From assembly GCA_021108005.1 (NCBI GenBank), contig JAIORS010000026.1, positions 1 through 46,122 on the forward strand: DNA of 46,122 nucleotides, given 5' to 3'. Numbering within the stretch: the first letter of the stretch is position 1; the number at the start of each line of letters is the position of its first letter. Made by a program: the position numbers and the translations under genes. Below, piece by piece: positions 1-46,122 of this stretch. The notes beneath the pieces were generated by a model, which saw only the letters and a program-made list of their open reading frames with translations, had not been told where the DNA came from and made no database searches. Source of the stretch: Candidatus Aegiribacteria sp. (GTDB lineage: Bacteria; Fermentibacterota; Fermentibacteria; Fermentibacterales; JCC-6).

Positions 1-25
1 CGGATAGAGTAGGAAGGAGGGAGAA

Positions 26-1066
26 ATGAAACAGATAATAGCAATAGCAATCCTGGGCTCCCTCATGCTGCTCGGCGGTTGTGCGGACAATCCAACTGAT
101 ATCCCGGTTCCAGAAAGGTATCAGGGATTTATTGACCTGGGCTGGGAAAGGTACCATGCTGCTGATTTCCAGATGGCCCTTGACTACTTCCTCGATGCCA
201 TCGATATCGACCCAGCACTGCCTGAAGCATATTTAGGTGCCGGCTGGGCGGCACTGTATCTGCCCGATGTATGGAGAATCGCTGACGATTACTTCTACAT
301 GGCAATGCAGAAACAGACTGGAAGCTTCCCTTTGAGCGAATTCACTGAATCGCAGATTCAGGACACCATGTGGACAAAATTCGATTGTCTGCACCCTGAT
401 CTTCCCAACGGTGTGCTGAACCCGATACTCGAGCAAACCGCTGACTCAGGTATTGTATGGGTTGGTGAACAGATTCATGACATAGTTGACGATGTTTCGA
501 TGTCCTACCGCTTCACGCCGGTCAATAACGGTGTGATGGCGATATTCGAAGCTGTGAACAGCTATACTACGCTTCATTGTGCAGTAGACAGCATCTCTGG
601 AGGATGGGTATACATTACAGTACCTCTTGCAGTAATGAATCTCGGTGGAGACGACTACTACGTATGGATCAATGCTGATGACCAGGTTAACTACGATTAT
701 CGGGTATTCGATACATCCGGTTCTCCGGGAGGACAGCTATTCTACGACGCACTCGCTGGATGCTGCATGCTGCAGGACATCAGGGGCGAATTTGGAGATC
801 CACTCCTGGGTTGCGTATCAGCCTGGGCACTTGATTATTTGACCAGCGATTACACCTTCGGCAGCGGTTTACAGTACGAAGGATATGAAACTGTGTCTAA
901 TCTTCAGCTTAAGGGCACGGCCGCTTCGCTGGCCTTCGCCCAGCAATTCTTCAAGTTCGCGTGGTTCACGTGCATAAGTGAGGGACAGGGGACGTCACTT
1001 AATCCCGCTGATCCCAACTTTGTTACTGGCCTGATGGCAGTAATAGACACCATGATGAACAGCTAG
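26..1066 (+). CDS. TPR-containing lipoprotein, function unknown
   Basis: A 346-residue secreted lipoprotein. The N-terminus is a lipoprotein signal (hydrophobic residues 4-18, lipobox LLGGC with the Cys at 19). Residues about 35-100 read as a pair of TPR-like helical hairpins (FQMALDYFLDAIDIDPALPEAYLGAGWAAL would be the classic pattern, with Pro at the turn). The remainder is acidic, aromatic-rich and not recognised. Start: AAGGAGGGAG lies 5-10 bases ahead of the ATG. A strong hairpin terminator follows directly, so the gene is probably a single transcription unit or the last gene of one starting left of the window. TPR plus lipid anchor suggests a periplasmic or outer-membrane scaffold; no enzymatic role can be inferred. 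Confidence 0.8.
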   Translation: MKQIIAIAILGSLMLLGGCADNPTDIPVPERYQGFIDLGWERYHAADFQMALDYFLDAIDIDPALPEAYLGAGWAALYLPDVWRIADDYFYMAMQKQTGSFPLSEFTESQIQDTMWTKFDCLHPDLPNGVLNPILEQTADSGIVWVGEQIHDIVDDVSMSYRFTPVNNGVMAIFEAVNSYTTLHCAVDSISGGWVYITVPLAVMNLGGDDYYVWINADDQVNYDYRVFDTSGSPGGQLFYDALAGCCMLQDIRGEFGDPLLGCVSAWALDYLTSDYTFGSGLQYEGYETVSNLQLKGTAASLAFAQQFFKFAWFTCISEGQGTSLNPADPNFVTGLMAVIDTMMNS

Positions 1067-1083
1067 AGAAGACTGAAAAGTCA

Positions 1084-1120
1084 GAAGAACCCCCCGGCAA
1101 TGCCGGGGGGCTTCTTTGTT
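1084..1120 (+). terminator. Rho-independent terminator of the TPR lipoprotein gene
   Basis: A 9-bp G+C stem (CCCCCCGGC 1090-1098 with GCCGGGGGG 1102-1110, loop AAT) is followed by CTTCTTTGTT. It lies 18 bases after the stop codon of the upstream gene. Confidence 0.9.
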
Positions 1121-1121
1121 A

Positions 1122-1244
1122 GGGGGTCGGACGCCACTTGCGGCTAACCAGAAGGGGTCGGACGTCACTTGCGGCACTTGCATAAAATGGCAAGTGCCGC
1201 AAGTGACGTCCGACCCCCTTAAACGCAAGTTACGTCCGACCCCT
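1122..1244. repeat. Nested palindromic REP-like element (GGGGTCGGACGTCACTTGC family)
   Basis: The core is a perfect 28-bp inverted repeat: 1154-1181 against 1190-1217, with the 8-base loop ATAAAATG. It is flanked by a second, imperfect outer pair (1122-1142 and 1224-1243) carrying the same word, so four arms with GGGGTCGGAC at their outer ends are nested around one centre. A fifth single arm is at 6107. The right edge directly abuts the TAA stop of the minus-strand gene that ends at 1245. There is no ORF of its own. The layout (short palindromes starting with G-rich tetramers, in intergenic space) matches REP/BIME sequences moved by RAYT (Y1, IS200-like) transposases; that attribution is inference. 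Confidence 0.85.
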
Positions 1245-2147
1245 TTAGGGAGCATCGATACTGAAAATGTCGTAATTCGAGCCACCACTTCTCCTGTTGG
1301 AAGAGAAAACAAACCAGCCATGTCCCGGATTCCATGCTGGATAAATATCCTCGTCCGGATCGTCTGTCACCTTTATTATGCTGGATCCGTCAAGGTTGCT
1401 TATCCAGATTTCGTAGTTGCCTGATCTGTCAGAAGAAAAAGCGAACCAGTTGTTTTCGGGTCCCCAGCATGGATGAATGTTGTCAAAGGAGTCTTCGATC
1501 ACAGCATGTGGATCGGAGCCGTCCGGCCTGATAAGCCATATGTCCGAATGACTGCCGTAGGAGAGCTCAAATAGAATCCACTGGCCATCGGGGGAAAAGG
1601 AGGGACGAAGACAATCGTGCTGGGGCGCATAGAACTCAGCGGGAGTAAGAAGGCTGTCTTCGTTGTACTCGGTCTTCCAAAGTCCCCAGTGATCGTTTAC
1701 GTATGAGCATAGAAGCAGGGAATCTTCGTCTGCGGTCCAGGTTGGATGCAGGTGATTCCTGCCGTCATTGATTACAACCAGTAATGCGCCAAGGTTTCCA
1801 GGAACGGTTCTTACACTTGAGCTTGAGTCGGTATCATAGGTTGTATACACTATCAGTCCCTGATCGGCGCTCCAGCAACCATTGGGGCCGCATGATTCGT
1901 CATTGTTAGAACCAGCAACGACAACGGGCTCGGTAATACCGTCAAAACCCATGATGCAGTTGGATGAGTACGCATACGAGGAAAACAGCAGTACGCTTCC
2001 TCCCGGAGACCACGAAAGGGCTGTGTCAGCATATATACTGGATAGATAGAGACAGGCGCCATCGGGCCATTCCTCAATCCCGGTGGGATCATCTCCGCAG
2101 GAAATAAGTATTGCTGTCAGTACGGCAAGAACTGCAGTGGTTTTCAT
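1245..2147 (-). CDS. TolB-like beta-propeller (PD40) lipoprotein
   Basis: A 300-residue lipoprotein: hydrophobic signal 3-15 with lipobox ILISC (Cys 17). The body consists of repeated propeller strands of WD40-like/PD40 type, for example FSPDGQWILFELSYGSHSDI, WGPENNWFAFSSDRSGNYEI and WNPGHGWFVFSSNRRSGGSN; the SPDG...I.F.S.R.G..DI signature is typical of TolB C-terminal domains. It lacks the TolB N-terminal domain, so it is not TolB itself. It may be a periplasmic binding or sensing protein. RBS GGAG is 8 bases before the ATG. It lies 42 bases downstream of murA on the same strand and could be its last operon gene. The stop TAA is immediately followed (minus strand) by AGGGGTCGGACG of the repeat element. 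Confidence 0.8.
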   Translation of the reverse strand: MKTTAVLAVLTAILISCGDDPTGIEEWPDGACLYLSSIYADTALSWSPGGSVLLFSSYAYSSNCIMGFDGITEPVVVAGSNNDESCGPNGCWSADQGLIVYTTYDTDSSSSVRTVPGNLGALLVVINDGRNHLHPTWTADEDSLLLCSYVNDHWGLWKTEYNEDSLLTPAEFYAPQHDCLRPSFSPDGQWILFELSYGSHSDIWLIRPDGSDPHAVIEDSFDNIHPCWGPENNWFAFSSDRSGNYEIWISNLDGSSIIKVTDDPDEDIYPAWNPGHGWFVFSSNRRSGGSNYDIFSIDAP

Positions 2148-2189
2148 TATTGTACTCCAATTGAATGTGCGAAAAAGAATGCAGGTAAT

Positions 2190-3503
2190 TCAGTGACTTT
2201 CGTAACTTGGCCCTGCGGTTATACTTGCACCGAGATCCTTAAGTCTGAACACCAGATTCTCGTAACCGCGCTCGATCTGGTGTACGTTTCGGATAATGCT
2301 GGTACCTTCCGCGCAAAGGGCTGCTGTGAGAAGAGCCATACCTGCTCTTATATCCGGGCTGCTAACGTCAGTTCCATGAAGCCTGGAGGGTCCTGAAACA
2401 ACAACGCGGTGAGGATCACACTGTATAATAGCTGCACCCATAGAAACAAGCTTGTCAACGAAAAAAAGCCTGCTTTCAAACATCTTTTCAAAAATAAGTG
2501 ATGTTCCGCTTGACTGGGTTGCCACCACTACCGCGGTGCTTGTCAGGTCCGGAGAAAACCCCGGCCAGGGCGCATCATAGATTGTGGGGATCGAACCGCC
2601 CCTGTCAGGTTGTACTTCCAGCTTCCGTGTGCCATCAATTACGAGGTATTCTCCATCGGTATCGGTTGATACGCCCAGTCTGGAAAATCCGTTCATGGTG
2701 GGGTTTATGATATTCGAGGGTACATCTGGTATCCGAACCACTCCTCCGCAGCATGCGGCAAGCCCGATAAAACTGCCTATTTCAATATGGTCCGGTACTA
2801 TTGTATGTTCTGTTCCATTAAGAAGAGTACTTGACCCGGATATAACGATCCGGTTGGTTCCAATACCTGTTATTCCGGCTCCCATTGAAGTGAGCATATT
2901 CGCGAGGTCCTGAACGTTGGGTTCGCAGGCGGCGTTGTAGATTACCGTTTCACCTTCCGCAAGTGTTGCTGCCATTATCGCGTTCTCGGTGGCTGTAACC
3001 GAAGGTTCGTCAAGAAAAATGAACTTCCCGGTGAGCCTCTCTGCCGAGAAAGACAGCATCCTGCTGGAAAAGCTGACATCAGCTCCCATCTGTTCAAGTG
3101 TGAGGAAATGAGTATCAAGCCTGCGTCTTCCGATGATATCGCCTCCGGGAGGAGGCAGTTTGACGCGGCCTGTTCTTGCAGTCAGGGGTCCGGCAAGAAG
3201 AATTGAAGCCCTGATTTCCCTGCAGGTTGCGATGTCGATGTTGTCAGGGTTAATGCTGGAAGCGTTCAAACGCAAGGATCCGCTACTCAGACGGCTGATT
3301 GAAACGCCAATACTTTCAAGGAGTGATAACATTGCTCTCACATCGCGAATATCTGGAAGATTGTGCAGCGTAACATCACTGCCCGTCAGAAGGCAGGCAG
3401 CCAGAATCGGTAAAGCAGCGTTCTTGCTGCCGCAGGGCTTCAGGACTCCGTATAGTGGTTTTCCCCCCTCAACTATATAGCTGTCAGGGGGAGGATTGCT
3501 CAT
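2190..3503 (-). CDS. murA: UDP-N-acetylglucosamine 1-carboxyvinyltransferase (Asp-type active site)
   Basis: The first committed step of peptidoglycan synthesis: transfers enolpyruvate from PEP to UDP-GlcNAc in the cytoplasm. 437 residues, a normal family length. Visible signatures are GSKNAALP (Lys27, Asn28; the K22/N23 of E. coli MurA), the catalytic loop at 118-127, PDLTS with the general-base Asp, DIRAGMALL and the C-terminal HQIERGYENL. The loop reads PGGDIIGR: the catalytic Cys (C115 in E. coli) is Asp122 here. Asp at this site is known from mycobacterial and chlamydial MurA, stays active and makes the enzyme insensitive to fosfomycin. The start ATG overlaps the exonuclease stop by 4 bases (ATGA), so the two are translationally coupled. 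Confidence 0.96.
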   Translation of the reverse strand: MSNPPPDSYIVEGGKPLYGVLKPCGSKNAALPILAACLLTGSDVTLHNLPDIRDVRAMLSLLESIGVSISRLSSGSLRLNASSINPDNIDIATCREIRASILLAGPLTARTGRVKLPPPGGDIIGRRRLDTHFLTLEQMGADVSFSSRMLSFSAERLTGKFIFLDEPSVTATENAIMAATLAEGETVIYNAACEPNVQDLANMLTSMGAGITGIGTNRIVISGSSTLLNGTEHTIVPDHIEIGSFIGLAACCGGVVRIPDVPSNIINPTMNGFSRLGVSTDTDGEYLVIDGTRKLEVQPDRGGSIPTIYDAPWPGFSPDLTSTAVVVATQSSGTSLIFEKMFESRLFFVDKLVSMGAAIIQCDPHRVVVSGPSRLHGTDVSSPDIRAGMALLTAALCAEGTSIIRNVHQIERGYENLVFRLKDLGASITAGPSYESH

Positions 3504-4309
3504 GGTTTTCTCTCTACAGATGTTTTGTCCAGCAGAGTCTGATACAGGTCGGGGTAGTCAGATGGAATCCATTTCTGTCTCATTAGCCACTTTATATAAT
3601 CCCTGTCCTGAGCTGCGATATCTTCCACCAGTTTCCCTCGGTGCTTTCCAAAGGAAAATATCTTGACTTCGAGGGCAGACTGAGTATACGCAACAAGATC
3701 CGCCCAGCTGTCAGGGGTAACAATATCCGTATGAAGTATGTATTCAACAAGAGCCCTGGCCAGTTCAGAGTCGAACATGGCTCTGTGGGCATCGCCTGTG
3801 ATATCAGTATCCAGATTGAACCTGTACCGGAGGGCCTGCAGAGAATGGGAAGGTATTGCGGGCCATATATGTCTTGACAATCTCAGGGAGTCGAGTTTCA
3901 TATCTTCCCCTATTTCCCCGAAAATCTCCGGAAGCTGCCTGTTCAATATTGTAAAATCGAAGGGAATATTATGTGCGCAAATGAAATCAGCTTTGCCGAC
4001 AATTTCCGCGATATCACCGGAGATATCAACGATAGAGGGTTTGTCCGAAAGCATATCGTTGGTTATATGATGAATTGCTGAAGCTTCTGGTGGCACAGGT
4101 TCAGGTGGAAGTATCAGTTCCTGCAGTAAGACATCATTATGAGGTTTTCTGATGAAGCCTTCGTACGTACTGAGAAGAAATGCAACTTCACAGATATGAA
4201 CGCTTTCAGGGTCTACTCCGGTGGTTTCGGTGTCAAGAAACAGAATTCTGAATTCTTCTCCGTTGTCGCCGGTATTTGAAAACAGGTCCGGTTCGTTTTT
4301 CATAACCAT
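3500..4309 (-). CDS. DnaQ-family 3'-5' exonuclease with C-terminal FGKHRG domain
   Basis: 269 residues. DEDDh exonuclease motifs: Exo I LDTETTG (Asp26, Glu28), Exo II CAHNIPFDF, Exo III HRAMFDSELA. This fold covers the epsilon subunit of DNA polymerase III, RNase T and related trimming nucleases. The C-terminal ~60 residues (FSFGKHRGKLVEDIAAQDRD) match the short FGK.xG...I...D..YIKWL domain (DUF3820/QSregVF-like) seen fused to such exonucleases in other bacteria. No polymerase or BRCT domain is present, so assignment as the replicative proofreader is not secure. Start choice is uncertain: ATG at 4309 or 4303, neither with a clear RBS. It is the first gene of a minus-strand unit with murA. Confidence 0.85.
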   Translation of the reverse strand: MVMKNEPDLFSNTGDNGEEFRILFLDTETTGVDPESVHICEVAFLLSTYEGFIRKPHNDVLLQELILPPEPVPPEASAIHHITNDMLSDKPSIVDISGDIAEIVGKADFICAHNIPFDFTILNRQLPEIFGEIGEDMKLDSLRLSRHIWPAIPSHSLQALRYRFNLDTDITGDAHRAMFDSELARALVEYILHTDIVTPDSWADLVAYTQSALEVKIFSFGKHRGKLVEDIAAQDRDYIKWLMRQKWIPSDYPDLYQTLLDKTSVERKP

Positions 4310-4363
4310 ATTCTAATTGCAGGAAGTGGATTTGAAAACCCGATAAACATGAATACCCTCATA

Positions 4364-4391
4364 TTTTGGCAAATCTGGAATAGTTTATAAT
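4364..4391 (+). promoter_or_regulatory. Candidate sigma-70-type promoter for the 4448 lipoprotein gene
   Basis: TTTTGG (4364-4369), a 16-base spacer and a perfect TATAAT (4386-4391) lie 57 bases ahead of the ATG in the divergent intergenic region. Just after it, ATTGTGTAACAAT (4393-4405) is a short dyad (ATTGT/ACAAT) that could bind a repressor; no family can be assigned. Confidence 0.5.
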
Positions 4392-4447
4392 ATTGTGTAA
4401 CAATGCGTGTACCCTGTTTTTAGTCTATTCAGTTATAAGGAGGAATC

Positions 4448-6106
4448 ATGAAAGCAATTGCAGTATTATCAGTTGCGTTTGCGGCCCTTTTAGTCGCATG
4501 CGGCGCGCAGCCGGACCAGGAGGAGGGTTCTTCAGCATCGTCACTGGATATACTCCCTGAGAATACACTGTTTTCCATGGCAGTGGTCAACCCAGCGGCC
4601 GCTATTTCATCTCTTGACGGTTACGCTTCAGGCGTAGCTATCCTTGGCGAGAATGCAATATCAGGATGGATTCTTTCCGCTCTTGATTGTTCGGATATGT
4701 CCGAGGTGAAAAGCAAACTGGGCGTTGATATCAATGGAGACCTGGTGTTTTTCATGGAGAGTATGATGCCCCAGAGTATAGGGGCGGCTCTGACTGTTTC
4801 GGACCCGGATATATTCTGGGCCAATATCGGAATCACGCCTGAAGCGGGAGAACCGCTGGATGGTTACGAAGTCAGCAAGATAGCCGTTGACTTCGGTAAT
4901 ATCTACTTCTGTTACACGGATGGCCTGCTTCTCGGAGCCGGCAGCAGGGCAGGGCTTCAGAGCATGCTGGCGAGTATTGACGGAAGCCTTCCGCACGGTT
5001 TACCGGGAATACCTGACGGCAGCTTCTACATGTATGCGAACATCGCATCGTTCGGTCCGATGATCGCCAGCCAGCTCGCGATGCTGGAGCCCCAGATACT
5101 CTCTGAAATGACCAGCGATAATGATATGGACGTTGAGCTTACTCAAAATGTTATGGGTCTGTATTTTGACGCTATCAGTCTTATACTGACTGAAACGAAA
5201 TCGATGAGCTGCGTTCTATCATTTGAACCGGAATACATCACCGGGTTCTCTTCCGTAGAATTCGTTCCGGGTTCTTCGCTTGACCAGTACATAATTCCTG
5301 TTGAAAACCAGGATATGACAAATATGATTCCAGCAGGTAACGTTATGGTCGGAAGGTTGAGCCTTGATCCATTGACCAGTACCGCTGCGATGAACGCTGT
5401 CTTCAGCGCGATGAATATCGATAATATTCCACAGAACATGGTTGACTTCTGGGCTCAAACCGCAAAAAATACAGCGATATCAATGACAATTGATGACGAG
5501 AATCCGATGCATATCGTGGCTGTTTACGAAATGCCTGAAGGCTCATCACTTCAGGATGTGAAGGATGCCTACGATATACAATTCTCCATGCTTTCTGAGG
5601 TAATGGAAATGCCGGGACTGACTCTTTCCGATGTTCAGTACGCTGATTACGAAGGTTATGAGTGGATTACATTCGGTATGAACATGGATATGACAGCTCT
5701 ACAGCCCGACAGTGTTGTAAACAGTATGCCCCTTACTGAAAGTGTTGCCTGGACCGCCTGGATGACCGTTCAGGATGGTATTCTCTACCTTGAAATGGCT
5801 CCCGAACCTTTAACTGTACCACAGCTGCTTGATGGTACTTATCAAGGCGAGACCGCGGGAGAAATGCCTGAGATGCAGAGCTTTTCCAGTTCATCCGAGA
5901 TGGCGATGCTTCTCAACATTCCGGGGTATGTGAACATGGCAATAGCAATGTCCGGTCTTGAAGTGCCTCCTATCGACTCCGAGCCGGTATGGCTTGAATC
6001 GTCCGTCGATTTTGTTGATGGAGGAATGAAACAGAACTTCAGAGTTTCAGGTACAGGAATGACCGCATTCATAGGACAGGTCGTTCAGGTATTCGCGGCA
6101 ATCTAG
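4448..6106 (+). CDS. Large secreted lipoprotein, DUF3352-like
   Basis: 552 residues. Lipoprotein signal (AALLVACG, Cys 18), then a low-complexity linker (QEEGSSASS) and a long mixed alpha/beta body rich in Met, Asp and Ser. The N-terminal phrasing (LPENTLFSMAVVNPAAAISSL) resembles DUF3352-type proteins, in which repeated lobes measure an 'amount' over a substrate-binding surface; no catalytic motif is visible. Strong RBS AAGGAGGA 4 bases from the ATG and a good promoter-like sequence upstream suggest solid expression. The TAG stop is directly followed by AGGGGGTCGGACG of a REP-like repeat, and an in-frame remnant of another coding sequence follows. Role unknown. Confidence 0.7.
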   Translation: MKAIAVLSVAFAALLVACGAQPDQEEGSSASSLDILPENTLFSMAVVNPAAAISSLDGYASGVAILGENAISGWILSALDCSDMSEVKSKLGVDINGDLVFFMESMMPQSIGAALTVSDPDIFWANIGITPEAGEPLDGYEVSKIAVDFGNIYFCYTDGLLLGAGSRAGLQSMLASIDGSLPHGLPGIPDGSFYMYANIASFGPMIASQLAMLEPQILSEMTSDNDMDVELTQNVMGLYFDAISLILTETKSMSCVLSFEPEYITGFSSVEFVPGSSLDQYIIPVENQDMTNMIPAGNVMVGRLSLDPLTSTAAMNAVFSAMNIDNIPQNMVDFWAQTAKNTAISMTIDDENPMHIVAVYEMPEGSSLQDVKDAYDIQFSMLSEVMEMPGLTLSDVQYADYEGYEWITFGMNMDMTALQPDSVVNSMPLTESVAWTAWMTVQDGILYLEMAPEPLTVPQLLDGTYQGETAGEMPEMQSFSSSSEMAMLLNIPGYVNMAIAMSGLEVPPIDSEPVWLESSVDFVDGGMKQNFRVSGTGMTAFIGQVVQVFAAI

Positions 6107-6140
6107 AGGGGGTCGGACGTCACTTGCGACACTTGCATAA
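6107..6140 (+). repeat. Single REP-like arm (GGGGTCGGACGTCACTTGC family)
   Basis: This copy shares AGGGGGTCGGACGTCACTTG with the arms at 1122-1243, followed by CGACACTTGCATAA (one base different from CGGCACTTGCATAA). There is no partner arm nearby, so this is a solo half. It begins at the base after the TAG of the upstream lipoprotein gene. Confidence 0.85.
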
Positions 6141-6142
6141 TT

Positions 6143-6298
6143 CTACAAATAGATTCTCTGCAGTCTCTGAAGAATTTGCATTATTACAATTGCTTTCTTG
6201 TTGATACGACTATTCAGATTGGTGAGGGATATATATCCGCTGCAACACTGGTATTTCCAGGTATGGACAAAGAGCTTGAAATACAGTGGGATGATTAA
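6143..6298 (+). pseudogene. 3' remnant of a coding sequence behind the repeat
   Basis: An open frame of 51 codons with protein-like composition ends in TAA (tail ISAATLVFPGMDKELEIQWD). It has no start codon or RBS; its 5' side is replaced by the REP-like arm. It is in the same frame as the preceding lipoprotein ORF, separated from it by one stop and the repeat. It therefore looks either like the truncated end of a separate small gene or like an old extension of the upstream gene cut off by the insertion. Function unknown. Confidence 0.4.
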
Positions 6299-6307
6299 AT
6301 ATCAAGG

Positions 6308-6877
6308 CTAATCAGATGGATTTCTGTTGTACCTTTCCTGGGCAGAGGATAGTCCTTCCTTTATGTAGAGGAGGACGCAGTCAGCGGCATTGTGCGCCAT
6401 AACTGAAGCTTCCTCCTCTAGTTTCTCCGGTACTGTATCCAGAACGTAATCGGCAAGGTCCTTTCCTCCGGGCGGAGGCCCGATACCCAGCCTGAGCCTG
6501 GGGAACTGCTCGGTACCCAGTGAATCGATGATGCTTTTAAGGCCGTTATGGCCTCCGTCAGAACCGCTGTTCCGAAGACGGAGTCTGCCGAGATCGAGAT
6601 TGATATCGTCACAGACAACAAGCAGCTCTTCGGCGTTGTAGCCCCTGCTGTCAAGGAATGCCGCGATTGATTTGCCGCTTCTGTTCATGTAGACTGTTGG
6701 CTTGATAAGATCAGGGCCATCGGGAATAACGGTTACTTTGAAAAGCCCTGCGTCTATGAAATGGACGCCGGCTTCCCGCGCCAGTATATCGGCTGCCCAG
6801 AAGCCGGCGTTATGCCATGTCATGCTGTACTTATCCCCGGGGTTTCCAAGGCAGGCAACAAGACGGGGAACTGACAA
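6308..6877 (-). CDS. pth: Peptidyl-tRNA hydrolase
   Basis: Cleaves the ester bond of peptidyl-tRNAs released from stalled ribosomes, recycling tRNA. 189 residues, typical for bacterial Pth. Seen: CLGNPGDKY with the substrate-binding Asn, TWHNAGF with the catalytic His, MNRSGKSI with the second conserved Asn, VCDDINLDLGRLRLR, and GHNGLKSI. It starts 3 bases after the rplY stop; the rplY-pth pair is a conserved bacterial gene order. Confidence 0.97.
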   Translation of the reverse strand: MSVPRLVACLGNPGDKYSMTWHNAGFWAADILAREAGVHFIDAGLFKVTVIPDGPDLIKPTVYMNRSGKSIAAFLDSRGYNAEELLVVCDDINLDLGRLRLRNSGSDGGHNGLKSIIDSLGTEQFPRLRLGIGPPPGGKDLADYVLDTVPEKLEEEASVMAHNAADCVLLYIKEGLSSAQERYNRNPSD

Positions 6878-6880
6878 GGA

Positions 6881-7561
6881 TTATTCCTTTCCGGATTTAG
6901 AAGATTCTTCTTCCGCTTTTCCTTCGGAAGGTTCTTCGCCCTCGACAGCGCCTTCCTCACCTTCAAGAAGCTCTTCTTCCTCTTCTTCAACCTCGACCTT
7001 GGCCACACTGGGCGCAACAACGGAAGCGACCACAAGGCTGCTATCCATATCGAGAATCATATCCTCAGGTAATTCGATCTCCGAAAGGTGTATTGTATCA
7101 CCAATATCCATGTCTTCAACGTTAACGTTAATGGCTGACGGGATATCCTTTGCTCTTACCTTTATAATGATCTCATGAAGAGCATGTTCGAGGACTCCAC
7201 CCATTTTAACGCCGACGGGGATGTTTTCAAGGTGTAAATGTACCGGGATTGAGACTATCTGATCCGCGGACACCCTCAGAAAATCGATATGGACAGGTTT
7301 ATCGGAAATTATGTCCCACTGGACATCCTTTACGATAGCCGTAAGCGGAGACTTCCTCCCCATTTTCAGATTGACAATCCCGGTTGAGCTGGAGTAGCCT
7401 ATTTCGTCCATGAATTCTTTTTCGTTAATGGTGACGTTAAGCTCACCCCCGCCTCTTCCGTAAACCACGGCGGGAACTGAACCGGAATGGCGCAATCTCC
7501 TTGCCACTCTTGAACCGAACTCAGTACGTTCGGCGATTTTCAATGACTTTTTCTCAGGCAT
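6881..7561 (-). CDS. rplY: 50S ribosomal protein L25, long CTC form
   Basis: Binds 5S rRNA in the large subunit. 226 residues: an N-terminal 5S-binding beta-barrel (about 1-92, including VPAVVYG and VKDVQWD) plus the C-terminal TL5/CTC domain (about 98-185), followed by a very acidic tail (residues 190-226, with EVEEEEEELLEGEEG and a Lys/Ser end). The long form and acidic tail are common outside Gammaproteobacteria. RBS AAAGGA stands 7-8 bases before the ATG. It is located directly after tRNA-Gln. Confidence 0.95.
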   Translation of the reverse strand: MPEKKSLKIAERTEFGSRVARRLRHSGSVPAVVYGRGGGELNVTINEKEFMDEIGYSSSTGIVNLKMGRKSPLTAIVKDVQWDIISDKPVHIDFLRVSADQIVSIPVHLHLENIPVGVKMGGVLEHALHEIIIKVRAKDIPSAINVNVEDMDIGDTIHLSEIELPEDMILDMDSSLVVASVVAPSVAKVEVEEEEEELLEGEEGAVEGEEPSEGKAEEESSKSGKE

Positions 7562-7581
7562 TACTATATCCTTTCTTCCTC

Positions 7582-7596
7582 CCGGTTACACCGGGA
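7582..7596 (-). other. Small hairpin between tRNA-Gln and rplY
   Basis: CCGG(G)-type inverted repeat CCCGG/CCGGG with loop TGTAA on the minus strand, between the tRNA 3' end and the rplY RBS. It has no U-tract, so it is more likely a processing or spacing structure in a tRNA-mRNA co-transcript than a terminator. Confidence 0.5.
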
Positions 7597-7599
7597 TTA

Positions 7600-7674
7600 T
7601 GGCTGGGGCGGGAGGATTCGAACCCCCAATACAGGGACCAAAACCCTGCGTCTTAACCATTTGACGACGCCCCA
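7600..7674 (-). tRNA. tRNA-Gln (anticodon TTG)
   Basis: Read on the minus strand, the acceptor TGGGGCG pairs with CGCCCCA, discriminator G and encoded CCA end. The anticodon arm CAGGG-TTTTGGT-CCCTG gives anticodon TTG (Gln). The T arm has TTCGAAT. The 5' part (22 bases, 7653-7674) lies inside the 3' end of the ispE reading frame, same strand, so the tRNA must be cut out of the ispE mRNA or made from a promoter inside ispE. The order ispE - tRNA-Gln - (prs) - rplY - pth is common in bacteria; prs is absent here. Confidence 0.96.
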
Positions 7675-8528
7675 GCAGTTTCTGCTGACCTGCACAGGGT
7701 AAAATCCCCCTGCAGTGTTTCCGAGAAACAACTTGCCCCGCTCTTCGTTCTGAAAAGAGCGTAAAAAGTTGGCCCTGAGCCTGACAAACCCCAGTTACTG
7801 CACTGGCTGTCTGTCATAAATTGCGCCAGTTCCGCTATTTCAGGGAAGTGTTTCTCAAGCAGTGGAAGGAAGTCATTCCGCAAATCGTGCGGAAAAGGCT
7901 TACCCTCATGCCATACTGCTGACGAGGCTGAATAATGCCTAATCATAGTGCTGTTTGTCAAGGATGTGATCATACTTTCATCCCAGGCTCTGTATGCCCA
8001 TGGAGTGGATATCCTTACATCCGGGTGAATGAGAACTGCGTAGAAGGGAATAACAGGAATACTTGAAACGATTTCGCCGCGGCCCTCAACTGAAGCCGCC
8101 CCGCCCCGTATGAAGAAAGGCACGTCACTTCCCAGCCTGGAGGCGATCTTAAGCAAATTAATATCTTTCCTTCCGGTAAACTGGCGGAGTTCCTTAAGGA
8201 CAGTTGCGGCATCGCTGCTTCCGCCACCAAGACCAGCGCACGAAGGGATATTCTTCTCCAGGTTGATTTCGATATCAAGCGATTCCTGAGAGTGGCTCAG
8301 GAACGCTTCAGCTGCCTTCCATGCAAGGTTTGAAGAATCCGATGGAATGTCATCGGTTGAACATGATAACGATAGTTCGCCGCTTCCAGGTTCTATTGAT
8401 ATACGGATGGTATCACTGAGGGTAATCTCCTGGAAAATACTCCTTATATCGTGGAAGCCGTCAGATCTTTTTCCGAGGATTTCCAACCCGAGGTTGATCT
8501 TCGCTCTGGCCTCAAGGGTGACATTCAC
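7653..8528 (-). CDS. ispE: 4-diphosphocytidyl-2-C-methyl-D-erythritol kinase
   Basis: GHMP kinase of the MEP isoprenoid pathway: phosphorylates CDP-ME at the 2-OH using ATP. 291 residues. Seen: RAKINLGLEILGKRSDGFHDI (first 12 of these residues form the substrate site), the ATP loop PSCAGLGGGSSDAAT, and the C-terminal GLSGSGPTFYALF. The last seven residues (AGASSNG) and the stop are encoded by the 5' end of tRNA-Gln. The start overlaps the ubiA-like stop by 4 bases. Confidence 0.96.
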   Translation of the reverse strand: MNVTLEARAKINLGLEILGKRSDGFHDIRSIFQEITLSDTIRISIEPGSGELSLSCSTDDIPSDSSNLAWKAAEAFLSHSQESLDIEINLEKNIPSCAGLGGGSSDAATVLKELRQFTGRKDINLLKIASRLGSDVPFFIRGGAASVEGRGEIVSSIPVIPFYAVLIHPDVRISTPWAYRAWDESMITSLTNSTMIRHYSASSAVWHEGKPFPHDLRNDFLPLLEKHFPEIAELAQFMTDSQCSNWGLSGSGPTFYALFRTKSGASCFSETLQGDFTLCRSAETAGASSNG

Positions 8529-9487
8529 ACCGGGAGTGATTCCGTGCCGGGGTACATAGTTAAAGATAATGCAACAGCGACAACCCAGAGAAGGATATTC
8601 AACAGCAATGGTTTGTCAGAAAGAAGAAGTTTGTCAGGACTGCCGCCATGGCCTTTAATATGAATAAGATAAAGATACCTGAATATTCCGTAGGTAACAA
8701 AAGGTATGGTAAGCCAGAGTTTGGTGGAAACCAGTTCCATCGTTCTATCACTTACTGTGTATATCGAGTAACCGATAATACTCGCTGCCGTAGCTATACC
8801 CATCATTTCATCGAGCAGTGGAATGCTGTATTCTTCAAGGATTTCCCTGTGACCGGCAGCGTTACTGCCGAGAGAAATGACCTCGGAGCGTCGTTTGGCG
8901 AAGGCGAGGAATATGGCAAGAAAAAATGTGCATACGATAAGCCAGTGAGATATGGATACATCAGTGTATCCGGCATCCATGGCCAGTGTTACCCCTGCTA
9001 TAGCCCTGAGGACAAATCCGGTGGCTATGATAAGAACATCGAGGATAACAACATGCTTAAGTCTGAAGGAGTAGCACATTTGCATAACAAAATATACGCT
9101 GAGAACCAGAGCGTAAGTCGGTGCAAGCAGCCAGGAGACTACAAGTACACCTGTGGCCAGAAAAAAAGCAGTAAACGCTGCTGTTGGCACGGGAAGTGCC
9201 CCTGAGGCAATCGGGCGATTCTTCTTTTCCGGATGATGCCTGTCACGTTTTCGGTCGGCTATATCGTTCGTCAGATATACTGAGCTTGACAGCAGACAGA
9301 ATCCAAGAGCCCCCAGAGCGGTTATACCAACAGCTTCCGGACTGTTCCAGTGATTCGCGAATAGTATCCCGGCAAAGACGAAGAGGTTTTTTGTCCAGGA
9401 TCTTATTCTAAGACTGATCAGAATAGCCATAAACTTATTCATAACCGGTATAATAATCCATGGGATGGCTATGAAACAGTTATACAT
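8525..9487 (-). CDS. UbiA-family prenyltransferase, decaprenyl-phosphate phosphoribosyltransferase-like
   Basis: Integral membrane protein with about 8-9 TM helices. The first Asp-rich motif NDIADRKRDRHHPEKKNRPI, the N-terminal LRIRSWTKNLFVFAG and the length match the DPPR-synthase branch of UbiA (5-phosphoribosyl transfer onto polyprenyl phosphate) better than menaquinone or ubiquinone enzymes. In mycobacteria this makes the arabinose donor; in other bacteria it is often near cell-surface polysaccharide genes. Here it heads an operon with ispE, linking it to isoprenoid supply. Start uncertain: ATG 9487, or internal ATG 9442 (MNKFMAIL), which better fits family N-termini; no clear RBS for either. 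Confidence 0.85.
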   Translation of the reverse strand: MYNCFIAIPWIIIPVMNKFMAILISLRIRSWTKNLFVFAGILFANHWNSPEAVGITALGALGFCLLSSSVYLTNDIADRKRDRHHPEKKNRPIASGALPVPTAAFTAFFLATGVLVVSWLLAPTYALVLSVYFVMQMCYSFRLKHVVILDVLIIATGFVLRAIAGVTLAMDAGYTDVSISHWLIVCTFFLAIFLAFAKRRSEVISLGSNAAGHREILEEYSIPLLDEMMGIATAASIIGYSIYTVSDRTMELVSTKLWLTIPFVTYGIFRYLYLIHIKGHGGSPDKLLLSDKPLLLNILLWVVAVALSLTMYPGTESLPV

Positions 9488-9577
9488 ATAGTCTGACAGC
9501 TGATCACTGCGGTGCTTTTCGGGAAATTACTTCTTCCCTTCAACCGCAAATTCTGTATATTCCACCTGTCATTGAGG

Positions 9578-9583
9578 TATAAT
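9578..9583 (+). promoter_or_regulatory. Possible -10 box upstream of the Na/Pi cotransporter gene
   Basis: A perfect TATAAT in the 194-base divergent gap, 98 bases ahead of the ATG. No convincing -35 at 16-18 bases; the assignment rests on the -10 only. Confidence 0.3.
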
Positions 9584-9681
9584 CTTATCGTTGCTGTTTT
9601 GTATTGGATTGCTGTACATTCCGGCCCATGCCAGATACATGAATTCTCAGTAACCGGCTCATCCGGAGTTGAAAGGCTGTT

Positions 9682-11742
9682 ATGCGAACGGTTCTGATTC
9701 TCCTGATTTCATTACTGTCTATACTTGCAGCACAGGATTTCACCGTCCTGGAATTCGGTAATTCCCAGCACGGCAGAATAGAGACCCTGCTGGAACAGCC
9801 TCTCAAGATAAGAGTGCTTGACTCCCGGAGCAACCCGGTCAGCGGAATCCGCGTTGAGTTTGAAACGAATTCCGATGGCGGTACTCTTGCTTATCCCTTT
9901 GAAGGCGAAGATCCTCTGATACTGGAAGGCGATACGGTATCGGGAGCCTTTTCGACCGTATTGATTCTGACGGACTCCGATGGATACGCTGCTATTTCGC
10001 TCAGGCTGGGCGATAAAACCTGCAATAACAAGGTTAAGGCTCGTGTGTTACTTCCCGACGGGTCAGAGGAGAGAATTCATTTCTCAGCGCTGGCAGTAGA
10101 TCTAAAGAGTATTATCTTCCAGATTCTTGGTGGTCTGGCTATCTTCCTGCTTGGTATGAAGATGATGTCCGAATCACTTCAGACCGTTGCCGGCAACAAA
10201 ATGCGGAGTGTACTGAAAAAGGTAACCAGCAACAGGGTACTGGGACTGATGGCCGGTGCTCTCATGACCGCAGTTATACAAAGTTCCAGTGCTACTTCAG
10301 TGATAGCGGTGAGTTTCGTCAATTCCGGCCTGATGGTTCTAAGGCAAGCTGTCGGTGTAATAATCGGCGCCAATATAGGTACTACAATCACCGGACAGCT
10401 GATAGCGTTCAAACTAACGCATTACGCTCTTCCAATTGTCGCAGTCGGTTTCTCCATGTTTGCCTTTGCTAAAACACGCCGCGTTCAGTTCTGGGGCAAA
10501 GCTATAGTAGGCCTGGGTCTTATCTTTCTTGGTATGACACTCATGAAGGATGTTCTTGGCCCCCTTAAGACCAGTATGGCAGTAAAGAACTTCTTCATGA
10601 ATTTCAGCACGAATCCGCTGCTCGCGGTTTTTGCCGGAACACTTGTCACATCAATTATACAGAGTTCAAGCGCCACCGTAGGATTAACCATGACGCTTGC
10701 CGGGACAGGGCTGATAAGCCTGCAGGGAGCTTTCTACCTTGTGCTGGGAGATAACATCGGTACTACAATAACCGCCCAGCTTTCGGCAATAGGCGGCAGC
10801 AGAGCGGCAAAACAGACAGCGATGGCACATACTCTTTTTAATGTTATAGGCACCATATATATGGGGTTGCTCATATCCAACAACAACGGGTTTGTGCTCA
10901 ACTTCGTAAGATCAACATCTGGTAATACCCTCAGGCAGGTAGCCAATGCTCATAGTATGTTCAATCTCTTCAACGCTTTTCTCTTTCTTCCCTTCGTTCC
11001 GCTTCTTGCAAAACTGTGTCGTTTCATTATTCCGGAGAGAGAAGAGGATAATGGAAATGAGGTTGAACTGATACTTGATGACAATCTTCTGGATTCTCCT
11101 GCCCTTGCAATTGATAACCTCGAACGTGAAATGGTTAAAATGGCCACCTACTCGGAAGCCACTGTAAAGGGTGCTATATCCTGCTTTTTCAAGGGTTATC
11201 CAAAACCGGGCAGGATAATGTCCATGGAAGACAGAGTTGATGAAATGCAGCGGGATCTTACCATATATGCCTCAAAACTCTTTCAGCGGACTCTTGATCA
11301 GGACCAATCCCTGAAACTGCCAGTCATAATCCATACGATTAATGACCTCGAAAGAGTTTCCGATCATGCTGTCAATATCGTTGAGACCAGAAACAGGATA
11401 TCAGGAAACCTTAATCTTGATTCGGGGGAATTGGCTAGGGTTTCTGTCGAGGCATGCTCAATAGTCAGTAAGATGCTGGAGTCTACAAGACTGTCCCTCG
11501 AATCTCACGACAGAGAAGCCTCTCTGACGGTTCTTGCTCTTGAGTCAAAACTCAACATGCTCGAGGACGAATCGCGAAGATATTACACTGACTACCTTAC
11601 AAGCAGCGGCCAGGACGGATTGAAGAAGCTCGCGTTACTTGATTTTACAGATTACTGTGAACGTATCGGCGATCACCTAACAAACATAGCCCAATCCCTT
11701 GTTGGCGGTGGCGTCTGGCACGGAACCGATGATATGTATTGA
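9682..11742 (+). CDS. Na+/phosphate cotransporter (NptA/PNaS family) with N-terminal Ig-like domain and C-terminal PhoU-like domain
   Basis: 686 residues. Order: signal peptide 1-17; extracytoplasmic beta-rich domain about 20-135 resembling a bacterial Ig-like (Big) fold (LKIRVLDSRSNPVSGIRVEF, ...LTDSDGYAAISLRLG); membrane transporter about 143-455 with the duplicated QSSSAT signature (200-205 and 327-332) and paired GxNIGTT motifs; cytoplasmic PhoU-like helical bundle about 470-680 (DLERVSDHAVNIVE, DYCERIGDHLTNIA). The family takes up phosphate with sodium. The core and PhoU tail are standard; the exported Ig-like domain in front is unusual. RBS GAAAGG is 5-6 bases before ATG. A terminator follows at 11806. 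Confidence 0.92.
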   Translation: MRTVLILLISLLSILAAQDFTVLEFGNSQHGRIETLLEQPLKIRVLDSRSNPVSGIRVEFETNSDGGTLAYPFEGEDPLILEGDTVSGAFSTVLILTDSDGYAAISLRLGDKTCNNKVKARVLLPDGSEERIHFSALAVDLKSIIFQILGGLAIFLLGMKMMSESLQTVAGNKMRSVLKKVTSNRVLGLMAGALMTAVIQSSSATSVIAVSFVNSGLMVLRQAVGVIIGANIGTTITGQLIAFKLTHYALPIVAVGFSMFAFAKTRRVQFWGKAIVGLGLIFLGMTLMKDVLGPLKTSMAVKNFFMNFSTNPLLAVFAGTLVTSIIQSSSATVGLTMTLAGTGLISLQGAFYLVLGDNIGTTITAQLSAIGGSRAAKQTAMAHTLFNVIGTIYMGLLISNNNGFVLNFVRSTSGNTLRQVANAHSMFNLFNAFLFLPFVPLLAKLCRFIIPEREEDNGNEVELILDDNLLDSPALAIDNLEREMVKMATYSEATVKGAISCFFKGYPKPGRIMSMEDRVDEMQRDLTIYASKLFQRTLDQDQSLKLPVIIHTINDLERVSDHAVNIVETRNRISGNLNLDSGELARVSVEACSIVSKMLESTRLSLESHDREASLTVLALESKLNMLEDESRRYYTDYLTSSGQDGLKKLALLDFTDYCERIGDHLTNIAQSLVGGGVWHGTDDMY

Positions 11743-11805
11743 CAATAGTGCAGTATCTGTGAGTTGACAATTGCTTTAAGCGTTGAGAGATTTATCAAGT
11801 TGTAT

Positions 11806-11832
11806 CCGGTCAAAGGTTGACCGGAAATTTTT
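11806..11832 (+). terminator. Intrinsic terminator after the Na/Pi cotransporter gene
   Basis: CCGGTCAA/TTGACCGG stem (11806-11824, 3-base loop AGG) followed by AAATTTTT. It lies 64 bases after the stop codon. Confidence 0.85.
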
Positions 11833-11847
11833 GCAGATGGGAGAGGC

Positions 11848-11907
11848 CGAACCGCTTTGCGGTTCGCTGTTGCTTTCCCGCAAGCACTCATCCTCTTGCG
11901 GAAAGGA
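11848..11907 (+). promoter_or_regulatory. Structured leader of the COG2403 gene
   Basis: Two hairpins precede the start codon: CGAACCGC-TTT-GCGGTTCG (11848-11866) and a second with arms TTTCCCGCAAG/CTTGCGGAAA (about 11874-11904, one bulge). The right arm of the second overlaps the RBS (GGAAAGGA), so folding could limit ribosome access. No known riboswitch class recognised. Confidence 0.35.
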
Positions 11908-11913
11908 CGACAG

Positions 11914-13239
11914 ATGAAAAAGATCAGAACCTTGATACTTGGCGCCGCAGGGCGCGACTTTCACAATTTCAATGTTGTTTACAAAGACAATTCGGACTAC
12001 GAAGTAGTAGCGTTTACCGCGACTCAGATACCGGATATTGATGATAGAAAATATCCTTCCGAACTTGCAGGCGAGCTCTACCCCGATGGTATACCTATAC
12101 TTGCAGAAGATAAGCTTGAAGGTATTATAAACGAGAAGGATATTGAACTTTGCGTTATGTCTTACAGTGACCTGTCGGACAATACTGTCATGGAACTTTG
12201 CTCAAGGGTAAATACAGCAGGTGCTGATTTTGTCATGCTTGGGGCAGAAAGAACCATGATTAAAAGTTCGAAGCCTGTTATTGCAGTTTGCGCAGTCCGT
12301 ACAGGATGCGGAAAAAGCCAGACAACCAGACGTGTGGTTGAAATCCTTCAGGCAGCCGGTAAAAAGGTTGTCGCAATAAGACATCCGATGCCATACGGTG
12401 ATCTTGTCGCACAGAAAGTTCAGAGATTTGCTGATATAGAGGATCTCAAAAAGCATAACTGTACAATTGAAGAGATGGAAGAATACGAACCTCACATTAA
12501 GATGGGTAATGTAATCTATGCCGGGGTCGATTATGAAGCTATACTCCGCGAGGCGGAAAAAGAAGCTGACATAATACTCTGGGATGGAGGTAACAACGAT
12601 ACATCTTTCTACAAACCGGATCTCACAATTACTGTTGTAGACCCACACAGGCCCGGACACGAACTATCCTACTATCCCGGACAGACCAATCTCAGGCTTG
12701 CTGATGCTGTTGTCATCAACAAGATAGACAGTGCTTATCCGGAAGATGTCGACGAGGTTCGGGAGAACATCAGGTCGGTGAACCCTGGCGCGTTGATCAT
12801 CGACGCGGCAAGTCCTGTAACCGTGGACAACCCATCCATTATTACCGGAGCCAACGTTCTTGTGGTGGAAGACGGCCCGACACTTACCCACGGTGACATG
12901 GAATACGGCGCGGGATTCGTCGCAGCTGAAAAATTCGGCGCAGCCGACTACGTTGATCCAAGACCCTTCGCGGTTGGTACAATCATCGATACATATGAGA
13001 AGTACTACGCTGACAGAGAGGAAGCTTACATTCTTCCTGCCATGGGTTACGGAGAGGATCAGATGAAGGATCTTCAGCAGACTATAAACGCTGCGGATTG
13101 CGATGTTGTAGTAATCGCAACCCCGATTGATCTTTCGCGGATAATCAAGATCAACAAACCAGTAGTAAAAGTTGGATACGACCTCCAGGAGATCGGTAAA
13201 CCTGATCTTCCTGAGGTTCTGAGTTCATTTATAGAATAG
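11914..13239 (+). CDS. COG2403-type P-loop protein (predicted GTPase, cyclic 2,3-diphosphoglycerate synthetase-like)
   Basis: 441 residues from ATG 11914, chosen because RBS GGAAAGGA stands 7 bases ahead; the frame is open upstream but without a better start. N-terminal Rossmann-like segment (RTLILGAAGRDFHNF, residues 5-19), then a nucleotide-binding domain with P-loop GCGKSQTT (131-138), DGGNND and VVINKIDSA (NKID, a G4-like motif for guanine). The family is described as a predicted GTPase related to archaeal cyclic 2,3-diphosphoglycerate synthetase; its role in bacteria is not established. It precedes the kor operon but a hairpin at 13265 separates them. Confidence 0.8.
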   Translation: MKKIRTLILGAAGRDFHNFNVVYKDNSDYEVVAFTATQIPDIDDRKYPSELAGELYPDGIPILAEDKLEGIINEKDIELCVMSYSDLSDNTVMELCSRVNTAGADFVMLGAERTMIKSSKPVIAVCAVRTGCGKSQTTRRVVEILQAAGKKVVAIRHPMPYGDLVAQKVQRFADIEDLKKHNCTIEEMEEYEPHIKMGNVIYAGVDYEAILREAEKEADIILWDGGNNDTSFYKPDLTITVVDPHRPGHELSYYPGQTNLRLADAVVINKIDSAYPEDVDEVRENIRSVNPGALIIDAASPVTVDNPSIITGANVLVVEDGPTLTHGDMEYGAGFVAAEKFGAADYVDPRPFAVGTIIDTYEKYYADREEAYILPAMGYGEDQMKDLQQTINAADCDVVVIATPIDLSRIIKINKPVVKVGYDLQEIGKPDLPEVLSSFIE

Positions 13240-13264
13240 CTGGAACGGAAAAATGTTTCATCAT

Positions 13265-13297
13265 GCAGAAGGCAGGATCAAAATCCTGCCTTTCTGC
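13265..13297 (+). terminator. Hairpin terminator after the COG2403 gene
   Basis: GGCAGGAT/ATCCTGCC with loop CAAA, extended by GCAGAA/TTTCTGC. The T-run is short (TTTCTG), so termination may be partial and allow read-through into korD. Confidence 0.7.
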
Positions 13298-13344
13298 GCA
13301 ATCAAATGCTTACCTGTGCGATAAATAAGGGAGGTACAGGTTCA

Positions 13345-13710
13345 ATGACAAAAAAATTCTCACCTGCCGAGAAAACCTCCGCCGGGAAGAAGAACGGCGG
13401 TAAGGTAGAGGAGAAGAAGAAAGCATCGAAAGCAAAACCTCGAACAGAACCCGATTCTTTCGTGCATGTTTTCCCGGAATGGTGCAAAGGTTGCGCGATA
13501 TGCGTTGAGTTCTGCCCCACCGGTGTTCTGGAGATGAAGAACCAGAAAGCTGTTGTCGCTCATCCGGAGAAATGCGTCAGATGCTATCTCTGCGCGAGAA
13601 GATGTCCTGATTTCGCCATAGGAATCGAGGACAAAAGAGGACGCGTAAACGGCTCGCAGGATAAACTGCAGCGTTTACCGGAAGCAAAGGGAGAAGGTGA
13701 TTCCAGGTGA
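13345..13710 (+). CDS. korD: 2x[4Fe-4S] ferredoxin subunit of 2-oxoacid:ferredoxin oxidoreductase
   Basis: 121 residues from ATG 13345 (RBS GGGAGGT 8 bases ahead). The two cluster motifs are CKGCAICVEFCP and CVRCYLCARRCP. A Lys-rich leader of about 35 residues precedes the cluster domain, longer than in most KorD. Passes electrons from the TPP/Fe-S core to ferredoxin. The stop overlaps the GTG start of korA. Confidence 0.93.
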   Translation: MTKKFSPAEKTSAGKKNGGKVEEKKKASKAKPRTEPDSFVHVFPEWCKGCAICVEFCPTGVLEMKNQKAVVAHPEKCVRCYLCARRCPDFAIGIEDKRGRVNGSQDKLQRLPEAKGEGDSR

Positions 13711-14849
13711 TTGTGCCTTGGGGTGAAACAAGACTTGTTCAGGGAAATGAAGCTATTGCTCTGGGGGCAGTTGCAGCGGGTATCGACTTATTTGCCGGAT
13801 ACCCCATAACTCCATCCACAGAAGTTGCGGAGCTGCTTGCGGAGTATTTGCCTCTGCTTGATAAGAAGTGGATTCAGATGGAGGATGAAATAGCCAGCAT
13901 CAGCGCTCTGATAGGAGCGAGGCTTGCAGGTTCGAAATCAATGACGGCAACCAGCGGCCCCGGCTTCAGCCTTATGCAGGAAGGGCTTGGATACGCATGC
14001 ATGACTGAAGTTCCACTTGTACTTGTTAACGTCATGCGGGGAGGACCTTCCACCGGATTACCCACGCAGGTTGCTCAGGGAGATGTGATGCAGGCAAGGT
14101 GGGGTACCCACGGTGATCATCCCGTGATAGCACTTGCGCCTTGCAATGTCAGGGAATGTTTCGAGTTGACAGTAAGAGCTTTCAATCTGTCGGAGATATT
14201 CAGAACTCCCGTTATTCTCCTTCCCGATGAGGTCATCGGCCATATGAGGGAAAGGATCGTATTTCCTAATGAGGAAGATGTCCATGTTGTTCCGATAGCT
14301 GCTCCCGACGTTCCCGTTGAATGGTACGAGCACTACCATGAATCGGCATCGAACGTGTCCCCAATGGCCAGTTTCGGAAGTGGCTACAGATATCATGTAA
14401 CGGGTTTGACACATGATGTACATGGTTTCCCCACACGAAAAGAGAACGAAGTAATCGCGAAAATGAACAGGCTCAAGCACAAGATAACAAGAAGACTTGA
14501 TGAACTTGAAGATGTTCAGATGCACGATGTAGAGGACAGTTCGGTAGTAATATTCGCCTACGGTTCCGTTTACAGGTCCGCACTCGCGGCACAGGCAATT
14601 CTGAAGAAAAAAAGGAAGAAGGTCGGTATCTTCCGTCCCGTGACACTCTGGCCATTTCCAGATAGAACAGTAAAGGAAAACCTGGATTCCAAAGACGTTA
14701 TCCTTGTACCCGAACTGAATCAGGGCCAGATGATACACGAAGTTGAAAGAATGACCAGCGATTCTGTCAGAGTGGTTCCACTTCAGCGGATCGACGGATA
14801 TGAGATAACACCTGAAGAAATCGTCGATGCCGTTATGGAGGTGATCTGA
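13707..14849 (+). CDS. korA: 2-oxoacid:ferredoxin oxidoreductase, alpha subunit
   Basis: 380 residues; GTG start overlapping the korD stop by 4 bases. Pyrimidine-binding domain of the TPP enzyme (VQGNEAIALGAVAAG, FAGYPITPSTEVAE, MEDEIASISALIGARLAGSK) plus a transketolase C-terminal-like domain. The split alpha/beta/gamma/delta layout and wording of the motifs are those of 2-oxoglutarate:ferredoxin oxidoreductases, converting 2-oxoglutarate and CoA to succinyl-CoA with reduced ferredoxin; a branched 2-oxoacid substrate cannot be excluded by eye. Confidence 0.95.
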   Translation: MIVPWGETRLVQGNEAIALGAVAAGIDLFAGYPITPSTEVAELLAEYLPLLDKKWIQMEDEIASISALIGARLAGSKSMTATSGPGFSLMQEGLGYACMTEVPLVLVNVMRGGPSTGLPTQVAQGDVMQARWGTHGDHPVIALAPCNVRECFELTVRAFNLSEIFRTPVILLPDEVIGHMRERIVFPNEEDVHVVPIAAPDVPVEWYEHYHESASNVSPMASFGSGYRYHVTGLTHDVHGFPTRKENEVIAKMNRLKHKITRRLDELEDVQMHDVEDSSVVIFAYGSVYRSALAAQAILKKKRKKVGIFRPVTLWPFPDRTVKENLDSKDVILVPELNQGQMIHEVERMTSDSVRVVPLQRIDGYEITPEEIVDAVMEVI

Positions 14850-15691
14850 TGGCTGCTATAATTCCCTACGAATACAAGTATCTCAGGGCTAAGAAACGGT
14901 TTCCTCATGTATGGTGTCCCGGCTGCGGGATAGGCATAGTTATGGGTTCCATAGTGAGGGCAGTTGATGCCATGGGCTGGGAAAAGGATGACATTGTAAT
15001 GGTTTCCGGTATCGGGTGTACATCCAGAATGCCTGTATATGTTGATTTCAATACACTTCATGCTACCCACGGTCGAGGTCTTGTATTCGGAACAGGCGTG
15101 AAGATGGCCAACCCGGATCTGAACGTCATGGCGGTTATGGGAGACGGCGATTCTTTAGCGATTGGTGGAAATCACATCATTCATGCCGCGAGGCGTAATA
15201 TTGATATAACCGCTATTATTGTTAACAATAACAATTACGGTATGACCGGCGGTCAATTCTCTCCGACAACTCCCCCCGGAGCAAAAACATCAACTACTCC
15301 TTACGGGATGATCGAGCCCGGTTTTGATGTATGCAGACTCATGGATGGAGCGGGAGCATCGTTTGTCGCTCGGGGTACCGTCTACCACGTTACCGAGCTT
15401 GATAACATGATACAGAAGGCTTTCAGGAAGAGAGGGTTCAGTGTTGTTGAAGTTCTTGCTCCGTGCCCTACTAATTATGGCAGAGCGAACCGCCAGGGAG
15501 GCCCTGTTGAGATGATGAAGCTTCTAAGGGACAACACTATTAACAGAAGCCAGTTGAAAGCCATGAAACCGGGGCAGTCAAAGGACAAAGTTGTTCGGGG
15601 CATCTTTGTTGACAGGGATTGTATCTCATACGGTGACCGGTATAAAGCACTCTGCGAAAAGGCTAAGAGGGTAGCGGAGGCTGGAAAATGA
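14849..15691 (+). CDS. korB: 2-oxoacid:ferredoxin oxidoreductase, beta subunit (TPP-binding)
   Basis: 280 residues. CPGCG (23-27) and a further Cys at 57 supply cluster ligands. The TPP pyrophosphate/Mg motif runs from GDGD (98-101) to NNNNYGMTGGQ (126-136). The ATG overlaps the korA stop by 1 base (TGATGG), so it is translationally coupled. Confidence 0.96.
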   Translation: MAAIIPYEYKYLRAKKRFPHVWCPGCGIGIVMGSIVRAVDAMGWEKDDIVMVSGIGCTSRMPVYVDFNTLHATHGRGLVFGTGVKMANPDLNVMAVMGDGDSLAIGGNHIIHAARRNIDITAIIVNNNNYGMTGGQFSPTTPPGAKTSTTPYGMIEPGFDVCRLMDGAGASFVARGTVYHVTELDNMIQKAFRKRGFSVVEVLAPCPTNYGRANRQGGPVEMMKLLRDNTINRSQLKAMKPGQSKDKVVRGIFVDRDCISYGDRYKALCEKAKRVAEAGK

Positions 15692-16299
15692 AGAAGTATT
15701 ACGAGATAAGACTGTCCGGAGCAGGAGGGCAGGGTCTTGGTCTTGCCGGAAGAGTATTTTCTGAGGCTGCCATACGATCGGATTACGATGTATGCCAGAC
15801 TCAGAGCTACGGACCGGAAGCCAGGGGTGGAGCGAGCAGAACGGATATCATTATTTCGAAAAAGGAAATTCTATATCCGAACTGCAGGAATCTTGATATT
15901 CTTCTGGCAATGAACCAGGAAAGCGCTGATAAATTCTCCCGAGATGTTGTTGATGAAGGTATAATTCTGGTTGATACAACTTATGTTAACCAGATACCAG
16001 AGGGCAATGTTTATGAATATTGCCTGACCAGAAAAAGTATAGAGGAGTTCAAAACTCCCATGGCGGCGAATATAATTGCCGTTGGTATGCTGGCTTCGCT
16101 GGCAAGGCTTTTCAGCCTTGAAATCTGGGTTGAAGCGTTAAAGGAAAGGGTTCCGGCAAGGTTCATCAAAATGAACCTGAAAGCTTTCGAACTGGGACAT
16201 AAGGAAGGCCGTGAAGTTCTTCATGTGAAGGAAGGAAGGGTTCCTGTTGCCTTCGACAGGAAGCAGCCGGTACCTGATTGTCTGAAGAACGACTCCTGA
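15688..16299 (+). CDS. korC: 2-oxoacid:ferredoxin oxidoreductase, gamma subunit
   Basis: 203 residues, the catalytic-domain gamma subunit (LSGAGGQGLGLAGRVFSEAA, QSYGPEARGGASRTDIIIS, NIIAVGMLASL). It overlaps korB by 4 bases (ATGA) and is the last gene of the operon, followed by a strong hairpin at 16318. Confidence 0.95.
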   Translation: MKKYYEIRLSGAGGQGLGLAGRVFSEAAIRSDYDVCQTQSYGPEARGGASRTDIIISKKEILYPNCRNLDILLAMNQESADKFSRDVVDEGIILVDTTYVNQIPEGNVYEYCLTRKSIEEFKTPMAANIIAVGMLASLARLFSLEIWVEALKERVPARFIKMNLKAFELGHKEGREVLHVKEGRVPVAFDRKQPVPDCLKNDS

Positions 16300-16317
16300 T
16301 ATCTTAGCTGAAATGAA

Positions 16318-16349
16318 AACCTGTGGCATTCATTCGAATGCCACAGGTT
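16318..16349. terminator. Bidirectional hairpin terminator between korC and the small conserved gene
   Basis: 13-bp perfect stem AACCTGTGGCATT/AATGCCACAGGTT with a 6-base loop. The minus side runs into TTTTCATTT and the plus side into TTC, so it serves both convergent units but better the minus one. Confidence 0.8.
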
Positions 16350-16356
16350 CAGTGAT

Positions 16357-16746
16357 TCATAACTTCTCTACGTGATCGATAAATTCATTTACGACGAAGG
16401 CTCTGATAGTGTTACTGTCCGGATCGCAGGGTGTCATGAAGAATCCCATCTTGTCGGGATTGTAGCCCATTCCAACACCTACGAATCTTTCGCCATCTAC
16501 AAAATGAATTCGAAGCTTGGCGCCGAAAACCCTCTGGGATTCATCAAAATCGGAGACTTCACGGTAATCTGGGTCCCCGTCGAACTCCTTTACGAAAAAA
16601 ACCGCCTTAAGTTTATTGACATTAATAACCTCTGTTTGCTTTTCGCTTCTGGCGGTCAGGTGGAACATTGCCCTGTTAGGAGTGAAGTCACTGGTAAAAC
16701 CCTTAAGAATTTTTCCGTCAGCGTAATGAGCAACAATCCTGTTCAT
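16357..16746 (-). CDS. Small conserved protein, DUF6982-like
   Basis: 129 residues from ATG 16746; chosen over the ORF start at 16764 because AAGGAG stands 6 bases before it. Begins MNRIVAHYADGKILKGFTSD, then FTPNRAMFHL and a second beta-rich half (RIHFVDGERFVGVGMGY). The '..aryldGkvlkG...F.P....FhL' pattern is that of a small PilZ-like/DUF6982 family often found near signalling or secretion genes. No catalytic residues. It lies 85 bases downstream of the radical-SAM gene on the same strand and may belong to its operon. Confidence 0.6.
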   Translation of the reverse strand: MNRIVAHYADGKILKGFTSDFTPNRAMFHLTARSEKQTEVINVNKLKAVFFVKEFDGDPDYREVSDFDESQRVFGAKLRIHFVDGERFVGVGMGYNPDKMGFFMTPCDPDSNTIRAFVVNEFIDHVEKL

Positions 16747-16831
16747 CTGATACTCCTTAATCATTATAGAGTAACCGGTTCCACTAACAAATAAACAGTC
16801 AGACCGTACCTGTCAATGAGTAACAATCCGT

Positions 16832-18622
16832 TCAGATATCCAGGGCTTTGCTCCAGCTGGCTTCCATCTGTCTGTCCATAAAAAGAACCTGATGTATTGA
16901 CGGTACTTCCAATAAGAGCTTACCCATGTCCCAGTTACTGCCCGGTAACCTTACGCAAACACCAGCGTTCCATAATTCTCTGTTCAATTCATCGGGAGAA
17001 TTTACATCAAGCACCACCGTGCAGGTGGCAGCAGCCGCTGTTATCCAGTCGGCAGAGAAGCCATCGGCTTCATCGATCAGAATAGAAACCCTCAAATTTC
17101 CCTGTCGCCCAAGGATTCTGCCGGTTCTGCCCGAGTAGTCCACAGGGTTATCCAGATTTCTAACCCTATCAACCAGATTCAGGGGGAATTCCTTTTTCGG
17201 GCTTAGAACAACGTCGAGAACGCAGAAAGGATCTGCCTTCAGCCTTGTTCGAACGAATTTTAACAGAAGGTTCCTTTCCGCCCAGAGGTCTTGCGATGCT
17301 ATCCTGATGGTTCCATGCCTGAAGGAGGGCATACGTCTCCGAAGGTCGGGATTCATGTCAAGATCTATCAGCTCCGTTCCAGGCCAGCCTTCGAACAGAA
17401 GGGGTCTTGCGGCAAGGTCCAGGTCGTAACCGACTATATCCGCAATTTCCTCTCTTGCTTCAGCGAACCCCTCCATACTTTCATCGCTGAACCTGTAATA
17501 AGGCGGTCTGGACATGTATTGATTCATGAATTCCTGCCTCATCGAAGTTCCCGGCAGCATGGAGAGGTAAAACACCTGTACGTGCTGATGCAGATCCCGA
17601 TCCTTTATCATGAGCGCAGTTCTTATTGCGTCTGAAGGGCTGTCTCCCGGAAGCCCAAGAATAATGTCAATAACCGGAGTTACCCCCGCATTTTTCAGGT
17701 TGAGGGCTCCATCAAGTACCTTGAGGGGATTTCCCGGCCGCCCTGATCGGATAAGAGTGTCTCTGTTAACCGATTGAAGTCCGATCTCAACGTTTCTGAA
17801 GCCGGCATCCGCAATAAGAGATGCTGTCGATGTTGAAATGAGGTCGCCCCGCATTTCGCCAAAAAAGTTCGAATCAAGTTTGTTCATGCTTTTCAGGAGT
17901 TCAACAAGATCACCGCGGCTGTTGAATGTAGGATCAAGGAAAACTATTTCCCCCGCTCCGGCCTTTATAAGGCTTCCGAGCAGTTCCGAAGTGCTCTCCG
18001 CGTCAAGAATCCTGGGCGACGGGTGATTCCTTCTGTACGAACAGTATTTGCACCCTCCAGCGCACCCCCTGATAGTTTCAACGTATACCGAAGCTCCTCC
18101 TGCGGGGTCCAGGTAACCTGTGAGCCAGGGGTTCGGATAAGTTCCGGGAAGAAAACTCATTCTGCCGGCTTCCAGGAATCTCCCATTTTTCCGGATGATT
18201 TTTCTTGTGGAGTCCGCGTTCAGGATTTCAGTCGCGAATGGCTCGCCCTCGCCCGAAACCATGAGGTCGAAAGCATCAGAGGAAACAAGCCATTCGTTAT
18301 CAATTGTTACTTCCGGACCCCCTGCGACAGTGATTATCCCGGGCAGTCTGTTTTTCAGGATTTTCGCGAGCCAGAAGCTTCTCTCAGCGTTCCACATATA
18401 TAAGGTGAATGCTACAAGTTCCGGTGATCTATCCACTATCAAATCGGCAAGAGAACGGTCTCCTGCCATGTCAATCGTGTTCTGATCAATTACAATTTCT
18501 GAAGGGAGGCATGCCGCGGCAGCAAGGGAAGCTCCGGCCATGGGTACGTTTCCGGTTGCCTCAAGCGGTGCTGAGGGATTCAGGGGAAGCTGGACCATCA
18601 GGGGGTCGTTCAGGTCATGCAA
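16832..18622 (-). CDS. B12-binding-like/radical SAM protein
   Basis: 596 residues. N-terminal domain about 1-140 has the Rossmann-like outline of cobalamin-binding domains in this superfamily (LVAFTLYMWN, GIITVAGGPEVTIDNEWL, MVSGEGEP) but lacks DxHxxG, as do many relatives. Radical SAM core about 175-400 with CAGGCKYC (Cys187, 191, 194), GEIVFLDPTF and VEIGLQSVN. The C-terminal ~190 residues are not recognised. The start is uncertain: TTG 18622 overlaps the upstream stop; ATG 18598 is the alternative. Substrate unknown; it is coupled to an integral membrane protein and an MFS transporter. Confidence 0.85.
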   Translation of the reverse strand: MHDLNDPLMVQLPLNPSAPLEATGNVPMAGASLAAAACLPSEIVIDQNTIDMAGDRSLADLIVDRSPELVAFTLYMWNAERSFWLAKILKNRLPGIITVAGGPEVTIDNEWLVSSDAFDLMVSGEGEPFATEILNADSTRKIIRKNGRFLEAGRMSFLPGTYPNPWLTGYLDPAGGASVYVETIRGCAGGCKYCSYRRNHPSPRILDAESTSELLGSLIKAGAGEIVFLDPTFNSRGDLVELLKSMNKLDSNFFGEMRGDLISTSTASLIADAGFRNVEIGLQSVNRDTLIRSGRPGNPLKVLDGALNLKNAGVTPVIDIILGLPGDSPSDAIRTALMIKDRDLHQHVQVFYLSMLPGTSMRQEFMNQYMSRPPYYRFSDESMEGFAEAREEIADIVGYDLDLAARPLLFEGWPGTELIDLDMNPDLRRRMPSFRHGTIRIASQDLWAERNLLLKFVRTRLKADPFCVLDVVLSPKKEFPLNLVDRVRNLDNPVDYSGRTGRILGRQGNLRVSILIDEADGFSADWITAAAATCTVVLDVNSPDELNRELWNAGVCVRLPGSNWDMGKLLLEVPSIHQVLFMDRQMEASWSKALDI

Positions 18623-19457
18623 TCCAGTTGCTGCTCACCGATGTAAGATTCGCCAGAACCCACACGATGTTCAAAATCCATGCTGCAAGCACCAGAGACA
18701 CCGCTGCTGGATGATGGAGTCTTAGTCTATTTCTGAAGAGAGATGTTGTGGTGAACAGAAGAAACACAAGTGTGATATGCAGTATCGCGGCTCCCGCTGG
18801 ATATTCGCATTTGACGATAAGAAATGCCAGTATAAGCAGGGAAACAAGGGCAGTATTGGCGGCTATTCTGGTCAGCCTTCTTATCCAGTATTCCGAATAG
18901 GCCAGCGAGGGCAGGAAATAGTAGAATCCGCTTCCTTCCCTGGCGAAAAGACGCAGGTAATAGGTTGCTGTAAAGGGGATTGTAATTGAAAGTAGAAAAA
19001 GCAGGACAAATGATACAAGTGAAACAACCCAGTCAGTGTCATGAGCTGCGTACTGCAGGTCAGGCGCCGGAGTTATCCCTGTGAAGATAAGGAGAATCAG
19101 AAGAAAAACCTGAAGTGTTACTGTAAAACCCAGAACTGCCCACTGATTTATTACCTTCCGGTTCAGTATCCGTACTACCTGGATAAGTAGAAGCAGTCCT
19201 GCCAGCTGGCCGGCTGCTGTGTATAAAACCCTGATTCCTGAAAGGGCAGCGATAACTGCGAAAAGAAGGCAGAATACAAGAAGCTGTACCGTTCTGATCC
19301 AGGAAAGGAGCCTGGTGAATCTGCCAATTCCTTTTTTTTCAACCTGTTCGACTGATTCGCATGCAAGGTCAACATCCATGAACGATGACCCTCTGTTCAG
19401 CCGGTGAAAGATCTCCTCCAGAACAAACAGTGCGAAAAGGATAATTAATACTGTCAT
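18615..19457 (-). CDS. Integral membrane protein, unknown
   Basis: 280 residues with about 8 hydrophobic helices and an N-terminal anchor (TVLIILFALFVLEEIFH) followed by a soluble loop of about 35 residues. I do not recognise a family. It overlaps the MFS stop (ATGA) on one side and the radical-SAM start on the other, so the three genes are almost certainly one operon. Confidence 0.75.
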   Translation of the reverse strand: MTVLIILFALFVLEEIFHRLNRGSSFMDVDLACESVEQVEKKGIGRFTRLLSWIRTVQLLVFCLLFAVIAALSGIRVLYTAAGQLAGLLLLIQVVRILNRKVINQWAVLGFTVTLQVFLLILLIFTGITPAPDLQYAAHDTDWVVSLVSFVLLFLLSITIPFTATYYLRLFAREGSGFYYFLPSLAYSEYWIRRLTRIAANTALVSLLILAFLIVKCEYPAGAAILHITLVFLLFTTTSLFRNRLRLHHPAAVSLVLAAWILNIVWVLANLTSVSSNWIA

Positions 19458-20761
19458 TCAGTTCCCTCCGGGCTACGAACTGTCTTGAGAACCAGGCCTC
19501 CCGATACGAAAAGTACCAGCAGCGACAGTATGGACAACCTTGAACTTCCCGTAATATCGTTTATCAAAGCAAACATCAATGGTCCTAATATACTTGCGAA
19601 CCTCTGAGAAATGGAAAAGAAACCGAAATACTCGGCATTCATTCCGGCAGGTATCATCCTTGAATAGAATCCACGGCTGACAGCCTGAAGCCCGCCCATA
19701 AAAAGACCCACCATACCTGCAAGTATCCAGAAATCGATGGCTTTCTTCATCCAGAACGCATAGAAGATTATAACAATGTAACCTGAGATACCTGCATAGA
19801 TCATCTTCTTTGAACCGAACCTTTTCGCCAGCCAGCCATATAGCAGGCTTCCGGGAACTCCTACTGCCTGGGTGAGCAGCAGAGCGCCTATAAGATCGCC
19901 GGAATCAAGTCCGAGTTCGGTTTTGCCATAAACAGTGGCCATCATAATGACAGTCTGAACACCATCGTTATACAGCAGGAATGCCAGGAGAAATCTTAAG
20001 ATATTCTTTCTTGTCCTGATGTGGCGGAATGTTGAAACCAGTGATGAGAATCCTCTGTGAATGGAACCTGCAAGTGTTCTTTCACTGCCGGATATGCCCT
20101 CAGGTACTTTTATGAAGAGGGGTATGGAGAAAAGGCTCCACCAGACGGCAACAGAAAGGAATACATACTTCAGGGCAGTTGTAGTTTCGGCAAATCCGAA
20201 AAGGGATGGTTTTCGTATCATCAGAAGGTTTACCGCAAGGAGAATTCCGCCACCGAGGTATCCGAAGGCGTAACCTCTGGATGAGATAAGCTCCCTTCTT
20301 CCGGGTACTACTGCTGAAACGAGAAGTGAATTGTAAAACACGTTGGCTCCCGCGAACCCGATCTGTCCCACAACAAGAAGCCCGAGAACCGGCCAGATAT
20401 CTCCCGGTCCGGTAAATGAGAGAAGGGCAGCCGCAATCACGCCTGTTCCAGTCATAACCCCCAGGAACTGCTTCCTTCTTCCACCTGCGTCCGCCGCTGC
20501 GCCAAGGACAGGGCCCATCAGAGCAACCACGAATGCAGCGGCAGCCATGGCATACCCCCAGAGTGACATGGCGTTGCTTGAAATACTCATTCCCAGAAGA
20601 GACCAGTTTACAGTACTGCCAGCGCAGACCGTTTCTGCGAAATAAACAGGCAGTACCGCCGCTACAATGGTTGTAACGAAAGCCGAATTGCCCCAGTCGT
20701 AGAGGCACCAAGCATTCTCGCGAGAGAGCCTGAGAAAGTTTTTCAGAATTTCCCCTTTCAC
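19454..20761 (-). CDS. MFS transporter, UMF1 (Atg22-like) family
   Basis: About 12 TM segments. The N-terminal ENAWCLYDWGNSAFVTTIVA and the internal GRRELISSRGYAFGYLGGG are typical of UMF1 transporters. The frame is open from ATG 20830, but family alignment suggests GTG 20761 (VKGEILKNFLRL) as start; neither has a convincing RBS. Substrates of the family are largely unknown; fungal Atg22 exports amino acids from the vacuole. First gene of the operon with 18615 and 16832. Divergent from pckA. Confidence 0.85.
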   Translation of the reverse strand: MKGEILKNFLRLSRENAWCLYDWGNSAFVTTIVAAVLPVYFAETVCAGSTVNWSLLGMSISSNAMSLWGYAMAAAAFVVALMGPVLGAAADAGGRRKQFLGVMTGTGVIAAALLSFTGPGDIWPVLGLLVVGQIGFAGANVFYNSLLVSAVVPGRRELISSRGYAFGYLGGGILLAVNLLMIRKPSLFGFAETTTALKYVFLSVAVWWSLFSIPLFIKVPEGISGSERTLAGSIHRGFSSLVSTFRHIRTRKNILRFLLAFLLYNDGVQTVIMMATVYGKTELGLDSGDLIGALLLTQAVGVPGSLLYGWLAKRFGSKKMIYAGISGYIVIIFYAFWMKKAIDFWILAGMVGLFMGGLQAVSRGFYSRMIPAGMNAEYFGFFSISQRFASILGPLMFALINDITGSSRLSILSLLVLFVSGGLVLKTVRSPEGTE

Positions 20762-20891
20762 CGCACGAACATAAACCGTTTTATCTTTCAGTGAAAGAGA
20801 TTGACTGCAGGTGGTTGCCTTGCTCAGCATGGAGTATTTTACTGAACCTGATAAAACTGTGGTAATGAATCACGCTTACGAAAGGTATCCT

Positions 20892-22568
20892 ATGACACTT
20901 CAGCAGAGGGTTACGGAAACTGTTAATTCAAGGGACAATGTATTCAGGAATATTCCCAGGACTGAAATGATACGGAAAGCAGTGGACAGGGGTGAGGCTG
21001 TTGTCAGTGCCTGCGGAGCGCTGTCCACCTGGACTCCTCCCGAATCAACGGGAAGGAGCCCGAAAGACACTCTGATAGTAAAACGGAAATCAAGCCAGGA
21101 CAGTATCGACTGGACCAGCCCCAACAATATTCCGGTTGACGAAGGTACATTCGATATGGTCTTTGAAGACGCTCTTGAAAAACTCGCGGAAGTACCCGAG
21201 CTTTTTATCACCGACAGGCTCATAGGCGCTGATTCATCTTACGCTCTGCCGGTGCATACCATTTCTGACGGGGCTCTGCCTGCTCTTTTCACCGATAATA
21301 TGTTCCGCCCATGGGTAGATGAAGCCGCTGAGAGCACATGCTTCCGGGATAAGCATTTTACTCTGATAGTTCTGCCTTACCACAAACTTGACCCTTTGAA
21401 GTACGAAGGTCGTCTGAGGATTGATCCAAGACTAGGACATACATCAACGATGATGGTGGGAATGGATATGGACCGCCGCATCGGGATCGTCTACGGTTCA
21501 GCTTATGGAGGAAGCGTAAAGAAGCTGATGTTCACCGTTATGAACTACCTTCTTCCAACGGTGGATATCCTCCCGATGCATTGCAGCGCTAACGAGGGTG
21601 ATGATGGTAAAAGCGCCCTTCTTCTTGGACTTTCCGGAACGGGCAAGACAACGCTTTCGGCGGATCCTTCCAGAGCTCTTCTTGGAGATGACGAACACGG
21701 CTGGGGAGAAAGCGGAATAGCCAATTTTGAGAACGGGTGCTACGCGAAACTCATAGATCTCAGCGCAAAGAAGGAACCGGAGATATACAATGCCTGTTTT
21801 CACGAAGGTGACTGGCTCGAGCACGGCTCGATAATCGAGAACACGATGATGTACACTGACGGGCATTTTGACCTTTTTGACGACAGGCTTACACCCAATT
21901 CCAGAGGTTCGTATCCGCTGCGTTACCTTTCCAACATCAAAGAATCATCAGTGGCGGGACATCCATCAACCATCCTTTTCCTTACAGCGGACGCCAATGG
22001 TGTATTACCCCCCGTATCGAAACTGAGCCGGAATCAGGCTATGTTCTGGTTCCTGATGGGCTATACCAGCAAGCTTGCCGGAACTGAAACGGGAATTACC
22101 GAGCCCGTAAGTACTTTCTCAAGGTTCTTCGGTGAACCCTTCATGCCCAGAAATCCCGATGTTTACGCGTCGATGCTTGGCGAGCGAATGGATCGGTACG
22201 GTACGGAAGTCTACCTCATTAATACAGGCTGGAGCGGAGGGCCATACGGAGTGGGTTCAAGGATAGACCTGCCACTCACGAGAATAATGGTAAACGCCGC
22301 CCTTTCGGGAATACTGAGAGAGATCAGTTGCCATGAAGACCCTGTTTTCAGAGTAATGGTGCCGGATTCATGCCCGGGATTGCCTGACTGTTCAATACTT
22401 GATCCTGTGAATACTTGGGAAAACAAGGAAGCCTACAGAGCCAGAGCCCACAAGCTTGCAACTGAATTCAGGGCGCATTTCGGAAAAGCCTACGGTAACA
22501 AGGGTATTTCCGAAGAGATTGCAAGCGAATGTCCAGGGTCAGGTCTTGCATCCGGGCATTATGTATAG
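20892..22568 (+). CDS. pckA: Phosphoenolpyruvate carboxykinase (ATP)
   Basis: Interconverts oxaloacetate + ATP with PEP + CO2 + ADP. Signatures: ESTGRSPKD, MHCSANEG, kinase-1a loop GLSGTGKT and the metal/ATP motif DDEHGWGE. 558 residues from ATG 20892, chosen for AAAGG 6 bases ahead; ATG 20829 and GTG 20811 are in-frame alternatives that would overlap the divergent MFS ORF. The last residues (GSGLASGHYV) and the stop are read from the inserted repeat at 22535, so the native C-terminus has been replaced. In anaerobes this enzyme can run in either direction. Confidence 0.96.
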   Translation: MTLQQRVTETVNSRDNVFRNIPRTEMIRKAVDRGEAVVSACGALSTWTPPESTGRSPKDTLIVKRKSSQDSIDWTSPNNIPVDEGTFDMVFEDALEKLAEVPELFITDRLIGADSSYALPVHTISDGALPALFTDNMFRPWVDEAAESTCFRDKHFTLIVLPYHKLDPLKYEGRLRIDPRLGHTSTMMVGMDMDRRIGIVYGSAYGGSVKKLMFTVMNYLLPTVDILPMHCSANEGDDGKSALLLGLSGTGKTTLSADPSRALLGDDEHGWGESGIANFENGCYAKLIDLSAKKEPEIYNACFHEGDWLEHGSIIENTMMYTDGHFDLFDDRLTPNSRGSYPLRYLSNIKESSVAGHPSTILFLTADANGVLPPVSKLSRNQAMFWFLMGYTSKLAGTETGITEPVSTFSRFFGEPFMPRNPDVYASMLGERMDRYGTEVYLINTGWSGGPYGVGSRIDLPLTRIMVNAALSGILREISCHEDPVFRVMVPDSCPGLPDCSILDPVNTWENKEAYRARAHKLATEFRAHFGKAYGNKGISEEIASECPGSGLASGHYV

Positions 22569-22600
22569 TTTAATTTAAGAAGATAACTATATATATGAGT
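22535..22600 (+). repeat. REP-like element copy A (AGGGTCAGGTCTTGCATCC family)
   Basis: Starts AGGGTCAGGTCTTGCATCC, then GGGCATTATGTATAGTTTAA and an A+T-rich tail. It matches the copy at 27825 for about 45 bases with few differences. It lies partly inside the 3' end of pckA and supplies its stop codon; the rest fills the convergent gap to the cyclase gene. Confidence 0.8.
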
Positions 22601-22608
22601 TCAGCCTG

Positions 22609-25600
22609 CTAGATAATCTGTAGAAGCGCGCTGCGCCTGTCGACAGAAATACGCATTTCCTTTTCAAGATTCATTGCCTTCATCCTGCAGTTGTCCCGTT
22701 TTTCAGCATCTTCGGGTGAAATGTTCTTTCTGAGATTAAACATACTGTAAAATGTCATTAATGTATCCGCAAGAGCTGGTTTCATACCGTAATTTTCAAA
22801 GATTTCTATTGCATTGCCGAATTCCATACTCCCCTTTTTGAATTGTTCAAGGGAGAAAAAGCGCATTCCAGAAAGCCGATGGATTATTGCCCTGCCTGCG
22901 GTTAACCCCATTTCTTCGACAAGGTATTCAGTCTCTTCAATTATTTCCATGATTCCATCTGAATTACCATTTTTCAGGTGAATATCCGCAAGGATGAGAA
23001 GCACAGCAAGCAGAAGGCTTTTCGCATTAACCTTCCTTGCCAGCTCCTCCGCTTCTCTCAGTGTGCCTTTGGCGGTTTCCTCATCCTCTTCCTCAATGGA
23101 AACCAGGGCAAGAAGCATAAGTGAACTTGCCTCTTCACGTTCAAATGATGACTTTCTTGAACGTTCAAGAGCTGTATTTCCAAGTTTTCTGGCTTTCTCC
23201 GATCTGCCCATTGCAAGATTGAGGACACCAAGCTGGTAGTGCGCGAGAAGTATATCATGAAGGGCGGGGAGTTCCTCAGCCTGGAGTCTGTACCTCTCCG
23301 CGGACTCAAGGGCTTTTTCAATCCATCCCGTTGAACTGTAGACATTGGACATATTACCGCTGGAACTCATGCATAACAGCTTATCACCAATTTCATTTGA
23401 GATGACCAGTTGTTTATTGTAGGAGTCAATTGCCTCGGCATACTCACCCAGTTTGTTTGAAACCAGGCCGATATTGCCATAGGTAACAGCCATTTCTCTC
23501 TTCATTTTGTGTTCAAGAGCTATATCAAGAGCCTTGAGATAGTACTCTCTGGCTTCAGTGTAGTCGCCATTCGCCCAGTGGACAGTGGCGATAGTATTGT
23601 AGGAAAAACCGCGTTGATGGGCATGTTCTGCTTCTCCGTAGCCATGCATATTTTCGGCAAGGTTGACAGCCTTCAGGGCTTTCTTCATAGCCAGGTCATT
23701 ATTACCCAATACGCAGTAGGCCCATGCCCGGAAGCATTCAATACGTGTGAAAAGGACGTTGTGCCTTCCCGGGTTCTGCAGCAGCATTTCTTCAGAGTTG
23801 TCAAGTAATTTCATAGACCTGTCAACGTCCCCGCGGGTGTAATGTATCTCGGCAATCGCTACTGAGATATCAACTTTCATGCCTATTTCATCTGATGACT
23901 CCATAGCCTGGCTGTAATATTCGAGAGCCTTATCGTACTTTCCTATTCTGTCATTGATCTTTCCGATATATCTACAGCATTCCACAAATTGATCCGGCTT
24001 GTGATCCGGGTGGTTTTCAATAATGTGAACAGCATCCTGAAAGTGCCTGATGGCGTTCAGATTTCGGTATTCCGACCAGGCCCTTTCACCTGCCATAAAG
24101 CTGTATTTCAGTGCTTTATCCCATTCTTCCGCAGTGCGGAAGTGATAGGCGAGTATGGAACACAACGCTTCAAGCTGGTCTGGATGCAGTTCCTCGAGTA
24201 TCAAACCAATGGCACCATGGATTTTCTTTCTCCGTTTTCTCAGAATGGAATCGTATGAGACGTCTTTTATCAGTGTATGCGAAAAAACGAACTCCAGTTC
24301 TTTCAACTCCGATTGATACATAAGACCTGCGCCGGTGCAATCCATGAGGCTATCATGAACATCCCGCCGCAAGACCGTTCTGACGATTTCTTCTTCGAAT
24401 CTGAAACCCGCAACACTGCCAATTCTGAGGCATTCCTTCGCCTGTATTTCCAGCCTGTCTATCCTGGCCATCACCATTGAGAAAATATTACCCGGCAGTT
24501 TATCGTCACTGTAAAGACTGGTTCTTACCCATGTATTGTCCTTCATCAGAATTAGTTTTTCCTCAATAATGTAGAGCAGGAACTGCATGAGATAGAATGG
24601 GTTTCCATTTGCTCTTTCCAGAATAAGGTTTTCTATTTCCTGCTCAAGAGATATACCATTAAGAATATCTATCATCAGCTTATTGGTTGCATTGTATCCC
24701 AGGCCTTTAAGGAGCATCCTGTGAACCGGGAATTCATCTTCTGCAAGCAGTTCTCGTTCTTCGGGTCTTTTTGAAAGAACGAAGGATACATTACCGTCTG
24801 TGTATTCAAGCAGTTGTCTGATAATGTATTCTACCGCTTCAATGTCTTCATCTGATGCATTGTGTGTATCTTCGAGAATGACGCATACGGGTTTGCGGTG
24901 AGATTTAATCATCTCGCAGATTCCATCGAGCAGATTCTCCTTTCTCAGTTTTGGAGGCAGTGTGTCGTAATCCGAATCCGGGTAGCTTAGAGAAAACAGC
25001 ATCTTTCCCAGGAAAACCTCCCGTTTTGAAAGGCTGCCGCCTGAATCATCAAGTTCATGGACAAGGTTCTGAAGTTTTTTCCTTCTGATTTCAGGTGAAT
25101 CATTATCCAGCATTCCGGAAAGATTTCCAATTAGTGACGCAAACAGGTCGTTTGTTTCTCCATGTTCATGGGAGGTTCCATGAAGTACGCAATAATCCTT
25201 TTCTTTCATACGTTCCGAGAGTTTTTTCAGGAGGCTCGTCTTACCTATGCCGGCATCGCCTTCGATTTCTATAACAGATTTTCCTTTAATTATTGTCGAT
25301 GAGATTTTGGAAAGCTCTTTTTCTCTTCCGACGAAGGGGTATCTGTCGCAGGAATCTGTTCTCCGCGCAACCGGAAAATACCGCCTGACTGAGCCTTCCT
25401 TGCCCTTAAGCATGATACTGTCCATAAATTCGTATTCGAAGTGATTACTGGACATCCTGTATACTCTTTCAGAAACTGCTATATCTCCAGGCCCGGATGA
25501 ATCTGCCAGACGGGCTGCAGTATTCACAACATCTCCAATAACGGTGTATTGCCTGCACCACGAATTGCCTATTACACCCGCGAAAGCATAGCCTTCGTCT

Positions 25601-26472
25601 ATACCGGTTCTTATCTGAAAGTTTCCCTGGTTTGATAGAAGACTGTTTATCTCCAGGCTTGCCTGAACTGCGTGAAGCAGATCATTTCCGTAGGAGCAAG
25701 GCGCTCCAAAAAGCAGGAATATCCTGCTTCCTCCAACAAGGATGTTGTCTACCATTTGAACAACACCTCTGTATTTTTGTGCGATATTCAGGATTTCAAG
25801 GTAGAGTTTCTGGATCTGGCTGCGGGGAGGTGCTTTCTTATCGTAACCTGAGAAGTTGACGAATACAGCTGTTACTGATCGATGCTCACCCTGAAGATTT
25901 CCGGTGTCAGGTGAGTAGAACGAGCTGTCCTGGTAATCAGGAGAGATGAAATCATCGAGTAAAACATGTGCCCCTGATCGAACAACAACCGTCTCTCCCT
26001 TTGCCGCGTTATCCTCGGCTACAGCTATCTTTTCAATAATATCACCTGCAAGGAAAATGCGGGCGCTCTTGCGGTTCCCTATGATAAATTCAGCCCACGA
26101 TCCGTACCCAAGAACTATTTTAATACTAAGTCCGCACATCCCGGAGCTGGTCTTCAGCTTCCTGAAGTTTTTCATTTCGCGCATCATTAAATTCGCGCAC
26201 ATGGATGAATCTTCTCCGGGTTGAAAACGCACAAGGATGGAATCTCCCGCGGAGGAGATGACAATACCCCCGTGTTTCCTTACGATTTCATACATCGCAC
26301 GGAAGTAACCGTTAAGAATCTCCGTAAGATTTTCAGTGCCCTTCTTGCCTTGAAGTGACAGTACCTCAGTCAGTTCAGTGAAACCTGATATATCGGCAAG
26401 CAACAGCGAACCGTTGTAAAGATGCTTTCCATGTTTTATCAGAGCTATATCTTCTGGAATGAATGGATTCAA
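22609..26472 (-). CDS. Soluble-adenylyl-cyclase-like protein: tandem class III cyclase domains, AAA-type NTPase, TPR array
   Basis: 1287 residues, cytoplasmic. Order: cyclase domain C1 (about 20-165), cyclase domain C2 (about 198-340), NTPase of the AAA_16/STAND type with P-loop GDAGIGKT (405-412), and a TPR region (about 760-1260). C1 keeps both metal Asps (LLADISGFT Asp27; SSAGDSIL Asp77) but has no transition-state Asn/Arg pair. C2 has lost both metal Asps (VFVNFSGYD Asn206; GGSRIF Ser249) but keeps VVNTAAR (Asn317, Arg321). One composite active site can therefore form, as in mammalian sAC (ADCY10), which has the same C1-C2-NTPase-TPR order. TTG start with GAGGA 9 bases ahead. ATP versus GTP preference cannot be read. 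Confidence 0.9.
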   Translation of the reverse strand: MNPFIPEDIALIKHGKHLYNGSLLLADISGFTELTEVLSLQGKKGTENLTEILNGYFRAMYEIVRKHGGIVISSAGDSILVRFQPGEDSSMCANLMMREMKNFRKLKTSSGMCGLSIKIVLGYGSWAEFIIGNRKSARIFLAGDIIEKIAVAEDNAAKGETVVVRSGAHVLLDDFISPDYQDSSFYSPDTGNLQGEHRSVTAVFVNFSGYDKKAPPRSQIQKLYLEILNIAQKYRGVVQMVDNILVGGSRIFLLFGAPCSYGNDLLHAVQASLEINSLLSNQGNFQIRTGIDEGYAFAGVIGNSWCRQYTVIGDVVNTAARLADSSGPGDIAVSERVYRMSSNHFEYEFMDSIMLKGKEGSVRRYFPVARRTDSCDRYPFVGREKELSKISSTIIKGKSVIEIEGDAGIGKTSLLKKLSERMKEKDYCVLHGTSHEHGETNDLFASLIGNLSGMLDNDSPEIRRKKLQNLVHELDDSGGSLSKREVFLGKMLFSLSYPDSDYDTLPPKLRKENLLDGICEMIKSHRKPVCVILEDTHNASDEDIEAVEYIIRQLLEYTDGNVSFVLSKRPEERELLAEDEFPVHRMLLKGLGYNATNKLMIDILNGISLEQEIENLILERANGNPFYLMQFLLYIIEEKLILMKDNTWVRTSLYSDDKLPGNIFSMVMARIDRLEIQAKECLRIGSVAGFRFEEEIVRTVLRRDVHDSLMDCTGAGLMYQSELKELEFVFSHTLIKDVSYDSILRKRRKKIHGAIGLILEELHPDQLEALCSILAYHFRTAEEWDKALKYSFMAGERAWSEYRNLNAIRHFQDAVHIIENHPDHKPDQFVECCRYIGKINDRIGKYDKALEYYSQAMESSDEIGMKVDISVAIAEIHYTRGDVDRSMKLLDNSEEMLLQNPGRHNVLFTRIECFRAWAYCVLGNNDLAMKKALKAVNLAENMHGYGEAEHAHQRGFSYNTIATVHWANGDYTEAREYYLKALDIALEHKMKREMAVTYGNIGLVSNKLGEYAEAIDSYNKQLVISNEIGDKLLCMSSSGNMSNVYSSTGWIEKALESAERYRLQAEELPALHDILLAHYQLGVLNLAMGRSEKARKLGNTALERSRKSSFEREEASSLMLLALVSIEEEDEETAKGTLREAEELARKVNAKSLLLAVLLILADIHLKNGNSDGIMEIIEETEYLVEEMGLTAGRAIIHRLSGMRFFSLEQFKKGSMEFGNAIEIFENYGMKPALADTLMTFYSMFNLRKNISPEDAEKRDNCRMKAMNLEKEMRISVDRRSALLQII

Positions 26473-26627
26473 TTTGCAATTCCTCGGTTAATACCCAGAT
26501 ATCAATTTTGAATACTGGAAATGTGGTCTGCCGGCTCTAATTGAAACCGGAATATTCATCCATTGCGGAACTGCCTAATAATAATAAATTATATTGCAGT
26601 TGTTACAAGGTATGGAAGGAAAATAAT

Positions 26628-27251
26628 ATGGCTGACAGAAAAGTGTCCGAGAGAACGATAAGGCGTTTAAGCCATTATGCCCGTTGTCTGCGCGATGCCA
26701 GGTCAAGGGGGGATAGCACGGTTACATCCAGTTACTTATCCAGGCAATGCGGCATTTCTTCTGCAGCGGTAAGAAAGGATTTAACCGTTTTCGGAGAATT
26801 CGGAAAGCAGGGCTCAGGTTACGATGTGGATGATCTTCTGGCACAGATTGAAAGAATCCTGGGAACTTGTGATTCGCCTTCAATAATAATCATCGGTGCC
26901 GGTAATATTGGCAGAGCACTGCTTGAATCCGGCCTGGAGTGTACGGGAGGATACTCCTACTCGGCTATTTTCGACATAGATCCTGATCTGGTTGGTACGC
27001 GATGTGCGGGGCATATAATAAAACCCATTGATGATATCCGTAGTACGGTATCAGGTTACGAGCACTTTATCGCGGTAATAGCGGTTACAACGGGAGAAGG
27101 ACAGAAGGTTGTTAACAGGCTTGCAAAGGCAGGATGCCGGGCTATGCTGAGTTTCAATCTGGAACCGCTCGAATTGCCGGAAGGAGTTGAGCTGCGCTAT
27201 ATGGAGATGTCCACCGAACTGGATATGCTTACCCATTCCATGAAGACGTAG
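26628..27251 (+). CDS. rex: Redox-sensing transcriptional repressor Rex
   Basis: 207 residues from ATG 26628 (GGAAGGA 7 bases ahead; the longer frame from 26541 is not needed). N-terminal winged helix (SERTIRRLSHYARCLRD, SYLSRQCGISSAAVRKDL), Rossmann NADH domain with GAGNIG (90-95), and the C-terminal domain-swap helix. Binds NADH/NAD+ and represses fermentative or anaerobic energy genes at low NADH. Family recognition is secure. I found no full Rex operator (TTGTGAA-type palindrome) in the divergent gap. Confidence 0.95.
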   Translation: MADRKVSERTIRRLSHYARCLRDARSRGDSTVTSSYLSRQCGISSAAVRKDLTVFGEFGKQGSGYDVDDLLAQIERILGTCDSPSIIIIGAGNIGRALLESGLECTGGYSYSAIFDIDPDLVGTRCAGHIIKPIDDIRSTVSGYEHFIAVIAVTTGEGQKVVNRLAKAGCRAMLSFNLEPLELPEGVELRYMEMSTELDMLTHSMKT

Positions 27252-27301
27252 CCACTTTTCCTCGGTTAATAATCTGTTATCTTCAAACCGGAGGAAATAC
27301 A

Positions 27302-27826
27302 ATGAAGGGGAGATTTCAGCTCTATACCGGAAACGGCAAGGGTAAGACCACAGCAGCGCTTGGGCTTGCGGTAAGAGCCGCATGTGCGAATTTGAATGTA
27401 TACTTCGGGCAGTTCATGAAAGGCCGGGATTACTCGGAACTCTGTCTGCCTGATCGTTTTCCAGGTCTTATCACGATGGAACAATTCGGTACTCCCAGGC
27501 TTATATGCAAGGGGGAGAAACCTTCAGAGGATGATATACGATCCGCCTCAGATGGTCTCAATAAGATAAGATCAGCGATGAAATCCGGTAAATACAGTAT
27601 TGTTATTGCGGATGAACTGAACGTTACTGTTTATATGGGGCTTCTTGATAAGGATGATGTGATGGATTTCATTGATCAGCGGCCGGACGGTGTAGAACTT
27701 GTGCTGACTGGACGCTACGCCCCGGAATGTTTTGTCGAAGCAGCTGACCTGGTAACGGAAATGAGGGAAGTAAAACATTACTACAAAACGGAGAAACTGC
27801 TGGCCCGAAAAGGCATCGAATCCTAG
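27302..27826 (+). CDS. cobO: Corrinoid (cob(I)yrinic acid a,c-diamide) adenosyltransferase
   Basis: 174 residues, CobA/BtuR/CobO type. P-loop GNGKGKTTAALGLAVRAA, then VYFGQFMKGRDYSE, and the usual short GIE tail. Adds the 5'-deoxyadenosyl group to reduced corrinoid to make coenzyme B12. GGAGGAAAT RBS 6-7 bases ahead; 50 bases after rex. The TAG stop overlaps the first bases (AGGGTC) of the repeat, so the insertion lies at the end of the gene. Confidence 0.95.
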   Translation: MKGRFQLYTGNGKGKTTAALGLAVRAACANLNVYFGQFMKGRDYSELCLPDRFPGLITMEQFGTPRLICKGEKPSEDDIRSASDGLNKIRSAMKSGKYSIVIADELNVTVYMGLLDKDDVMDFIDQRPDGVELVLTGRYAPECFVEAADLVTEMREVKHYYKTEKLLARKGIES

Positions 27827-27888
27827 GGTCAGGTCTTGCATCCATGCATTATATACTATTTAATTACACTATTAGATATATAACATAG
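27825..27888 (+). repeat. REP-like element copy B (AGGGTCAGGTCTTGCATCC family)
   Basis: Same 19-base head as copy A (22535), ATGCATTATATACTATTTAA, and an A+T-rich tail ending near the RBS of the next gene. The TAG of cobO is made jointly by the gene's T and the element's AG. Confidence 0.8.
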
Positions 27889-27901
27889 TAAGGAGAATGA
27901 A

Positions 27902-28465
27902 ATGAAAACTGCTGTTATAATCCTGGCTTTGTTTACCACCTTCGCTGTCGCATCTGAAAGAAGTGATCTTGAAGTATCTTTCGGTGGTGGTGTCTGGATG
28001 CCATCTCTGTTCGATTCAGATGCCAACCTTACTCCTGGACTCGCAATAGTTGCTTCACTGCAGATCCCACCATCATTGGGGAATTGCTTCATTATTGAAG
28101 CTGGATACCTTAGCGCAGGTTCTGACAACACTAACTACAGCGGAGTAAGCGGTATCCCCCTTACAGTAGGGTACAGAATGTATCCCTTCTTCAGAAGATA
28201 CGCAGGTCCTCGTGGAATTGAACCACTTCTTGGTATATATGGCGGAGGAATGCTTTTATGGGACAGTCCTGAAGGCAGCAACGATAAAACGAGTACCGGA
28301 GCCGGTATAATCGGAGTTGAACTTGGCGCAAGAGTACATGTAGGAGAATCAACTTCCATTGATCTTGTCGTGACTCCGGAATGGGTGCCGGCAGGTTCCG
28401 CGCTGGCTGGAGAAACAGGTAAGGACCTTTCCGGCCTTGAAGTAACCGTATCTGTATCGTTCTGA
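27902..28465 (+). CDS. Predicted outer-membrane beta-barrel protein
   Basis: 187 residues. Signal peptide (TAVIILALFTTFAVASE, cleavage near 18). The mature part alternates short beta strands with Gly/Asn turns (EVSFGGGVWMPSL, ...LTVGYRMYPFF, LLGIYGGGMLLW, VELGARVHVG) and ends ...LEVTVSVSF with the terminal Phe typical of OMP assembly signals. Resembles small OmpW/OMP_b-brl 8-strand barrels. AGGAG RBS 6 bases ahead. Function unknown; convergent with rlmN. Confidence 0.8.
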   Translation: MKTAVIILALFTTFAVASERSDLEVSFGGGVWMPSLFDSDANLTPGLAIVASLQIPPSLGNCFIIEAGYLSAGSDNTNYSGVSGIPLTVGYRMYPFFRRYAGPRGIEPLLGIYGGGMLLWDSPEGSNDKTSTGAGIIGVELGARVHVGESTSIDLVVTPEWVPAGSALAGETGKDLSGLEVTVSVSF

Positions 28466-28473
28466 ACGTACAA

Positions 28474-29541
28474 TTACGAATCAGAACAGGAACAAGAAGT
28501 ACGATGCGCTTCCGGGCCAAGCTGGCCGCAGGCAGCGGCAATGTCACTTCCCCTTGAGCGCCTCAGTGTAACCGCCTGGCATCTGGGGTAAAGGTAATGC
28601 ATGAATCGGTTCACCGATTCATCATTGGGCCTCCTGTATGGAACACCTTCAATCGGATTGTAGACGAGTAGATTTATCTTGCATTCAATATCAGCGACGA
28701 ATTCTACTAGGGCATCAGCCTCAGGGATTGTATCGTTAATGCCTGCAATAAGGCAATATTCCAGCGTTATCCTTCGACCTTTCAAATTGCAATAATCCAG
28801 TAGATCTCGCTTAATCATTGAAAGCGGTAGAGCTTTTGATACAGGTACAAGCTTCAATCTGGTACTTTCCACAGCACTGTGAAGAGAAACCGCAAGCCCA
28901 TACTGGGCATCCAGTTGTGCCAGTTTTGCGATACCGCCGGGTATTCCCACTGTTGACACGGTTATTTTTCTGGCGCCGATACAAATACCCCTGTCATCGG
29001 TCATTATGGATAGAGCATCGCTGACAGCCGGGAAATTGTCCATAGGTTCCCCCATTCCCATTAAAACAACGTTGCTTATTCGCGAATGGGTTCTGTTCTG
29101 CAAACCGTACAGTTGAGCCACTATTTCATCGGTTCGAAGGTTACGTCTGAATCCTCCTCTCCCCGTTTGACAGAACTTACAGCCGCATTTGCAGCCTGCC
29201 TGGGTCGATATACATGCTGTCAATCTCGGCGGGTCCGGGATAAGAACTGATTCTATCACCTCTCCGTCTTTCAGGAGAAAGGAATGCTTTGCAGTTCCAT
29301 CATCTGCAGTAATAGTATTGACGGTCTCAAGGGCTGTTATCTCACCGGTTCGGTCAAGCTCGTTTCTGGCAGCCAGAGAAATGTCGGTCATCTGATGAAA
29401 TGAATTGATCCTTTTCAGGTGTATCCAGGAGAAGAGCTGTTGCGCCCTGTACGGTTTCATACGCAGGTTAACTGTTACCCATTTTTTCAGATCATTATAT
29501 ATAAGACCGGTTACCTGTTCTTTTTTTGAATCGTTGCTCAT
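28474..29541 (-). CDS. rlmN: 23S rRNA (A2503-C2)/tRNA (A37-C2) methyltransferase
   Basis: Radical SAM methyltransferase. 355 residues from ATG 29541, normal for RlmN. Seen: QAGCKCGCKFCQTG (CxxxCxxC), VVLMGMGEPMDNF, KITVSTVGIPGGI, GRRITLEYCLIAGIND and the C-terminal LRRSRGSDIAAACGQL with the methyl-carrying Cys. The frame stays open to 30006 but the extra 155 residues run antisense through mtnP and are not family-like. ATG 29572 (MVEGKACT) is a second plausible start. Confidence 0.93.
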   Translation of the reverse strand: MSNDSKKEQVTGLIYNDLKKWVTVNLRMKPYRAQQLFSWIHLKRINSFHQMTDISLAARNELDRTGEITALETVNTITADDGTAKHSFLLKDGEVIESVLIPDPPRLTACISTQAGCKCGCKFCQTGRGGFRRNLRTDEIVAQLYGLQNRTHSRISNVVLMGMGEPMDNFPAVSDALSIMTDDRGICIGARKITVSTVGIPGGIAKLAQLDAQYGLAVSLHSAVESTRLKLVPVSKALPLSMIKRDLLDYCNLKGRRITLEYCLIAGINDTIPEADALVEFVADIECKINLLVYNPIEGVPYRRPNDESVNRFMHYLYPRCQAVTLRRSRGSDIAAACGQLGPEAHRTSCSCSDS

Positions 29542-29628
29542 GAGTGTGCAGGCTTTCCCTTCGACCATTGTTGATAGAGTATATATATAACATATGGAAT
29601 TTGCATTTGAATTATTGAGAGGATAATT

Positions 29629-30495
29629 ATGGAAAATCGTATTGGTATTATCGGAGGATCGGGAGTCTATTCTTTTGAGGGAGTTAGAATAGAGCAGCAG
29701 TTGAATACTGAAACTCCTTTTGGAAAACCTTCCGCTCCGCTTCTTCTGGCTGATTATAAGGATATCCCGTTGGTGTTTCTGCCACGTCATGGAGAGGGAC
29801 ATACCCTTTTGCCTTCCGAGGTTCCATATGCAGCTAACATATACGCACTGAAGCATGTAGGAGTCCGGCAGCTTATATCCATTTCTGCGGTGGGCAGCCT
29901 TCAAAATGAGTATCACCCGAGACATTTTGTCATTCCCGATCAGATTTACGATCGTACCAAGGGTATAAGAAGATCCACCTATTTCGGTGGAGGAATGGCT
30001 GGTCACGTTGGATTCGGTTCACCATTCTGCAGGGACCTTTCAGATATACTGTTCAAAGCGGCCGAAGACGCTGATGCTGTAGTTCATAATGGTGGTACAC
30101 TGGTTTGCATGGAAGGTCCCGCTTTCTCAACAAGGGCTGAGAGCGAAGTATACCGCAGGCAAGGTCATGCGGTTATTGGAATGACGACTATTCCAGAGGC
30201 AAAGCTTGCAAGAGAAGCAGGTATATGTTATGCAACTATATGCATGGTAACGGATTACGATGTATGGCATGAAACAGAAGAAGACGTTTCTGTAGAAGCG
30301 GTAATAGCAAATGTCAGAGTAAATACTGTCCGTGCCAGGAAGACGATTGAAAATGCTCTGCAGGCGATTGATATCAATAAGACTGATTGTTCCTGCTATG
30401 GTGGAAAGAGCGCAATTAAGGAAGCAATCATGACTGCTCCGGAACACCGAAGCTACCTGGCGAAGGAGCATCTGAAGGTTATTCTCGAAAGATAA
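29629..30495 (+). CDS. mtnP: S-methyl-5'-thioadenosine phosphorylase
   Basis: 288 residues, PNP/MTAP family: phosphorolysis of MTA to adenine and methylthioribose-1-phosphate in methionine salvage. Seen: IGIIGGSGVYSFEG, LPRHGEGHTLLPSEV (phosphate site), ISAVGSL, CMEGPAFSTRAES, VIGMTTIPEAKLAREA and CYATICMVTDYDVW. Some members also use inosine-type substrates. ATG preceded by GAGAGGATAATT. Followed after 8 bases by thiL. Confidence 0.94.
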   Translation: MENRIGIIGGSGVYSFEGVRIEQQLNTETPFGKPSAPLLLADYKDIPLVFLPRHGEGHTLLPSEVPYAANIYALKHVGVRQLISISAVGSLQNEYHPRHFVIPDQIYDRTKGIRRSTYFGGGMAGHVGFGSPFCRDLSDILFKAAEDADAVVHNGGTLVCMEGPAFSTRAESEVYRRQGHAVIGMTTIPEAKLAREAGICYATICMVTDYDVWHETEEDVSVEAVIANVRVNTVRARKTIENALQAIDINKTDCSCYGGKSAIKEAIMTAPEHRSYLAKEHLKVILER

Positions 30496-30503
30496 TTTAT
30501 TCA

Positions 30504-31466
30504 ATGAAACAGCTTATTTCAGAGATAGGGGAAAGAGGGCTGATAAGGAGACTCAGGAAAATATTTCCCCAGCTTTCCTTTATTGGAGATGACAGTGCTG
30601 TGTTGTCAGAAATTCGTTGTCCTGTTGTTACCACTGACAGTTTTTTTGAAGGTACCCATTTTTATCGATGGTGGGCCCCTCCACGTATACTTGGAAGACG
30701 GTTGCTTGAAGCCGCATTGTCAGACATAGCGGCAATGGGGGCAAGAGCCAGGTGGGTCTTTGCCGCTTTGGCCCTTGACCCGGGAATGAAAATAAATTGG
30801 ATAGAGGATTTCTATAGAGGATTGACCGAGCGTGATGATATTATTATCGCGGGTGGGGAGACGGTGAGGGGAGAGCGCATGGGAATTACACTCACGATAA
30901 TTGGTGAGGGAGAAGAACCAGAAACTCTCCTTAGAAGATATTCCCTTCTTCCTGGTGATAATCTATGGGTAAGCGGCTTAATCGGCCGTGCGCTTGATGC
31001 GCCCTTATTACTGGAAGAAATTGGTGGATTTGAAGGTGATGATCTAAACCCCCGAAGGAAAATCATCTCCGATGCAGAACTGGTTCAGCTCAGGGATTTT
31101 CTGCAGCCGAGAGCGGAGCTGGAACTTGGAATTGAACTAAGACAATTGGGAGTTAGGTGCGCAATAGACATTTCTGATGGGCTTATTTCTGAAGCAGAAC
31201 ACCTTTCTCGCGAAAGCGGAGTTAATGCAATACTTGATATAAGTGAGTCCATGTTCTACGATTCTGTGAAGGAAAGACCACTGGCTGCGTCTGCAGCTGG
31301 AGAAGATTTCAGTTTATTGTTTGGAGCAGCAGACGGGCTTGATTTTTCTTCAAAAGGGTGTTTTTTAGTTGGGCGGGCTGAATCCGGGAAGGGAGAAGTG
31401 TCCGTATTTCTTGATGGAGACAAAGCTAATATCAGTTCAACGGGATACGATCATATGGAGGTTTGA
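30504..31466 (+). CDS. thiL: Thiamine-monophosphate kinase
   Basis: 320 residues, AIR-synthase fold: phosphorylates TMP to TPP with ATP. Seen: IGDDSAVLSE, VTTDSFFEGTHF, LSDIAAMGARARW, GGETVRGERMGITLTIIG, and IDISDGLISEAEHL. TPP is the cofactor of the Kor complex in this window. Part of a run mtnP-thiL-DUF4342. Confidence 0.94.
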   Translation: MKQLISEIGERGLIRRLRKIFPQLSFIGDDSAVLSEIRCPVVTTDSFFEGTHFYRWWAPPRILGRRLLEAALSDIAAMGARARWVFAALALDPGMKINWIEDFYRGLTERDDIIIAGGETVRGERMGITLTIIGEGEEPETLLRRYSLLPGDNLWVSGLIGRALDAPLLLEEIGGFEGDDLNPRRKIISDAELVQLRDFLQPRAELELGIELRQLGVRCAIDISDGLISEAEHLSRESGVNAILDISESMFYDSVKERPLAASAAGEDFSLLFGAADGLDFSSKGCFLVGRAESGKGEVSVFLDGDKANISSTGYDHMEV

Positions 31467-31469
31467 CAA

Positions 31470-31727
31470 ATGACTGATTCATCTGAATCAAAAGAATTCA
31501 AGGTTTCCGGCAGCGATCTTCTTGAAAAAATGAAGGAACTTGTTCACCAGGGAAACGTAAGGCACATACTCATTAAGAATGAAGCCGGTAAAACGCTGAT
31601 AGAGATTCCCCTGACAATGGGAATTCTCGGAGTTGCGCTTATCCCGGCCTATGCCGCAGTCGCTGCAATCGCAGCGCTTGCTGTGAAATGTACTATTGAA
31701 GTAAAAACTTCAAAAGATCCGGACTGA
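31470..31727 (+). CDS. DUF4342 protein
   Basis: 85 residues. N-terminal segment VSGSDLLEKMKELVHQGNVR (UBA-like helix), strand IKNEAGKTLIEIPLT, and a C-terminal hydrophobic hairpin (ILGVALIPAYAAVAAIAALAV) ending in a basic/acidic tail. Layout and wording match DUF4342. Starts 3 bases after thiL. Function unknown. Confidence 0.85.
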   Translation: MTDSSESKEFKVSGSDLLEKMKELVHQGNVRHILIKNEAGKTLIEIPLTMGILGVALIPAYAAVAAIAALAVKCTIEVKTSKDPD

Positions 31728-31897
31728 ATGCTAATACCTCAATAATCGGTTCTACAGAATTCTCGGATAGAATCTGAAATACTCAGTAGTTCCGATCCTG
31801 TACAGTTTCCGAGAAGGGCAGCTTCATTCACTATTTCATTCCCAACGAGTATCGGTTATTGTATTGGCATCATAACAAGAATGCAGGAGGTACATCT

Positions 31898-33403
31898 TTG
31901 AACGCCCAGATGATAATACATGGTATTCAGGCAATTGTTCTGGGTTTATCTGTTGGCCTCATTCTCCTGATTATCCGGAAGCATGCTCCCGGCAGCAAAT
32001 TGAAACTGTGGGTACTTCTTGCTGGAATCGCTGGCGCAGCATATCTTGTAATGAAAATGTTCGGTGTTCCAGGGGAATCCACATTCTCAAAGATGGCCCT
32101 TGCGGCCACCATCATGCTTTCTTCGAACATCATGCTGCAGATTCTGAACCTGCTGTTATGGGACTATCTTTTAAAAAAACAGGTTGATGTTCATATTCCA
32201 AGGCTTGTAATAGATATCATCAATTTCATAGTACTTGCGATTGTGGCTGTTGCCCTTCTGAACGGAATATTCGGAGTTAAACTTACAGCGTTCCTTGTAA
32301 CATCCACTGTGCTTTCGGCAGTAATCGGTCTTTCTCTTCAGGATATTCTGGGCAACCTCTTTGCCGGGCTGGCTCTTCAGATGGAACGGCCCTACAAACT
32401 TGGTGAATGGATAAATGTTGGTGATGAAGAGGGGGTTGTTGTCCAGATGAACTGGAGAACACTCAGCATTCGAACAAGATCCGGTGACCATGTAATAATT
32501 CCGAACGCAACGGTATCCAAGGATATCGTAACGAATTACTCCCGTCCCGACAGGAATCATATGTGCCGGATATCGGTTGGAATGGCTTATGCCGATCAAC
32601 CTGGAAAGATGAAAAGGATAATTATTTCGATTCTGAAAAAAATGGATGGAGTTCTTGATGCTCCATCACCAAGGGTATTCCTCAGTAAATTCGATGATTA
32701 CTCCATTATTTATGATGTCAGGTTCTGGATAAGTGAATATCACAGGAGGCCGGAGTTAGAGAACGCAGTGAGAACTCGAATCTGGTACGGTTTAAAGCGT
32801 AACGGCCTGACTATCCCGTTCCCCATAAGAGATGTGACAATCAGGGAGGTATCTGCCGAACAGGAGGACAGGGTAAACGAGAATATGAAACAGGATGTTA
32901 TCCGTGAACTCAGGAACATCGAACTGTTCAAACCACTGTCTTACGATCAGATAGATGAGCTTGCTGCAAATTCATCAAAACTACTGTTCTCCAAAGGGGA
33001 ACTCCTGGTTCAGCAGGGGGATTCCGGTGACTCCCTTTTCATTATTTCGGACGGTGAAGTGGAGATATCCGTTTCTGACAGCACTGGAAGAAGAACCCAT
33101 CTGGTTGATCTTCACAGGGGAGACTACTTTGGTGAAATGAGTCTTCTTACAGGTGAGCCGCGTTCTGCTTCTGTTACCGCTATTTGTGAAACTGAAGTGA
33201 TAGTCGTTGAGAAGAGTGGAATGGCTGAATTACTGGAGCAGGAATCTTCGATTCTTGAACCTCTTTCCGCCATGCTTGAGAAGAGAATGGAAGACCTTTC
33301 AGGAAGAGTAACAAAACAGACGGGAAAGAAAAAGAGCGTGGAACAGCCTGACAGAAAGGAGCACCTGATTGGTAGAATCAGGGATTTCTTCGGCATAGGA
33401 TAA
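31898..33403 (+). CDS. MscS-family channel with C-terminal cyclic-nucleotide-binding domain (bCNG-like)
   Basis: 501 residues from TTG 31898: AGGAGG lies 7 bases ahead, whereas the frame's earlier start (31859) has no RBS. Four or so TM helices; the pore/MscS signature LLSAVIGLSLQDILGNLFAG-like segment is at about residues 137-157 (wording TVLSAVIGLSLQDILGNLF). Beta domain GEWINVGDEEGVVVQMNWRT; C-terminal CRP-type cNMP domain about 345-465 with the phosphate-binding cassette FGEMSLLTGEPRSASV (Glu and Arg ligands present). Members of this subfamily open on cAMP and conduct weakly mechanosensitively. The TAA stop abuts a palindromic repeat. Confidence 0.92.
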   Translation: MNAQMIIHGIQAIVLGLSVGLILLIIRKHAPGSKLKLWVLLAGIAGAAYLVMKMFGVPGESTFSKMALAATIMLSSNIMLQILNLLLWDYLLKKQVDVHIPRLVIDIINFIVLAIVAVALLNGIFGVKLTAFLVTSTVLSAVIGLSLQDILGNLFAGLALQMERPYKLGEWINVGDEEGVVVQMNWRTLSIRTRSGDHVIIPNATVSKDIVTNYSRPDRNHMCRISVGMAYADQPGKMKRIIISILKKMDGVLDAPSPRVFLSKFDDYSIIYDVRFWISEYHRRPELENAVRTRIWYGLKRNGLTIPFPIRDVTIREVSAEQEDRVNENMKQDVIRELRNIELFKPLSYDQIDELAANSSKLLFSKGELLVQQGDSGDSLFIISDGEVEISVSDSTGRRTHLVDLHRGDYFGEMSLLTGEPRSASVTAICETEVIVVEKSGMAELLEQESSILEPLSAMLEKRMEDLSGRVTKQTGKKKSVEQPDRKEHLIGRIRDFFGIG

Positions 33404-33404
33404 T

Positions 33405-33496
33405 AAGGGACGGAGGGAATTTATTTGAATATGCTATATAAAAATAGTATTATGTCATAATATTCGCTATTTTGAAATAAATTCCCTCCGTCCCTA
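33405..33496. repeat. 92-bp palindromic MITE/REP-like element (AGGGACGGAGGGAATTTATTT family)
   Basis: Perfect 21-bp terminal inverted repeat: 33406-33426 with 33475-33495. The A+T-rich interior holds a further small palindrome (TATTATG-T-CATAATA near 33448-33462). The whole gap between two convergent genes is this element; each gene's TAA stop lies 1-2 bases from an element end. No T-run, so its role as terminator is uncertain although the stem is strong. Confidence 0.85.
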
Positions 33497-33497
33497 T

Positions 33498-33983
33498 TTA
33501 AAAGATGACCTGGCTCATGGCGTAGTAAATAGCCATGAGGGAAGAAAACACCGCACTCGAAAAGAACCTCCACTTCAGAGGTATATTATTTTGTATCACA
33601 TAATTCGCTGTGAATGCCACAGGTACATTTGCAGCGAATGAAAAGAACCCGAGGCTGAGAAGACTCAAGTTTATACTGCTCCAGCTGCCCTGCAGTATCT
33701 GAATGAACAGAAGATGGCGTGCTATCCAGATCGGATTGAAATAGAGAATGGCCAGGCCGGCTCTCGACAGTGAGCCCCGCAGACCGTTTATACCTGCGGT
33801 TTTCGTATCTATCCATCTGAAGTAATTAGGGATTTCAAAGGCGTAAACGGTACCGCCGATGATCATCATTCCCAGCATTCTTACGAGTGAGAATTCTGAC
33901 ATAAGAATAGATGCGATAGTATCCCCGGTGGAGTATATGAGAAGTCCCTTTAGAATGTCAGTTCTGCCGTACCTGAGTTTCAA
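33498..33983 (-). CDS. Mpv17/PMP22-like small membrane protein
   Basis: 161 residues with four hydrophobic helices. The pattern TGDTIAS...R.LGMMIIGGTVYAFEIPNYFRWID, NPIWIARHLLF and VPVAFTANYVIQNNIPLKWRF is reminiscent of Mpv17/PMP22 proteins (GD..Q...., P..h.WY..ld, ...W..WP..Q..nF...P...r). No RBS obvious. The match is by pattern only. Confidence 0.5.
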   Translation of the reverse strand: MKLRYGRTDILKGLLIYSTGDTIASILMSEFSLVRMLGMMIIGGTVYAFEIPNYFRWIDTKTAGINGLRGSLSRAGLAILYFNPIWIARHLLFIQILQGSWSSINLSLLSLGFFSFAANVPVAFTANYVIQNNIPLKWRFFSSAVFSSLMAIYYAMSQVIF

Positions 33984-33994
33984 TATCCGCTTCT

Positions 33995-36256
33995 CTAACG
34001 CTTTTTATTCAGAAGCAGCAGAAGCTTCTCGTTAGTCAGTGGAGCTGAATACACCGGCGGGATTTCTCCGTTACATGCTTTGATTGCTTCGAGAATCGCG
34101 AAATATGTACCTATCCCATACATGAAAGGAGGTTCTCCCACAGCCTTGGAATTGTATACTCCAGCGTTTGGGGAAAGGCATTCCAGGAATTCAATATCCA
34201 CCTTATCCGGAGTGAAGTAGATATCAGGAATCTTGTAGGTTGCGAGGGAATCTGACAGCAGAGCATCAGTTTCAGTATGATATTTCAGTTCTTCCATTGT
34301 GACCCAGCCGATTCCCTGGAGAAGTCCTCCTTCAACCTGTCCTTTATCAACAAGGGGATTTATGCTTTCTCCCGCATCGTGAACGATCTTTACTGAATCC
34401 ACTGAGAATGTCCCCCTGAGCCTGTCAATAGTAACTTCGGTAATGGCTGTCCCTGCCACATGGTAGGCGAAGGGACGGCCCTTTTCGATGGATTTGTCGA
34501 AGTACAATCCCGGTGTTGCGTAATGGGCCTGCGATGAAAGGCTTACCCTGGCAAGGTATGCGAGGTTCACGAGCTGTTCCCACTTAAGGCTTGTTTTTTT
34601 TCCGTTAATAAGTACTGATTCATCCGCAATTTCTGTTTTGCAGTCATCAGGTATGCCGAGATGTTTTCCGGCATGAACCAGAAGACGCTCAAGAATATTA
34701 TCGCAGGCTATTCTTGTGGCATTGCCGTTCATGTCCGCCGCTGAGCTTGCCGCAGTGGGTGAGGTGTTGGCTGCCCTGGTAGTGTTGGTGGATTCAAGCT
34801 TGATTCTGGAAAGGTCTATCCCAAAGGTTCTTGCAGCTACCTGGGCGATCTTCGTATTGACTCCCTGGCCCATTTCAACAGCTCCGGTGCTGATCCCCAC
34901 ACTTCCGTCGGTATATACATGTACAAGGGCGTTAGCCTGGTTCAGAGAAATATTCGTGAAAGAAATCCCGAAACAGACAGGCATGAAGGATACACCTTTC
35001 TTGAACATCACGTTACTGCTGTTGTAATTCTTTACCCTTTTTCCTGTGTTTTCCTTACGGTACAATCCATCAGCCTGTTTCCATGATAGTCTGATCTCAC
35101 TTCCCTCGTATGCCATACCGAAGGGGAATATGTTACCTTTTTCAAGCAGGTTCTTTTCCTGTATTTTCCGGGGGCTGATTCCTATTTTCTCCGAAGCACT
35201 GTAAATCGCCGACTCAATAACGAACATGGCCTGTGGTGCCCCGAAACCTCTGAAAGCTGTATTGGGCGGAAGGTTTGTTTTGCAGCAGATACCGGTGGCC
35301 TTTACATTGGGAATAAAATAGGCGTTCGTTGAATGAAACAGTGTTCGTTCAAGGATCGCTGTTGAAAGGTCTGATGCCGCTCCTCCGTTCTGATAGTATG
35401 TAACCTCCCATGCTATCATAGTGCCGTCGCTTTGAAGGCCCAGCTTGAAGTCGGAACTGTAGGGATGCCTTTTTCCTGTCCATGTTATGTCTTCATTCCG
35501 GTTCAGTACCAGCTTTACCGGCCTGCCGGTTAAATGAACACCCAGGGCTGCCATAACGGCCCAGGGTGTAGCCTGGTCTTCCTTGCCTCCGAACGCTCCC
35601 CCCAACCTGCCGATGTCAACTTCTATCTTGTTCATTGGTACGTTCAGAACTCTGGCAGCGATTTTTTGCACGAATGTAGGACCCTGAGTTCCGGAAGTAA
35701 TCCTTATGCAGCCATTTTCCGTAGGAATGGCAAAGGACCCCTGTGTTTCAAGATATAGATGTTCCTGTCCTCCCGAATCGGCACGTCCCTCAACTACGCA
35801 GTCGCACTCTTTCCATGCCTTTGAAACGCTGCCCATGGAGAAAGTCCTCGGGGGCGCTATCAGCATACATTTCTCAAAGGCTTCCCTTGGATCGATAACC
35901 GATGGTAACTTTCTCGTTTCCAGCCTGATAGCCTTAACCGCCTTCCTGGCCTTCTCCGGTGTATCCGCCAGAACAACTGCGATAGGCTCTCCGATGAAAT
36001 GCACTTCTTTCTCGGCAAGAAGAAGTTCATCCATTATGATGTTGCCTATCTGGTTTTCACCCGGAATGTCTTTCGCTGTGATAACAGCCTCTACCCCCGG
36101 TATTGATAATGCTTCATCAGTTTCCAGAATCTCTATCTCACCATGTGAAACGGGGGAGACCAGAACTGCCGCATGAAGGATGTCTCGTGGAAGCTTGAAG
36201 TCGTCTACGAACAAGGAACTGCCCCCTACGTGCAGAAAAGCGTCCCGATGTTTCAT
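33995..36256 (-). CDS. xdhB: Xanthine-dehydrogenase-type oxidoreductase, molybdopterin-binding large subunit
   Basis: 753 residues, Mo-MPT hydroxylase large subunit (aldehyde oxidase/xanthine dehydrogenase a/b hammerhead at about 15-115, then the Mo domain). Seen: GRLGGAFGGKEDQA, FRGFGAPQAMFVIE, VEMGQGVNTKIAQVAART, HDAGESINPLVDKGQVEGG and SKAVGEPPFMYG with the catalytic Glu in GEPP. Oxidises a purine or related heterocycle by hydroxylation. Overlaps the FeS/FAD subunit by 4 bases (ATGA). The symbol is by architecture; the substrate cannot be read. No molybdenum cofactor maturation gene is nearby. Confidence 0.88.
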   Translation of the reverse strand: MKHRDAFLHVGGSSLFVDDFKLPRDILHAAVLVSPVSHGEIEILETDEALSIPGVEAVITAKDIPGENQIGNIIMDELLLAEKEVHFIGEPIAVVLADTPEKARKAVKAIRLETRKLPSVIDPREAFEKCMLIAPPRTFSMGSVSKAWKECDCVVEGRADSGGQEHLYLETQGSFAIPTENGCIRITSGTQGPTFVQKIAARVLNVPMNKIEVDIGRLGGAFGGKEDQATPWAVMAALGVHLTGRPVKLVLNRNEDITWTGKRHPYSSDFKLGLQSDGTMIAWEVTYYQNGGAASDLSTAILERTLFHSTNAYFIPNVKATGICCKTNLPPNTAFRGFGAPQAMFVIESAIYSASEKIGISPRKIQEKNLLEKGNIFPFGMAYEGSEIRLSWKQADGLYRKENTGKRVKNYNSSNVMFKKGVSFMPVCFGISFTNISLNQANALVHVYTDGSVGISTGAVEMGQGVNTKIAQVAARTFGIDLSRIKLESTNTTRAANTSPTAASSAADMNGNATRIACDNILERLLVHAGKHLGIPDDCKTEIADESVLINGKKTSLKWEQLVNLAYLARVSLSSQAHYATPGLYFDKSIEKGRPFAYHVAGTAITEVTIDRLRGTFSVDSVKIVHDAGESINPLVDKGQVEGGLLQGIGWVTMEELKYHTETDALLSDSLATYKIPDIYFTPDKVDIEFLECLSPNAGVYNSKAVGEPPFMYGIGTYFAILEAIKACNGEIPPVYSAPLTNEKLLLLLNKKR

Positions 36257-37683
36257 AATAATTTCTCCCCATCGACAAATTCGGGGAAAAGTTCAACAAA
36301 GTGGGCTGCGATGAGCTTTCCAAGAAGCAGTTTCTTGTACACAGCGGAACCGCGTACATCATCTATGGGGCTGATTTCATCGCATGCAGTACGAACTGCG
36401 ATCCTGGCTGTATCCGTGGAAATATTCATTCCCTGTAAGGCAGCTGAGGTTCTGGCAAGATAGAGGGGAACAGGAGCAACGCCTCCCGCGGAGATGTCAG
36501 CTTTCTCAATTATCCCGTTGCTTACCCTGAGCGCTGCGGCAGTGTTGATGGAAGCTATATCGAGATGTTTTCTCATGGCGACTTTTTCGAAATTGAAACT
36601 CATTGATGAATCTGGCGCGTTGAATTCAAAACTTTCCAGCAACTCTCCGGCAGAAAGATCCAGAACCTTGTAACCTCTGAAGAAATCCTTCAACATCACT
36701 TTTCTCCGTTTAGAACCGTCCGTTATTATCAGCCTTGCGTCAAGGGCAAGGAAAACAATGGTAAGATCGCCAATGGGGGATGCGTTAACGATGTTTCCTC
36801 CCACAGTAGCCCTGTTCCGGACCTGAGCAGAGGATACGAGTTCTAACGCTTTGTGCAGATTGCCAGTACTACAGAATACTCGAGAATCGATGATGTCAGT
36901 AATGGTTGTGGCAGCTCCAATGTTAATCCTGTCATCAGTTATGGATATTCCATTCATTTTTTTATTTTCTGATAAAAACATCAGATCAGCATTCTTCAGC
37001 TTTTCAGCTTCTACTGAGAAAAGATCCGTTCCGCCTGCAACTACTATTTCGTGTTCTGAAACGCCCTCGTGGGGTTTTTCGGATCCACAGGTATCGAGGA
37101 CTTGAAGCTTCTCTTTAATTCCGAGAAAATAGGGGGGAAGCATATTCTTTTCTACAAGCCATTCAAGATGCTCGCGGGAGTAGCAGCTTCCGGCTGGGGA
37201 AGGTCCGATTAGTCCGGATATATTTTTCGCGGCATTCCTTATAGATACGTATCCCGTACACCTGCAGATGTTTCCGCCTAAAGAACCTGCTGCTCCCGTA
37301 TCGAAAGGATCTATTGTGTTCAGAAGGTAACCTGTAAGGGACATGATAATGCCGGGTGTGCAGAAACCGCACTGGGAGGCGCCTTCCTCTACGAAAATCT
37401 TCTGAATGGAAGAAAGCCCATCCTTCGGATTAACCCCTTCGATGGTTACAAGATGTCTGCCCCGGAGTTCCCCGACAGGAAGAATGCAGGAATTCACAGC
37501 CATATATTTGATCCCCTGCTGCAGTGGTATTCCCAGAAGTACGGTACAGGCGCCGCAGTCACCTTCCCTGCAGCCTTCTTTCGTTCCAGTTAATCCGGCT
37601 TCCGAGCGAATCAGATCAAGTGTAACTGCCCCCGGAGGAAGCTTCGTTGAGTAATTTTTATCATTGAGAATGAACGATATCAT
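36253..37683 (-). CDS. xdhA: Xanthine-dehydrogenase-type oxidoreductase, fused [2Fe-2S]/FAD subunit
   Basis: 476 residues. Plant-type [2Fe-2S] cluster GCREGDCGACTVLLG (Cys38, 43, 46, 66), second cluster CGFCTPG...CRCTGY (Cys105, 108, 140, 142), then FAD-binding domain (about 210-380; VVAGGTDLFSVEAEKL, RNRATVGGNIVNASPIGD) and the CO-dehydrogenase-flavoprotein C-terminal domain. Two Fe-S clusters plus FAD in one chain is the XdhA layout. Transfers electrons from the Mo subunit to NAD+ or ferredoxin. First gene of the pair. Confidence 0.92.
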   Translation of the reverse strand: MISFILNDKNYSTKLPPGAVTLDLIRSEAGLTGTKEGCREGDCGACTVLLGIPLQQGIKYMAVNSCILPVGELRGRHLVTIEGVNPKDGLSSIQKIFVEEGASQCGFCTPGIIMSLTGYLLNTIDPFDTGAAGSLGGNICRCTGYVSIRNAAKNISGLIGPSPAGSCYSREHLEWLVEKNMLPPYFLGIKEKLQVLDTCGSEKPHEGVSEHEIVVAGGTDLFSVEAEKLKNADLMFLSENKKMNGISITDDRINIGAATTITDIIDSRVFCSTGNLHKALELVSSAQVRNRATVGGNIVNASPIGDLTIVFLALDARLIITDGSKRRKVMLKDFFRGYKVLDLSAGELLESFEFNAPDSSMSFNFEKVAMRKHLDIASINTAAALRVSNGIIEKADISAGGVAPVPLYLARTSAALQGMNISTDTARIAVRTACDEISPIDDVRGSAVYKKLLLGKLIAAHFVELFPEFVDGEKLL

Positions 37684-37722
37684 TTTCCCCCGATTCCATT
37701 GACTGTCCTGAGTATAATGATG

Positions 37723-38625
37723 TTATGAAGATGGCGGTATTTCCGGATAGAATTTCATCAGCTTCTCTTCAAGTTCACTGCAGGAAGCTTCAGCGCATGC
37801 GTATATTTCATCGGCTCTGTTAAACTCAAGAATCCCAATATTCTTGAGTTCAGGTTTTATGTAAACGTCAGGCCCGCCTGATTTCATTCTGGCCTTTACA
37901 ATTGATTTCTGCATTATATCGAACATGTCCAGAATTGCCTTGACTGCGTTTGGCGGGCTGTCAGATACGGATTCTGCATATCCAAGAACATCCACAGCAA
38001 CAATTAAATCGCATTCATCCAGAACATCCCAGGGAACCGGATTCACACCTCCACCGTCAATTAAGATTTTATCTTCATATTTAACAGGAGTAAAAAGCCC
38101 TGGTAGTCCCATACTTGCTTTGACCCCCTGCAGAAGGTCCCCGGAGGAGATGATCACCTGGCTTGATGCCCAGAAATCTGTGGTCACGACCTTCAGCGGG
38201 ATCTCAAGTTTATCGAAATTGTCTATCTTAATTGCATCGTAAAGATATTTCATAATCGAATCGCCTTTGAAAACCCCCGGTCCTATGAAGTCGATATCCA
38301 GGAGTTTTACAAGCCTCCTGATATCCTTGAGTATTTCTACCGGGGAATCGTTCTTCCTGATGATTGTATCCTGTACCAGTCTGCGAATTTCCGAGCCGCT
38401 CAGACCTGATGCATACAGAGCCCCCATCACAGCACCTATGCTCGTACCCGCGATGCAGCATGGCTTGATTTTCATTTCATCAAGAAGCTCAAGAATTGGA
38501 ATGTGCGCAAGCCCTCTCGCTCCACCGCCGCCCAGGGCAAGGCCCAGCCTGATACTCTTCTTTTTACCGTCCGGCGTTTTCCTACCGAGAAGACTTCGGA
38601 TTCTATTCGTCAGGTAATTACTCAT
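37723..38625 (-). CDS. Patatin-like phospholipase (RssA/YchK type)
   Basis: 300 residues. Oxyanion loop GGGGARGLAH (32-41), nucleophile motif GTSIG (60-64, Ser62), and the catalytic Asp in DGGG (Asp190). Ser/Asp dyad acyl hydrolase of the bacterial patatin family; no signal peptide or TM, so cytoplasmic or membrane-peripheral. Normal length for RssA-type. Confidence 0.92.
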   Translation of the reverse strand: MSNYLTNRIRSLLGRKTPDGKKKSIRLGLALGGGGARGLAHIPILELLDEMKIKPCCIAGTSIGAVMGALYASGLSGSEIRRLVQDTIIRKNDSPVEILKDIRRLVKLLDIDFIGPGVFKGDSIMKYLYDAIKIDNFDKLEIPLKVVTTDFWASSQVIISSGDLLQGVKASMGLPGLFTPVKYEDKILIDGGGVNPVPWDVLDECDLIVAVDVLGYAESVSDSPPNAVKAILDMFDIMQKSIVKARMKSGGPDVYIKPELKNIGILEFNRADEIYACAEASCSELEEKLMKFYPEIPPSS

Positions 38626-38733
38626 TCAGATTTCCGTCCGGTATTGAGAGTTTATACTGAACAATAACATAAGCAATTGGATCCCGATTGGACGACCACC
38701 AATACAGAAAATCCTGAGTGAGAATTCCTCTGT

Positions 38734-38862
38734 TTATTCTACAAGAATGATTTTACAAACAGCAGAGTAATTGCCTGATAAAAGATGACACAGATATACA
38801 CCAGAGAAAGCACTTGCAATAACAACAAGATGAACACTGATTACCTGACCAGTAAGGAAACC
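38734..38862 (-). pseudogene. Decayed T9SS C-terminal sorting domain remnant
   Basis: Minus-strand frame reads ...TGQVISV...FSGVYLCHLLSGNYSAV...KIILVE and stop. The SGVYL.hL.sGnys..KIilv pattern is that of the end of type IX secretion sorting domains (SGVYf.rl..G....kKiil). The conserved upstream part of that domain is missing or frame-shifted, and there is no start or RBS. It sits in a gap of about 310 bases (38626-38938) that otherwise holds nothing recognisable. Confidence 0.5.
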
Positions 38863-38938
38863 GGATGCACTTCCATCTGCAGTATTTTTCCAAAAGCTCA
38901 ATGAAGTTTGCATGCTCGCGTGGGGGTATAAGTATATA

Positions 38939-39418
38939 TCAGGCGTTAATCTTTGCGGCAAACTCAGCGATGTTCTCCTTCTTCAGATCAGAAAAGCTTT
39001 TCTTAGCGCCCATGATGAACCGTATGGCGATTCTATCCATGAAACTAGCTTTCTCAAAATGAACCTCCTGTCCGAACCACCCGGCCGCGGTTGAGTGATC
39101 GATCAGCTCTGACGAAAAATTCTTATTGATGATATTCAATTGCTTTTCTTCGTTCTTTTCAGCCGCGCAGATGAACAGACCAAGTTTCTTTTCAAGCAAC
39201 TCCGCTTCGAAATCCCGGCAGAATTCCTTAACCTCTTTCTGTATGTTTCCTACGTAAATGGAACCGCCAACCAATACAGAATCGTATTCATCAAGAGCCG
39301 GCAGATCATCATGACCAAGTCTGACAAGATCCGTCGAATCCTGAAGTTCTCCGGCAAGAAGTTCTGCTGCGTTCGCAACACTGCCATACTTCGTCGCGTA
39401 GATTATCAGATTCCTCAT
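38939..39418 (-). CDS. Flavodoxin (HemG-like)
   Basis: 159 residues from ATG 39418 (GGAGAAATAAC just ahead; the longer frame starts at 39433). FMN loop IYATKYGSVANAAELL, then DEYDSVLVGGSIYVGNIQKE and KLGLFICAAEKNEEK. The wording fits flavodoxin_5 domains such as HemG protoporphyrinogen oxidase, but HemG activity is not implied. Electron carrier or oxidoreductase in the cytoplasm. Confidence 0.85.
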   Translation of the reverse strand: MRNLIIYATKYGSVANAAELLAGELQDSTDLVRLGHDDLPALDEYDSVLVGGSIYVGNIQKEVKEFCRDFEAELLEKKLGLFICAAEKNEEKQLNIINKNFSSELIDHSTAAGWFGQEVHFEKASFMDRIAIRFIMGAKKSFSDLKKENIAEFAAKINA

Positions 39419-39447
39419 GTTATTTCTCCACAATCTTAGCTATATGG

Positions 39448-40320
39448 TTAATATTCCCCCAGGACTGCTGCGCACCATGCGAATGATCTGGCTCTTATTT
39501 GATCATCGTTCTTGAAGATAACAGCGTAATCGCTGAGTATGGATGAAAGTTCATACATGCTGATAAATTCGGAGAAAGGGCTTTCCTGAAAGTGTTCAAC
39601 GGATTCAAAAGTACAGCACCAGTTCATATTGCAGGAAACCCGCTCGAACGCTGAACAGGCTTCTTCGTAGTACTGCATCGCGCTCTGAATGTTTCCTTCC
39701 TTAAAAGCGACTATGGAGGCGGTATGAGCCGCGATAAGAAACTTGCAGGACATCTCTTCATTGTTGTAGTACCTTGCGGGATACATGACAGTATCCAGGG
39801 TTTCAGCGGCCTGTCCGATCTCACCTGTTTCGAGGAGTGAATCCACCAGCGACAGTTGATCATCTGAATAATCCTCACCAGTTGTACCAACAGGAACAAG
39901 GATCAGGGTTTCCGCATCCCAGATATAAGAAATAGTGTTAGTTGACGTGCTGAAAGGATACTGCGAGGCTACTACTACAAGATCTTCCTCCTCATCGAAC
40001 CAGGAGAATGTCTTTACCGGATTCATGAACATTCCGAAGGAAGTTGAACCAAGATACAGAGTATCTTCCCCATACCCGATGAGTGCGAGTTCAGGCCCAT
40101 CCGCCGGTTCACCTACAACGAGAAGGTCAAGATAATCCAGTCCTTCAGGCAGGAATTCCGCGGGGAAATCCTGAACGTTTATCACGTCCGAACCGCCATT
40201 ATTAATTATCCATTCCTCCAGATAGAATCCGGGAACTTCAGCAATGGATTGTGATGTACAGAACAGCAGCATTGTCAGCATAGAGAAGTTGAACAGTGAT
40301 GAGCAGAGTGTTTTTTTCAT
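39448..40320 (-). CDS. Secreted protein, unknown
   Basis: 290 residues from ATG 40320, where AAGGAG is followed by TTCTT and the ATG, and a good signal peptide begins (KKTLCSSLFNFSMLTMLLF, cleavage near QSIAE). Mature part: acidic, beta-rich first half (about 30-130), then helical repeat-like second half with two paired-Cys-containing helices. No domain recognised. The frame continues upstream to 40518 without a stop (see next feature). Confidence 0.65.
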   Translation of the reverse strand: MKKTLCSSLFNFSMLTMLLFCTSQSIAEVPGFYLEEWIINNGGSDVINVQDFPAEFLPEGLDYLDLLVVGEPADGPELALIGYGEDTLYLGSTSFGMFMNPVKTFSWFDEEEDLVVVASQYPFSTSTNTISYIWDAETLILVPVGTTGEDYSDDQLSLVDSLLETGEIGQAAETLDTVMYPARYYNNEEMSCKFLIAAHTASIVAFKEGNIQSAMQYYEEACSAFERVSCNMNWCCTFESVEHFQESPFSEFISMYELSSILSDYAVIFKNDDQIRARSFAWCAAVLGEY

Positions 40321-40518
40321 AAGAACTCCTTTATCAATATACTGGTGGAATTCTCGGACTAGAGCGAGAATAACCACATCCAAAAGTACAAGAGTTGTAA
40401 CAAACGGCTGTTCTGTGAATACTTTATGACGCGATTTCTTCATTGTTGACATTCTCAAGTCAGGAAATGATTCAAGTTCATTGAGGAATTCTTTTTCAGC
40501 AAGATCATTCGGTTTCAT
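40321..40518 (-). other. In-frame upstream extension with one TM segment
   Basis: 66 codons (MKPNDLAEKEFLNELESF..., then TM-like VTTLVLLDVVILALV) read directly into the signal-peptide gene with no stop between. The sequence is protein-like, and a weak GAGAT precedes its ATG. Either the real protein is a 356-residue fusion, or a small membrane or anti-sigma-like gene lost its 3' end and now merges with the next gene. Not decidable by eye. Confidence 0.4.
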
Positions 40519-40578
40519 ACAATCATCTCGTATTACTTAATTTAAAATGTTACTCTACAATTAATATTAACTGACACC

Positions 40579-41394
40579 TTATTCGGTTGCGTATTTAGAA
40601 GTATTTGTATCAATAAATACATCTTGCCGTAATGAGCCGCACCTGTTAAAACATACACGTATAGTCATCAAAATAGTAAGCACTACGCTTATTATTGTAC
40701 TGACCACAATTGCAATCATGATCATAATTTGATATTTAATAGCTACTTCAGGGCTTGCGCCTCCAAGAATAACTCCTGTCATCATACCGGGAAAAGCGAC
40801 TATTCCCATTGTTGCCATAGAAGCAAGTGTAGGCTTTAACGCAAGTTGAACACTATCACGAAGATACGGAAGTAATGCCTCATAATGAGAAGCTCCAAGC
40901 GACAAAACATATGAATAGTTTTTTGTATCCTTCTTCAGGTTTTTATAGAAAGTGGTAATGCCAACAATGTTGCCCCTGAGAGAATTACCAAGAAGCATAC
41001 CTCCAAGAATTATCAGATACCTTGCGTCAAAAACATTAGTAAGGGGAATAACAAAACTGTTCAAGTAAAAAACAACGATAAAAGTTGCAATGGAAAATGA
41101 TACAAAAGTGGCTACAAAAATCCTACTGATTTTTATAGTGGAACCTTTTATAGCAGAATATACAGCAACTGTAATCATGATTGTTAACCACAGGATATTG
41201 ACAAATGAACTATTCCATAGAAACAGATATTTAAGAAAAACTCCAATTAAAATTAGTTGAATGGACATTCTTGTAACAGAATATAAAAGGGGCTTAATTA
41301 AGTGTAGACCAAAATATACGCAAATTATTACAGGCAAAGTCAATAATAGGAATACGAGTCCTAATGAGAATATGGTGATATCTACAGTTTCCAT
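40579..41394 (-). CDS. fetB: ABC transporter permease, FetB/UPF0014 family
   Basis: 271 residues with about 6-7 TM helices. Diagnostic segments: LGGMLLGNSLRGNIVGI, LSLGASHYEALLPYLRDSV, GIVAFPGMMTGVILGGASP, EVAIKYQIMIM. In E. coli FetAB exports iron; in other bacteria the pair has other or unknown metal/ion roles. The gene overlaps fetA by 13 bases. Noticeably A+T-richer than the neighbourhood. Confidence 0.88.
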   Translation of the reverse strand: METVDITIFSLGLVFLLLTLPVIICVYFGLHLIKPLLYSVTRMSIQLILIGVFLKYLFLWNSSFVNILWLTIMITVAVYSAIKGSTIKISRIFVATFVSFSIATFIVVFYLNSFVIPLTNVFDARYLIILGGMLLGNSLRGNIVGITTFYKNLKKDTKNYSYVLSLGASHYEALLPYLRDSVQLALKPTLASMATMGIVAFPGMMTGVILGGASPEVAIKYQIMIMIAIVVSTIISVVLTILMTIRVCFNRCGSLRQDVFIDTNTSKYATE

Positions 41395-42020
41395 TTTCCC
41401 TCCTCCAGGGCAAAAACCTTAACAGAAGGGTTCTCAAGCCATACAGGATCATGGGAAATCACCAAAGATGTCCAGTCTTTTCTTTCAAGGAAATAGTCTG
41501 CTACTTTTTTCTTGAGATGCTTATCAAGAGATGAAGTGATCTCATCCAGAAAATAAATGTTTCTTTCTAGTAAAACAGCAATTACAACAGCTAAACGCTG
41601 CCTTTCGCCACCGGACAAATCCTCGACATCCTTATTAAGGAAATCACTGGTAAGCTCAAAATATTTTGTAAGATCATCAACTTTGCCTTTACTGAAATCC
41701 AGATGCGTATTCGTTTTTAGTCTAGAAACAAAACCAAGCAAGTCAACAATGTTTCCAGCGCCTATGCTTACGTCTTGATCAATATAGGCTACTAATCTGC
41801 GAATATCCCATATGTTCTTTTCATCAACACGCATTCCATTGAAGATAATTTCTCCTTCGCAGGGATTGATAAATCCTAAAGCAAGAGAGAAAAGAGAACT
41901 TTTCCCTGAACCTGATTTACCAAGGATGACAACTTTATCTCCCTGATGTATCTCAAAAGAAAGGTTTTGGATTACTGTTTTGCCGTTGAAAGATAGATGA
42001 ATATCGTTAAATTCAATCAT
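41382..42020 (-). CDS. fetA: ABC transporter ATP-binding protein, FetA type
   Basis: 212 residues from ATG 42020 (AAGGA with spacing AATACT); the longer frame from 42059 overlaps the upstream gene's end region and lacks an RBS. Walker A GKSGSGKSS, signature LSGGERQRLAVV, Walker B IYFLDEIT, H-loop VISHDP. Partner of the permease 41394. It lies 42 bases downstream of the histidine kinase gene on the same strand. Confidence 0.9.
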   Translation of the reverse strand: MIEFNDIHLSFNGKTVIQNLSFEIHQGDKVVILGKSGSGKSSLFSLALGFINPCEGEIIFNGMRVDEKNIWDIRRLVAYIDQDVSIGAGNIVDLLGFVSRLKTNTHLDFSKGKVDDLTKYFELTSDFLNKDVEDLSGGERQRLAVVIAVLLERNIYFLDEITSSLDKHLKKKVADYFLERKDWTSLVISHDPVWLENPSVKVFALEEGKWKL

Positions 42021-42062
42021 AGTATTCCTTATATGTACACCGTGCAGGCTGTTGAACAAGCC

Positions 42063-44678
42063 TTACCTGGTATCCAGTATATCTCTTATCTTCTGGCGAA
42101 GAGCAGTGAGACTGAAGGGTTTCTGCAACAGCTCCTTGTCGCCTTTTTTTACGTCATCAGGCATGATCTCGCTTTTCATATAGCCGGTCATATAAAGGAT
42201 ACCGCCGTTGAAACCATCCTCTTTCAGCAAAGAAGCAAGAATTACGCCGCTGATGCCAGGCAAAACAATATCGGTAAGAAGGAACTGGAATTCATCACTG
42301 TTGCCTTCAAAGATTTTCAATGCTTCTTCCGCCGATACGGCAGACACCACCTTGTAGCCCTCTCGGGAAAGGTATCGCTCAACTATGCCTCTCAGGGCTT
42401 CATCATCCTCCACCAGAAGGATGTTCTCGCCTTTGCCGGATTCGGAGTTTTTTTCGGTCTGCTCCTCATGGTGAATATGTTCTCCCTCAACCCTGGGCAG
42501 ATATACCATGAAGGTTGTACCCACAGCGGGTTCACTGCTTACCTCAATAACTCCGTTGCTCTGTTTAATTATACCGTACACCATGGCAAGGCCGAGGCCG
42601 CTGCCTTTTACACTAAGCTTGGTGGAATAGAAAGGTTCGAAGATACGAGCCTGTGTATCTGCGTCCATTCCGCATCCGGTATCGCTGATAGAAAGTTGCA
42701 TGTACTGACCTGGATGAAGATCGGGATTGGTCACCAGTGAGTGTTCGTCAATATCAACGTTGCCAATCTCGATAGTGAGTTTACCCCCTGATCTCATGGC
42801 ATCTCTTGCGTTTATCACCAGATTGACGATTACCTGTTCGATCTGGCTTTCATCAGCGAAAACACATCCTGCGTCCTGCGGAAAGGATGTAAGAAGCTGA
42901 ATATCCTCGCTCAGCAGCCTGCTCAGCATCCTCTGAAGTCCTGATACGATCCTGCCCAGGTCCAGAACCCTCGGCTGCAGTATCTGCTGCCTGCTGAATG
43001 CAAGAAGCTGCTTGGTGAGTAGAGAGGCTCGATCGGCGGCTTTGCGTATTCCCTCGGCATCCGGTCGCATGGGATGGGTTCCAGGAATATCTAAAAGAAT
43101 GAATTCTGTATGACCCTTTATCACCGTAAGCAGGTTGTTGAAGTCGTGTGCGATCCCTCCCGCAAGCCTTCCGACAGCATCTAGTTTCTGCGACTGAAGA
43201 AGCTGAGCCTCAAGTATCTTCCTGTTGGTAATATCCCGCACCAGAGACTGGATACCCTGTGAAACACCGTCCCGCTCAACGACAGCAACACCAACCTCAA
43301 GCCAGATTCTGCCCCCACCTTTCTTAAGGCCTTCGAACTCGAATCTGTCGGGAACGTCCTCACCGGAAAGGTACCGTGTGTGGTAATCCAGAACCTTTTC
43401 TCTCCATTCCGGAGCAACACATCTGAAAGAATCCATATTCAGAAGATCATTCCGGGAGTAACCGAATATTTTCAGGAAACGGTCATTGGCGAAAAGAATT
43501 TTGCCCTTCTGATCATCAATCATTACCCCGTCAGAGATATGCTCCACCATCCTGCTGAGGAAATCGTTTTTTTCCTTAAGAAGTTCCTCAAGTTCCATGT
43601 TTTTCTTAAGAAGTTCTTCCTTGTGGACACTTATCTCCACATTGGCTTTCTTAAGCGATTCAGATTGTATCTCTATGAGGTGTTTCTTTTCTACTAGTTC
43701 AGTATTCTTAAGACGGTGAATTTCCGCTTCATGTTCAGCTTTCTCCGTCTGGTATTTAACATCTATCTCTGCAATGGCCTTGCTTTTCTCCAGATTGAAG
43801 AGTTTTCTCTCCAGTTCACTCATCCTTCTGTGATATTCAAGTGATTTCTTGAAATCCTGTTCCTTCTCGTAAAGCTCGCTGAGAGAATGGCATCCCTGCA
43901 TCATGAAATCCAATGCTTCTGACTGTTCAGCTATTTCAAGGCCCCTGTTCAGATATTCACGGGCATCGGTGTAATTACCCAGCTGAACATTACTTGTACC
44001 TATATTGATGTAATTGCCGGCAAGTGATCTCAGTTCTCCCACCTGTTCGCTGAGTTCCGCAGATCTCTTGAAGCAGGCGATTGCCTCTTCCAGGTTATCG
44101 TTCTTATAGTGGAGGATGCCAATATTGTTGGTGGCACTTCTGATCGTTTTTGTATCATCCTCTCCTATGGCCAATTCCAGTGATTTTGTCAGGTGCTTCA
44201 GCGCTTCTTCGTCTCTGTCTGAACTGAGAAGAACCAGACCAGTTGAGTTAAGGTTACTTGCGAGCTGTTTCCTGTCGCCGAGTTCTTCGTAAAGTGCCCT
44301 GCTTCTACCAAGATACTCAAGGGCATTTTCCTGTTCAGCACTTGAGTGATATACCTGAGCGATGTTTCCAAGCACTTTGGCCACACCCTGCTTTGAATCA
44401 AGTTTTTCGAAAAGAGAAAGAGCACTGTGAAGGTGTTTCAGGGCTTCAGCATGAGTAAGCTGACCAAGACAGGCTCTGCCAAGTGCATTCAGAGCTTTTG
44501 CTTCCAGCAGTCTGGACCCGGTGGATACCGATAGACTAAGGGCTTCTTCCGCGTATGAACGGGCTTTAGCAGGGGATACCTTGCAGTTCCTGAGGGAAAG
44601 ATCTATCAGTAGATCGATACGCTCCTTATCGGTTACCGATCTAAGTCTATCTTCCAGCGCCTGTATCGAATCGATCAT
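42063..44678 (-). CDS. Hybrid histidine kinase: TPR - coiled coil - PAS - HisKA - HATPase - REC
   Basis: 871 residues, no TM segment. TPR array about 60-300 (repeated ALxxLGxxxxxxG...A), coiled coil about 300-372, PAS domain about 373-488 (ISDGVMIDDQKGKILFANDR), HisKA with LAGGIAHDFNNLLTV (His511), HATPase (N-box VINARDAM, G1 SDTGCGMD, G2 KGSGLGLAMVYGI), and C-terminal receiver ILLVEDDEAL...LTDIVLPG (Asp803). A cytosolic sensor in which TPRs probably recruit a partner protein. No cognate DNA-binding regulator next to it. Confidence 0.94.
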   Translation of the reverse strand: MIDSIQALEDRLRSVTDKERIDLLIDLSLRNCKVSPAKARSYAEEALSLSVSTGSRLLEAKALNALGRACLGQLTHAEALKHLHSALSLFEKLDSKQGVAKVLGNIAQVYHSSAEQENALEYLGRSRALYEELGDRKQLASNLNSTGLVLLSSDRDEEALKHLTKSLELAIGEDDTKTIRSATNNIGILHYKNDNLEEAIACFKRSAELSEQVGELRSLAGNYINIGTSNVQLGNYTDAREYLNRGLEIAEQSEALDFMMQGCHSLSELYEKEQDFKKSLEYHRRMSELERKLFNLEKSKAIAEIDVKYQTEKAEHEAEIHRLKNTELVEKKHLIEIQSESLKKANVEISVHKEELLKKNMELEELLKEKNDFLSRMVEHISDGVMIDDQKGKILFANDRFLKIFGYSRNDLLNMDSFRCVAPEWREKVLDYHTRYLSGEDVPDRFEFEGLKKGGGRIWLEVGVAVVERDGVSQGIQSLVRDITNRKILEAQLLQSQKLDAVGRLAGGIAHDFNNLLTVIKGHTEFILLDIPGTHPMRPDAEGIRKAADRASLLTKQLLAFSRQQILQPRVLDLGRIVSGLQRMLSRLLSEDIQLLTSFPQDAGCVFADESQIEQVIVNLVINARDAMRSGGKLTIEIGNVDIDEHSLVTNPDLHPGQYMQLSISDTGCGMDADTQARIFEPFYSTKLSVKGSGLGLAMVYGIIKQSNGVIEVSSEPAVGTTFMVYLPRVEGEHIHHEEQTEKNSESGKGENILLVEDDEALRGIVERYLSREGYKVVSAVSAEEALKIFEGNSDEFQFLLTDIVLPGISGVILASLLKEDGFNGGILYMTGYMKSEIMPDDVKKGDKELLQKPFSLTALRQKIRDILDTR

Positions 44679-44834
44679 AAGAGCTGATTCCCCCTAGTTG
44701 ATTAAGCAATAGAAAAGCTAGTTTCCAAAAATACCGTGATTCGCTCACAACATGGCACCATTTTTTCCAGTTACCTCGGTTTTTCAACTTTAACTGATGA
44801 TAATACCTGCCACTCTGCCCGGTCAATTCCACGG

Positions 44835-44984
44835 ATGACAGAAGCCCTGGAAATGATGAAACAACAGATGGGTGCTATCGGGAAAGCGTATTCCACACTG
44901 AATGAACTTACTTCCGGTATCTACTTCCGGCGAATGGGGGTTGGGAATTTCATAGATATCCATAGGTTTGCAGTAATTGATTAG
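44835..44984 (+). pseudogene. Second T9SS-like sorting-tail remnant
   Basis: Short frame ending LTSGIYFRRMGVGNFIDIHR, FAVID and TAG. SGIYF.rm..G.F.d..rf..i again fits the final strands of T9SS C-terminal domains. No matching upstream gene body, no RBS. Lies in the gap 44679-45150, which holds only this and the next remnant. Confidence 0.45.
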
Positions 44985-45005
44985 TAAAAACAACCTGGGA
45001 GAAAT

Positions 45006-45131
45006 ATGTTAAGTAGAGATGAGAGAACAGAGAAAAAGATAGATAACAAATACAGGATTCAAATATTCGAATTAATGTTCGTTCTTGCTGTTATATCCGG
45101 ATGTACGTTCCCCGTGAAGACGGATACGTGA
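45006..45131 (+). pseudogene. 41-codon lipoprotein start, probably a remnant
   Basis: ATG with GGGAGAAAT ahead. Charged N-terminus, hydrophobic stretch FELMFVLAVIS and lipobox-like SGC followed by TFPVKTDT and TGA. Either a very small lipopeptide or the 5' end of a lipoprotein gene whose body is gone. The neighbouring sorting-tail remnant favours decay. Confidence 0.35.
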
Positions 45132-45150
45132 ATTCTCAATATCTTTTCTG

Positions 45151-46122
45151 TTAGTTCTCTTCTATGAGTTCAAGGATATATACGCGCGGATAGTCAGCTG
45201 GGTTATGATCCCATCCCAATATTCCGGATTCTGATACCTCTATGTTCCAGTATCTGGCGATTGCAGGGAGAGTGGTCTCTACAGATGTTACGAATGAACC
45301 ATCCCTTGAATCAAAAAGATCAAAAACAGGTGCAGCAGTTTCTCCTCTACCTGTTTTAACCCATATTCTGCCATCTCTATCCACACCAACCAGCAATCCG
45401 GCATTTCGAATAGAATCTGGTTCCCAGTTTGCACTCAGTTCTGTTATTGTTGATTCACTGCCAGGTCCTGGCACCATTATTCCGGGACGCGCTACATCGA
45501 ATTCTTCTTGGGTCATCGCTGTGATCTCCCAGGGGATTTCTGTATAGAAAACAGTATCACCCTCAGGAGAGAAGCCTGTGATAGCATATTCTTCTGTGGA
45601 TGAAGGGCAACAGAAGAACATTCCATCAGATGAGGTAGTGAAATTGTATGAGATCCTATCGTTCGATTGATGAACGGCATAGTTTTCCAGTAATACAAGA
45701 TCCGGTTCTGTAGAGTCAGACCAAACGCAATACTCCGAACCACTGAGAACTCTATCCTCTTCTTCATCGTAGTAGTAATTTATCCGCTTGCCGATAATCG
45801 AACCGGTTACACCTTGCTCAATGGTCATGGGTGCCATCGGATAGAAACCAATCAATTCCCGTTCTAATGAGCCTGTTGAATTGAAGAACACTACTTTTCC
45901 TGCATGTATGTCGGATACAGCAAAACCTCCGTTGGAAAGTGCTGTGATAGAGAATGGAAGCAGGAATTCACCCGGTCCGCTTCCGCCTGATCCCACTTGA
46001 GATATAAACTCACCATCTTCTGAATAGAGAAGAACCTTCTTCCTGTACATGTCAAGAAGAGCGATGCGGTCATCGTTCAGATATGCAGCATCAATGATTG
46101 TGCCAAATACATAATTGGAATC
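45151..46122 (-). CDS. 6-bladed beta-propeller protein (5' end outside the window)
   Basis: 324 codons visible; the frame stays open to the last base of the window (24 codons beyond the ATG at 46050, reading AAYLNDDRIALLDMYRKKVL), so the true start is outside. Propeller blades such as LLYSEDGEFISQVGSGGSGP, FAVSDIHAGKVVFFNSTGSL and VDRDGRIWVKT match the 6-bladed PF17170-type family, usually lipoproteins or periplasmic proteins. GSGGSGPGEF is the typical G.G.GpGEF phrase. Function unknown. Confidence 0.85.
   Translation of the reverse strand, partial: DSNYVFGTIIDAAYLNDDRIALLDMYRKKVLLYSEDGEFISQVGSGGSGPGEFLLPFSITALSNGGFAVSDIHAGKVVFFNSTGSLERELIGFYPMAPMTIEQGVTGSIIGKRINYYYDEEEDRVLSGSEYCVWSDSTEPDLVLLENYAVHQSNDRISYNFTTSSDGMFFCCPSSTEEYAITGFSPEGDTVFYTEIPWEITAMTQEEFDVARPGIMVPGPGSESTITELSANWEPDSIRNAGLLVGVDRDGRIWVKTGRGETAAPVFDLFDSRDGSFVTSVETTLPAIARYWNIEVSESGILGWDHNPADYPRVYILELIEEN

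Follow-up and report, generated by a model that had tools for sequence, protein, structure and literature searches.

Y1 transposases are associated with several kinds of short dispersed repeat. TIRtrons, their TIRYT transposases and the corresponding TIR repeat families were described by Di Nocera et al. in 2013 (PMC3733652) and have been placed in TnpA-REP subclass 2.1 (PMC6006769). The TnpA-REP enzymes characterised so far cut at CT or CA in single-stranded DNA (PMC8266576). A connection between REPs and the ends of genes has also been published: REP termini can provide TAG stops (PMC3733652), and REPs have been found within 15 nt of stops (PMC12306157).

Here we describe repeats that lie at the stop codons of six genes in a window of 46,122 nucleotides, which is the entire contig C26 of a 3.2-Mb draft genome (G000) from the uncultured FCB-group genus Candidatus Aegiribacteria. 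We propose, with considerable confidence, that these repeats represent the terminal inverted repeats (TIRs) of small transposons, present singly or in pairs, and that each family is mobilised by its own Y1 single-strand transposase (TIRYT, related to RAYTs) and placed near stops. The genomes used throughout are fragmented MAGs, and genes were called with a home-made, hexamer-based finder. Outside the window, the analysis of this genome covered the stretches surrounding repeat matches.

Repeats at six gene ends

The initial annotation had placed elements of three sequence families against or across six stops, and the junctions, read directly, bear this out, with ORF ends and the repeat search in agreement (Table 1). 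At the minus-strand stop at 1245 the junction is CTCCC TAA A|GGGGTCGGACG, and the PD40 gene is two codons shorter than in relatives (..DAP* versus ..DSPSY* and ..DAPGY*); the element is absent in four relatives, and G011 has an E-like element further on. At 6106 (plus strand; ATC TAG AG|GGGGTCGG) the last codons of the gene have been replaced (..AAI* versus ..GAMSQ* and ..GAMAQ* in relatives) and the element, a 52-nt match of 94% to C172:27651-27702, is absent in G013, G017, G003 and G011. The C-terminal tail of pckA (..CPGSGLASGHYV*) is encoded by the element itself. In cobO the stop at 27826 (plus strand; TCC T|AG GGTCAGG) is formed by a T plus the AG of the element, and B-like or decayed sequence is found at this end in all five sampled congeners. 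Finally, the convergent stops at 33403 (plus strand; TAA TA|AGGGACGG) and 33498 (minus strand; TAA AT|AGGGACGG) enclose a pair that folds as a single long hairpin (z -10.5); four relatives (G011, G017, G003 and G016) carry a different element, GGGGACGGAGG, in its place.

Table 1 Repeat elements and adjoining genes in the window
Feature	Position	Strand
Truncated copy of the family A left end, a ladder unit	1121..1142	+
Family A end, left arm of central palindrome	1152..1181	+
Family A end, right arm of central palindrome	1190..1219	-
Family A end, outermost copy, GGG end against gene stop at 1245	1224..1245	-
PD40 (WD40-like) protein gene	1245..2147	-
552-aa protein gene	4448..6106	+
Solitary family A end at stop of 4448-6106	6107..6158	+
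pckA (ATP-type)	20811..22568	+
Solitary family B end, 41 nt, pckA TAG inside	22535..22575	+
cobO-type corrinoid adenosyltransferase gene	27302..27826	+
Solitary family B end at cobO	27825..27865	+
MscS-type channel gene with cNMP-binding domain	31898..33403	+
Inverted pair of family C, spanning the interval between two convergent stops	33404..33497	+
161-aa protein gene convergent with 31898-33403	33498..33983	-

Two other stretches of the window were noted. Behind the element at 6107 lies a 120-nt coding-like stretch, in which a Pfam scan found nothing significant; the hairpin that follows the 6106 gene in relatives (GATGCCGGCAGC..GCTGCCGGCATC) was not seen in this genome (window 6107-6307). 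A family A-like sequence at 987-1006 (GGGGACGTCACTTAATCC), within the 3' part of gene 26-1066, may be a decayed element or a chance match.

Genome-wide searches allowing up to 3 mismatches returned 48 matches for family A (GGGGTCGGACGTCACTTGCG) with its sub-family A2 (GGGGTCGGACGTAACTTCTG), 19 for B (AGGGTCAGGTCTTGCATCC) and 11 for C (AGGGACGGAGGGAATTTATTT), against 1, 0 and 0 for reversed patterns. The remaining Y1 transposase genes of the genome define families D (GGGGTCAAATCTTT...), E (GGGGACGTACCAC...) and F (GGTGCCGGGCCTAAC...), which are likewise dispersed repeats (36, 14 and 19 matches, respectively), and one more. Among 60 genomes searched, none outside the genus had family B, and an Rfam search of the window matched only a tRNA.

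Element ends and stop codons

Proximity to stops was taken as the distance separating the GGG end of the outermost copy per orientation from the closest gene boundary on the same side. For families A-C, 18 of 66 sites had a stop reading into the element in the interval [-9,+9] around the GGG end, against a null of 4.9% for random non-coding or gene-terminal positions. The genome-wide enrichment at stops that the initial annotation had proposed as a test is therefore present, and it recurred in families D-F, which were searched afterwards as an out-of-sample test: a stop was found within 9 nt at 14 of 55 sites, mostly in E (7 of the 14) and F (4). The corresponding probabilities (binomial P ~2e-9 for A-C, P ~3e-7 for D-F and P ~3e-15 for A-F pooled) are rough, because copies are not fully independent. 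One of 69 copies lay inside a gene.

Among A-C, E and F, the distances peak at 0-9 nt past the stop (29 of 41 downstream cases; 17% expected). Family D is an exception to this at-stop pattern, with 13 of 19 downstream cases at 10-30 nt after the stop, often in A-tracts. Copies of this family (L237-L266) often stand between convergent genes, where A-tract, hairpin and T-tract together have the shape of a bidirectional terminator.

A family-blind control gave a similar orientation. In the neighbourhood of 196 stops from syntenic regions of six genomes, the 8-mer [AG]GGG[ATC]C[AG][AGT] had 13 matches 0-9 nt after stops and facing the gene, a count in which orthologous stops enter several times; there was one match in the reverse direction and none at starts, with no peak either way.

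Y1 transposases and the identity of the elements

The genome contains eight Y1_Tnp (PF01797) genes, each adjoining its own repeat family. In seven cases the gene is enclosed by inverted copies of a single family, spaced about 1 kb apart; the eighth gene, that of family C, stands at the edge of a contig and has copies on one side only. The initial annotation had suggested looking for a RAYT-type (Y1) transposase flanked by the same words as the window elements, and one was found for every family of the window (A at C110, A2 at C63, B at C191 and C at C175). Moreover, a Y1 gene is enclosed by a B pair, with a spacing of about 0.96 kb, in seven congeners. Several observations count against our proposal: although 28 copies of B are present in G011, B pairs enclose none of the Y1 genes listed for that genome; solitary copies lack the opposite end, and a single end would have to move; the cobO and 33403/33498 sites are filled in nearly all sampled congeners; and family D stands past stops, not at them. 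Immediately behind the B TIRtron at L055, a segment of about 1.55 kb (L055:3411-4965) is missing from G013/L109, although the same TIRtron is there.

In six transposases scanned, the NCBIfam model REP_Tyr_transpos scored 62-79 bits, in every case below its curated cut-off of 80, and the IS200 model matched one of the six, at 21.7 bits against a cut-off of 55. Domain scans placed HTH_23 above cut-off in the C-terminal part of the B transposase and a DnaA-like C-terminal match, below cut-off, in two transposases; no C-terminal HTH_23/28 or Bac_DnaA_C was seen in those of A and A2. Sequence comparison of the B transposase with solved structures gave no meaningful match.

The element ends read GGGGTC, AGGGTC, AGGGAC, GGGGAC and GGTGCC. 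The B variants GGGGTCAGG fit the motif GGGGWSAS, and A (GGGGTCGG), D (GGGGTCAA) and E (GGGGACGT) fit it in part; among the family ends examined, no GTAG tetranucleotide was seen. Copies of A, C and D that occur in pairs fold into long hairpins. The description of the elements as REP-like palindromes accordingly holds for the inverted pairs of the window (1121-1247 and 33404-33497) and fails for solitary A and B copies, which fold no better than shuffles and so are not the palindromic units of GTAG REPs. A second conserved hairpin behind B ends was also considered and rejected, as folds gave it no support. Because solitary A and B copies are not palindromes, we prefer TIRtron TIRs to GTAG-tagged REPs; the repeats fit the TIRs of small transposons of the TIRtron/TIRYT type. 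Mobilisation by a RAYT, which had been thought probable, is supported by the Y1 genes beside the families and needs amending as regards the ends, which look like TIRtron TIRs rather than GTAG REPs.

Orthologous gene ends in relatives

Gene ends orthologous to occupied ones were compared in G013, G017, G016, G003 and G011. Empty sites, for which the initial annotation had proposed to look, exist, and copy sets differ between species, so neither of the outcomes that it named as refuting its reading was observed. At least one relative is element-free at 1245, 6106, L017, L041, L042, L052, L055, L057, L062, L067, L075 and L078, and at the tRNA-Ser end in L007. These comparisons support mobility of the elements. 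In nearly all resolved cases the native stop of the relatives is at most about 10 nt from the junction; larger distances occur at L041 (10-16 nt) and at the left-hand site of L039 (21 nt). At L052 and L055 the junction T|AGGG rebuilds a TAG where relatives have GAC TGA and CTC TAA, respectively, and the genes pckA, L017, L021, L041, L056 and L066 have acquired a C-terminal tail that is encoded by the element.

For L045, L056, L058, L066, L070 and 33403/33498, the corresponding end is occupied in other species by a different element. Across the syntenic region, the motif is found in relatives at 17 of the 30 ends that are occupied in G000 and at none of the 95 that are bare in G000; occupancy is therefore persistent at some ends, through inheritance, replacement or re-insertion. 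Some sites, such as cobO and 33403/33498, are filled in nearly all sampled congeners, often by another family, so long-lived sites and turnover are needed beyond simple insertion.

A ladder-like arrangement was also observed. Of about 143 element ends, 15 are preceded by a tandem unit consisting of 3-8 nt of host flank and a partial left-end copy (L014/L041, L024, L039, L043, L046 and L007; in relatives L117, L136, L141, L171 and L172), and this ladder may record the way in which the ends move. In both compound elements, at 1121-1219 of the window and at L007 (C139:14857-14953), the tag CCAGAA precedes the inner A end, and in C139 the outer copy directly follows tRNA-Ser CCA|GAA. Given the common tag, donor flank seems to have moved along with the element.

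Proposed mechanism and alternative explanations

In our proposal, the transposase would join the GGG end near a stop in a single-strand reaction, often behind a pyrimidine; the base before the B end is C or T in 17 of 19 copies. The insert would be tolerated where the first bases of the element rebuild the stop (T|AG), where an in-frame stop follows a few codons into the element (GGGGTCGGACG-TAA) or where the native stop remains just upstream. Ends already occupied could later be used again, as copies multiply locally in tandem or give way to other families.

What brings the copies so close to stops is a separate matter. There is almost an even chance that survivorship is the whole of it, with near-random insertion leaving stop-proximal copies as the least harmful, because a stop is kept or supplied, and stops not being targeted. 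The near absence of copies from gene interiors, the A2 inserts that terminate their genes at the same in-frame TAA and the elements beside starts and after a tRNA all agree with this; yet survivorship predicts many copies 10-60 nt downstream, between stop and terminator, where A-C, E and F instead peak at 0-9 nt, and the other spot preferred by family D suggests family-specific preferences. More tentatively, and on balance doubtfully, TIRYT transposons of several families might target gene ends as such, an occupied end becoming a lasting docking site for others. The landing cue would then be stop-proximal sequence or exposed single-stranded DNA, perhaps including the tRNA 3' end, and, if so, the stop codons and C-terminal tails of ordinary genes would be continually rewritten.

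The elements might instead be kept as working 3' elements, that is, as bidirectional terminators, mRNA stabilisers or translation brakes at stops. In favour of this, paired C and D copies occupy the space between convergent genes and form strong hairpins, which in D are preceded by an A-tract and followed by a T-tract; translation in E. coli is affected by REPs that lie within 15 nt of stops (cited in PMC12306157); and the terminator-like hairpin behind the 6106 gene of relatives is not visible here. Solitary copies of A or B, however, show no significant folding and many orthologous genes lack an element, and we think this explanation unlikely. Still less probable are old, vertically inherited insertions homogenised by gene conversion, with little present transposition. 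Although the contrast between G000-occupied and G000-bare ends would suit them, most or all of the relatives sampled have no element at 1245 and 6106, unrelated families share one gene end across species (L056, L058 and L045), and the tag common to the C139 and window compounds is the sequence found at the tRNA-Ser end. A counting artefact, in which any in-gene insertion looks stop-proximal because the element brings its own stop, is hardly credible: several counted stops (+1 in B and +13 in A2) are indeed supplied by the element, but the native stops read from element-free relatives, which in nearly every resolved case lie no more than about 10 nt from the junction, led us to reject it as the main cause.

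Comparison with known systems

The elements resemble TIRtrons in having a Y1 transposase gene between long TIRs and in their moderately abundant TIR families with single copies or inverted pairs. The resemblance may extend to the ends, some of which come close to GGGGWSAS, and to the HTH_23 or DnaA-like C-terminal matches of some transposases. They differ in that at least eight families share one genome and most ends match GGGGWSAS only loosely; the strong stop-facing bias and the family turnover at a single gene end are features that we did not find reported for TIRs in the non-subscription literature. With the GTAG REPs and RAYTs of E. coli, Pseudomonas and Stenotrophomonas they have in common short repeats mobilised by a Y1 transposase, whereas no GTAG tag is seen and solitary copies are not palindromic. 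They share the Y1_Tnp domain, and presumably a single-strand mechanism, with IS200/IS605, from which the long TIRs and, in some, the extra C-terminal HTH domain set them apart.

As far as the non-subscription literature shows, the new findings are the repeat families of this genus, the enrichment at stops in families kept out of sample, the reading of junctions against native stops and the family turnover at one end. Since stop-adjacent REPs have already been published, we regard this as a well-resolved case of a known phenomenon, one in which empty sites and a family-independent control document mobile ends rewriting gene stops and C-termini. The coexistence of many transposase families in one genome makes insertion preference separable from selection, and the comparison connects TIRYTs, a group that has been little studied, with the closeness of REPs to stop codons, which was already known.

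Follow-up and report, generated by a model that had tools for sequence, protein, structure and literature searches.

The stretch of DNA analysed here (the window, 46,122 nucleotides) is an entire contig of the 3.2 Mb draft genome of its host, Candidatus Aegiribacteria (Fermentibacterota). Its reverse strand encodes, from a TTG start, a protein whose limits agree exactly with those given in a preliminary description of this DNA (Table 1). The TTG and the Asn of the next codon are kept in most close orthologues. A scan for promoters and terminators was uninformative, with 8 found against 7.5 expected. Pfam recognizes PF00211 (Guanylate_cyc) in two stretches, AAA_16 at aa 379–553 and then a long run of TPRs, and profiles built on orthologues of the protein place C1 at about aa 17–165, C2 at 192–372, the NTPase at 376–800 and the TPRs at 800–1240; a Walker A motif, GDAGIGKT, lies at aa 405–412, inside the NTPase module. 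A single chain carries tandem cyclase domains (C1 and C2) followed by NTPase and TPR, the order already proposed in that description and borne out by both Pfam and the orthologue domain profiles.

Table 1. Coordinates in the window of the cyclase gene, its domains and the residues aligned with functional residues of human soluble adenylyl cyclase (sAC).
Feature	Position	Strand	Evidence or conservation
Whole gene, C1-C2-STAND NTPase-TPR cyclase	22609..26472	-	1287 aa; open frame kept in full-length orthologues compared
gagga, Shine-Dalgarno-like, 8 nt upstream of TTG	26481..26485	-	Sequence; similar motif in several orthologues
C1 cyclase domain, aa 15-165	25978..26430	-	phmmer, orthologue domain profiles, predicted structure, profile alignment
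C2 cyclase domain, aa 193-372	25357..25896	-	Pfam, phmmer, domain profiles, predicted structure, profile alignment
STAND-type NTPase module, aa 376-800	24073..25347	-	Pfam AAA_16, invariant G/K columns, fold match 6mfv
TPR superhelix, probable sensor, aa 801-1287	22612..24072	-	Pfam TPRs, predicted structure, fold match
D27, first metal Asp (human sAC D47)	26392..26394	-	21/21 orthologues, one further row truncated
D77, second metal Asp (human sAC D99)	26242..26244	-	22/22 orthologues
K118, pyrophosphate-binding Lys (human sAC K144)	26119..26121	-	K or R in 22/22 orthologues
S73, replaces bicarbonate-binding Lys K95 of human sAC	26254..26256	-	Alignments
A150, replaces bicarbonate switch Arg R176 of human sAC	26023..26025	-	Alignments
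M240, replaces base-reading Lys K334 of human sAC	25753..25755	-	Lys in 0/22 orthologues
T310, adenine contact (human sAC T405)	25543..25545	-	22/22 orthologues
N317 (human sAC N412)	25522..25524	-	22/22 orthologues
R321, alpha-phosphate contact (human sAC R416)	25510..25512	-	Gly in 3/22 orthologues

Within the genus, the surrounding genes keep the order PEPCK-cyclase-cobO-OMP-rlmN-MTAP-thiL-channel, which is broken in more distant loci (rlmN, MTAP, thiL and the outer-membrane-like protein were named by reading translations, with no family search behind the names). Divergent beside the cyclase of the window stands rex (26541–27251, forward strand), in a place held elsewhere in the genus by cobO; a functional link to Rex was rejected, because only the window and two relatives have rex next to the cyclase. 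The channel (31859–33403, forward strand, ~5 kb from the cyclase) is of the MscS mechanosensitive type, with a C-terminal cNMP-binding domain whose phosphate-binding cassette looks intact (GEMSLLTGEPRSASV), as in bacterial cyclic-nucleotide-gated channels. Farther along, a hybrid sensor kinase with TPR, PAS, HisKA, HATPase and receiver domains occupies 42063–44678 on the reverse strand.

The top PDB sequence match of the cyclase is human ADCY10 (sAC), collinear over both domains (phmmer E 2.5e-22; profile search E 1e-47). Residues were mapped onto the functional residue table of human sAC (PMC12867704) by profile alignment, with the register confirmed by MAFFT; a phmmer pairing of human K144 with a non-Lys residue was rejected, since the profile alignment and MAFFT both give K118. 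The metal Asps lie in C1 and the Thr, Asn and Arg in C2, the other half being gone from each domain. The preliminary description had read D27 and D77 as the metal ligands of C1, N206 and S249 as their lost counterparts in C2, and N317 and R321 as the pair kept there, and these assignments are correct, with N206 at the position of human N298. Its inventory overlooked K118 and T310, both kept, and the lost bicarbonate residues. Its central idea, complementary loss that leaves one possible active site per chain built from C1 and C2, is supported by the alignments: the composite site holds the metal ligands, the pyrophosphate Lys, Thr, Asn and Arg, with only the base Lys missing, and the mirror site has neither metal Asps nor an Asn/Arg pair. 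The class III hallmark of two metal Asps and an Asn/Arg pair in one composite site is present (D27, D77, N317 and R321). Judged by how these residues are conserved in 22 orthologous cyclase regions (Table 1), the match to human sAC is far beyond chance. Both charged residues of the human-type bicarbonate pocket are lost, and none of the orthologues (22 cyclase regions aligned) has the K95 and R176 equivalents together.

An AlphaFold2 model of aa 1–380, calculated with 22 related sequences as input and without ligand, reached a pLDDT of 89.6 and a pTM of 0.90. When compared with the PDB by Foldseek, its 24 best matches were 24 human sAC entries, aligned over both domains with TMq up to 0.82, and transmembrane adenylyl cyclase pairs came next. 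This ranking supports the wreath-like C1–C2 pair that had been anticipated, and the cyclase homology fold and domain pairing are seen alike in PF00211, the model and the Foldseek matches. AlphaFold can bring class III domains into canonical pairing regardless of activity. The NTPase–TPR half was modelled with a pLDDT of 84.5 and a pTM of 0.80, with low confidence at model residues 303–372 (about aa 674–743), and its best PDB fold match is the STAND–TPR protein 6mfv at a modest TMq of 0.37.

Full-length orthologues, 35–72% identical, are present in the host's genus, family and order; remoter ones come from bacteria elsewhere, some of their records being titled Desulfuromonas sp. SDB or assigned to unclassified bacteria. 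The full-length homologue in the Desulfuromonas-titled record is 31% identical and may reflect transfer or a mislabelled contig; in it and in five further orthologue-like proteins from other bacterial families, the C2 position of the first metal ligand has Lys or Gln instead of Asn.

Across the 22 orthologous cyclase regions, which are 36–78% identical to that of the window, D27, D77, T310 and N317 are unchanged. Random loss of catalytic residues among orthologues had been named as the sign of a pseudoenzyme, and here the picture is mixed: these four residues and K118 (as Lys or Arg) are kept, and R321 has become Gly on two branches that lie apart in the tree. On one branch, a GGG codon (Gly) stands where a 92% identical relative has AGG (Arg); on the other, two orthologues also have Arg at K356 and Gly or Arg at K358. 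The two independent losses make some orthologues possible pseudoenzymes. For the window protein itself, we consider it unlikely that the cyclase pair binds a nucleotide without catalysis and acts within a STAND signalling protein as a scaffold or regulatory element. Such a role would fit the loss of the base Lys in all orthologues, the repeated loss of R321 with its accompanying changes at K356 and K358 on one branch, and the presence of a class III cyclase-like ATP-binding protein (6yii) among the fold matches; against it stand the invariance of the metal Asps, T310 and N317 and the restriction of K118 to Lys or Arg at such sequence distances, as well as selection. In close orthologue pairs dN/dS is 0.12–0.20, and purifying selection on C1 and C2 is about as strong as on the remaining protein. 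Together with the kept D/D/K(R)/T/N set, this purifying selection argues for an active cyclase that probably uses ATP.

The choice of substrate is uncertain because the base-reading Lys is replaced in every orthologue; the preliminary description was correct that this Lys is not evident, and its position holds M, L, S, H or V in 22/22 orthologues. Class III guanylyl cyclases are expected to have a Glu/Cys pair. That pair is absent here, and the adenine-contacting Thr at the T405 position is kept in all 22; despite the missing purine-selecting Lys, we therefore see only a slim chance that the enzyme is active on a different or relaxed substrate, such as GTP or a pyrimidine nucleotide. In human sAC, moreover, K334 contacts the base only via water (PMC12867704), and this, with the retention of T310, makes ATP the most likely substrate.

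The design itself is widespread. C1-C2-NTPase-TPR order is found in five proteins of the host's own genome (that of the window and those on contigs 94, 143, 125 and 201), and two further paralogues place a single cyclase domain ahead of the NTPase. These STAND–TPR cyclase paralogues, four tandem and two single-domain, lie on contigs 63, 94, 125, 143, 187 and 201 and are ~23–25% identical to the window protein. When 290 genomes were searched with a profile, tandem C1–C2 matches came from at least 16 that lie beyond the host's order, and 20/20 stretches fetched from genomes outside the order have C1, C2, NTPase and TPR. Plasmid-borne relatives occur in rhizobia, Leptospira and others, and where annotated are called 'adenylate/guanylate cyclase domain-containing protein'. 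Across 35 tandem proteins, paralogous or distant, the equivalents of D47 and D99 are both present in 35/35 and those of N412 and R416 each in 34/35, so that the complementary split, seen with single-site exceptions, is the rule of the family. Loss of the base Lys is also common, the residue being kept in just 9 of the 35, and none has Arg at the R176 position. According to Kobayashi, Buck and Levin 2004, as cited in PMC3085406 and PMC6023465, bacterial and eukaryotic sACs conserve their domain structure; a literature search on Fermentibacteria cyclases found no paper. As both the design and the shared active site are common, and already described in bacteria, the window cyclase is best seen as an ordinary, if well-preserved, member of this family.

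The special link to mammalian sAC implied at the outset is not supported, given that the same architecture and split recur among many bacterial families and, in the host's genome alone, in five proteins. The phylogeny called for in the preliminary description points the same way. In a maximum-likelihood tree of C1 and C2, in which fragments of human sAC from a PDB chain are the single eukaryotic sequence, the window protein falls with 100% support in a clade separate from human sAC and not sister to it. The long branch of the human sequence attaches close to other bacterial tandem proteins; support for this placement, as for the deep branches generally, is weak. On sequence grounds, the window cyclase is a relative of mammalian sAC, not its orthologue. 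That it could be a true bacterial ADCY10 orthologue, regulated by bicarbonate and ancestral to the animal gene, is scarcely credible: the domain order is identical and ADCY10 is the best PDB match, but the equivalents of K95 and R176 are both missing, the base-reading K334 is M240, ADCY10 groups, if weakly, with other bacterial tandem cyclases outside the window clade, and many bacterial families share the architecture.

From the residues present, stimulation by bicarbonate through a human-type site is not expected. Loss of that site does not by itself imply loss of activity, since the sAC enzymes of sea urchin and salmon, each with one bicarbonate residue missing, are active and controlled by pH while blind to bicarbonate (PMC12867704). 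A conserved Thr has served elsewhere to predict regulation by bicarbonate (PMC3383692), and in our own reading this Thr corresponds to the T405 position; the criteria therefore conflict for the window cyclase, where this Thr is kept, yet the equivalents of K95 and R176 are lost.

Taken as a whole, we regard the protein as probably a cytoplasmic class III cyclase of the bacterial sAC-like type, with one composite site, cAMP as its likeliest product and a STAND–TPR switch. C1 and C2 of one chain would fold together into a single catalytic site, with both metal Asps and the pyrophosphate Lys supplied by C1, and Thr310, Asn317 and Arg321 by C2. The pseudo-symmetric site opposite would be dead, and the bicarbonate pocket that adjoins the active site in human sAC would be absent. 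Behind this pair, the STAND NTPase and TPR superhelix form the likeliest switch: a ligand or partner binding the TPRs may change the state of the NTPase and so release the cyclase. The signal could then be read by cNMP-binding proteins of the same genome, which encodes seven cNMP-binding domains (the MscS-type channel of the window has one) and in which no class I cyclase was found. The channel could plausibly read the cyclase product. Channels of this type with a cNMP-binding domain occur in 27/40 relatives, also in genomes where no orthologue of the window cyclase was detected; as the gene order is only genus-wide and the channel occurs without the cyclase, their linkage looks like shared regional ancestry and is no proof of function. 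Quite unlikely, in our view, is a more unusual role for the subclade that lacks both the base Lys and the bicarbonate site, in which its members would make an unexpected cyclic nucleotide, or act as nucleotide-sensing pseudocyclases, under STAND–TPR control and possibly upon the nearby channel.

For the window protein the message is chiefly corrective, in that bicarbonate sensing should not be assumed. More broadly, a layout with a single active site, thought of as characteristic of mammalian sAC, is the norm in a large bacterial family that has expanded within Fermentibacterota genomes, and this makes the bacterial members practical models for how a STAND–TPR module controls a cyclase. The STAND module of sAC is already known; the specific activity of purified full-length mammalian sAC falls below that of the truncated enzyme, a difference linked to inclusion of the P-loop region, and no regulator specific to the P-loop half of the mammalian enzyme has been found (PMC12802110).

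Several known systems come close. The bacterial sAC-like C1-C2-AAA/STAND-TPR cyclases share the architecture, the residue split and the Thr at the T405 position; the window protein differs in belonging to a well-supported subclade in which the C2 beta2/beta3 loop is longer and the base Lys is missing. The TIGR03903 TOMM system kinase/cyclase fusion protein matches over its cyclase-NTPase-TPR portion (E 3e-52), although the score of 178 is below the cut-off of 706 and the match spans only aa 223–1152, leaving C1 outside. PH0952, the STAND–TPR protein of entry 6mfv, resembles the NTPase–TPR half and has no cyclase. Plasmodium adenylyl cyclase beta is comparable through its published description, in which the motifs of PfACbeta and mammalian sAC are spread over two domains and read as intramolecular heterodimerization (PMC3383692), but it is eukaryotic and carries charged inserts. 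Human sAC itself (ADCY10; PDB 4clf and others) has the same metal Asps in C1, the same Thr, Asn and Arg in C2, a dead second site and, following the cyclase pair, a P-loop STAND module; it differs in its K95, R176 and K334, of which the window cyclase has no equivalents, in an identity of only ~20% over C1–C2 and in its separate place in the tree.
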